Shown piece after piece: positions 1-36,916 of a stretch of 36,916 nucleotides of DNA. Numbering within the stretch: position 1 is the stretch's first letter; the number at the start of each line of letters is the position of its first letter. This DNA comes from a virus, in IMG/VR virus record IMGVR_UViG_3300020371_000026, positions 1 through 36,916 of that record. The stretch is one strand, 5' to 3'. The translations under genes were made by a program, and so were the position numbers. The notes under the pieces were generated by a model. It ran no database searches, was not told where the DNA came from, and was given only the letters and a program-made list of their open reading frames with translations.

Positions 1-1341
1 TTCACAAGCAGATACACGAGCATATCCGATAATGTTTCCACTAGCAGAACCAGGAGATGCTGTAAAGGTATCATACAGCTCAACTACCTGATAGTTATCG
101 GTTACAGTAGAACCAGAGACATTGGGGAATCCATACAGATCAGTTACCGTAGCTGTATTGCCCATTGTAAAAGCAATAACAGCGTTTTGCTGACTGTTTG
201 TATCTCGTGGTTTATCAATATCAACATAAACAGGTGCGAGGTTTTTAATTCTATAACCTCTTACATATGCTGTACCAGGACTTACCTCTAAGGCAAACTT
301 ATCTGTTCCTGCAGCATTACCTTGCTGGGTTGTATCTCCAGCATCATAAACACCACTATTGAATCCATCATCGACGCTTTCACGCATCGTAAGTTGGAAC
401 TCACTTAAAACATAGTTACCAGACTCTTCATATGTCCTAAGAGCAAGAGTCTTTTCTAATTCTTGTAATGCGCTGCGGTCTACAAGTTTTTCAATCTTTT
501 CACCATTAATACGAAGCAGTTCGATGAAGTCTTTATCAGCATCATCATCTAACAGTTTCTTAATCAGGTTTGTTGTGATTCTAAATCTATGAGAACCAGG
601 AGCAGCATAGTTAGATGTTCCAGCAGCGTTATCGTTAAGAGTAAGGTCGTCCTCTGGCGTAACAATTGACTCAAGAATCTCAAGTCCAACTCTGTATTTT
701 GGATTGGTTCCATATTGATCCAGAAGGATATACTGATAGGGAACATCTACGAAGAAACCACGGATGAAGTATACACCATCCTGAACATAAGCAACAGAAC
801 CCTTCTGCAAAGCATCAGTAGGCAGAAGTTGAGCAAAAGGAGAACCAACCTCAATCAAAGTTGTACCGAAAGTGATTTCGGTATCAGTAATCAACTGTTC
901 ATTATTAGTGAAGGTGGTTTGATTGTTGTCCTCACCACCTGCTTCAATATACTTAAGATATAATGTGATGTAACCCTTATCAGAATCACCTGCGGAAATG
1001 CTGAACAGAACCTTTGCCTTAACACCAGAAGTCAATCCAGTGATAATTTTATCGTTGAGTTGTGCTCTGTAATCTTCAACATTAGCACCCAGGAATGATT
1101 CCTGAAGCATGATAGCTTTGACATCGAGATCGTATCCCACCTGACCAGGGATAACCATCGAACCATCCTTAAATGCCCAGGATCCAAGATTCTCGATCTG
1201 ATGCTGCAGAATACTCTGCATCGTCGTCAGTTCTCTTGCCTGAATCGGATACCCAGGACGATACAGAACTCGATAGAAATTCTTATTCTTATCGAAATCG
1301 TCGTAATAAGGGGTTACATTGAGATTGGTGTTCTGTGCCAT
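1..1341 (-). CDS. DUF4815-like virion structural protein (3' end missing)
   Basis: The frame is open from the ATG at 1341 to the window edge, so 447 residues are present and the C-terminus is cut off. The product begins MAQNTNLNVTPYYDDFDKNK and continues with YPIQARELTTMQSILQHQIE and GSMVIPGQ. I know this opening from the large cyanophage tail proteins placed in DUF4815, which are usually found beside the baseplate genes. No enzymatic motif is visible; a structural role in the tail or baseplate is inferred from family and position. The start overlaps the stop of the gp8 gene by one base (TAATG), which suggests translational coupling. The DUF4815 assignment is from memory of the sequence pattern. 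Confidence 0.85.
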   Translation of the reverse strand, partial: MAQNTNLNVTPYYDDFDKNKNFYRVLYRPGYPIQARELTTMQSILQHQIENLGSWAFKDGSMVIPGQVGYDLDVKAIMLQESFLGANVEDYRAQLNDKIITGLTSGVKAKVLFSISAGDSDKGYITLYLKYIEAGGEDNNQTTFTNNEQLITDTEITFGTTLIEVGSPFAQLLPTDALQKGSVAYVQDGVYFIRGFFVDVPYQYILLDQYGTNPKYRVGLEILESIVTPEDDLTLNDNAAGTSNYAAPGSHRFRITTNLIKKLLDDDADKDFIELLRINGEKIEKLVDRSALQELEKTLALRTYEESGNYVLSEFQLTMRESVDDGFNSGVYDAGDTTQQGNAAGTDKFALEVSPGTAYVRGYRIKNLAPVYVDIDKPRDTNSQQNAVIAFTMGNTATVTDLYGFPNVSGSTVTDNYQVVELYDTFTASPGSASGNIIGYARVSACE

Positions 1342-2873
1342 TAGAATTCGATTACGATTTTAATATCTTCGATTTGGTCATTTGCACGACCGATTGCTCT
1401 TCTATTATCTATGTAAATAATCTGACCATCATTTGACTTGATCTCGGGTTTTGCATACCCGTTATTAAACTTCATACCCAAGTCATACTCGGTATTGTTA
1501 ATGGTTCTAGAAGAAGAATTGGGAACCGCTGGGAAGTTCACATCAGGTTGTCCAGCAGCACCAGAAGTCGCACCATTGATAACATTAGAACCGTCAAATT
1601 CATTTAGAGTACCAGTAACTTCAGGGAAGATACCGTCAACATTATTTTGATAATATTTTAAAACTTTAGTTGTAGCATTCCAAGAGACAACTCTACCTCT
1701 AGCAGTAACATTTTGACCACCAACAACTCTACTTTGAGTAATAATTTCGTCAGGAGTATAGTTACCTTGGAAAGATGGGGGGAAGATAACTGCTTTTGCA
1801 GCAGAAACCGTAAGGTCAGAAATCAGTTCTTCAGTACCAAACTTCTTAGGATTAGTAATCAGACCGATACGACGATAGTCATTATCAACAGGGAAGTCAC
1901 CTGCACCCTCAGCATATGACAACTTAGCGTTGATCATACAACGGAATGCACCAAGTTCTACGATAGGATCGTAACCATGACCATTCGGAGGAGGAATGAT
2001 AACATCAACTTGACCGCTAGTACCAGTACCAATACCAGTAATATTGTCAACACTGATTTTACCAAAGGTGTATCCAGTACCACCAGAAGTCACAGTAGCA
2101 GAGATGATCTTACCACCGTCAACAACGATAGAAACACGACCACCAGCACCATCACCATTGATAGCAACATTATCATAGGTGCCATTGTTATAACCAGATC
2201 CAGCAGCAGTAATAACAACAGTATCTACTTCACCAGCAACAGCGTTTGTTCTAACAGCGTCGTTCTCAAGAACGGGCATGTAATCATTCGAGAAGAATTT
2301 CAGAACAGAAGCAACAGGGATGGTGTAAAGATATTTCCAGCGATAACCATCAGAAGTAGTGATAATAGAAGTAGAAGTGCCAGTCGGTTCAACTGTTGAC
2401 GGTTTACCATTTGGATCTGAGGGGGAAGTCCCATTAAAAATGCACTTATAAACTTGATATTGAGAGTTCACGACATAAAAGTCGGAATCATAAAGTTTAG
2501 TAGCACCAGAGGAAGCAGTTTTACTCGGAGAGTAATCATGACGATACATGTCATAGGTGAAACCCAGACCACCTGTGGTTTGTTCAGGAGAAACCCAGTC
2601 AATACGACGAACCACCTGAACAGTGTCAGATGCCAGAACTCGCTTGAGCGAGATCATATCGTCATAAGAACCAGAGAACTCTGAGAACGAATCCACTGCT
2701 TGAGGCGGAGCGTTTTCATTATCCCATGACTGTGAACGACCAATGAAGATATAAAGACGATCACGGGTAGAACCTGCGTCATCATCGCTTTGGTTAGCGA
2801 TAGGACCTTCAAGAGCCTTAATGAATTTTCTCGCAGAGAAAATTCTAAATTGATCTGTTAATAGGGCTGCCAT
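1341..2873 (-). CDS. 8: Baseplate wedge protein gp8
   Basis: This 510-aa protein matches the pattern of T4 gp8, a baseplate wedge component. Visible correspondences, compared with T4 gp8 from memory, are LYIFIGRSQSWDNENAPP near residue 40 (T4: IFITFGRSEPWSSNEN), YRWKYLYTIP near 180 (YVWEYLFEIP), DYRRIGLITNPK near 335 (GFRQISIITNP), and the C-terminus GQIIYIDNRRAIGRANDQIE (GEMIYMENRPPIIMAMDQTE). T4 gp8 is 334 aa. Much of the extra length is an insertion at about residues 220-295 made of two GSGY/GTGY-type beta repeats, the same repeats that fill the gp7-like giant upstream. The gene lies downstream of an AATAAATA late-promoter match. Its ribosome binding site is weak: an AGAGGAAA stretch sits about 19 bases before the ATG. 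Confidence 0.9.
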   Translation of the reverse strand: MAALLTDQFRIFSARKFIKALEGPIANQSDDDAGSTRDRLYIFIGRSQSWDNENAPPQAVDSFSEFSGSYDDMISLKRVLASDTVQVVRRIDWVSPEQTTGGLGFTYDMYRHDYSPSKTASSGATKLYDSDFYVVNSQYQVYKCIFNGTSPSDPNGKPSTVEPTGTSTSIITTSDGYRWKYLYTIPVASVLKFFSNDYMPVLENDAVRTNAVAGEVDTVVITAAGSGYNNGTYDNVAINGDGAGGRVSIVVDGGKIISATVTSGGTGYTFGKISVDNITGIGTGTSGQVDVIIPPPNGHGYDPIVELGAFRCMINAKLSYAEGAGDFPVDNDYRRIGLITNPKKFGTEELISDLTVSAAKAVIFPPSFQGNYTPDEIITQSRVVGGQNVTARGRVVSWNATTKVLKYYQNNVDGIFPEVTGTLNEFDGSNVINGATSGAAGQPDVNFPAVPNSSSRTINNTEYDLGMKFNNGYAKPEIKSNDGQIIYIDNRRAIGRANDQIEDIKIVIEF

Positions 2874-2902
2874 TTAACTTATAGGACTTGTTTCCTCTTG
2901 TT

Positions 2903-2910
2903 TATTTATT
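2903..2910 (-). promoter_or_regulatory. T4-type late promoter motif AATAAATA
   Basis: Read on the minus strand, these bases are AATAAATA, a match to the NATAAATA late motif of T4-like phages. It lies in the 41-base gap between the 1544-aa gene and gp8, 30 bases upstream of the gp8 ATG, so it would give a very short leader. Position and motif agree; use is inferred. Confidence 0.6.
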
Positions 2911-2914
2911 CAGG

Positions 2915-5900
2915 TTATTCGGACCTGATTTGAACATCAAACTCAACACGCTTAATTCGATATTGAGCACCATTTGTTCCACTTAATTTTTCTCCTCCGA
3001 GAATCGCTTGAATTACAGCGCCATTACCAGTGGAATCACCAGGATCATTGTTAACAGTAACTGTGGGATGAATAGCGTATGCCTGATCAACAGATTGGAC
3101 ATATCCATATCCACCATTATTAACTGTTACTGATTCAATTTGGTCACCTGCAGTTGTCATTACAGCGGTAGCTGTTGCTTGGATATCACCTGCAGTTTCA
3201 ATAGCAATGGATGGAGTTGCAGAATAATCATTACCAGGGTTTTGGACAATGAAATCTTTAATTGTCCCTGTATCGGAGAACTTATTGAGAACGCCATTTA
3301 CACCAACATTGAGATTTCCTGTGTCATACGGAACAATATTACGAACAATCAACGCTCCGCTGGAAGGATTCCAACTAGTAACAGTCGCTCTAACCTGAGA
3401 AACATCACCAGTGACGGTTTCTTCTGGGAAATAATTCGCCTCATTACCATCAGCAAGATCAAGATAGATCGTCATAGATGCAGCGTGAGGAACACCCTCA
3501 TTCAAACCACCTGCTTCAAGAATAGTTGCATATTTAAATGGCAGAGAAGCATCTTTTACCTGATCTCCAATCGCAAATAGTGTGGTGTTTTGACCACCGA
3601 CAGTCTCTTCGATACCATACAAAGAATTGTAAATACCACCATCAAGACTGATTTGATTTGCAAAGTCAGTACCAGTATTTACCAAATCAGGAATTCCATC
3701 ACCTGCACCTTCAAGTTCATCATCATCTTCAAAGTCTCTATCTGGAAGAATACCAATAGGATCAGTCAATGTGACAATATTGGTTCCAACAACTTCTACA
3801 AGAACATGAGGATCAAATCCTGCTGCAGCGGAAGCAGCAACACCAGCATCAAACTGAACAACAGCATCTTCTGTAGAAGGAATGCCACCATCAATAAATG
3901 CTAATTCATCAACTTCAAAGGTAACGAGCAATGCTCTGGTTGCAGGATCCCAGTCATAAACCTTTGCAATTTTATTGTTCTGGTTTTCTACTCTACGGAG
4001 AACTCTATCACCTACATTGAACTGATAAAGTGAGTTTCCGTCACCATCAACTTGAGTTGCATCAATAATTACTCGCTGGTCATATTTAAAGTTTTTACCA
4101 CGAGTCAAGTTCTGGAATCTTTCTCTGGATTTTGAAGTATAAGAAAGAATTTCATTATTAAGAATTAGACTTCCAGATCCAGGATATGCATCAGTGTTAT
4201 CAACATAGATTTCTGTATCTGATGCAGAGACATCTTTCAGCAAACCAGTCAAATAATTTGGTGTTGAGTTATAGGACTGACGATTTTTAACAAATCTCTT
4301 GAGATTTGTTAGTTTTGTGAAAATAATATTTGGTGGATTTGTATATCCAGTTCCAGGATCAGTAATAGTGATCGCACTAATCTCACCCTGATCAATCTCC
4401 GCTACTGCTTTTGCACCAATACCACCGCCACCAGTAATAAGAATATATGGCGGTTCTTGATAATATTCACCAGTATCCACAATATTAATACCAGTAACTT
4501 TACCAGCAGTATTGATTTGCGCTCTACCGCGAGCACCTTGTCCACCTCCACCACCTTCAAAGATGAGAGTTGGAGGTGTAGCAAATTCTCTACCCTGATT
4601 TAACAGAGTCAAACCAGTAACTGTTTGAACAATGCTACTTCCAGTTGCACCAGTTCCTTCACCACCCAAGATTTTTGCAGCTGCAGGACCAAAATATCCA
4701 TCACCACTTCTGACCATCTTGACATATCCAACCGTTCCATTGGGATTCAAAACAACTTCGCCAGCAGCACCACGGGGGAAATCATCTGTCATCGGAGGAA
4801 TGACTTGCTGCTGACCAGGTGCTACGGGATGATAAGGAACGCCATAAAACTCTGGACCGATTACATATGGATATACAGGATCATCATTGGTGTCCGTTGA
4901 CATGAAGTATGCATAAGTGCCACCAGGATATTCTGGAGTAACTGCAAATTTTCCATTAAAGCGGTCAAGTGTTCCTAATCCTTCTTCGTAGATATAATCT
5001 TCAATAAAATCACCTGCAAGATATCCATCTTGAACGCATCTGAAACCATATCCAATGAAACCATAAGAGATTACATAAAGAAGTCTAGGAGCGTTAACCC
5101 TTGGAGTAAACTCTAATCTCTTATTAGTAGCACCAGCAAAGTTTGTAATGTATCCAAGATAGGTTGTTTCTACATTATCAATAAAATACTGAATACCTAA
5201 TTGATACAGATATTGAGTGTTTCCAATCTGGGGAGGATCACCAACATGCCAACCATCTTCCTGTAAAGCAAAAAGAACAGGACTTGTTAATGTGTCTTGG
5301 TTGAATACATACTTCTTGCCTCTATCCAACTGCAAGAACGGAGGTGCCACTCCATCAATTAAGAATTTATCACCAGATACAGTGACATTATAATTTACAG
5401 TTCCTGTTGTAGTAATTCTAGGTCTATTACCATCAACTTCATTACCAGTTTTAGTTCTATAGGACGAAGTTTGTCGAACAACATCTCCAGCAGCATCATA
5501 TCCAAAAGGACCATAGATGGGATAACCATCATATGACATACCAAGAATCTTAGAGTGACCATCCAGATTACGACTAAAGTCATCAGCACCAACACCAGTG
5601 GTAATAGATTTAAATCCCCAGTGATCATAGATAGATCCACTAAGTCTTTCTTGATAAACTTTTATTTGCTGACCAGGTTTTCTGGCATCAGGTGGAATAT
5701 TTACAGTTACGGAATGTACAGTATTTGGAGCTGTATACTCTCCAATAATTCTTGGTCCATATACAGATCCAACAAATTCAATCAATAAATCTTCACCAGG
5801 GTCAACCTGTTCGCCACCATTGAAATCATCACCCCTAATAATTTTAACTTCGAGAGTGTTTTGACTAGTAAGATCTAATGTAAATCTAAGTTGCCTGTAA

Positions 5901-7549
5901 GAACCACCATTGAAAAGGAAGTGATCTCCAATATCAAATCCACCACTATCACCAGTTCCATCTCCGCTGGTAGTGATATGAGTTACATTAGAAAGGGTCA
6001 TTTGATATGCACCTTGTGCAATATCGTTCGCTGTTAACTCTTGTCTTCCCTTATAGTAGTTTTTAGTGTAATAATTATTTGTTAACTCTTCATCATCAAC
6101 TGTGGGATCAAGAATCATATATCCTTCATCACCAGTATATCCAGACATATACTGATGATATCCACAGTAATAGTAAATTCTATTAACCTCATCCCCATTC
6201 ATAATGAATGTAGGACGGAATTCATTCTCATAGTCAGCTGAGGGAGCAGCAGAAGCGCCTGTACTGTCGTAATAAATGGTTCCAGGGGTTTGGTTCAAAG
6301 GACCATCAGGAGTCGTGCTGAAGCGCATAGGATGCCCCTGAGGGTGCATCGATGATGGTTGGTTACTAGAATCGCTTTGATCCCAAATAATTTGATAGTT
6401 TCTCTGTACTCTAATATTGCGTGGAGCAAGATAATATACACCTGGTGTAAAATTACCAAACTCATGTGCTTCAGGACCAAATTCAATATAGAAGAGTCCG
6501 TTTGGAAACTCGATAGGGGTATTTGCAATGGTCATACTGAAACCAGTAGAACCAAGAATTCTATCGCCAGCTTCAAACTCACCTTCTACAGATCTCAGGT
6601 ACATTCTAAGAATGTTATTATTGTTATCTCTAATAATTTTAGAAATAACACCTCTAGCAAACTCATTACCAATTAATTCAACTAATCTACCCTCTTCTAC
6701 TGGATTGATAGTTTCATCAATATTACTAACATCAATTAAAATATTATCAGTTTCTGTCTTGACTCTCCATGTAAACTGTTGCAGATTGCCATTATCAAAT
6801 ACACTATTTTCCTGAGCAAACTGACCAATTAACTTATTAGTGTGATAATAATATTGATTGTTATTAGTAATACCATCATACTGATTGGTATTTAAAAGAT
6901 AATCATATCTTACAGTATCAATACTAAATCCTGCTGGTGCTGACCCAATTGCACCCCAATCTGGGGTATGAAGCAAAGATCCATTTGCAAAGATACCAGT
7001 TGGTTTATTTAATTCTTTAGGTCTATCTCCACCATAACGAGGCACATCCTTACCGCCACGATAGATGAAAAGTGAATTAAATGTCTGATCTACTAAAGAA
7101 CCGCCACCAGGAGTTCTAGAATTGGGATAATCTACAGGTTTGGGGTGGTTGTCGGAGGTGATAGTCAACCTATCAGTAAGATCTCCATCTACAATCGCAA
7201 AAGTACCTGTAGTTTGAGAATTTGGATTTGACTGCCAAATTCTATTGATATTAAACGACGATACAACAAACGGAGTATCCTGTTCTGGAACAATCGACAA
7301 TCTCAAAGGATCATATCCAGAACCAGATGACAGAACCCTAACATGAACAATTTGTCCAGAATCGTCATCAATAATCGGATATAACAACGCTTCGATATCT
7401 GGAATCCCGCATCCAGTTACAGTAAGTCTAGGGGGGTCAGAACTATCATAGTCTTGACCGCCATCTAAAACTTTAACTGCTCTTACGCCAAACTGGTCAT
7501 TAAAGATCGGCTCAATAACCGCACCAGATCCAGGAACTGTTCTTGCCAT
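2915..7549 (-). CDS. Large tail protein with cupredoxin-like and YHYH domains
   Basis: This 1544-aa protein is a modular structural protein. In order: (1) two GSGY-type repeats at about 20-100. (2) A cupredoxin-like domain at about 390-480 with His406 (in GHPMRF) and CGYHQYM, giving Cys462, His465 and Met468, the spacing of a type-1 copper loop. (3) A Reelin-like module at about 560-655, with IIRGDDFNGGEQ and later YDHWGFKSI. (4) A YHYH-type domain beginning near 660 (GHSKILGMSYDGYPIYGPFG) and ending near 905. It is interrupted at about 740-840 by a second cupredoxin-like segment (KKYVFNQD ... LLYVISYGFIGYG) that has lost the metal residues. (5) GSGY repeats at 930-1080 and 1433-1520. (6) A short module near 1106-1155 (EIYVDNTDAYPGSGSLILNN) that also occurs in the giant protein. 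The ATG lies 7 bases past the upstream stop with no clear Shine-Dalgarno. A role on the tail or baseplate surface is inferred. Confidence 0.85.
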   Translation of the reverse strand: MARTVPGSGAVIEPIFNDQFGVRAVKVLDGGQDYDSSDPPRLTVTGCGIPDIEALLYPIIDDDSGQIVHVRVLSSGSGYDPLRLSIVPEQDTPFVVSSFNINRIWQSNPNSQTTGTFAIVDGDLTDRLTITSDNHPKPVDYPNSRTPGGGSLVDQTFNSLFIYRGGKDVPRYGGDRPKELNKPTGIFANGSLLHTPDWGAIGSAPAGFSIDTVRYDYLLNTNQYDGITNNNQYYYHTNKLIGQFAQENSVFDNGNLQQFTWRVKTETDNILIDVSNIDETINPVEEGRLVELIGNEFARGVISKIIRDNNNNILRMYLRSVEGEFEAGDRILGSTGFSMTIANTPIEFPNGLFYIEFGPEAHEFGNFTPGVYYLAPRNIRVQRNYQIIWDQSDSSNQPSSMHPQGHPMRFSTTPDGPLNQTPGTIYYDSTGASAAPSADYENEFRPTFIMNGDEVNRIYYYCGYHQYMSGYTGDEGYMILDPTVDDEELTNNYYTKNYYKGRQELTANDIAQGAYQMTLSNVTHITTSGDGTGDSGGFDIGDHFLFNGGSYRQLRFTLDLTSQNTLEVKIIRGDDFNGGEQVDPGEDLLIEFVGSVYGPRIIGEYTAPNTVHSVTVNIPPDARKPGQQIKVYQERLSGSIYDHWGFKSITTGVGADDFSRNLDGHSKILGMSYDGYPIYGPFGYDAAGDVVRQTSSYRTKTGNEVDGNRPRITTTGTVNYNVTVSGDKFLIDGVAPPFLQLDRGKKYVFNQDTLTSPVLFALQEDGWHVGDPPQIGNTQYLYQLGIQYFIDNVETTYLGYITNFAGATNKRLEFTPRVNAPRLLYVISYGFIGYGFRCVQDGYLAGDFIEDYIYEEGLGTLDRFNGKFAVTPEYPGGTYAYFMSTDTNDDPVYPYVIGPEFYGVPYHPVAPGQQQVIPPMTDDFPRGAAGEVVLNPNGTVGYVKMVRSGDGYFGPAAAKILGGEGTGATGSSIVQTVTGLTLLNQGREFATPPTLIFEGGGGGQGARGRAQINTAGKVTGINIVDTGEYYQEPPYILITGGGGIGAKAVAEIDQGEISAITITDPGTGYTNPPNIIFTKLTNLKRFVKNRQSYNSTPNYLTGLLKDVSASDTEIYVDNTDAYPGSGSLILNNEILSYTSKSRERFQNLTRGKNFKYDQRVIIDATQVDGDGNSLYQFNVGDRVLRRVENQNNKIAKVYDWDPATRALLVTFEVDELAFIDGGIPSTEDAVVQFDAGVAASAAAGFDPHVLVEVVGTNIVTLTDPIGILPDRDFEDDDELEGAGDGIPDLVNTGTDFANQISLDGGIYNSLYGIEETVGGQNTTLFAIGDQVKDASLPFKYATILEAGGLNEGVPHAASMTIYLDLADGNEANYFPEETVTGDVSQVRATVTSWNPSSGALIVRNIVPYDTGNLNVGVNGVLNKFSDTGTIKDFIVQNPGNDYSATPSIAIETAGDIQATATAVMTTAGDQIESVTVNNGGYGYVQSVDQAYAIHPTVTVNNDPGDSTGNGAVIQAILGGEKLSGTNGAQYRIKRVEFDVQIRSE

Positions 7550-7555
7550 TTTTTA

Positions 7556-8776
7556 TTAACTTACAACTGTAATTGTGCCATTCATAAGATTGTGCAGAGT
7601 ACACTGATAGTACAGTGTGCTAGGAGCATCCATAGGTACTGTCCAGTATAAGACAGCATTTCCACTACCAGTCTGACCAGCAGTATAAGGAGTTCCCGTC
7701 AAACCAGAAGTAGATTGAATTCTAAATGGGTGTGCTCCGCCATTTACAGTATTGTCAAACGCATAAGTAAACCCTCTCATAACATACAGAGTCGGGTCAT
7801 TAGTCATTTGACTAAATCCAGGACCATTAAATGTGTAGTGCTGAATACCATCAGAATTAAGTTCCCACCAAATAATGGGACTGCGAGTTACAACCCAGTC
7901 AGAACCATTCCAATATAAAGAATCACCCTGAGTAATACCAGCAACATCTGTGTCAGTCAAAGCAGCAAGTGTACTGACCAGTGTTCCATCAAACGCAACT
8001 GTTAGCGTATCTCCAGTAATTGAGGTGGCAATGTTTGTGCCTCCAGAAATAGTAAGAGCATCAGTTTCACTAGATGCTGTTGTTGTGCCAGTATCAGCAT
8101 TTACAGTAGCAAAACTAGTGATACTAGATACACCAGCATTATCATCGCCAGGAACCCAATTAGTGCCATCCCATTTCAATACTTGGTTATTTGTGGGAGG
8201 AGTTGTTGTAACATCAATATCAGTGAGATCACCAACACTGGTATATTGAGTTAATAAACCAACCCTAGTATCACCAACACCACCTGCTGTGATATTCATG
8301 TTCACATAAGGAGTATCATCTCCGTCAACAGTAAAGAAATAACCAGGATAAGTAGCGGCAGTAGGAGCAGCAGCAGTATTTGCATACTCATTCTTATACT
8401 GAATTTTTGTGGGGAAATCAACAGTTCCAGTAGAACCATCAAAAATACTAGTAGTACCACCCGCAGAAAGACGAATGTCTCCCGTGCTGTTAGGAGCCAC
8501 ATTAATATCTCCAGCACCACTAGAGATAATGGAATATCCATTAACATCAAAATTAGATGTTAAAGCATTAAAATCACTAGCGATAAAATTAACACCAGTA
8601 AATTTTAATACTTGTCCAATTGCTGCATTAGCAACATTGATGTTGATATCAGCACCATTACCTAAAGTGGTATACAGTTCAGTAAAGTTGTCATTAATCT
8701 TTCCGCCGCCAGCACGGAGAGTATCCCCCGTGTTGTCATTGGCGGCAGCACCAAGATTTAGTGATTGTTTAGCCAT
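7556..8776 (-). CDS. Fibre-like tail protein with C-terminal cupredoxin-like domain
   Basis: 406 aa. The N-terminus (LGAAANDNTGDTLRAGGGKI then NDNFTELYTTLG) is a common opening of marine phage fibre-like structural proteins. The middle is low in charge, rich in Gly, Thr, Asn and Asp, and includes PTNNQVLKWDGTNWVPGD, a short repeat typical of fibre shafts. The last 100 residues look like a cupredoxin: WWELNSDGIQHYTF, then a strand with GGAHPFRI (His349), then LYYQCTLHNLMNGTI with Cys392, His395 and Met398. The loop CTLHNLM has the same spacing as the CTPHPFM copper loop of amicyanin. There is no signal peptide. A perfect TATAAATA motif 22 bases upstream points to late expression; the ribosome binding site is weak. 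Metal binding is untested. Confidence 0.85.
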   Translation of the reverse strand: MAKQSLNLGAAANDNTGDTLRAGGGKINDNFTELYTTLGNGADININVANAAIGQVLKFTGVNFIASDFNALTSNFDVNGYSIISSGAGDINVAPNSTGDIRLSAGGTTSIFDGSTGTVDFPTKIQYKNEYANTAAAPTAATYPGYFFTVDGDDTPYVNMNITAGGVGDTRVGLLTQYTSVGDLTDIDVTTTPPTNNQVLKWDGTNWVPGDDNAGVSSITSFATVNADTGTTTASSETDALTISGGTNIATSITGDTLTVAFDGTLVSTLAALTDTDVAGITQGDSLYWNGSDWVVTRSPIIWWELNSDGIQHYTFNGPGFSQMTNDPTLYVMRGFTYAFDNTVNGGAHPFRIQSTSGLTGTPYTAGQTGSGNAVLYWTVPMDAPSTLYYQCTLHNLMNGTITVVS

Positions 8777-8797
8777 TACTTGCGCTACTTTTTTAGT

Positions 8798-8805
8798 TAT
8801 TTATA
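8798..8805 (-). promoter_or_regulatory. T4-type late promoter TATAAATA
   Basis: The minus strand reads TATAAATA, a perfect T4 late promoter, 22 bases upstream of the ATG at 8776. It covers the stop codon of the 21-kb gene (TAA at 8801-8803). It would let the fibre-like gene and those after it be transcribed without reading through the giant gene. Confidence 0.75.
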
Positions 8806-11800
8806 GGATCTCTGGATCAATAACCTCTTCTCCATAATCTGCAAGATTTGGAGGAGTCCAATCATCAGGTACAGTTGTTTCAACTTCAATTTCTGGATTC
8901 TTATATCCAGATCCAGGGTTTGAAACAACGATACCACCAACACCAACCAGAGCTTTGATTTGTGCGTCAAATCCAGTGATAGAGTCAACACGAACATTTG
9001 GTCTGCTTGTATATCCAGAACCACCTGCAGTGACGCTTACCTTGTCAATCGTACCCGATGTCAAGATCGCAGATGCCTGAGCACCCTTACCAAAGACGGA
9101 TCCGAGATAATCGAATGTAATCAGAGAGTTGGAAGATTCAATAACAGCAACTTCACGATCTTCAGTTTCACCTTCAATCCTCAGGAAGTCTCCAGGTTCG
9201 ACGGGAGGAACAACCTCTGCCGCCTCAACATCCTGCTCAGAACCAACATAGGAGAATGCAACAAATGTAGATCCGAATCTAGGAATTTCAGAGAAGATAA
9301 TTCTAGAACCAACGATCTCAAAACCAACTCCAGGTTCCTGAAGAACACCATTGAGAGAAACGATGATGTTATTTTCAGGTCTGATAACGCTGGATTGTAC
9401 ACCTTCGGTCAATGTGAGCGAATAGAAAGTACCGTCACGCTTGAGGTTAAATGACTGTCTCAAGGAGTCGAAGTCGAATGAAATATCATCCAGTTGTCTC
9501 AGTTTACCAACATAGAATCCAGTGAACGAGGACCCAATCTCAGGTGCTTCTGTGAATGCAAGTTCATCAGAGAATGCCGTATAGGCGTTAGTTGCACCAG
9601 GAGGTTGCAGGATACCATTGACGAAGATGAGCATATGTCCTGCGGGATCAGGGAAGTATGGATCGCCATTGTTGGTTGTGAGCTTGAAGTTGGTTTGTAC
9701 ACCATCAAATCCTCTGAAGAATCTTCTCACGCGGGCGCGTAATTCTTCGCGTATGATTACAGCAGCACGATATCCATCTCCAGAAATAATCGTGTCTCTA
9801 CTAGAGAACGATCCAACAACATCGGTAAGATACAATCTCTTTCTGACGCCAACAGTCTTGATATCTTGAATCAGACCTGCGCCTGCACCAACATTAGTAA
9901 CCTTAGTAGATACCGTTGCGAATCCTTGAGGAGTATCGCCTACACCATAATCACCAACAAAATCTCCATTGTTGATATCACCAGATACCATAGAAACATA
10001 GATGTAGTTATTATCAAGATCAACTTCAGTGATAATGCCATAGTTGTTTTGGTCTCTAAGTACACCCGAAATTACGCGATATACAAAGTTTCCTTGAACA
10101 AAAGTATTCTGATTATTTACAATACTGATCAGCAATCTAGTGTGACCAGCAGATGCAACTCTGTCACCAACCTGAACATCCAGACCAGCGAATCTAGAAA
10201 CTTCCAGGAACTCGGAAGATGTTTCGGGATATACAACCGAAGTGACTTCAAAATTACCTGTGAGTGATGCAGTATCAACGGTCAGTTTACCACCAGTATT
10301 GCTGAGTACAGCAGCTTCTGCGACATGAATTTCTTCACAGTCTGCAGTAGCACCAGATGTAAATGCCTTGAACTCAACGCCCTGATCGAAGTTGCCAATC
10401 TTATTGATAACTTGAATTCGATCTTCAATAGCACCGATTTCTGCAGTGCTACCATTCTCAGCGCCCGTAAAGACATCTAAGATGGCAAATGCTGCACCTG
10501 TAATTTCTACATCAAAGTAAATATTATTTTCATCGGAATATGTGGCATAGATTGTACCAGCCTTTCCGCCAGTAGCAGTGATGTTTTCTCCAACTTGCAG
10601 AGCATCGCCAGTTACCTCACCATTGATTCTCCATCTCTGGTAAACCTTAACAATCTTCGCTTCGTTATTGGTGATCTGCTTCATTTCTGCATATGCAGAA
10701 CTGGAGAGACCGTAGAGAGCATCACCTTGACCAAGTTCACCCGAGATCGGTACAGGGACATATCGCGTACCATATGTGGAAGTAGGAACAGTAACACCAG
10801 AGACATTCTCAACAGTTGTCACATAACTGCTATTAAGAAGTTGTTGTCTCAGAATATTGAAGTTACGACGGACGACATTCATCCAGGAACTTGGAGTATA
10901 GAGGGGTGCGAGCGTGGAATTTGTATATGGAATGAAGGTTGTCAGAGGAGAAGGATCGGTAAGATCTTGCTCAAGAGCATCTCTATAGAATTCTTCCAAA
11001 CTATCAAGGATATAATTCTTGATGTTGAAGTCATTATCGGCGTAGAATGTACGACCAGAGACTGCAGTGTAGGGATCAAGAGGACCCTTAACCAACTTAG
11101 AACCCCAGATGTAAAGACCACTTGTACCATCTCCAGAATATACCAGAGCGCCAGCGTCATTCTTCACATAAACAATATTTCTCAGAGTGCCAATACCGAA
11201 GGAGAAAGTAATTGTCAGGAAACATCTGTACCAACCAGCACCTAGAGGTACGACACCATATGCATCAACCGTTGCACCAGTATCAGCGAAGACGCTACCG
11301 AAAGATCCGTCAGCAAGATCAACATCAAATACAACATCTTTGGGACTGTTACCAGGATCAAGGATGATTGCAAATCTTGCCTTATCATAATTATTTGCCT
11401 TCAGGAAGCAAGAGAATGTGAACTGCTGATTCTCAAGTCTAGAACCAGTTGAGAAGAAGTCAGACTCACTATCAAAAGAGGTGCCAGTACCATCGAATGT
11501 TGTATACGAGGTCAGGTTGTAATCTCTATTGATTGTGTGATATCCATTCTGAGCGGTCGGAACGAGACTCGTAGCAGTTACGGTCGCGTCAGGTGCATTT
11601 GTACCAGAGGTATTAGCAGTAACAGTTAAGTCTGCAGAAGTCCAGCTGGTTGTAAATGTTTCGGGATCAGGGAAGATATTATCGAATACGACTGCATTTT
11701 GTACAGTAGATTCAATAGTTCTAGCATTGACCAATGTCTGAACATTAGAGATCTCTTCGTAATAATCATACGATGCACTAACACCATTAGTGATAATAGT

Positions 11801-14800
11801 ACCACTGTTATTGCCTTGTGTAAGAGTTTCTCCATCAGCAAATGTAGATCCTGTGATAGGACCGACGACAAGAACATTGGTCTCATTATAATATTCAAGA
11901 ATTGTTGCCTTACCACCGCCACTAGAAGTGACAGTTTCACCAACTACAAAGACTTCATCGTTTGCATATACAGGATCTGCTTCTAATACAAATCGGGTAA
12001 CACCCCAGTCATCATAACTTACACCAGAATGGTTGTCCTGATGAATTTTGAAGTGAACGGATGCGCCTCTTGCAGCAGCAGGAAGACCAACTCTCTTTTG
12101 CTTGAGAACATCGAAAGAACTATCATCCTGATTAACAAGAATACCAAGAGATGTCCAAGTTGACTTGTTATTTGTGCTGTAAGACAGATACAGGTGCTCA
12201 TTTGCTTGACCTTCACCAGGTTGCTCACCACCATTGTTATCGTTACCTCTGATGACAGAGAATACAATGGCATCATAATTTGTGGTGTTAATCGCCTGCG
12301 TGGTAATGTATCTGGGTTGACCAGAAATGTCAGGACCATATCCAACGAATGTGGATGCTTGCAGGCAGAGTAATGTAGTATCGGGATCTGCGGTTGCAGC
12401 AGCAGTAGGTACAGTAAAGTTTGCAGTATATCTCAGGATATCACTAACCATGAATTCAGTCATCTTACCGTTAAACGGACGCTGGAACGGTTGTGTGTAA
12501 TCACCACCGATGTACCAGTTAAGACCACTAACTACTGGCCAAGAAGTGCTAACTTCAGTGTCTTTCAGAACACCATCCAAATACAGTTTTGTTGTATTTG
12601 TGCTTGCCTCATTGGTAATTGCAATGTGATGCCACTGTCCATTGCCATATTGAGAAGTTGCAATTTCCAGAGGAGACTGCTCAATTCCAGAAGCATCAGG
12701 AGCAAGAATTACAATTCTGTTCTGATCGCGTCTGATTTCAAGTCCACCAATATCAGCAAGAGTCTCATGTGCATTTACTGCAACCTGAGCATCTGTACGA
12801 TCAAAGTAGACAAAGAAACTAATTGTGAAGTCACCTGCGGGTGTAGTTGCGTTCTGAGAAAGTTGGAAAGTCGTATCGGTGAAGTAAACAACATCAGCGT
12901 TGGTGTTACCACCTTGACCAGGGAAGTCTACAGAGTACGGGAATCCAGCACCAGGAGTAGTGGTACTAATTGCAGGAGCACCATATACGGTGGGTGTAAA
13001 TACTGCAGCACCGCCAGGATAATCATTTGCGGGTGCCCCAGAACCGCCTGCCCACTTAAGGTGAGTACCGATTGCGAATCCACCGCCAGAACCGCCGCCA
13101 GTTCCACTGAAGGCGATATCAACACTCTGTCTATCATTGAAATCGAAGTATGTGGCGTCAGATGCCTGAACAACAATATCACCAACAACACTTCTAGTAA
13201 TCTCAATATCGCGTGCAGAAGATGCAACAGATGTGTCAGTTGTCACCATATCATGAATGGTGTCATCTAACAGACCAGCAATGAAGTCATCATATGTCCA
13301 TGCACCTGCTCCCCACTGACCAGTAACTCTAGCTTCAAGTTCTGTAGCAAAGTAGTTCTCATTGAATAAGAGCATTCTACCAGCAGATCTTGCCTTAGTT
13401 CCACCAGGAGTGAGACTATCAATAACAAGATCCATCAGAGAATCAAATGCCTGAATTACATCTGCACACTCGTTGTCATCATATGTGGTATCACCAGAAG
13501 AATCTGTAATAGTTGTGTCAGTATAAGGAATCTCGAAAGTATAGACCGCTCTATATTGATCACCAGTAGGACCGCCACCACGATCAAGCAGAAGGTTGTT
13601 GATTGCTTTCTTACCAAGCATTCTAACTTTCTGGAAGGCATAGATGGTAGGAAGAATTTGATCTTCTACCTGAGTGATGCCACGACCAGGAGTCAAATAT
13701 AGTTTGATCGCTTCAACTGTATTGCTATTACCACCTGTTAACAAGTCAGCAATAACACTGTTAAGAAGATCTTTGATGTCATCCATGCAGTTGTTTCTGC
13801 CATCTGTCTGACCACCAGGATACTGGAAAGCGCGATAAGATGTAGGTCCAAGGAGGTATGTGAAGTCTGCATCAGTGATGAGAGTTGCCTCATCTGCAAT
13901 AAAGTTCTTGTTAAAGTGCAGAAGATCAGCAGCGTCACGATATCTGTCACCAGAAGGTGCAAGGATGCTATTCGCTAGATCAATCAAACTATCAATTGCA
14001 GTTTGAACATTAGCGCAGTTACCAGGATCTTGAGTGATACCCCAATCTCCGATGATAATAGAATCTGTATTGTCAGTTGTCAGATCACCCGTGATTGCTT
14101 GCTTAGCGTAGAAACCAAGACGCTCATGTGCGTATGCAGACTGCAGAAGTTGGAGTCTTACATGCAAGATAACATCATTTTGACCAAGGTATGTCTTGAC
14201 ACCTTCGACAAGGTTGAAGTTGCCACCAAACTCAATGTCGCTAGCAATGGCATCAAGAATAAGTCCGAGGTCAGTCTTACATCTCAGAGTACCTGCAGTG
14301 CTTGCACCACCTTCATTTCTAGGCATAGACTGGGTAAGACCAGGATATCTTTCCAGCATGTCAAATGCGGTTTTATCGACGATTGCCTTTCTATTCAGAC
14401 GAATCAGATTGGCAGCATCTTGGAATCTATATTGTGAAGATGTATTGATCAAGTTAGCATACATCACATCACCTGCAACCGTGACATCAGTCAGGTCAAC
14501 AGGAACTTCCAGATATGAATCAACATATGCACCCAACCACTCATAGACAGGTGTTACTTTCGTAATAGTGGCAAGATGATCAACAGGAGAAGCAAGGTTT
14601 GCATTGGAAAGGGTATCCTTCACAATGTCCATCAGGTTACCGATAGTTGTTTGAACATCAGCACAATCAGCAGAAGTGTAATCCAGGACATCAATTGCAT
14701 TAGTTGCAGCAGAGACGAATGTGTGTGGATATTGCTGATTGGTGGGAGATGCACCAACATTTACCGTAAATGTATTGGTATCGAATGCAGTAACACGAAG

Positions 14801-17800
14801 AACTCTTCTGTATGCGGGATCAGTATCACGAGGATAAGAAACTTCCAGATTATTTCCATCATCAGTACATGTAAATGTTAATGATTCAAAATCAATACTG
14901 ATGCGACTAGAAGTGGTCAAACCGTGACCAGCAGAAGTCAATACTAAATCTCCAGTAGCAGGATCATAAGTTGCTGTAGAAGGAGTCAACTGAGTCAAAC
15001 TTCCATAGTTATTGGAATCATAGATTGTGGTATCAGTAAACTGAGTAAATCCATGGTCACCACTAATAGTAATCAGTTCATTGTTGATGATATCGTTGCA
15101 GAACTCAACATGTCTGTCAAGAATCCAAAGAGTCTGATCAATCTCAGTTTCAACATGGTTGAGACCAACAGGATTAGACTCTCTGTCAACATACAGAGCA
15201 GAAGCATCCCAAATATGGTTGTTAGAACCACTTCTCAGGTCATTAATAAGTGCCTGAGTGAGATCCTTAACATCGTCCTCACAATTAACCTTTTGATCTG
15301 CAACAACACTATTTTCAACAGCAGATACAAATCTATGGATATAGGTGCCACCAGTGATCACAGCATTAGGCGCTGCAGATACAAATGTATGGGCGTACTG
15401 ATTATCAGCAGCAGAAGCACCAACATTTACAGTTACAGTGCCAGTTTGCTTGATAAGAGCGTTAGCAGTAGCAGAAACAAAGGTATGTGTGTACTGAGAT
15501 GCTGGCGGAGACTGACCGACATCAATAGTAAAGGTATTAGCATCAACAACAGTAACAGGAACCCAAAGACCAGAGATAGGATCGCTGATTCTAGGATAAG
15601 TCTTCTGAGCAGTGTTGCCATCATCAGAACATGTGAATGTCAGAGAATCTGTTGCAATCTGAACCATGTTTCCAGTGGACAAACCATGTGTAGCAGAAGT
15701 GATCGTAAGGATACCTGTGCTAGCAACATATCCAGCGTTAGTAATATTAGCAGTGCTAGTACCAACAGCGGTTACTTCAATCGTCTTATTGTAAGCAGGA
15801 TCAGGTTGACCATCACCAGCAGTAGAACGAGGATATGAATGGTTTGATCCATCATTATCTTGATCACAAGTGAATGTGAAGGACTCATTAGCAAGTCTCA
15901 GTTTTGTTCCAACATTGATGTTATGGTTTGCAATGGTCATTACAAACTCACCATCAGCAGGGTTATAAGTTGCGTTGGTTGGAGTGTAGTAAATGAATGG
16001 AGAAGTTCCTACATTAACAGTGATACTGGTAGTTGTAGAGTTAATAATCGGAAGAGCATTATCTTTCGTAGCAGGATCAGTCAAACGAGGATATGTAACC
16101 TCAGTTTGGAAGTTGTCGCTAGAGCAAGTAAAGGTAAATGCGTCTCTATTGATCTTAATCCGATCTTTTTCAACTGTGATGCAGTTGTCAAGTGCAGAAA
16201 CAAATGTGTGAGCATATTGATCACTTGGACCAGAAGCACCAACATTAACTTCAAATGTATCTGTAGTTGCATTAGAAACAATCAACCATCTTCCAGCAGC
16301 AGGATCTGTAGAACGAGGATATGAATGATCAGTAGCATTACTATTCTGAGTGCAATTAAATGTCAGACCACCAACTTTGATGTTGACTCTCTTACCGTTA
16401 GTAACTCCATGACCTCTCTTGGTGATTTGAATGACACCTGTTGCAGGATCATATGTTGCACTAGCAGGAGTAAACTGACCACCATTTACCAGGTTGTTCT
16501 GAGTGACACCCATAGTCAGGAGACCTGTCAGAGGATCATAAGTTCCACTTGTAGGACTAAATCTTTGACCAGGAATAACCAGTTCAGGATATCTCTGCCT
16601 CATCAGATGAACTGCTTCAGAAGCAATCAGATCCTTGTTATTTTCAAGAAGTCTGGCAGCATCAGCATACCGATGAGTTTTGCCAACATATCCAGCAGGT
16701 GCTGCAGTATAGGTTCTTTGGGTTGTACGAATTGCATCGTTACCAAAGTCATCATGTCTTGTCCATGTAGCGGTTCCAGACCAATCATCGGTATAGGTAT
16801 CACCATTAGCACCATCAAAGTGGATCAGCAGAACTGTATCAGCATCCCCTTGGAATACACCTGTGGGAGCGGTGAACGCTGCAGTATACCTAGAATTAGT
16901 AGAAACTCTGAACTCATCAAGATATCCAGCAAAGCAGTTAGAACCAGCATAATCACCACCAATTCTAATCGGTTTTGTAGTACCATAGTTACTACCATCA
17001 GAATATGTGCTACCATCTTGAGCACCATTGATGAACAATCTTGTGCTGCTACCATTTCTAGTAAGAGCAACATGATACCAAGTTCCAGCAACTAAGTTTT
17101 GTGTACCAGCAATGACGATGCTTCCATTGTTGAAATACTTGACATTTGCACCATCAAGGTACAGATAAGGTGCCAATTCACTAGCAGCAGATCTGAAGTC
17201 AAAGATTGTCTTTGATCCAGCAATTACATGATTGGGTTTGATCCAGCACTCAATAGTGAAGTTACCAGAACCGAAACCAAACTCAGTAGAAGTCGGAACG
17301 CTCAGGAACTCATCTCTAGGAATAGCACCAACATTAACAGTGATTGTGGTATCAGTAAATGCAGTAATAGCAAGGTTGTTATTATATGCAGGATCAGTTG
17401 TACGAGGATATGTGTAAGGATTGGTATTATTGTCAGACTCACATCTGAATGTAAGAGCATTCTCAGCAATCAGAATAGTATTTGTAGTGTCAAGGGTATG
17501 TGTTCCAATCTCAATGACCATGACACCTGTCAGAGGATCATAAGTCGTTCCTGTAGCGGCAGTAAACAATGCAGAGTTATCTGCCGTAATACCTTCGGTA
17601 ACACCACTTACAAATGTGTGAGGAGATGTGCCTTTAGATAGTGCTAAAGCGGAAAGACCAAACTTCTTATTGTAGGTGTTTAATTCAGCACCTGCATTGA
17701 AAGTAAACTCATGATAATCTTGACCCGTAGACTTGGATCTACCAACTCTACCGAGATAGACAGTCTTTCTTGCTTGGTTATATGCAACAACTTCTGCTTT

Positions 17801-20800
17801 GGAGTTTGTATTTCTGATAACTTGACCAGGAGAGAAGAATCCTTTTCCAAGAGTATTGGTATGAGTCAGTTTTCTGACGATTGCAGATTCATCAGAGATA
17901 AAGTCTCCAATAGGATTGTTAACTTCAATCTTCTTATTTCTAATCATTTCACCTTCTTGGAAGGTGCCATTGACATTAACAACATCAATTACAATGTTAT
18001 TAACCAGTTCATTTGCAGGGAAATTAGAGTCAAATGCTGTTTCATTATCTTCAAAGTCAACAATACTAATTTGAGAAGCAGCAATGTCATCAAGAACAAT
18101 ATTCTGATAGTTAACAGATTGAATTCTGTTAAACAAAAGACCGAAGAAAGATGAACCTTCGGAAATATTAACCTGAGAAATAAATTGATCGGTAGCAGGA
18201 TCTTGATATGCACTAGTAGCAGTTACTCGTGCGACAACACCAGAACCAGCAGCAATGATAATATCATTGAGAGCAATATCAAACAGACCAGGGGTAGACT
18301 GATATGTACCAGCAGTCTTGCTAAGAATCAATTCGTTAGTGATAGTAATCTCTGTACTGTACAGAGGTGCGCTTTGTAAGTGAGCAATTGCAGTCGTTCC
18401 AAGTTGTCCTCTAATTACATCTAGAACAACAACACCGTCATCAGTTCCAGCCTGAACATCAGTAATTGTCATAATCTCAGCAGAGATCTGGATGTTATCA
18501 TTAACCGCAAAGTTAGCGATATCACCAAGAATTTCAAATTGTGCAGTAGATGTACCGATACCGAATCTCAGAGTAGCAAGAGCATTTTCTGTACCAGCTT
18601 CAAGGTTAATTTGTTCAACCTTAGCAGTAGCACCATCAAAGTTAGTAACTTGTTCGTTAAACAGGAAGAGACCATCATTAACTACAGCAGTTTCTGTGTC
18701 AAGATTACCACTAAAACCTGTAGTATTACCAGTAATAAGTTCTCCTGCTTGGAAGGTTCCTTCAGTCATGAATCCCCTAACCGTGTTACCAGTAACACTA
18801 GTAACAGTCATTCTTGCTTGAGATGCAGTACCGACGAAAACATTACCAGTATTCGGGAAGATACCACTTTGATTAGTAAATGTAAAGTCAGTTTGAGGAA
18901 TCTGCTCAATAGTGATTTCTGCATACTTGACGCTTGCAGGAGGTGCAGGAGGTTCTGCAAAGACAATTGAGTCACCTTCAATCTTAAATGCAACTTCGGG
19001 TGTCTGTACAACACCGTTCATAACAATCATCAACTGATTTGCAGCAGCAACTACAGTTTCACCATTGACAGAAAGTGGGAATGCGATTCTAACACCATCA
19101 AACAGGTTAGAAATATTATCAAGACGCTGCACAACAGAGGTCAAAATGTTCTCGGAAGAGGTCAGTCTCTTCTGACGGAACAGAACTTCAGTATTATTAA
19201 ACTCTTGATAAATCGGTTCAACCAGAGCAAAACTCTGGATATTCGGGACAACTGCTTCTTGTGCGAGTTGGACCGACTTAGTTAATTCAAAAGAAGTTTC
19301 CTTGTTAGGAATAGTTGCATAATCATCCAGATTAAGTTCACCGAATACCTTAAATCCAGCAGGGTGGACATTCCTAATCAGGATATCTTTCCACTCGCTA
19401 ACAGAAACCGAAGACTTAACAGCATATGAGAAGTCCTGATAGAAATAGGAGTCTTGGATCTTCTGAATAATTTCGGAAGGTTTGCCAACATCGTCGATGA
19501 ATTGACCTGTAGTTTTGGTAATAGAACCAATTTCAAGAACACCTTTAGCAACCTTGAGATCACTGATAAGACCAGAAGACTTAGAAATGATACCAGTGAT
19601 TCTTTCGCCTTCTACGAATTCACCATCATAGTCAACAATCTTAAGAACTCTAGGACCAACCTGCCAACCATTGTTGGTAGAAACATAACCTGTTGCTGTA
19701 GCGGTTTCAATAGAAAGACCTTGATAGATAAGTTCACCCTCAAGGAAGGTTGATGTAATAACATTTGCCTCAGCAGCACCACCGAAAGATTCGGTTAATA
19801 CCTGTTGGCGACCAGTACCAGCGTTGACGAAGGTAAGTGCATCGCCAAGTTCTGCGTTTGCAGCAGTAATTGCCAATCTTAACTGATCATCATCCAGAGA
19901 CTGTGCAGAACCAGCAATAGCGTAATATGTTGTATTGCCATTCAATCTACCAATAGCACCAGAAGAAAGCGGGAACTCAGCACCATCACCAGTATCAGTT
20001 ACATTCAGAGTAACCTCAGCACCGTTCAGAATGCCATGTGGGAAAGCAAACTGGAGCAGACCCAAATCAAGGTTAACAACATAGTTAAACGAAGACTTCA
20101 GAGAAACTGTAGGTGTAGAGGAATAACCCGCACCAGGATCTTTAACGATGATTTGATCCAATCTACCATTAGAAATAGTAGATTCGGCAGTTGCTCCAGA
20201 TCCACCACCGCCAGAAATGATTACCGCAGGTGCCTGAGAATAACCAGAACCAGGATTTGTAACAGTAATACTATCCAGGATGCTGGTAGATGTTAACTGG
20301 CAGTTCAGTGGGAATGTGATTTCAGGACGCAGCGTGTAGTCATGGGGATAATCATAACCAAAGTTGTTGTTCTTAAGTTTCTTAATTTTACCAACTTCAG
20401 TACCTTTTGTGAATACAGAAGCACCTGTACCGAAGGGAGGAATAACAACCTCAAGATCTGCACCAGAACCAGACAAGCTGGGTCCAAGAATACCATTGAT
20501 ACCAGCAATATCGATCGTTGCTGTGGTATATCCCTTACCAGGAGAAGATACGATAGCAGAAGTAATCTGTCCAGGAATGGTAGTTCCTTCAGCATCTTGA
20601 GTATCTTCAACAGTAATGTTGACTAAACCACCTTCACCATCACCTTGAATCGGGACATTGTTGTATTGACCAGGTGCATATTCAGTACCAGGCTCATTAA
20701 TCTGAACTCTTTCAATCTTTCTGTTAGATTGGATACCAGAGATAACAGGCAATCTAGTGTAGAATCCACCCTTATTAACAATACGAACATCTGCAATAGA

Positions 20801-23800
20801 ACCAACTGCTTTCTCAGAACTTGTGGAATAGTTAACATTCTGAACATCTGCAGCACCTTCAGGTTCATTTACGAGAGGGAATCTAAATGTGTCTGCACCT
20901 CTAGTAATGGTTTCACCAGAAGTTCCAGTAAGAGTAAAGGTTCCTTCATACGGAGAAGCAACAACATCAAGATACGAACCAGCAATCACAGGAGAATCTG
21001 CACCTGTTCTAGAAGGATCGAAGTAGTAAGAGATATTTGTAACGATATCTTTATCAACCTTGAGTTTAACAGAAGGTGTTTGAGCACTACCTCCAGTAAC
21101 ACCAGGAGTACCAATACGCTCAATAGAGTTGAAAGAATACTCCAGTTTGTTCAAACTATCTTTGGAGAATGACAAGTTGCCACCAACCAAAGACGAATGA
21201 CTGAGATCAAAGATATACTGGTGACCATAATACATCTTCAGCGTTGGAGACTTAACAAAAATGTCTACATCCGCACCTGTAGTTGCAGGTGTTGTTACTG
21301 CAGGAGTACCAGTTGTGTTGATTCTATAAGTGAATTCCTTAACACTAATGACTTGTTCAACAGGGAAAGCACCATTATATTCATCATAAACAGTTCCATC
21401 AACCTCAGGAGTTGGATTACCATCAACATAGATGATTTCTCCATCAGAAAGATAGTGGCTTCTGCTACTAATTACATAAACAAGATCGCTATTTGTTACA
21501 GCAGTTGCCTGGAGAATCTTATTGAGGTTTGTAATAAGAGTGATCTTAAGAACGCCTGTCAGACCTTGGATGTTAATAGTATTATAATCCGAGTTATATG
21601 TTACTGTAGCATCATTCAGATTAACTACAGATCCAACAATATAGGGAGATCCGCCAGATGCTTCATCAATTCTTACCGTATAATCATTCTCATTTCCAGA
21701 ATAAGGTTTGAAGTATGAATATTCGTGGAGATTATTGGTGCCACCTACAATTGGAGGAGCATCAAAATCAGACATATCAATGTCAAATGTACCAGGAGTT
21801 GTGTTTACAATACCTGCAAATGTGTATCCTTCAATTTCGTTAACATCATTAACAACTGGACCTCTGATACCAAATGTTGTCTGCTCATCAAATCTTTCTG
21901 TAGCAAGATGACCAGTATTTAAATCATTACTCCAAGAGTTATTATTGATTGCAAGATAAACATATCTGTTTGTAGTATCAACATCAATAATGTAACCACT
22001 GTTGACAAACTGAGATCCGTTCATCAACTTGAGTTTAGAGTTAACAGTGAAGTTAAACGGCTGGTTAATTGTCAATCTTTGGACATTATCAATCTTTGTT
22101 GTATCAGTAACTTTGAAGAAATAACGATCTTTTACAACAGCGGTAGCTTGAACCTTCTGGGAACCAGGAGAAGGAACAGTTGCAGTTCTAGATCCCCAAA
22201 TATCCTGTGTAATTGCAACAGTCTCGGTATTTTGAGACATTGTGCTGTTGACATCATTGAAGTCAAGAGACTGGAATCCATCTCCACCTAAACCATAACC
22301 AACATTAGAAATGGTAAGAGCAGTTCCAGAAGGAGGATTGGCAAACTTATTGCTACGCAGAGAGATCTTAGTATTAGTTAATTTGGCACTAGGAACAGTT
22401 ACAGTAAGTCCCCTATCCATCTTGAGACCAATACCATCATAAGGAATATAGTCATATCTGGTTGTTGCTGCAGTAAACCAAGCATCATCAACCCAATCAA
22501 AGGCAAATCCAAATGCACCTGTAGTAGGAAGAACGGTAAAATCATTAGGAACGGTAGGAGTTACCATTCTATTCTTCAAAGTAAGGCAATCAACATAGAA
22601 TTGACCCTGATAACCAGAAACAAAATCTGTAGGATTAGTGCCCCAACCAACTTGGTTGCCAATATACAGATCTTTATTGCCAAGAGCAGTATCAGTTACA
22701 TTACCAGTTAATACTTCAATACCATTAACAAATGCTTTGAAGAGGGTGCCCTGCTTAGTAAGACTGATTACCTGCCAGGTATTATCAGCATACATTGTGG
22801 TAAGAGTAGAACTCAGACCAGAACCAGCTGCATCGAGTTGAGTTGAGTTGTTACTGATAACCATTTGCAGTTTACCAGTGTTACCAGTGTCATAACCCAA
22901 CCAAAGACCACCTGTTGCGTCCTGAGCACCACCAATACCAACCAGGGTCTGTACACCCTGAGATAAAGTTTGAGAGTTAGCAGCTTCTTTGTATACAAAG
23001 AATTGCAATGTCCAGTCACCATTTAGTGTATCTGCAAGAGATGCAGCAGGAACTTTCAGGTAAGAATTAGACCAAGTGGACTGAGCACCAGTTTCATATC
23101 CATAAAGTTTGAGGGTTCCGTCTGCAAATTCATGACCACCACTAGCACCAACAACTTCTACAGTATGGTGAGCGGTCAAATCAGTTGCATCAGAGTCAAA
23201 CTTACAAATCAGTTCATTTCTGTTCCAGTTAGACTGACCAAAGAAGTATGTGTCACCAGAAACATCAGTAAAGATCGTTTCCATAGTGAAACCTTCGATC
23301 TTAGTTGTTGTCGAAGATTGTGCATTTGGTTCAGAATGGATTGTAGAATTGTGAACTCCATCGCCATTGTACTTGATCTTGATTGCTTGTAAAGACTTTC
23401 TTCCGTTGGAATCTGTCTTATTAAGACCAATATTGAGATCACCAAAGATGTCAATAGCAGATCTATTGAGAAGATCAACTGAAATACCAGTTTCACCAGG
23501 TGCAGCAAGATATCTGTTATTCCATACAGTATTGCCGTTAATATCAAACTTACCTACCCAGAAACTATCTTTGGTGGTATGATTTGCCTTTGCTCTCAGA
23601 GTACAAGGAATATAGAACTCATTAAACTCATCAACAGAAAGTGAGGAGTTTAAGAACGAATATGTCGTGTTTGAAATTTCTTTGATCCAATTTACAGTAA
23701 GAGTAGAAATTCCAGGTGTTACCTTACCAAAACCAGCATTGATATTATTAGAAGTCTTAGAATCAGAAATCTCTAAACTAAAGTAAATATCACCATTTAC

Positions 23801-26800
23801 AATCTGGATATCTGTAACTTTCTCGGATGATGTATCAGATGCCAACTTACGCTTGGCAACAAAGAAACCAGATGTATCAATGACTGCCAGGAAAGCATCC
23901 CAAGGAGCACCAGAGTTTGTATCTGTAAATCCACCAAATACAAAGCGAGAATCGGTAAGTTTCTTGAATGCTGTAACATTATCAGATCTAGTAGAACCAG
24001 AAATACCAGCATATGCTTTCTGGAAGTCCAGAGTTGCATCAAGACCATTTACATTTTGAACATACTTTGCCAGAATGATATCTGGATTGTATGCTTCAAG
24101 TACAGTAATATTCGGTTTGTTGATACCAAGAACCCAAATATCATTACCATCTACAATAATTCTTTGGAATTCTGTATATGTTCCACTTGCAGGAACAAGA
24201 GTTTCTAAAGTTTTCTGCCACTCAAGAACACCTGTTGCGGAAATCTTCGCAAGGAAACCAACTTTATTTCCAATATCATCTTCAGTAGAACCACAGATAT
24301 ATGCTTCTTTATTTTCAGTTACTTGAATATCAATAATATTTGCCCAATCATTGTTATCCAAAATCAGATTATAATAATCTGATTTTTTGAAGACCTGAGG
24401 ATGAGAAAGAATAACACGAGGATTCTGGGTATATCCAGAACCAGAGTTGAGGATGTTGAAGGACTTAATAGCACCAACAGCATCAACAACAGATTCGACT
24501 CTACCGTCTACACCATCACCATCAATAGTGATTGTGGGAGGGATATCGGTATTGTATCCACTACCATTTTGGGTGACAACAATTTCTTCAATACCCTTAT
24601 ATTGACGAACAATGAAAGTTTTGTTCGTGTTATCCATCACAGGAGTGTAATCGACAAAAATCTGGTCACCAGCAACAATGTTGTGGGGATCCTGAGTTTG
24701 TAATACACCAAAGTTTGTTCCTTCTACGGTTTCGTAGTTATAAGAAACGACTTTTTCACCTTTGATTTTAGAAATACGAGCGGAAGCACCCGTTCCATCG
24801 GTGTCAGTGTTGTCAAAGACCAATCTATCATTGACCTGATAGTTTGTTCCAGCATTTTCAATAGTAAATCCAGTTACAGATGCATCTTCAAATTTACTGA
24901 TCGTTTCAACTTCAATATCAACTTTAGAGTCAAACTTAACTTTAGGGAAGTAATCAAAGAGTTGCAGAGGAGATTCTTCCAACATTTCGTCAGGATCGTC
25001 AGTTTCTGCTTGACTGATAAATCCGTCTCTGTTCTCATCTTCAATTTCAAACAGTAAAATATCACCGCCTTCCGTGGTCAGACTGTTTGTAGACGCATTG
25101 GGAACACGCTCAACATCAATATCAACATTTTCATACGGATCGCGATAACGAACAACACCTTCAGGGATGTTCTGTTGGACTGCCTGATCGACGAGATTCC
25201 ACTTATCTACAACAGAATTATACTGGGGACCAAGAATATACGGGAATACGGGATTACCGTCTTCTGTAGCGTCAATAGTTACGAAGTAACAATATCTACC
25301 ATTAGAATATTCTGGGGTTTTACAGAATCTACCGTTATATTGATCAAGATCACCAGAACCGAACACATATTCATAGTCTTCAACAAAGTTACCAGCGGGT
25401 TCGTCATTGAGAGAAGGACCTGCTGTTCTAACAGGATATGGATTGGTGACATCATTATAAACCAGTTCACTCTTCAGGGAGTAAGAACTACCCATTCTCT
25501 TGATAGAAGATGACTGATTAGTGGGGTCAGAATAACCATAAGGACCATAGATTGGGTTTCCATCAAATGCCCAACCAATAATCGGAGAGTGCTCTAACTG
25601 CTCTTCCTGTTCTTTGATCTGCCCCAAAGAGTTTTGGAACAAGCTATCACCAAGAATATACCTCAAACGCTGAGGATTAGACAGGTGTGCATACTCACCA
25701 CCATACTGGACATTATAACCTTCAAAGATAGCACCTTTTGCCGAATCTAAAGCTGTGGTTTCCTGCAGGTTGTAGTTCCACTGGAAGACTTCAGCTTCAA
25801 ATTGAGCATCACTACCAACCGATGTCAGACCAATAGAAGTTGTTCCTTGCTGATATCCAATACCTCTGTTGATAATTTCAACACCAGTAACTCTACCAGC
25901 ATTCTCACCATCAGTATCAATAGTTGCTTTTGCGATAGCACCGAAACCATCACCCTGAATGGTGACCTCAGGAGCAGTAGTATACCCACTACCTGCGGAA
26001 ATAATAGCAACAGAGATGATTCTACCATCATTAACAATAGCTTGTGCTACGGCACCTTTACCAGAACTCAGAACAACATCAGGTTTCTTGGTATAAGAAG
26101 CACCGCCATTGGTGATATTAACCTCTTTAATAGGACCACGAACATATGCAGTTGCAGTAGCACCCGTGCCACCACCACCAACAATGGTGATAGACGGTTG
26201 AGAAGTGTATCCAGATCCGCCTTCATTAACAAGAATTCTAGAAACTCTACCCTTTGTGATGATAGCAGTTGCAGAAGCACCAGAACCACCGCCACCAACG
26301 ATAGAAACAAGAGGTGAAGATGTATACCCAGATCCGCTTTCGTTGACCTCAATTTCATACATTGATCCATCAACTACAACATCTGCGGTAGCACCACCAC
26401 CAAATCCACCAGAAATGGTAATAACTGGCGGACTTGCAGCATCATAATCCTTACCAGGATTCAAAATGTTGATATTAGTTACCGCACCAAAGGTAGACTT
26501 GAGTTCTGACTTGTAAGACCAAACGGAAACACCGTTAACCCAAGTACCAATAGGTCCAGGTACAATATCAGTCTTTGTTGAAATTGTAAGGGGATTTCTG
26601 TTGAAACGATTTAATTTTCTCTGGTTACCTGGTAAGAGAGCAGATCCAATGAAAGGACCAATCTCATAGTTAGGAATACCAGTAGAAGCGATATAAACAT
26701 AGTTATCGTTAAAGAACGAGTTTTGGACATTAGTTGTGTAAGGTCCAATAGCGTTCTGAATTGCTTGTGTGATTGACTTGCCTTTGTTGAGGTCAACAGA

Positions 26801-29800
26801 GATCAAAATGTTACCTTGGGGTACAACCGATGCTGGTTGTGGTAACTGATACTGGAACACCGTCTGAGAGTCCCTAGAAGTGACCAGGAAGGTGCCGTTA
26901 TACAAAATAGGGTTAGCACCATAGACAGTCACCTGATCGCCCACCAGAAGACCGTGTGGAGCAGAGCAGGTAACGGTTGCAGATTGGTTATTAACACCAC
27001 CAAATGTTACCGAAGCAACTTCAACCAGTTTTTTAACATTGTACAACCAAGTGGTAAGTTGAGGAATTGTAGAAGTACCACCCAACTTAGACACACTGAG
27101 TTTATCACCTGGCAGATAATATGAACCAGTATCAGTCAATGTGGTTTGTTGTGCATCAACAATACCAACAATATTCATAACAACTTCTTGAGGAGTATCC
27201 TTGTTCAGAAATACTCTAAAGTTAGAAGACACTTCTGTTGCAGAATCCCAGTCTTCAACAACACTGTTTACGGAACGAGTACACTCAATAAACTGGTTAA
27301 GAGACTTTTCTTTGTATTCTACGACCTCACTACCGCCAATAATGAACTGACCGTTTCTTTCTGGCCAACCAATGGTAGAGTCAACTGTAATAATACTATC
27401 TGTTGCGTTCAATGGTTCCGCAAGTCTAGTCTTATAAGGTACAGTAAATCTACCACTAATGGTCTCTTCAGAGAGAACCAATTCAAAAATTTCCGTTTCG
27501 GATGTCTTAATTGAGATATAGTTTTCTACAAGTGCGCTTGCATCTTGTACATTAGGGTCAGCAATGTCTGCTTCCTGCACCAAAAGCGAGTCTTTAATGT
27601 TTGCGGGATCGCCAGAAACCAAAGTAGCACGCAAAATGGTATCAATGGACCATGTTGCAGAGGAAGGTTTGATGATCTGGTCCTTCGGATAGGTGATATT
27701 TACGGATTCACCGTACAGAAGTTTGAACAAATACGCAATACTGAAGGTTGTGCCCTTACTAGTATAGAAGTCTTTGATCGTTTTAATTGCAGTACGAACA
27801 TCGATCTTCTTATAGTCCAGCTCAGGAACATCTGGAAGGAACTGTTCTGTGTACTTATCAAGGACTCTCTTGATAAATGCTGCGTCAAGACACTTAACAA
27901 CAGCACCATTTTCCGCAGATTGGGGAGTTGTATCGTTATGGAACTCCGCATTTCCGATAGAATCATACCCAGTGATGCCAGATACACCTCTGGCACAACC
28001 AATAAACGCGGACTTAGAGTATCCAGAACCAGGTTTATTGACATTAAAACCAGTTACCTCGTTCTGACCAACCTCAACAGACGCTCTTGCCTGGGGAGGT
28101 GCCTGAATAACGATGTTTGGAGGGAAGTCTGCACTATATCCACTACCAAAATTAGTGATGTTAATATCAGTAATTCTGCCATTAAAGACAGATGCAGCAG
28201 CAGTTGCACCTGTTCCACCACCAGAAGTTCTAGGATCAACAACATATACAGAAGGAATCTCTTCGTAACCAACACCACCGTCGAGAAGTTCAATATTTGT
28301 TACACGACCAGTACCATCAACGAATGTTTGTAAAACTTGTGCTCCAACAGGATCAATTACTGCAATTCTAGGAGGATTCTCATAACCCTGACCAGGGTTC
28401 ATGATAGTAATAGATGCCAGTTCACCCTCAGGAGACAAAACTGCTAATAAAGATGCTTTGATTCCGTTTGCACCAGTCGGTTCATCAACATAAATGACTG
28501 GAGGAGTAGTATATCCAAACCCATTATCAGTGATTTCTATAGGACCAACAAGAGATCCATTAAGGATTTGGGGAGTTGCAATTTTTGCACCACCAGGTTG
28601 CTTGAAAGTAACTCTAGGAGTAAAAGTATATCCACTACCAGAATTCTCTAATGTAAGAGCAGTAACGCTACCATTAGTAACAGTTGCTTTGATACTAGCA
28701 ATCTGAGAATCAGTTCTAGTTGGATTCTCAATGATTACAGTAGGGGGGTTAGTGTCGCTGTAACCCGATCCACCGTCAATTAGGGTGATATTCTTCACAC
28801 CATTGACAAGGGCGCTTGCAGAGGCACCTAGACCCTCATCAGAGTTAATAGAGATCTTGGGTGGATACTCAAATCTATATCCAGAACCAGTTTCTGCAGA
28901 TGAAATAGAAGTAAGTTCACCAGAATCATTAATTTTAGCGTAACCAACAGCACCATCACCGAAAGAAGGAATGGGCGCTTCAATTGAATAAAGAGTTAAC
29001 TGTCTACCAATGATTGGGGCAGTTTGGAAGATAAACTTATCCTTATCAACATAATAATCTACTTTCGGAGTAAGCAATACACCATCATAAATGGCAATTA
29101 CATACTCATCAGCAATAGGTTCGTAAGAAACACCAGTTTTAGTCAGACTAAAAGTATCTTTTTGCTCACCAAACGCACTAGAAATATTGTCAACCAGAAC
29201 AATCGGGTTCTCAATAAAACCATTAAGGTATGTGATGTAGGTCGTGCTAACATCATCTTCCGCTTGCCTTGCTCTAGGAGCAGTCTCAAAGACAATATTC
29301 GTACCTTGAATTGTGTAGTCAATAACAGGAACCAGAACTTCACCATACAATCTGACGATCAGATGCTGTGGAGAAGGAGGACCAATAGGACTTTCTTGTG
29401 AAATCAGAGGAAAACTTCTTGTCGTTCCGTCAAAACTATCGACAATAGAAGCGAGTGTTGTCCACTTTAACTTTACCTGCTCATATGAAATGCCAGGACT
29501 AAATGCAATATTGGGTGAACGAGTAAGACTCTCGTAGTAAATTACCTCATCACCAATCAAAATAGACCCGTTTTTCTCCAAAAACTGGTCAACAGACTCT
29601 ACAACGATCTCCGTAGATGTAGAATCGATCGGTTCGATCAATTTAGTCGCACCATCAAGAATGTCAACATTCAGACGATCAATATCTAGATACGAAAGAA
29701 AATTATTGACAATATTTTGACCCAGACCAGTCTTTTCCTGAGATTTATAATAATACTCTAGGAATTTGGCGAATATTGGATATTCTGACTGGACAAACTC

Positions 29801-29845
29801 TGGTGTTTGAGATAATAAAGACTGGGAGACCTTATTAATGTTCAT
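8801..29845 (-). CDS. 7: Giant gp7-like baseplate wedge protein (7014 aa)
   Basis: A single uninterrupted frame of 7014 codons between gp6 and the fibre-like gene, the place of gene 7 in T4. Three scattered segments resemble the C-terminal part of T4 gp7: the N-terminal helix (SEYPIFAKFLEYYYKSQ, residues 20-36); residues about 650-720, with TIKDFYTSKGTTFSIAYLFK (T4: DFYSTKGIEASYKFLFKVLY); and WKDILIRNVHPAGFKVFG near 3490 (T4: DVIRFVHPVGFGF). Between and after them lie inserted modules: GSGY arrays (315-615, 1123-1340, 3012-3245), YHYH (1416-1546), a propeller-like stretch (1820-2220), LamG-like domains (2239-2430, 4176-4333, 5668-5817), a degenerate cupredoxin-like segment (2869-2950), Cys/HTFVSA repeats (4080-5053), helical repeats (4388-5530), a Reelin-like module (5858-5958) and NGVLQ-type modules near both ends. 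T4 gp7 has 1032 residues. The ribosome binding site is weak (AAAGTAG directly before the ATG). Assignment to gp7 rests on synteny plus short motifs recalled from memory. Confidence 0.85.
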   Translation of the reverse strand: MNINKVSQSLLSQTPEFVQSEYPIFAKFLEYYYKSQEKTGLGQNIVNNFLSYLDIDRLNVDILDGATKLIEPIDSTSTEIVVESVDQFLEKNGSILIGDEVIYYESLTRSPNIAFSPGISYEQVKLKWTTLASIVDSFDGTTRSFPLISQESPIGPPSPQHLIVRLYGEVLVPVIDYTIQGTNIVFETAPRARQAEDDVSTTYITYLNGFIENPIVLVDNISSAFGEQKDTFSLTKTGVSYEPIADEYVIAIYDGVLLTPKVDYYVDKDKFIFQTAPIIGRQLTLYSIEAPIPSFGDGAVGYAKINDSGELTSISSAETGSGYRFEYPPKISINSDEGLGASASALVNGVKNITLIDGGSGYSDTNPPTVIIENPTRTDSQIASIKATVTNGSVTALTLENSGSGYTFTPRVTFKQPGGAKIATPQILNGSLVGPIEITDNGFGYTTPPVIYVDEPTGANGIKASLLAVLSPEGELASITIMNPGQGYENPPRIAVIDPVGAQVLQTFVDGTGRVTNIELLDGGVGYEEIPSVYVVDPRTSGGGTGATAAASVFNGRITDINITNFGSGYSADFPPNIVIQAPPQARASVEVGQNEVTGFNVNKPGSGYSKSAFIGCARGVSGITGYDSIGNAEFHNDTTPQSAENGAVVKCLDAAFIKRVLDKYTEQFLPDVPELDYKKIDVRTAIKTIKDFYTSKGTTFSIAYLFKLLYGESVNITYPKDQIIKPSSATWSIDTILRATLVSGDPANIKDSLLVQEADIADPNVQDASALVENYISIKTSETEIFELVLSEETISGRFTVPYKTRLAEPLNATDSIITVDSTIGWPERNGQFIIGGSEVVEYKEKSLNQFIECTRSVNSVVEDWDSATEVSSNFRVFLNKDTPQEVVMNIVGIVDAQQTTLTDTGSYYLPGDKLSVSKLGGTSTIPQLTTWLYNVKKLVEVASVTFGGVNNQSATVTCSAPHGLLVGDQVTVYGANPILYNGTFLVTSRDSQTVFQYQLPQPASVVPQGNILISVDLNKGKSITQAIQNAIGPYTTNVQNSFFNDNYVYIASTGIPNYEIGPFIGSALLPGNQRKLNRFNRNPLTISTKTDIVPGPIGTWVNGVSVWSYKSELKSTFGAVTNINILNPGKDYDAASPPVITISGGFGGGATADVVVDGSMYEIEVNESGSGYTSSPLVSIVGGGGSGASATAIITKGRVSRILVNEGGSGYTSQPSITIVGGGGTGATATAYVRGPIKEVNITNGGASYTKKPDVVLSSGKGAVAQAIVNDGRIISVAIISAGSGYTTAPEVTIQGDGFGAIAKATIDTDGENAGRVTGVEIINRGIGYQQGTTSIGLTSVGSDAQFEAEVFQWNYNLQETTALDSAKGAIFEGYNVQYGGEYAHLSNPQRLRYILGDSLFQNSLGQIKEQEEQLEHSPIIGWAFDGNPIYGPYGYSDPTNQSSSIKRMGSSYSLKSELVYNDVTNPYPVRTAGPSLNDEPAGNFVEDYEYVFGSGDLDQYNGRFCKTPEYSNGRYCYFVTIDATEDGNPVFPYILGPQYNSVVDKWNLVDQAVQQNIPEGVVRYRDPYENVDIDVERVPNASTNSLTTEGGDILLFEIEDENRDGFISQAETDDPDEMLEESPLQLFDYFPKVKFDSKVDIEVETISKFEDASVTGFTIENAGTNYQVNDRLVFDNTDTDGTGASARISKIKGEKVVSYNYETVEGTNFGVLQTQDPHNIVAGDQIFVDYTPVMDNTNKTFIVRQYKGIEEIVVTQNGSGYNTDIPPTITIDGDGVDGRVESVVDAVGAIKSFNILNSGSGYTQNPRVILSHPQVFKKSDYYNLILDNNDWANIIDIQVTENKEAYICGSTEDDIGNKVGFLAKISATGVLEWQKTLETLVPASGTYTEFQRIIVDGNDIWVLGINKPNITVLEAYNPDIILAKYVQNVNGLDATLDFQKAYAGISGSTRSDNVTAFKKLTDSRFVFGGFTDTNSGAPWDAFLAVIDTSGFFVAKRKLASDTSSEKVTDIQIVNGDIYFSLEISDSKTSNNINAGFGKVTPGISTLTVNWIKEISNTTYSFLNSSLSVDEFNEFYIPCTLRAKANHTTKDSFWVGKFDINGNTVWNNRYLAAPGETGISVDLLNRSAIDIFGDLNIGLNKTDSNGRKSLQAIKIKYNGDGVHNSTIHSEPNAQSSTTTKIEGFTMETIFTDVSGDTYFFGQSNWNRNELICKFDSDATDLTAHHTVEVVGASGGHEFADGTLKLYGYETGAQSTWSNSYLKVPAASLADTLNGDWTLQFFVYKEAANSQTLSQGVQTLVGIGGAQDATGGLWLGYDTGNTGKLQMVISNNSTQLDAAGSGLSSTLTTMYADNTWQVISLTKQGTLFKAFVNGIEVLTGNVTDTALGNKDLYIGNQVGWGTNPTDFVSGYQGQFYVDCLTLKNRMVTPTVPNDFTVLPTTGAFGFAFDWVDDAWFTAATTRYDYIPYDGIGLKMDRGLTVTVPSAKLTNTKISLRSNKFANPPSGTALTISNVGYGLGGDGFQSLDFNDVNSTMSQNTETVAITQDIWGSRTATVPSPGSQKVQATAVVKDRYFFKVTDTTKIDNVQRLTINQPFNFTVNSKLKLMNGSQFVNSGYIIDVDTTNRYVYLAINNNSWSNDLNTGHLATERFDEQTTFGIRGPVVNDVNEIEGYTFAGIVNTTPGTFDIDMSDFDAPPIVGGTNNLHEYSYFKPYSGNENDYTVRIDEASGGSPYIVGSVVNLNDATVTYNSDYNTINIQGLTGVLKITLITNLNKILQATAVTNSDLVYVISSRSHYLSDGEIIYVDGNPTPEVDGTVYDEYNGAFPVEQVISVKEFTYRINTTGTPAVTTPATTGADVDIFVKSPTLKMYYGHQYIFDLSHSSLVGGNLSFSKDSLNKLEYSFNSIERIGTPGVTGGSAQTPSVKLKVDKDIVTNISYYFDPSRTGADSPVIAGSYLDVVASPYEGTFTLTGTSGETITRGADTFRFPLVNEPEGAADVQNVNYSTSSEKAVGSIADVRIVNKGGFYTRLPVISGIQSNRKIERVQINEPGTEYAPGQYNNVPIQGDGEGGLVNITVEDTQDAEGTTIPGQITSAIVSSPGKGYTTATIDIAGINGILGPSLSGSGADLEVVIPPFGTGASVFTKGTEVGKIKKLKNNNFGYDYPHDYTLRPEITFPLNCQLTSTSILDSITVTNPGSGYSQAPAVIISGGGGSGATAESTISNGRLDQIIVKDPGAGYSSTPTVSLKSSFNYVVNLDLGLLQFAFPHGILNGAEVTLNVTDTGDGAEFPLSSGAIGRLNGNTTYYAIAGSAQSLDDDQLRLAITAANAELGDALTFVNAGTGRQQVLTESFGGAAEANVITSTFLEGELIYQGLSIETATATGYVSTNNGWQVGPRVLKIVDYDGEFVEGERITGIISKSSGLISDLKVAKGVLEIGSITKTTGQFIDDVGKPSEIIQKIQDSYFYQDFSYAVKSSVSVSEWKDILIRNVHPAGFKVFGELNLDDYATIPNKETSFELTKSVQLAQEAVVPNIQSFALVEPIYQEFNNTEVLFRQKRLTSSENILTSVVQRLDNISNLFDGVRIAFPLSVNGETVVAAANQLMIVMNGVVQTPEVAFKIEGDSIVFAEPPAPPASVKYAEITIEQIPQTDFTFTNQSGIFPNTGNVFVGTASQARMTVTSVTGNTVRGFMTEGTFQAGELITGNTTGFSGNLDTETAVVNDGLFLFNEQVTNFDGATAKVEQINLEAGTENALATLRFGIGTSTAQFEILGDIANFAVNDNIQISAEIMTITDVQAGTDDGVVVLDVIRGQLGTTAIAHLQSAPLYSTEITITNELILSKTAGTYQSTPGLFDIALNDIIIAAGSGVVARVTATSAYQDPATDQFISQVNISEGSSFFGLLFNRIQSVNYQNIVLDDIAASQISIVDFEDNETAFDSNFPANELVNNIVIDVVNVNGTFQEGEMIRNKKIEVNNPIGDFISDESAIVRKLTHTNTLGKGFFSPGQVIRNTNSKAEVVAYNQARKTVYLGRVGRSKSTGQDYHEFTFNAGAELNTYNKKFGLSALALSKGTSPHTFVSGVTEGITADNSALFTAATGTTYDPLTGVMVIEIGTHTLDTTNTILIAENALTFRCESDNNTNPYTYPRTTDPAYNNNLAITAFTDTTITVNVGAIPRDEFLSVPTSTEFGFGSGNFTIECWIKPNHVIAGSKTIFDFRSAASELAPYLYLDGANVKYFNNGSIVIAGTQNLVAGTWYHVALTRNGSSTRLFINGAQDGSTYSDGSNYGTTKPIRIGGDYAGSNCFAGYLDEFRVSTNSRYTAAFTAPTGVFQGDADTVLLIHFDGANGDTYTDDWSGTATWTRHDDFGNDAIRTTQRTYTAAPAGYVGKTHRYADAARLLENNKDLIASEAVHLMRQRYPELVIPGQRFSPTSGTYDPLTGLLTMGVTQNNLVNGGQFTPASATYDPATGVIQITKRGHGVTNGKRVNIKVGGLTFNCTQNSNATDHSYPRSTDPAAGRWLIVSNATTDTFEVNVGASGPSDQYAHTFVSALDNCITVEKDRIKINRDAFTFTCSSDNFQTEVTYPRLTDPATKDNALPIINSTTTSITVNVGTSPFIYYTPTNATYNPADGEFVMTIANHNINVGTKLRLANESFTFTCDQDNDGSNHSYPRSTAGDGQPDPAYNKTIEVTAVGTSTANITNAGYVASTGILTITSATHGLSTGNMVQIATDSLTFTCSDDGNTAQKTYPRISDPISGLWVPVTVVDANTFTIDVGQSPPASQYTHTFVSATANALIKQTGTVTVNVGASAADNQYAHTFVSAAPNAVITGGTYIHRFVSAVENSVVADQKVNCEDDVKDLTQALINDLRSGSNNHIWDASALYVDRESNPVGLNHVETEIDQTLWILDRHVEFCNDIINNELITISGDHGFTQFTDTTIYDSNNYGSLTQLTPSTATYDPATGDLVLTSAGHGLTTSSRISIDFESLTFTCTDDGNNLEVSYPRDTDPAYRRVLRVTAFDTNTFTVNVGASPTNQQYPHTFVSAATNAIDVLDYTSADCADVQTTIGNLMDIVKDTLSNANLASPVDHLATITKVTPVYEWLGAYVDSYLEVPVDLTDVTVAGDVMYANLINTSSQYRFQDAANLIRLNRKAIVDKTAFDMLERYPGLTQSMPRNEGGASTAGTLRCKTDLGLILDAIASDIEFGGNFNLVEGVKTYLGQNDVILHVRLQLLQSAYAHERLGFYAKQAITGDLTTDNTDSIIIGDWGITQDPGNCANVQTAIDSLIDLANSILAPSGDRYRDAADLLHFNKNFIADEATLITDADFTYLLGPTSYRAFQYPGGQTDGRNNCMDDIKDLLNSVIADLLTGGNSNTVEAIKLYLTPGRGITQVEDQILPTIYAFQKVRMLGKKAINNLLLDRGGGPTGDQYRAVYTFEIPYTDTTITDSSGDTTYDDNECADVIQAFDSLMDLVIDSLTPGGTKARSAGRMLLFNENYFATELEARVTGQWGAGAWTYDDFIAGLLDDTIHDMVTTDTSVASSARDIEITRSVVGDIVVQASDATYFDFNDRQSVDIAFSGTGGGSGGGFAIGTHLKWAGGSGAPANDYPGGAAVFTPTVYGAPAISTTTPGAGFPYSVDFPGQGGNTNADVVYFTDTTFQLSQNATTPAGDFTISFFVYFDRTDAQVAVNAHETLADIGGLEIRRDQNRIVILAPDASGIEQSPLEIATSQYGNGQWHHIAITNEASTNTTKLYLDGVLKDTEVSTSWPVVSGLNWYIGGDYTQPFQRPFNGKMTEFMVSDILRYTANFTVPTAAATADPDTTLLCLQASTFVGYGPDISGQPRYITTQAINTTNYDAIVFSVIRGNDNNGGEQPGEGQANEHLYLSYSTNNKSTWTSLGILVNQDDSSFDVLKQKRVGLPAAARGASVHFKIHQDNHSGVSYDDWGVTRFVLEADPVYANDEVFVVGETVTSSGGGKATILEYYNETNVLVVGPITGSTFADGETLTQGNNSGTIITNGVSASYDYYEEISNVQTLVNARTIESTVQNAVVFDNIFPDPETFTTSWTSADLTVTANTSGTNAPDATVTATSLVPTAQNGYHTINRDYNLTSYTTFDGTGTSFDSESDFFSTGSRLENQQFTFSCFLKANNYDKARFAIILDPGNSPKDVVFDVDLADGSFGSVFADTGATVDAYGVVPLGAGWYRCFLTITFSFGIGTLRNIVYVKNDAGALVYSGDGTSGLYIWGSKLVKGPLDPYTAVSGRTFYADNDFNIKNYILDSLEEFYRDALEQDLTDPSPLTTFIPYTNSTLAPLYTPSSWMNVVRRNFNILRQQLLNSSYVTTVENVSGVTVPTSTYGTRYVPVPISGELGQGDALYGLSSSAYAEMKQITNNEAKIVKVYQRWRINGEVTGDALQVGENITATGGKAGTIYATYSDENNIYFDVEITGAAFAILDVFTGAENGSTAEIGAIEDRIQVINKIGNFDQGVEFKAFTSGATADCEEIHVAEAAVLSNTGGKLTVDTASLTGNFEVTSVVYPETSSEFLEVSRFAGLDVQVGDRVASAGHTRLLISIVNNQNTFVQGNFVYRVISGVLRDQNNYGIITEVDLDNNYIYVSMVSGDINNGDFVGDYGVGDTPQGFATVSTKVTNVGAGAGLIQDIKTVGVRKRLYLTDVVGSFSSRDTIISGDGYRAAVIIREELRARVRRFFRGFDGVQTNFKLTTNNGDPYFPDPAGHMLIFVNGILQPPGATNAYTAFSDELAFTEAPEIGSSFTGFYVGKLRQLDDISFDFDSLRQSFNLKRDGTFYSLTLTEGVQSSVIRPENNIIVSLNGVLQEPGVGFEIVGSRIIFSEIPRFGSTFVAFSYVGSEQDVEAAEVVPPVEPGDFLRIEGETEDREVAVIESSNSLITFDYLGSVFGKGAQASAILTSGTIDKVSVTAGGSGYTSRPNVRVDSITGFDAQIKALVGVGGIVVSNPGSGYKNPEIEVETTVPDDWTPPNLADYGEEVIDPEIL
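12395..12850 (-). other. LamG-like domain C in the gp7-like protein
   Basis: Residues about 5668-5817: AGDFTISFFVYFDRTD, GLEIRRDQNRIVIL, YGNGQWHHIAITNEASTNTT then KLYLDGVLKDTEVS, WYIGGDYTQPFQRPFNGKMT then EFMVSDILRYTANFTVP. The order of elements matches domain B. A Reelin-like module (VIRGNDNNGGEQ ... YDDWGVTRF) follows at about 12275-11975. Confidence 0.7.
13260..16690 (-). repeat. Helical repeat series in the gp7-like gene
   Basis: Four copies of a two-part helical module. Part 1 has the pattern Y-R-x-A-A-x-L-L-x-x-N-K-x-x-I-A-x-E-A (RYADAARLLENNKDLIASEA, YRFQDAANLIRLNRKAIVDK, YRDAADLLHFNKNFIADEAT, KARSAGRMLLFNENYFATEL). Part 2 begins with Cys (CEDDVKDLTQALINDL, CKTDLGLILDAIASDI, CMDDIKDLLNSVIADL), and a related linker begins C-A-D/N-V-x-x-x-I/F-x-x-L-x-D (near 14670, 14020, 13470). 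In the first copy the two parts are separated by about 430 residues of Cys/HTFVSA repeats. Confidence 0.7.
14690..17620 (-). repeat. Cys/HTFVSA repeat series in the gp7-like gene
   Basis: Six partial or complete units of roughly 100-130 residues. A full unit reads YDPATGxLxxTxxxHGL, then SLTFTC-x-D-D-G-N, then YPR-x-x-D-P, then FTVNVGAS, then QYxHTFVSAxxNAI. The conserved Cys after TFT or TFR or TFN occurs near 17450, 16355, 16120, 15870, 15640 and 14870. HTFVSA-like endings occur near 17600, 16200, 15480, 15390, 15320 and 14720. The DNA word GCACCAACATT recurs near 14751, 15417, 16236 and 17325, so the copies are partly alike at base level. Units are interrupted by LamG domain B and by the first helical repeat. 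Confidence 0.75.
16845..17320 (-). other. LamG-like domain B in the gp7-like protein
   Basis: Residues about 4176-4333 are a textbook LamG/concanavalin-like module: FGSGNFTIECWIKP, YLYLDGANVKYFNNGS, AGTWYHVALTRNGSSTRLFI with NGAQDGS, IRIGGDYAGSNCFAGYLDEF and RVSTNSRYTAAFTAP. This is the clearest of the three copies in the protein. Confidence 0.75.
20120..20815 (-). repeat. GSGY beta-repeat array 3 in the gp7-like gene
   Basis: About six looser units (residues about 3012-3245), for example NKGGFYTRLPVISG, EPGTEYAPGQYNNVPIQGDG, SPGKGYTTATIDIAG, NPGSGYSQAPAVIISGGGGS and DPGAGYSSTPTVSL. It precedes the last gp7-like core segment near residue 3490. Confidence 0.75.
22555..23130 (-). other. LamG-like domain A in the gp7-like protein
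   Basis: Residues about 2239-2430 show the concanavalin-like pattern: NSYLKVPAASL, GDWTLQFFVYKE, a central strand with WLGYDTGNTGKLQMVI, DNTWQVISLTKQGTLFKAFV with NGIEVLTG, KDLYIGNQVG and GYQGQFYVDCLTLKN. Such domains bind sugars or proteins in other systems; a host-surface binding role here is inferred. Confidence 0.6.
23190..24385 (-). other. Beta-propeller-like stretch in the gp7-like protein
   Basis: Residues about 1820-2220 carry six to seven units with the blade pattern D/G-x-x-L-A-K-x-x-x-x-G-x-x-x-W-x-K: GFLAKISATGVLEWQKTL, DIILAKYVQNVNGLDATLDF, DAFLAVIDTSGFFVAKRKL, SFWVGKFDINGNTVWNNRYL and KSLQAIKIKYNGDGVH. This resembles bacterial seven-bladed propeller repeats (SBBP type). The unit count is by eye. 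Confidence 0.55.
25200..25610 (-). other. YHYH-type domain in the gp7-like protein
   Basis: Residues about 1416-1546 include HSPIIGWAFDGNPIYGPYGY, then FVEDYEYVFGSGDLDQYNGR, TPEYSNGRYCYFV and PVFPYILGPQYN. The same blocks occur in the 1544-aa protein downstream, where a second domain splits them. The family is common in cyanophage structural proteins and in some bacteria; its function is not known to me. Confidence 0.7.
25830..26480 (-). repeat. GSGY beta-repeat array 2 in the gp7-like gene
   Basis: Five to six tandem units (residues about 1123-1340), more regular than array 1: ESGSGYTSSPLVSIVGGGGS, EGGSGYTSQPSITIVGGGGT, NGGASYTKKPDVVLSSG, SAGSGYTTAPEVTIQGDG. Two units are close at DNA level as well, which points to recent duplication or gene conversion. 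A YHYH-type domain follows. Confidence 0.8.
28000..28900 (-). repeat. GSGY beta-repeat array 1 in the gp7-like gene
   Basis: About eight tandem units of 35-45 residues, each with a G-x-G-Y turn, two or three residues, then P-P/R-x-I/V, often followed by G-x-G-A-x-A-x-A. Examples are DGGSGYSDTNPPTVII, NSGSGYTFTPRVTF, NPGQGYENPPRIAV and NFGSGYSADFPPNIVI. The pattern suggests a beta-solenoid-like or stacked-hairpin shaft. The array sits between the N-terminal part and the gp7-like core segment at residues 650-720. Confidence 0.8.
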
Positions 29846-29865
29846 CTACTTTGACGGAAAAGAGT

Positions 29866-31878
29866 TTATGTGTTTAACGAACCACCATTTGTTACGGAAT
29901 TCACTGATACAACTGTAGGAGTTTGATCAAAGATCGTTGGTGTCAAACTATTTAGAGGGATTGATGAAGGTGGTGTAGTGCCAATTGGTTGAACCGAAAC
30001 TTCAGGAGAAATGATGTTCAGAACAGTTCCAGGTGTAGCAGACGGAATAGTACCAGAGTTTGCTGGAATAATCTGTACAGGAATCTGCAAATTGTTCGGA
30101 AGTGCGCCAGGATCGGATACTGAACCGACACCAGTGATACTATTACTAATAGCAACACCAGAAGAAGGAATATTAGATCCTGTTCCGATAATATTTACTG
30201 GTCCAAACAAGATATTACCATTATCATAGTTGACTGTACCAGCAGTCAGATTGGTATAAATGCGTCTAGTACCCGTGTTATAGAACATTCTGAGGTTTCC
30301 AAACCCATCATCATCAAATTGCTGGTCAACACCAGGTCTATCTGCGGTTCTGAAAGTTCCAGAGAGCAAAATAGGTTCTTTTGTTGCACCTGCAGACACA
30401 ACCATACTGGGTGCAGAGTTGTAAAGCGGAGCACCTGTTGTAATTAAGTAACTATTTGTCTGATTTGTTACGGGTTTGATGTATCTGAGGACAGTTGTCT
30501 GCAGGTTTACATCGGTAATACACTTACTGGCAAGAGAAATTGCCTTTTCAAACGCTTGTGCTCTAAATGTAGAGTTGAAATTGTTGATTGCGGTCTGGGT
30601 TGCCCACTCTCTAACTGCATTTTGCACTTCACTCTTAATAGTAGAGGTGTCAGAACCGCATCCAGTATCGTATTGTACGAAAATTTTGTTGTAAATGTAC
30701 AACTGTTCGGGGTCAACGATCACAGGATCGATAGATGCCATCGCATATTTGCGTAAATTAGCAGAAATTTGCTTTTTAGTCGCATCATTGAGCAATGAAC
30801 CCGTTCTGGTCTTCACTGCAATGTAAACTTTACCGTAAACGGGCGGATTTAACGAGTCTCCACCGTATGCAACCACCGCTTCGGCGTTATCATACACTTT
30901 TTTAGTCAAAACAGCGTAATCTTGTGCTGTAACTGCTCGATATTGTGCAGAATAGTACCTCGGAGCGTTATATTTGATCTCTTCTACTGTTTCTGCGTCA
31001 GATCCACCTAAAGATGCAGTAACGGTGGATACGGAAATTACATTAGCAGGATAGATGATAGCGGAACTATCAGTAATCTGACTAATCCACTTGAAAGTTT
31101 TAATGTCGTTAGACTCAGCTGCATCAGAAATAAGGTACTCGAAAGTGATAACTTCACCGTCTTTCAGTGCTCTACCAATACTATCATCACCAAAACGGAC
31201 CTCGAAGCGTTGATCTTCACCTTCATTTAAGAAATATACACGAGATGTAGAAGAAACATCAGTTACATTCTCTGCCAGGTTGTAAACATCACTGGTTGTA
31301 GACGCTTCGTTGGGTCTTACAGTAACTCTAAGAGTAGAAATATCAGCATCAGGTGTTGGAATTTGGTATACCTGAGTTACGAATGTATTAACAACATACG
31401 AGAAAGTGATCAAAGTTCCCTCTTTGATCATCAAATTCTCAAAATTTGCCATTCCAGTGGTCGGACTTACCTCTACAGTAGAGTCAGACAACAGATTCCA
31501 TACTTTATTACCACCACTTGCTACAGGACCTCTCCTGATCGTTGCTGTACTAGGATAAGAACCATTGGTGATAGAGGTTTGCAGAGAGACATTTACAGTC
31601 GCTGCAGAGGCAACCTTGGAATGAGGAACATAATTTAACAGTTTTGCAATGTTGACGATGTTGTCTCTTACCGTTGCAGACGGCAAAAACGCCTCATTCA
31701 TCGCCATATTGGCGTTAAATGCGGTGTAATAGGTGTTATAAGAGACTAGATCAATCAAATAAGAAAGAGTTGATCCTTCAAAGTCATAATCAGTAAATTC
31801 ATCCCTCGTTCTCAAATATGAAACGATAGATGCCTTAATATCTCTAAAATCTAGTGCTGTTAAATTATTGGGTTGCAT
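29866..31878 (-). CDS. 6: Baseplate wedge protein gp6
   Basis: 670 aa, against 660 in T4 gp6. The N-terminal block is diagnostic: FTDYDFEGSTLSYLIDLVSY, NTYYTAFNANMAMNEAFLPS, ATVRDNIVNIAKLLNYVPHS (T4: FTDYNFSGSNFSQLLDLLSY, NLAMNEMFLDSATKRS). A later block, YNAPRYYSAQYRAVTAQDYA, belongs to the gp6/J-like baseplate family shared with T6SS TssF-type proteins. gp6 dimers join neighbouring wedges into the ring of the baseplate. The C-terminal 80 residues are rich in Pro, Ser and Asn. The start overlaps the gp25 stop by one base (TAATG), so the two are probably co-translated. The gp7-like gene starts 21 bases after the stop. Confidence 0.95.
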   Translation of the reverse strand: MQPNNLTALDFRDIKASIVSYLRTRDEFTDYDFEGSTLSYLIDLVSYNTYYTAFNANMAMNEAFLPSATVRDNIVNIAKLLNYVPHSKVASAATVNVSLQTSITNGSYPSTATIRRGPVASGGNKVWNLLSDSTVEVSPTTGMANFENLMIKEGTLITFSYVVNTFVTQVYQIPTPDADISTLRVTVRPNEASTTSDVYNLAENVTDVSSTSRVYFLNEGEDQRFEVRFGDDSIGRALKDGEVITFEYLISDAAESNDIKTFKWISQITDSSAIIYPANVISVSTVTASLGGSDAETVEEIKYNAPRYYSAQYRAVTAQDYAVLTKKVYDNAEAVVAYGGDSLNPPVYGKVYIAVKTRTGSLLNDATKKQISANLRKYAMASIDPVIVDPEQLYIYNKIFVQYDTGCGSDTSTIKSEVQNAVREWATQTAINNFNSTFRAQAFEKAISLASKCITDVNLQTTVLRYIKPVTNQTNSYLITTGAPLYNSAPSMVVSAGATKEPILLSGTFRTADRPGVDQQFDDDGFGNLRMFYNTGTRRIYTNLTAGTVNYDNGNILFGPVNIIGTGSNIPSSGVAISNSITGVGSVSDPGALPNNLQIPVQIIPANSGTIPSATPGTVLNIISPEVSVQPIGTTPPSSIPLNSLTPTIFDQTPTVVSVNSVTNGGSLNT

Positions 31879-32297
31879 TAGCTTGGTCTCTCTAGGACAA
31901 ATGTAACAGATTCTACTAAGGGAGATCCAATAATAGTAAAGGTTAAACCAACATAATATGCATTTTCATTGAACATTGGTTCAACATTAATATCACGAAT
32001 GGTGATTCGTGTTTCGTATTGACCAATCGTGTTACCGATCTCCTGCTTAATTCTGTCAGCAGTCAGTTCATCAAGGGGATCAAACAAACTCTCCCAAATG
32101 GATGTACCAAAAGAGGTGTCGAATAACTTCTCACCCTTCTTAGTCATCATAATATTTTTGATTGCACCTTTAATGGCGTTCTCATTTTTTGTAACTGACA
32201 CATCATTAGTAAAAGCATTCCGAAGAAGACCCATACTGAGGTCAACGAATGACCTCGATATGTCGTCCTTAGATCCTTTTACCTCTTTAAACGCCAT
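31878..32297 (-). CDS. 25: Baseplate wedge protein gp25
   Basis: 139 aa, against 132 in T4. The fold family is the gp25/TssE lysozyme-like wedge protein, which connects the wedge to the hub and helps start sheath assembly. Visible blocks are NAIKGAIKNIMMTKKGEKLF, SFGTSIWESLFDPLDE and TIGQYETRITIRDINVEP. The usual EPR motif before the last strands appears here as ETR. The ATG is three bases past the upstream stop, without a clear Shine-Dalgarno, so translation probably depends on the preceding small gene. The gene leads the 25-6-7 block. Confidence 0.93.
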   Translation of the reverse strand: MAFKEVKGSKDDISRSFVDLSMGLLRNAFTNDVSVTKNENAIKGAIKNIMMTKKGEKLFDTSFGTSIWESLFDPLDELTADRIKQEIGNTIGQYETRITIRDINVEPMFNENAYYVGLTFTIIGSPLVESVTFVLERPS

Positions 32298-32299
32298 TT

Positions 32300-32449
32300 T
32301 CAGTTATTTGACTGTTTTTTCTGTTTTTTTACCGATTCTGACGCTTTTTTGAGATAATAATCGGATTTTGGGTCCGTAATTAGCACTACAGTCCCAAAAT
32401 CTTTGTTCATTAGGTCAGAATTGTGGTCAGGAATGTGATTTAATCCCAT
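32300..32449 (-). CDS. Small conserved-style hypothetical protein (49 aa)
   Basis: The ATG at 32449 has a strong Shine-Dalgarno, GGAGGT, five bases before it; an upstream ATG at 32497 in the same frame has none, so I start here. The product begins MGLNHIPDHNSDLMNKDFGT, continues VVLITDPKSDYYLKKASESV and ends with a Lys/Gln-rich tail. It has no membrane segment or known domain. It sits immediately before gp25, with two bases between stop and ATG, and is probably translated with it. Function unknown. Confidence 0.7.
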   Translation of the reverse strand: MGLNHIPDHNSDLMNKDFGTVVLITDPKSDYYLKKASESVKKQKKQSNN

Positions 32450-32506
32450 TTTGTACCTCCGATAATATGTTATCAGAACTTTTAATGGGGTTACCATCCC
32501 AGTATC

Positions 32507-32513
32507 TATTTAG
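32507..32513 (-). promoter_or_regulatory. Late promoter-like motif CTAAATA
   Basis: Minus-strand CTAAATA, a variant of the T4-like late motif, placed over the stop codon of the 48-aa gene and 58 bases before the ATG of the 49-aa gene. It is the nearest candidate promoter for the gp25-gp6-gp7 block. Confidence 0.45.
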
Positions 32514-32656
32514 CGCCCTTGACCACGATAACGCTTCTTTGCCTTATTACGACTGGTAGCAGAATACTTAGTATTCTTGGAACTACCTTGCCGTGTGGTT
32601 TTGGGGGCGCTCTCGATGAACACGCCGCCCGACAGACCAATCTTTGCTTTTGCCAT
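32510..32656 (-). CDS. Small basic hypothetical protein (48 aa)
   Basis: An ATG at 32656 preceded by AGGAGA opens a 48-codon frame. The product starts MAKAKIGLSGGVFIESAPKT and continues TRQGSSKNTKYSATSRNKAK, ending KKRYRGQGR. It has 12 Lys/Arg residues and only one acidic residue, so nucleic acid or acidic-protein contact is plausible, but this is inference. I recall proteins with the same VFIESAPK and RYRGQG elements next to structural genes in other T4-like cyanophages. There is no known domain. Confidence 0.75.
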   Translation of the reverse strand: MAKAKIGLSGGVFIESAPKTTRQGSSKNTKYSATSRNKAKKRYRGQGR

Positions 32657-32693
32657 AAAATAATTCTCCTAAATTGTGGATCGCGCCAGGGTT

Positions 32694-32702
32694 ATTATAT
32701 CA
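32694..32702 (-). promoter_or_regulatory. Possible extended -10 promoter
   Basis: Minus strand TGATATAAT gives a perfect TATAAT with a TG one base upstream, 38 bases before the ATG of the 48-aa gene. The TGA is also the stop codon of the preceding gene. No convincing -35 is visible, so it would have to work as an extended -10 element. Confidence 0.3.
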
Positions 32703-32900
32703 CATATTTCCCTGACTGTGGTACTCGCGGTATAAGTGTTCTGTAACTTCCTTCACCGCCTTCAATTCTTGCTCTACAATTGTCAACCGATCATTCAATT
32801 TCTTGACTGTTTGTAGTAATGCTGCATGGGCGGCATCATTATCTGCCCATGGATCATATTCTGCCAGGTATTCAGCATGATCTAATGCTCTGTCACTCAT
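32700..32900 (-). CDS. Hypothetical coiled-coil protein (66 aa)
   Basis: The product begins MSDRALDHAEYLAEYDPWAD. Residues about 28-58 (LLQTVKKLNDRLTIVEQELK, then AVKEVTEHLYREY) have a heptad pattern with hydrophobic residues at a and d positions, typical of a short coiled coil. The ATG overlaps the end of the AbrB-like gene by 8 bases (ATGAGTGA), and AAGGAAA lies about 10 bases before it, so the two are coupled. Function unknown. Confidence 0.75.
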   Translation of the reverse strand: MSDRALDHAEYLAEYDPWADNDAAHAALLQTVKKLNDRLTIVEQELKAVKEVTEHLYREYHSQGNM

Positions 32901-33057
32901 CTTGTACTTTCCTTAGTGTAAATGAATCGTCCTGTAACTCATATTGAAGAGTGTCGCCTACATCCCATCCAAGTTCTTCACAGATTTCATCAGGAATAGG
33001 GAGAATAGTCTCTCCGAACTCGTCTTCTTCGATAGTAACTGTGAATCTATTGGACAT
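32893..33057 (-). CDS. AbrB/MazE-like small protein (54 aa)
   Basis: A 54-codon frame with AGGAGA six bases before the ATG. The product begins MSNRFTVTIEEDEFGETILP; residues 21-37 are IPDEICEELGWDVGDTL, followed by a strand pair ending FTLRKVQDE. The pattern strand - I/L-P-x-E - helix - G-W-x-V-G-D-x-L - strand is that of the swapped-hairpin AbrB/MazE DNA-binding fold. A role as a small transcription regulator is plausible. No toxin gene that would make it an antitoxin is evident next to it; the downstream partner is the coiled-coil protein. The protein is acidic, which is unusual for a DNA binder. Confidence 0.75.
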   Translation of the reverse strand: MSNRFTVTIEEDEFGETILPIPDEICEELGWDVGDTLQYELQDDSFTLRKVQDE

Positions 33058-33065
33058 ATTCTCTC

Positions 33066-33284
33066 CTATAATCGGTTGCGTACCTGGGGATTATCTGAAG
33101 GATGTTCGTCTTTCCACTCTACCCATAGTGTATATAGATCTTTCTTATCTTTAACTAGACCTGCTGAGGTCGCATAGTCTGCACATTCGTACATACGAGG
33201 GTCTAGGAACCCCTCTAAGCGGATCAATTGCTCTAGGCACCATACACGATCTTCCTGTCGCTCTACGCGGGTCCTGGGGTCCAT
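33066..33284 (-). CDS. Hypothetical protein (72 aa)
   Basis: ATG with GGAGGT five bases upstream. The product begins MDPRTRVERQEDRVWCLEQL and continues IRLEGFLDPRMYECADYATS, with a Trp/Asp/Glu-rich C-terminal part (LYTLWVEWKDEHPSD). It looks soluble and mostly helical. I do not recognise the family. Its stop codon TAG runs into the Shine-Dalgarno of the AbrB-like gene, so it belongs to the same small operon. Confidence 0.75.
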   Translation of the reverse strand: MDPRTRVERQEDRVWCLEQLIRLEGFLDPRMYECADYATSAGLVKDKKDLYTLWVEWKDEHPSDNPQVRNRL

Positions 33285-33286
33285 TC

Positions 33287-33406
33287 TTACCTCCGAAATT
33301 TTTTTAAGTTACTCAGATATATCCGAACGCTTTCCCTTAGGCACATCCAAATATATTCGACCTCTTCGCCTCTCGTTACCCCTGAAAAATTTTTTGAATT
33401 GGACAT
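33287..33406 (-). CDS. Possible 39-aa peptide gene
   Basis: An ATG-started frame of 39 codons: MSNSKNFSGVTRGEEVEYIW, then MCLRESVRIYLSNLKKFRR. It ends exactly at the Shine-Dalgarno of the next gene, and the second half could form an amphipathic basic helix. No Shine-Dalgarno precedes it, and no relatives are known to me, so it may be a leader sequence rather than a gene. Confidence 0.4.
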   Translation of the reverse strand: MSNSKNFSGVTRGEEVEYIWMCLRESVRIYLSNLKKFRR

Positions 33407-33478
33407 GATATTTTTATCGCTTTGGGGAACCTTTGTAGGTTAGGGTAGTGGCTCTATTTTACATTTAAGGGGGCTAAT

Positions 33479-33511
33479 TTAACTGCCTAATTAACAATAA
33501 TTAACTGTCTA
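33479..33511. repeat. Paired direct repeat TTAACTGYCTA
   Basis: TTAACTGCCTA at 33479-33489 and TTAACTGTCTA at 33501-33511, 22 bases from start to start, about two helical turns. They lie just downstream (minus strand) of the CTAAATA motif. The even spacing suggests binding sites on one face of DNA; the protein is unknown. Confidence 0.35.
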
Positions 33512-33519
33512 GTAAGTGT

Positions 33520-33526
33520 TATTTAG
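33520..33526 (-). promoter_or_regulatory. Late promoter-like motif CTAAATA
   Basis: Minus-strand CTAAATA directly after a GC-rich hairpin and upstream of the small-gene operon at 33.4-32.3 kb. With the hairpin it forms a natural end-and-restart point between two transcription units. The leader up to the ATG at 33284 would be about 230 bases, most of it without a clear gene. Confidence 0.45.
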
Positions 33527-33527
33527 A

Positions 33528-33548
33528 GGGGGGAATGTGTCTCCCCCC
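33528..33548 (-). terminator. GC-rich hairpin, probable transcription end
   Basis: On the minus strand a perfect 7-bp stem GGGGGGA/TCCCCCC with a 7-base loop lies 25 bases past the stop of the gene at 33574. It lacks a U-tract (TCTAAATA follows), so it may end transcription weakly or protect the 3' end of the message. Confidence 0.5.
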
Positions 33549-33573
33549 AGTATACTCGAAGACTCTCAGAATG

Positions 33574-33897
33574 TCAAGAGAAGATGTAACCAGACTCGAA
33601 ATCTCTGGTCACATTGTTGTCAGTGATGTACCAGCAATGTTGCTTCTGAAAGACACCATCAGTGACAGCATTGCAGAAGCGGTTGATGAGTGCATTCAGG
33701 CGAGATTTGGTGGTGTTTGTCTGCCAACCTCCATCAAAGATTTGCAGGAAGTCATCACCAATCACAGCAATTTTGTTGCCGTGGAGACGCACAATAGACT
33801 CACCATTTTCTTCACAGTAGTGAACAGAAGTGTTGCCAGATTGCCAATCTTTGTTGTTAGCAACTGCATCATTCATTTGCTGTTCGATCTTACGCAT
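33574..33897 (-). CDS. Hypothetical protein with TTKSRLNAL motif
   Basis: I place the start at the internal ATG at 33897 (107 aa: MRKIEQQMNDAVANNKDWQS ...). I remember related cyanophage proteins beginning MRKIEQQM, and the upstream 18 residues look unlike protein. The frame is open to an ATG at 33951 (125 aa), and neither start has a good Shine-Dalgarno. Main features are LHGNKIAVIGDDFLQIFDGG, then WQTNTTKSRLNALINRFC, then GVFQKQHCWYI near the C-terminus. These look like a small alpha/beta protein of unknown function that recurs in T4-like cyanophages and some cyanobacteria. Confidence 0.7.
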   Translation of the reverse strand: MRKIEQQMNDAVANNKDWQSGNTSVHYCEENGESIVRLHGNKIAVIGDDFLQIFDGGWQTNTTKSRLNALINRFCNAVTDGVFQKQHCWYITDNNVTRDFESGYIFS

Positions 33898-33996
33898 GAG
33901 AGACGATTTGAGAGGGTTTGTTGTTGGTCGGGTGTGTTCCCTTCCATGCATCTAATATAGGGCATTAGGGACGCTCTGCCATACCCTATGTGACAC

Positions 33997-34284
33997 TTAT
34001 TGCACTGGCATAATATCCATTCTCCACCCAATACTTTTGATATAATCGAAAGGACTCATTCTGTCTGTCTTAGGGTAATTATCTCCCCTTGAGTTTCTGA
34101 TACCATCCATGAAAATTTCCATGTCGTAGATTGACTCAAATGTCCCTCTAAGTTTCTCTGAGTTGTCATACACTTGATACAGCATCTGTTTCTGAACCTC
34201 TACAAGGTTATTGTACCATGTTTCTGATACTTTGTCAAGTGCGAGTTCTTTACAGATTGTCCGATAATCTTCGAGGGTTGACAT
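33997..34284 (-). CDS. Hypothetical protein (95 aa)
   Basis: The product begins MSTLEDYRTICKELALDKVS and ends DRMSPFDYIKSIGWRMDIMP-VQ. It is soluble, probably helical, with slightly acidic charge. The ATG has no evident Shine-Dalgarno. It follows a noncoding gap that holds the DnaA-box-like cluster, so it may be the first gene of a transcript. I do not recognise a family. Confidence 0.6.
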   Translation of the reverse strand: MSTLEDYRTICKELALDKVSETWYNNLVEVQKQMLYQVYDNSEKLRGTFESIYDMEIFMDGIRNSRGDNYPKTDRMSPFDYIKSIGWRMDIMPVQ

Positions 34285-34355
34285 TCGTTAGGATGCGTGC
34301 TAAGAGTGTAATTTACGGAGGGATAAAAAGAGAGATAAAACACACAAATAGGTTT

Positions 34356-34395
34356 TTTTCCACATTTCCACAAATCCCGCAAAAGTTGTGGAAAA
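34356..34395. promoter_or_regulatory. Cluster of three DnaA-box-like 9-mers
   Basis: In the 122-base noncoding gap 34285-34406 there are TTTTCCACA (34356-34364, plus strand), ATTTCCACA (34364-34372, plus) and TTTTCCACA on the minus strand (34387-34395). TTTTCCACA is the DnaA box commonly reported for cyanobacteria. The second and third also form a 9-bp inverted repeat (TTTCCACAA/TTGTGGAAA, 12-base loop). No T-run follows on either strand, so this is not an ordinary terminator. Confidence 0.45.
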
Positions 34396-34406
34396 AGTAT
34401 CAGAAA

Positions 34407-34637
34407 CTATTTGGAGGAGTTTCTAACAACTTCATGCCAGAATTGCTGAAAGACAAGAACACAGACGGCGCGAGAGTTCTTGAGAGAATAGGGGTCAACA
34501 TTGTCGGGTTCGTTGATAACGCGGATGCACATGGTTATGTACTCTGGAGAGATAAAATTAACAGTTCCTGATAACTCTCTCCAGGTGATAGATTCTCCTT
34601 CTATCCAATCATCGATAGTTACGATTGCTTCTTTCAT
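34407..34637 (-). CDS. Hypothetical protein (76 aa)
   Basis: ATG preceded by AAGGAGA at good spacing. The product begins MKEAIVTIDDWIEGESITWR and continues ELSGTVNFISPEYITMCIRV, ending VLVFQQFWHEVVRNSSK. The beta-rich middle (GTVNFISPEYITMCI) recurs in small T4-like cyanophage proteins as I remember them, none with a known function. Its start lies inside the 3' end of the 54-aa frame before it (29-base overlap). Confidence 0.75.
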   Translation of the reverse strand: MKEAIVTIDDWIEGESITWRELSGTVNFISPEYITMCIRVINEPDNVDPYSLKNSRAVCVLVFQQFWHEVVRNSSK

Positions 34638-34773
34638 ACTGTCTCCTTTCTAGGTAAAGATCATAATCATCAGGTGAAAGAATGTCGTCCCAATCACCAT
34701 CGGTTTGATGTTGATAACTACGGGGAATCTGGGAACTGTTTGAGTATGTCTTCCAGTTGTTGTTTGAGTTCAT
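34609..34773 (-). CDS. Overlapping small gene (54 aa)
   Basis: A 54-codon frame starting at the ATG at 34773, inside the preceding gene, and ending inside the next one. The product begins MNSNNNWKTYSNSSQIPRSY and continues QHQTDGDWDDILSPDDYDLY, ending LERRQYERSNRNYR. The DWDDILSPDDYDLYLERR stretch looks like real protein and fills an otherwise empty 80-base gap. No clear Shine-Dalgarno. Overlap on both sides is unusual but common among tightly packed phage genes. Confidence 0.5.
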   Translation of the reverse strand: MNSNNNWKTYSNSSQIPRSYQHQTDGDWDDILSPDDYDLYLERRQYERSNRNYR

Positions 34774-34930
34774 TTCTGATACTAATGAGCGTTGAATCGT
34801 AGAGGTGTTTGTTGTCAGTTTTGTAGAGAGATTTTGCTAGTTGATCAATACTAGCGATGGCGAGTTCTAGTTGCTCAACATGCTTATCTAGTTCCACTAA
34901 TTCACTCCAACTGTAGAGGAGAAAATGCAT
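34718..34930 (-). CDS. Hypothetical helical protein (70 aa)
   Basis: The ATG at 34930 overlaps the stop of the preceding membrane-peptide gene (TGATG), supporting coupled translation. A GTG at 34897 with GGAG seven bases upstream is a good alternative start (58 aa). The body, VELDKHVEQLELAIASIDQL then KSLYKTDNKHLYDSTLISIR and NELKQQLEDILKQF, is helical with heptad-like spacing. Function unknown. Confidence 0.65.
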   Translation of the reverse strand: MHFLLYSWSELVELDKHVEQLELAIASIDQLAKSLYKTDNKHLYDSTLISIRNELKQQLEDILKQFPDSP

Positions 34931-35061
34931 CACATTTCATTGATAAGTTTCTCCATTCTAGTGTTTCTTTCCTCAATTGTCTTCATCATGTTAGAGTTAA
35001 GTATCGATACCAACATATTGGCACCTACGATAACAACAATGCCAGCAAGAACGATACGCAT
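34930..35061 (-). CDS. Small single-pass membrane protein (43 aa)
   Basis: The frame MRIVLAGIVVIVGANMLVSI, then LNSNMMKTIEERNTRMEKLI, then NEM has a clear N-terminal hydrophobic segment (residues 3-21) and a charged helical tail. Its stop overlaps the next start (TGATG). There is no strong Shine-Dalgarno. Likely an inner-membrane peptide made early in infection; its target is unknown. Confidence 0.6.
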   Translation of the reverse strand: MRIVLAGIVVIVGANMLVSILNSNMMKTIEERNTRMEKLINEM

Positions 35062-35098
35062 GATGATAGAAAAGAAAGGGTGAATTAGTTAGGTTAGA

Positions 35099-35260
35099 TT
35101 ACATTCCGTTGAGGAAATCGTGAAGTGCTTCTTCATACTCTTCGTAGGAAGAATAGCGATCACGCATACTAGCGGGAACTTCTTTTTTAGCAGGTTTACG
35201 ACATTCTTGAACGGTGTAACCTTTGGATTCGATGTAATCAGTGAGATAGTTGTTTTGCAT
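35099..35260 (-). CDS. Hypothetical protein (53 aa)
   Basis: A 53-codon frame: MQNNYLTDYIESKGYTVQEC, RKPAKKEVPASMRDRYSSYE, then EYEEALHDFLNGM. I recall the YLTDYIESKG and EALxDFLNG elements from small genes of other T4-like cyanophages. It is soluble; the last 15 residues form an acidic helix. No visible Shine-Dalgarno precedes the ATG. Function unknown. Confidence 0.7.
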   Translation of the reverse strand: MQNNYLTDYIESKGYTVQECRKPAKKEVPASMRDRYSSYEEYEEALHDFLNGM

Positions 35261-35288
35261 AGTTTTTGTTAGTTAGTGTGTGTAAAAA

Positions 35289-35525
35289 TCAGGCGATGTT
35301 GTAAAAGTTGGTGTTACGATTGTCTGCTGCTTCCCAATAAGTGTAGAAGTCATTCCATGCATCTTCGTTATCAACAAAGGAATCAATTCCGAGTTGCTCA
35401 CATACAAAATCATATGCCATATCTACATCGGCATGAGTGTCATTAACGAAGGACAACATTTGCCCCATAACATAATCCCAGGACTGTTGCATTTCTTCGG
35501 AGAGTTGAAAGATTGGAGTTGCCAT
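35289..35525 (-). CDS. Hypothetical protein (78 aa)
   Basis: I start at the ATG at 35525 (MATPIFQLSEEMQQSWDYVM). The frame is open further upstream but only with non-ATG codons that lie inside the promoter. The sequence is helical and acidic: SFVNDTHADVDMAYDFVCEQ and NEDAWNDFYTYWEAADNRNT. No recognised domain. It is the first gene after the promoter at 35555-35583. Confidence 0.75.
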   Translation of the reverse strand: MATPIFQLSEEMQQSWDYVMGQMLSFVNDTHADVDMAYDFVCEQLGIDSFVDNEDAWNDFYTYWEAADNRNTNFYNIA

Positions 35526-35554
35526 GTGTTTTGTGCTTTTTTGATCTTGAATGT

Positions 35555-35583
35555 ATAATGGCACAGATTTAGGCAAAAATCAA
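35555..35583 (-). promoter_or_regulatory. Sigma70-like promoter TTGATT-17-CATTAT
   Basis: Minus strand: TTGATT at 35583-35578, 17-base spacer, CATTAT at 35560-35555, then about 30 bases to the ATG at 35525. The -10 region also gives a perfect TATAAT on the plus strand (35554-35559) with TTGTGC 17 bases before it, but nothing coding is found in that direction. Host RNA polymerase is the likely user. Confidence 0.5.
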
Positions 35584-35628
35584 GGGGTGTTGTGCCACTT
35601 AGTCAACTGGTTTTTTACCCCTTGATTT
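35577..35628 (-). terminator. Rho-independent-like terminator overlapping a promoter
   Basis: A perfect 12-bp inverted repeat, AAATCAAGGGGT/ACCCCTTGATTT, with a 28-base loop, lies 10 bases after the stop of the 144-aa gene. On the minus strand the 3' arm runs into TTTTT, as in an intrinsic terminator. The same arm contains the TTGATT -35 of the next promoter. Confidence 0.55.
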
Positions 35629-35637
35629 CCTTACATT

Positions 35638-36072
35638 TTACATGTAAAGATAACCACCTGCCCAATCACAACGGGCGAAACATTCTTCACGAGAGTTATC
35701 ATCGAGCAGATTAAATCTGATGTGCTTAGCAGGTGCTTTCCACGATGCTGCTTTATACACATTACCAAACTTTTTCTCGATGAATGCATGAACACTGCGC
35801 GATCCTGCTTCAGTTTCCATAATCACCTTCAGATATTTGCGACCTGCTTCGATATAGAATTTATAGTCGAGTTTACTACCTTTTTTGTAAAAATCTTGTG
35901 TCAGTGCTTCACACAACATTTCAGAGTATTTAAGTACATCTGCCGCCTGTTGATCTTTAGCGGGTTTTGCTTCTTTGAACTCTTGGAAAGTAGGCATCAG
36001 TTCTTGAAAGAAAGAGTGGGAAAAGTTTGCTTGCTCGTAATCAACGAGTGATGGAAAGTTGATGACGCTCAT
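35638..36072 (-). CDS. Hypothetical protein (144 aa)
   Basis: The ATG at 36072 follows the upstream stop directly (TGATATG), and a farther GTG at 36084 is not needed. The product begins MSVINFPSLVDYEQANFSHS. Main parts: a helical segment to about residue 60 (DQQAADVLKYSEMLCEALTQ), then a compact part with KLDYKFYIEAGRKYLKVIME and VHAFIEKKFGNVYKAASWKA. It ends FARCDWAGGYLYM. The strand-rich second half might bind nucleic acid, but that is a guess. I do not recognise a family. Confidence 0.8.
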   Translation of the reverse strand: MSVINFPSLVDYEQANFSHSFFQELMPTFQEFKEAKPAKDQQAADVLKYSEMLCEALTQDFYKKGSKLDYKFYIEAGRKYLKVIMETEAGSRSVHAFIEKKFGNVYKAASWKAPAKHIRFNLLDDNSREECFARCDWAGGYLYM

Positions 36073-36073
36073 A

Positions 36074-36346
36074 TCAACCAACACACGCCATGGGCATATA
36101 CTCAGACTGAGGCATTTTGTCGGTGTTGTAGTCAGTTACCTCAGCACCCTTAGCAATACGCGAAGCGACCTCATATTTGAAGTCAGTTGCACTAATAACG
36201 CTGTAAGATTTCTGACCAGTGATACGGAAGGTGACACGCTTGGTGAAACGCTTGACGACAACTTTCATGCCTTTCTTCTCACATGCCTCAGCAATAAATG
36301 CTTCGGGGAAGAAGTCAACAATGGTGGCGGAGTTAGTGAGTTGCAT
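36074..36346 (-). CDS. Hypothetical protein (90 aa)
   Basis: The product begins MQLTNSATIVDFFPEAFIAE and continues ACEKKGMKVVVKRFTKRVTF and RITGQKSYSVISATDFKYEV. The middle is basic and beta-rich (VVVKRFTKRVTFRI), the ends acidic. AGGAA lies about 10 bases before the ATG, and a sigma70-like promoter may lie 26 bases upstream. It is coupled to the 144-aa gene after it. Confidence 0.75.
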   Translation of the reverse strand: MQLTNSATIVDFFPEAFIAEACEKKGMKVVVKRFTKRVTFRITGQKSYSVISATDFKYEVASRIAKGAEVTDYNTDKMPQSEYMPMACVG

Positions 36347-36371
36347 TGGTTGCTGTTCCTTTGACTCTTAT

Positions 36372-36399
36372 AGAATACACGATCTTGACGCGGAATCAA
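36372..36399 (-). promoter_or_regulatory. Possible sigma70-like promoter
   Basis: Minus strand TTGATT (36399-36394), 16-base spacer, TATTCT (36377-36372), in the 89-base gap before the 90-aa gene. The -35 hexamer is identical to that of the promoter at 35555-35583; the -10 is weak. Confidence 0.35.
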
Positions 36400-36435
36400 C
36401 AGATAGTGTGCAGTTCAAGAAGTGTCACATGATAA

Positions 36436-36627
36436 CTAGACAGTAAGATTAGGAACAAAGATAAACTCAGTGTCCTCATCTTGCGGGTCTTTACCATCAA
36501 CCAACCACTCTTCACATATGGCGAGAGCATTAAGTTGCTGATCACTTTTTATGAGGCGTTGCATACGCATAAACAGCGTTTCTGCCATGTTTTCGATGCA
36601 GGTGTCACGCTCAAAGTTCATGTCCAT
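36436..36627 (-). CDS. Hypothetical protein (63 aa)
   Basis: The product begins MDMNFERDTCIENMAETLFM and continues RMQRLIKSDQQLNALAICEE, ending DEDTEFIFVPNLTV. It is acidic and mostly helical. The ATG is five bases past the upstream stop, with no clear Shine-Dalgarno, so it is probably coupled. Function unknown. Confidence 0.7.
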   Translation of the reverse strand: MDMNFERDTCIENMAETLFMRMQRLIKSDQQLNALAICEEWLVDGKDPQDEDTEFIFVPNLTV

Positions 36628-36632
36628 TGTTG

Positions 36633-36827
36633 TTACTCAGAGAGGGGAGATTCGCGTTTGCAGATGATGTTCTTGCCAGAAAGTACATCATCCACATAGT
36701 TTGTTACCACTTGATCTTTGCCACCTGTTTGTTGTTGCCAGGTGCCATACTTTTCAGGAGAGTGCCAGAAGTCCTCCCAATCTTTAGGGGAGTTTGTGAC
36801 ATCTTCGATGTTAGGATTATCCTTCAT
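36633..36827 (-). CDS. Hypothetical protein (64 aa)
   Basis: The product begins MKDNPNIEDVTNSPKDWEDF and continues WHSPEKYGTWQQQTGGKDQV. It is hydrophilic, with several Trp residues and no membrane segment. The ATG lies inside the end of the preceding gene (11-base overlap). I do not recognise a family. Confidence 0.65.
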   Translation of the reverse strand: MKDNPNIEDVTNSPKDWEDFWHSPEKYGTWQQQTGGKDQVVTNYVDDVLSGKNIICKRESPLSE

Positions 36828-36916
36828 TCAGTGCTTCAACCTCGTAACGAATTTGGTTTGGATAGGTTTTTTGTGCCCACTTTAGCACTCGATTGTTTTG
36901 TGCTTTGATGCCCTTA
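36817..36916 (-). CDS. C-terminal end of an unidentified protein (partial)
   Basis: Thirty-two codons before a TAA at 36817 remain open to the window edge: KGIKAQNNRVLKWAQKTYPN, then QIRYEVEALNEG. The overlap with the next ATG fits the compact operon style of the region. Too short to identify. Confidence 0.55.
   Translation of the reverse strand, partial: KGIKAQNNRVLKWAQKTYPNQIRYEVEALNEG

Follow-up and report, generated by a model that had tools for sequence, protein, structure and literature searches.

The roles known for cupredoxins are those of free electron carrier and of enzyme domain. Amicyanin and plastocyanin (PF00127) are free periplasmic electron carriers, and rusticyanin and the Hyphomicrobium nitrite reductase are respiratory or redox proteins. 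In phages, metal in tail fibres is known as the iron of T4 gp37 and has been proposed for others, including alterophage R22Y, but these iron sites are His-x-His trimer sites without a cupredoxin fold (PMC11705849). A cryo-EM paper on podophage P-SCSP1u, in which the fibre N-terminus alone is resolved, does not mention metal. For the junction between baseplate and fibre the protein for comparison is T4 gp9, which forms a trimer at the baseplate periphery and bears the long fibre on its C-terminal domain (PMC3004832); six such trimers (18 copies) form the long-fibre sockets of T4. In the literature searched, outside which most subscription papers lie, no paper contained both 'cupredoxin' and 'tail fiber', and related searches yielded no relevant account of copper in the tails of cyanophages. 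A description of copper at a phage fibre joint is thus absent from the literature searched, which falls short of proof of novelty.

The window analysed here, IMG/VR record IMGVR_UViG_3300020371_000026, is a viral sequence of 36,916 nt from a marine T4-like cyanophage, and its minus strand carries baseplate genes like those of T4: gp25, gp6, a 7014-aa ORF, gp9, a 1544-aa protein and gp8. The 406-aa ORF that is the subject of this study matches PHROG 677 across residues 1–405 (E 1.2e-184) and the Pfam family T4_gp9_10_N with 34.3 bits, against a cut-off of 25, and its relatives in syn9, S-SSM5 and other cyanophages are annotated as gp9 or as 'baseplate wedge subunit and tail pin'. The gp9/gp10 N-terminal domain and the PHROG 677 match together place the ORF in the class of gp9 connectors, and phage databases label the protein as a fibre connector only. 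The N-terminal gp9/gp10 region and the annotated role are shared with T4 gp9; when the C-terminal domain was used as query, however, no Escherichia T4-like phage records were retrieved, versus 84 Escherichia records that match full-length gp9. An earlier, sequence-only reading had regarded the ORF as a phage fibre-like protein that, if copper is bound, would carry a redox metal at an exposed tip. The first description gives way to that of a gp9 baseplate-to-fibre connector, on the basis of PHROG 677, Pfam and the annotation of relatives, and the tip was dropped because the protein is a gp9 and T4 gp9 grips the fibre by its C-terminal end (PMC3004832). By analogy with T4, the cyanophage domain would sit instead at the fibre socket, the swivel joint between the baseplate and the long fibre. 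The features discussed below are listed in the table.

Table. Features of the gp9 connector gene and of the adjacent baseplate gene, with positions in the window and the evidence for each.
Feature	Position	Strand	Evidence
gp9-like baseplate wedge / long-tail-fibre connector, 406 aa	7556..8776	-	PHROG 677, Pfam T4_gp9_10_N, annotation of relatives
C-terminal cupredoxin domain (predicted fold), residues 299-406	7559..7882	-	AlphaFold2, VIA-align, profile matches
His349, predicted first copper ligand, HPF motif	7730-7732	-	conserved in 81/81; 2vmj alignment
Cys392, predicted thiolate copper ligand	7601-7603	-	motif, conservation, alignments
His395, predicted second His ligand	7592-7594	-	motif, conservation, alignments
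Met398, predicted axial ligand	7583-7585	-	motif, conservation, alignments
Baseplate wedge protein, 1544 aa, with YHYH domain and two cupredoxin-like domains	2915..7549	-	PHROG 708, Pfam, HMM
First cupredoxin-like domain of the 1544-aa protein, about residues 376-480	6110..6424	-	regular expression; iterated HMM, 87.6 bits
His406 of the 1544-aa protein, putative ligand	6332-6334	-	regular expression
Cys462 of the 1544-aa protein, putative ligand	6164-6166	-	regular expression
His465 of the 1544-aa protein, putative ligand	6155-6157	-	regular expression
Met468 of the 1544-aa protein, putative ligand	6146-6148	-	regular expression
Second, ligand-less cupredoxin-like domain of the 1544-aa protein, about residues 711-830	5060..5419	-	HMM, 49.7 bits

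Residues 299–406 were modelled by AlphaFold2 from an alignment of 18 rows, with a mean pLDDT of 96.2. In a model of full-length gp9 (pLDDT 68.8 and pTM 0.35 overall) the cupredoxin domain alone is confident throughout, with a pLDDT of 88–95 per block, and the low confidence elsewhere is probably due to a trimer having been folded as a monomer. The top PDB matches of the domain in a Foldseek search are rusticyanin, a three-domain nitrite reductase, a pseudoazurin with an amicyanin loop and amicyanin, and nearly all leading matches are cupredoxins. The best whole-domain matches are the N-terminal cupredoxin domain of the Hyphomicrobium nitrite reductase, which superimposes in VIA-align over 93 residues with a Z-score of 10.9 and a deviation of 2.2 Å, and rusticyanin, with a Z-score of 9.5. 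Both are about 20% identical to the cyanophage domain in sequence, and the ligand loops of rusticyanin are longer. The predicted structure of residues 299–406 is a cupredoxin fold, i.e. a Greek-key β-sandwich that matches solved cupredoxins, and the comparison with blue copper proteins that the sequence-only reading had proposed, made here with Foldseek and VIA-align, thus returned cupredoxins, amicyanin among them. The tail domain that it had delimited at 7556–7860 is real, but its true extent is slightly larger. In the predicted secondary structure Cys392 ends one strand, His395 and Met398 lie in the loop preceding the last strand, and His349 is found just ahead of another strand. The same placement of ligands relative to the strands is typical of the cupredoxin family.

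At the level of sequence the relationship emerges from profiles. Searched against the PDB, a profile of 20 diverged ligand-bearing phage copies (A2; an earlier profile, A1, was too narrow) matches copper nitrite reductase NirK (7e-7), amicyanin (1e-5), plastocyanin (3e-5) and rusticyanin (6e-4). Single phage copies match the amicyanin and halocyanin models weakly; for the window copy, single-sequence searches gave an E-value of 0.54 against the PDB and values of 0.013–0.095 against family models. Its score of 14.2 bits against the amicyanin model TIGR02657 is below the equivalog cut-off of 110.2 bits, and it also falls below the cut-off of the Copper-bind family PF00127, which a copy in a virion tail protein of P-SSM2 exceeds (23.3 versus 21.2 bits). 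The window copy is therefore assigned at the superfamily level only. Judged from the profile matches, residues 299–406 are homologous to blue copper proteins, so that the 'cupredoxin-like' label of the sequence-only reading is borne out both by the predicted fold and by profile matches that show homology to amicyanin, plastocyanin and rusticyanin. When profile A1 is aligned with 2vmj, which is a nitrite reductase with an engineered amicyanin loop (CTPHPFM, named in the PDB title), His349, Cys392, His395 and Met398 fall on its His, Cys, His and Met, the partner of His349 being the His of its PHN motif. The alignment with the amicyanin HMM shifts His349 by one column from the ligand His. With amicyanin and plastocyanin the domain thus has in common its homology by profile and the His...Cys-x2-His-x2-Met set, and with amicyanin the loop length as well, while it differs from both in its first ligand motif (HPF, where they have PHN) and in being part of a baseplate protein. 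By these sequence comparisons it is amicyanin-like in loop length, yet it is no amicyanin.

The translation of 7556–8776 has histidines at positions 313, 349 and 395 and a methionine at 398, and Cys392 is the sole cysteine of the protein. The residues His349, Cys392, His395 and Met398, the gap of 43 residues and the C-x2-H-x2-M loop with the length of that of amicyanin are all as first described. The residue pattern of a type-1 (blue) copper site, a His followed by Cys-x(n)-His-x(n)-Met, is therefore present at the homologous positions, and all four predicted ligands are invariant in the 81 gp9 relatives (81/81). An alignment of nine diverged copies contains 10 invariant columns, which include all four ligands (hypergeometric probability about 4e-5). 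In an alignment of the 20 diverged copies, with a mean column identity of 40%, four of the six invariant columns are the ligands, which is partly by construction, as these copies were chosen as ligand-bearing.

The set also behaves as a unit across a wider sample, which comprises 568 copies of the cupredoxin-like domain from phage proteins (including one host copy, L084), grouped into 49 clusters at 60% identity. The full set of His, Cys, His and Met is found in 29 clusters, and one has the first three without the Met; 15 clusters have none of the four, two have the Met only and two a lone His, one of the latter being a copy that is cut off. The two histidines and the cysteine thus occur jointly in 30 clusters and, save for the two with a lone His, are otherwise all absent. 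No cluster representative has two of these three main ligands; one copy within a full-set cluster, truncated in its contig, does. The 15 ligand-less clusters comprise the neighbouring baseplate protein's second domain, plus one other. In the RN05-S type (L170–L215) all 45 readable copies have Phe for the first His, Ala (once Ser) for Cys and Thr, Val or Ile for the second His, as would be expected if the three residues make one metal site; a related copy (L214), about 58% identical to the RN05-S-type domain, retains the full set. These complete losses would be what the loss of a metal site looks like in sequence, albeit in two or three evolutionary events only. Because some phage copies keep the cupredoxin fold without the ligands, metal is not needed for folding everywhere. 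The RN05-S-type domains form a natural ligand knock-out subfamily.

Two further copies of the domain are predicted in the 1544-aa baseplate wedge protein, whose gene begins six bases past the gp9 stop codon. Its first copy has a second full set of ligand residues (His406, Cys462, His465 and Met468) and belongs to a subfamily in whose main cluster 112 of 113 copies have the full ligand set; in the second copy the ligand positions are substituted across relatives. For the YHYH domain, which this protein contains as well, zinc binding has been predicted. The same fold occurs in the predicted structures of many cyanophage virion proteins. In P-SSM2 and Sf-CH8 a domain of the gp9 type lies near the N-terminus of a fibre-like protein, a placement that fits a module of the baseplate–fibre junction, and in S-CAM4 and S-H9-1 the domain forms the end of a subtilisin-like protease.

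Homologues are also present on the side of the host. The domain was found in 29 of 121 genomes of the genus to which a Prochlorococcus single-cell genome belongs, mostly in a small protein that starts with an apparent signal peptide, and in a few cases in large SWM-repeat proteins. The small cupredoxin (L360, L362, L364 and others) is about 130 aa long, occurs in about a fifth of the 121 genomes, exceeds the cut-off of the plastocyanin/azurin family PF00127 (30.3 versus 21.2 bits) and directly matches gp9 connectors (1e-5) and tail proteins of cyanophages. Its domain has His, Cys, His and Met, as in the phage, but it is a free small protein with the C-x2-H-x4-M spacing of plastocyanin, whereas the gp9 loop is C-x2-H-x2-M. 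It is probably secreted. Host cupredoxins and phage tails have likely exchanged this domain.

The explanation that we favour, and regard as reasonably probable, is that residues 299–406 of gp9 form a docking domain at the fibre socket, a cupredoxin that binds copper in an intact type-1-like site. Copper binding by the domain is likely, and because the fold and the full ligand set are kept in every close relative checked, copper is probably part of the virion at the fibre joint. The cupredoxin domain would stand where T4 gp9 has its fibre-holding C-terminal domain; a copper ion would clamp the loop beside the gp9 C-terminus, and the clamped loop would make the compact docking domain stiffer at the point where baseplate and long fibre swivel. 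We infer that the role of the copper is most likely structural or in docking rather than in electron transfer, a redox or host-recognition role being possible. Virions are assembled in the cytoplasm, in which little free copper is available, and this counts against copper. Cupredoxins can also bind other metals, and the identity of the metal is unreadable from sequence, so that the site might hold zinc or Cu(I) in a purely structural role, or the residues might be there for folding or for a buried contact, in which case there would be no type-1 copper centre. This is rather unlikely, since none of the four type-1 ligands has been lost, the axial Met among them, the ligand loop has kept its amicyanin length, and the closest relatives by fold and by sequence are blue copper proteins. 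That a generic β-sandwich in a fibre-related protein happens to have H, C, H and M would accord with the weak single-sequence E-values (0.54; 0.013–0.095), but it is highly improbable when set against the fold matches and the amicyanin profile E-value of 1e-5, and a chance motif was rejected on the invariance of the ligands in 81/81 relatives and their all-or-none loss across the phage clusters.

A different function would follow if the copper were redox-active or recognised by the host: the virion could then engage the envelope via electron transfer, copper scavenging or mimicry of a host cupredoxin, in a copper analogue of the Ferrojan or Trojan Horse idea for iron. In favour of such a function are the Prochlorococcus homologue with its apparent signal peptide and PF00127 score, the SWM-repeat proteins, the match of the host homologue to gp9 connectors of other cyanophages and the retention of a complete rather than a reduced ligand set; iron sites in phage tails are discussed in PMC11705849, as is the Trojan Horse hypothesis. 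It is nevertheless unlikely. By analogy with T4 the domain would lie at the socket, where the fibre covers part of it, and away from the receptor-binding end; no redox partner was found within the 36,916-nt window; and copies of the domain turn up in virion proteins of very different kinds, a pattern closer to that of a general building block.

If the copper site of the favoured docking domain is intact, widespread marine phages would have a cupredoxin as part of their tail apparatus. This would be a virion metal site that the literature searched leaves unmentioned, and it would tie phage particles to the copper chemistry of the ocean. Speculatively, and with a good deal of doubt, cyanophage virions might be blue-copper particles, with up to 18 type-1 sites at the fibre sockets by T4 stoichiometry and more in the neighbouring baseplate protein, in which the redox or occupancy state of the copper influences fibre movement, adsorption or the triggering of the baseplate.

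Several further loci deserve mention. Cyanophage subtilisin-like protease genes with a terminal cupredoxin domain and the full ligand set lie beside virion structural genes (L368:1788-3836 and L367:833-2839). In podophage P-SCSP2 (L366:2947-4260) a protein with fibre-like repeats opens with a full-set cupredoxin domain, so that the module is also found in podoviruses. Among the genome matches outside cyanobacteria, a contig of a Rhodopirellula MAG (L082, NZVD01000020.1) has phage baseplate genes in phage gene order and equals an IMG/VR viral contig in length (22,908 bp), so that it is probably phage DNA binned in the MAG. In the window itself, the 7014-aa ORF between gp6 and gp9 (8801-29845, minus strand) contains many GSGY...PP repeats, Lam-G-like stretches and YHYH-like segments.

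Follow-up and report, generated by a model that had tools for sequence, protein, structure and literature searches.

The window analysed here (the whole stretch of DNA, 36,916 nt, from a 36.9-kb metagenomic virus fragment) carries a cluster of baseplate wedge genes on its minus strand, in the order gp25, gp6, a giant gene, a gp9/10-like gene, a gene whose 1,544-aa product matches YHYH, gp8, and the first part of a VrlC-type gene (Table 1). The giant gene is a single open frame of 21,045 bases (7,014 codons and a stop, no internal stops), which confirms the sequence-only reading of one 21-kb open frame between gp6 and a late promoter. Its start is separated from gp6 by 20 bases and its end from the gp9/10-like gene by 24 bases, and it lies directly behind gp6, the position expected of gp7. 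Upstream of gp25 (32298-36916) only short, hypothetical minus-strand frames were seen. The 1,544-aa YHYH protein (2915-7549, minus strand) shares PHROG families with parts of the giant, and gp8 matches the same families, suggesting that repeat modules are common to neighbouring baseplate genes.

Table 1. Genes, core pieces and modules of the giant gene locus (positions in the window)
Feature	Position	Strand	Details
VrlC-type protein	1..1341	-	first 447 aa, cut by the window end; DUF4815; 49% identity to P-HM2 VrlC
gp8	1341..2873	-	510 aa
gp9/10-like protein	7556..8776	-	406 aa
T4-type late-promoter word TATAAATA	8798..8805	-	exact; overlaps the stop codon of the giant gene
Giant gene, predicted gp7	8801..29845	-	7,014 aa, 754.8 kDa
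C-terminal arm	8804..19315	-	residues 3511-7014
RcGTA head-spike fibre-related domain	11084..11452	-	residues 6132-6254; NCBIfam E 2.2e-14; PDB 6tb9 E 2.3e-9
Reelin subrepeat-like module	11990..12319	-	residues 5843-5952; Pfam E 7.3e-12
Laminin G-like module	16895..17245	-	residues 4201-4317; Pfam E 8.2e-17
Core piece m3	19316..19468	-	residues 3460-3510; aligned to T4 gp7 865-889; PF23786 E 0.037, under cut-off
Insert 2	19469..27640	-	residues 736-3459
YHYH domain	25268..25618	-	residues 1410-1526; Pfam E 9.1e-31
Core piece m2	27641..27883	-	residues 655-735; aligned to T4 gp7 730-758
Insert 1	27884..29665	-	residues 61-654; eight GxGY repeats at 320-606
Core piece m1	29666..29824	-	residues 8-60, about T4 gp7 645-690; HMM and compact relatives
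gp6	29866..31878	-	670 aa
gp25	31878..32297	-	139 aa

The late-promoter word TATAAATA, a consensus also quoted in a passage of PMC5587285, has one exact occurrence in the whole window; with one mismatch allowed it was no commoner than chance (44 found against 51.8 expected). An exact copy lies at most 45 bases from the end of this gene in 8 of the 13 phages compared, the window included.

Seven isolates encode collinear proteins of 6,076-7,312 aa that are 49-71% identical over 6,030-6,246 positions, and homology to the cyanophage T4-GC969 and T4-GC397 giants (S-SM1, 6,180 aa; P-SSM4 gp7, 7,312; Syn9, 6,076; S-RIM8 gp7, 6,395) is collinear over the whole length. The S-SM1 orthologue is T4-GC969, which, by the account in one part of PMC3037559, mass spectrometry by Sullivan and colleagues revealed in virions of S-SM1. 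Since isolates carry the same gene at similar size, the gene is real and typical of its group. In the alignment of the seven isolates, conservation is best at residues about 600-1800, 3000-3600 and 6600-7014, while residues 4400-6000 are the most variable. The giant is like the T4-GC969/397 proteins in its collinearity over about 6,000 positions, its place, its core pieces and most of its modules, and differs from them by two extra stretches in the C-terminal arm, at about 4426-4800 and 5550-5845. The first is missing in most of the seven isolates; it is covered in full, at 61.6% identity, in S-TIM4 ORF_101 (the S-TIM4 version of the giant) as well as in a P-RSM4 structural protein. For the second (12311-13198, minus strand) no close relative was found: the best 12 of 39 phage matches cover only the next 100 residues, and an IMG/VR scan, sensitive to close relatives only, returned none. 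Residues 5690-5840 resemble, at E 1e-5 or better, the laminin G-like module that seven other giants carry at about 4250-4340; in the window's own giant this module lies at 4201-4317.

Kinship of the core pieces to T4 gp7

The sequence-only reading had picked out three short segments resembling the C-terminal part of T4 gp7, and all three lie at the places it gave. We compared 173 windows of 120 residues, drawn from an alignment of eight giants, with a profile of seven T4-type gp7s. The top six windows all fell on residues 692-717 (T4 733-758) or 3476-3502 (T4 866-892), with a score of 31.1 for the sixth window and 21.8 for the seventh; the best probability was 95% for m2 and 39% for m3. Core piece m1 aligned with the expected part of T4 gp7 (649-673), but at background score (rank 12).

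Profiles of 15 members, built without the T4-type gp7s, were then searched against 177,635 distinct PDB sequences. T4-type gp7s came first and second with both m2 (E 4.7e-7 and 8e-7; next match 0.084) and m3 (E 0.019 and 0.023; next match 0.67), so that the profile similarity on which the claim of a gp7-like protein depended is present. The m1 profile alone found no gp7 among these sequences. When m1 and m2 of the compact relatives were searched together as a 24-member profile, T4 gp7 645-760 was matched at E 1e-11 and a second gp7 at 1.4e-8 (next match 0.027). Alignment of 72 compact cores to the T4-type profile with hhalign gave 97.5% across T4 642-762 and a score of 89.6, against no more than 25.1 in 100 column shuffles; with single T4 sequences the compact core scored 78.3 for gp7 and 20.1 for the best of ten other structural proteins. 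The m3 profile scored 38.1, against no more than 23.8 in 100 shuffles, but its scores with single T4 sequences were 27.3 for gp7 and 24.1 for gp5, which makes m3 modest when taken alone.

The same picture came from HMMs trained on 19 gp7s from outside the T4 branch, for which E-values were obtained on 27 proteins: m2 matched all seven T4-type gp7s at E 2e-9 or better, m3 all seven at 2e-4 or better, and m1 six of the seven, weakly (E 0.07-27). Among 8,724 frames, T4 gp7 was matched at E 6.1e-8 by m2 and at 0.0019 by m3. As judged from these profile comparisons, the three core pieces are shown to be homologous to T4 gp7 at about 645-760 and 865-892, in the same order. The original claim of three pieces stood up directly for m2 and m3; m1 remained at background in the direct scan, and its kinship to gp7 is supported through the compact relatives.

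Pairwise similarity between the giant and T4 gp7 is weak (E 4-8). PF23786 exceeded its 27-bit cut-off on residues 1-1400 (28.9 bits, E 1e-6) and stayed under it on m3 alone (13.9 bits) and on the N terminus of four isolates (E 0.0018-0.0135); piece by piece, in whole-record searches, it reached the cut-off in none of 12 records. PF21427, PF21456 and PF21428 (T4 gp7 domain V, domain VI and the helical domain) matched T4 and none of five pieces of the giant; these families are models of T4-branch proteins, and part of what they cover falls outside the common core. Searches of the PDB with phmmer found neither gp7 nor any other convincing match for residues 1-1400, 1401-2800, 2801-4200 and 4201-5600. 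An NCBIfam search of the giant gave no baseplate match, and the PHROG that matches it best, phrog_701, belongs to the head and packaging category. AlphaFold2 modelled the insert in residues 1-800 (with 58 relatives) as beta-rich with fair confidence and the core helices at pLDDT below 50, and Foldseek matched this model to no PDB entry at E <= 0.001. For a compact pelagiphage gp7 (with 39 relatives) AlphaFold2 gave no confident core (pLDDT 42.8).

A graded series of gp7 frames

All three pieces, at E < 1e-3, were found in 201 frames (152 of them closed), and the order m1-m2-m3 is kept in every one, as the sequence-only reading had it for the window; the best frame outside this set had an E of 0.11. 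Among four groups of frames, the gap between m1 and m2 measures 6-27 residues in the compact group (72 frames), 125-132 in the pelagiphages (76), 602-613 in the window's close relatives (35) and 4-618 in the named phages (18). The corresponding distances between m2 and m3 are 100-1,135, 372-392, 2,715-2,809 and 103-2,833 residues. The shortest frame, counted stop to stop, has 458 aa and the longest, that of P-RSM6, 8,573 aa. The gene takes its place in a series of graded length, in which growth occurs between the core pieces and behind them. At three of 265 loci (L022, L073 and L118) the core pieces are split over two frames, perhaps through frameshifts or contig errors. No relative turned up when contigs of bacterial and archaeal genomes were scanned with m3.

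The split core described for the window, with an excursion of about 2,720 residues between the second and third pieces and 3,500 residues after the third, is borne out; as a peculiarity of this virus it is not, being common to the related cyanophages looked at. T4 gp7, too, carries a stretch of about 100 residues (Pfam domain V, 766-861) between its counterparts of m2 and m3. T4 gp7 (1,032 aa) is like the giant in having homologous core pieces in the same order and a gene behind gp6, and unlike it in that its core is preceded by about 640 residues, its m1 and m2 have no insert between them, and its C-terminal part is short. Compact gp7s (OC, 631 aa; phiM12, 1,007; ACP17, 482; Ps15, 503; pelagiphage Mosig, 874) share the three pieces and the gene order with the giant, whereas their inserts are small (in OC about 103 residues between m2 and m3). 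For gp17 of Vibrio phage XM1 (242 aa) the comparison rests on the description in a passage of PMC10457771, where it is called the T4 gp7 orthologue and portions beyond its core bind spikes; unlike the giant it is minimal.

The gene of the window typifies a cyanophage gene that is already known, though under inconsistent names. Depositors call it gp7 in P-SSM4, P-HM2 and S-RIM8, and elsewhere 'virion structural protein', 'hypothetical protein' or, in Syn9, 'putative fiber'. In S-SSM7 the second frame annotated as gp7 (SSSM7_103, 3,001 aa, L086:29760-38765) lacks all three core pieces and is likely misnamed, while its neighbour SSSM7_101 has them all. In Ochrobactrum phage OC, p051 (L084:7914-9797) is annotated 'T4-like gp7' yet sits in the place of gp6, and p050, which follows it, is the real gp7. 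What is new here is the split-core anatomy and the correction of a published absence of gp7; no publication that reports the split core or the sites of growth was found among the open-licence literature.

Modules of the excursions

Self-comparison of the giant in chunks was used to find internal repeats. The eight GxGY repeats of insert 1 are spaced by about 40 residues, and insert 2 contains further GxGY repeats and a YHYH domain. Among 26 other gp7s searched, the YHYH domain was detected in 12, in each case between m2 and m3. A section of PMC7824862 predicts YHYH to be a metal-dependent hydrolase; the naming motif in the giant seems to read YCYF, so this activity is not to be assumed. In the C-terminal arm, the head-spike-like domain is present in all seven aligned isolates and the reelin-like module, among these, in S-RIM8 only. 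The RcGTA head-spike fibre binds capsular polysaccharide, as stated in part of PMC10218006. Residues 4385-4431 (16553-16693, minus strand) gave a Pfam Phycobilisome match over the cut-off (E 1.3e-5); it falls within a helical segment of which the arm has further copies, and may be due to chance or be an echo of host pigment proteins.

Proposed place of the giant protein in the baseplate

By position and profile similarity, the giant is read as the gp7 of this phage, a baseplate wedge protein. In T4 there is one gp7 per wedge, and gp7 starts wedge assembly. We propose, with a probability of roughly 0.75, that the giant acts as gp7 with a core closed from three pieces together with two gp6 chains, that its excursions belong to the outer baseplate and that its arm has a share in host binding. 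The three pieces would meet in space, in the manner of the nearly contiguous core of the small relatives, and with two gp6 chains would form the (gp6)2-gp7 wedge unit, as in T4 and XM1. The chain would leave the core twice, for about 590 and about 2,720 residues, and end in a tail of 3,500 residues. The excursions, with their beta repeats and YHYH, laminin G-like and head-spike-like modules, would build the outer baseplate, with six chains of about 755 kDa each, should every wedge contain one, and the C-terminal arm may contribute to binding polysaccharide on the host surface. The excursions could gain or swap modules with the core untouched. The idea of the sequence-only reading that an assembly protein has become a scaffold for surface modules fits the modules found. 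The proposed arrangement has parallels in passages of two papers. In XM1, spikes attach to the gp7 orthologue both at its C-terminal end and at a stretch within the core domain (PMC10457771); in cyanophage A-1(L) the long tail fibre is held by a wedge protein at an insertion (PMC10966104).

The giant could instead be a fibre or adhesin fixed to the baseplate, its gp7-like pieces serving as attachment motifs and the wedge being made by another protein. The adhesin-type modules, the 'putative fiber' annotation of the Syn9 orthologue and the filing of phrog_701 outside the baseplate would suit such a protein, but it would not be expected to keep all three pieces in order in 201 of 201 frames, nor to lie consistently behind gp6 in the named records inspected, down to proteins of 482 aa. 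A separate gp7, which would have told against the earlier reading, was found in none of 11 named cyanophage records searched with the T4 gp7 profile and PF23786 (the window's own record is a fragment). With the T4 gp7 profile the giant frame was the sole match in 10 of the 11 (S-PM2 gave no match), and PF23786 likewise had it as the sole match in 10 of the 11, with no match in S-SSM7 or T4; phrog_964 had no match in S-PM2. Each of the two gp7 searches matched in one of 14 control genomes. We consider a plain fibre improbable, and somewhat more improbable still that the giant is made as gp7 and then cut during assembly, the core and the modules ending as separate proteins. Cutting would ease the reassembly of distant pieces, but with m3 lying after an insert of 2,720 residues, cuts would leave the core in separate chains.

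According to a passage in PMC7029224, pelagi- and cyanomyophages have no T4 gp7, its place apparently being taken by VrlC, in which case the giant would be something else. The giant's low pairwise similarity to T4 gp7 accords with that statement; however, the gp7 core is present in both groups, the window, P-HM2 and pelagiphage Mosig each have VrlC as a gene of its own in the neighbourhood, and VrlC-type genes also stand beside the small gp7s of phiM12, ACP17 and Ps15. We therefore reject the substitution, which we regard as very unlikely, and our profile comparisons contradict the published absence of gp7 from these two groups. Least probable of all is that the 21-kb frame arose as a join during assembly. 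Its source is a metagenomic fragment, and for one stretch (residues 5550-5845, in which a local error is conceivable) no close relative was found, but the collinear frames of seven isolates and the full match of residues 4426-4800 in S-TIM4 and P-RSM4 argue against it.

Returning to the giant as gp7, a broader version is tentative, and we think it less likely to be right than wrong: the outer baseplate would be largely one polypeptide, with gp7 acting as both wedge and host-contact layer, the core closed across 590 and 2,720 residues and the excursions self-folding, and host range would shift partly through exchange of modules at a few permitted sites.

These results give an identity to a giant, inconsistently named gene of marine cyanophages. 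They present one assembly protein whose core order is kept from frames of 458 residues to 8,573 residues, with growth at the same sites, and they make a definite structural prediction of where the core lies and at which points the arms leave it. They also direct work on host range to modules that are now filed as hypothetical.
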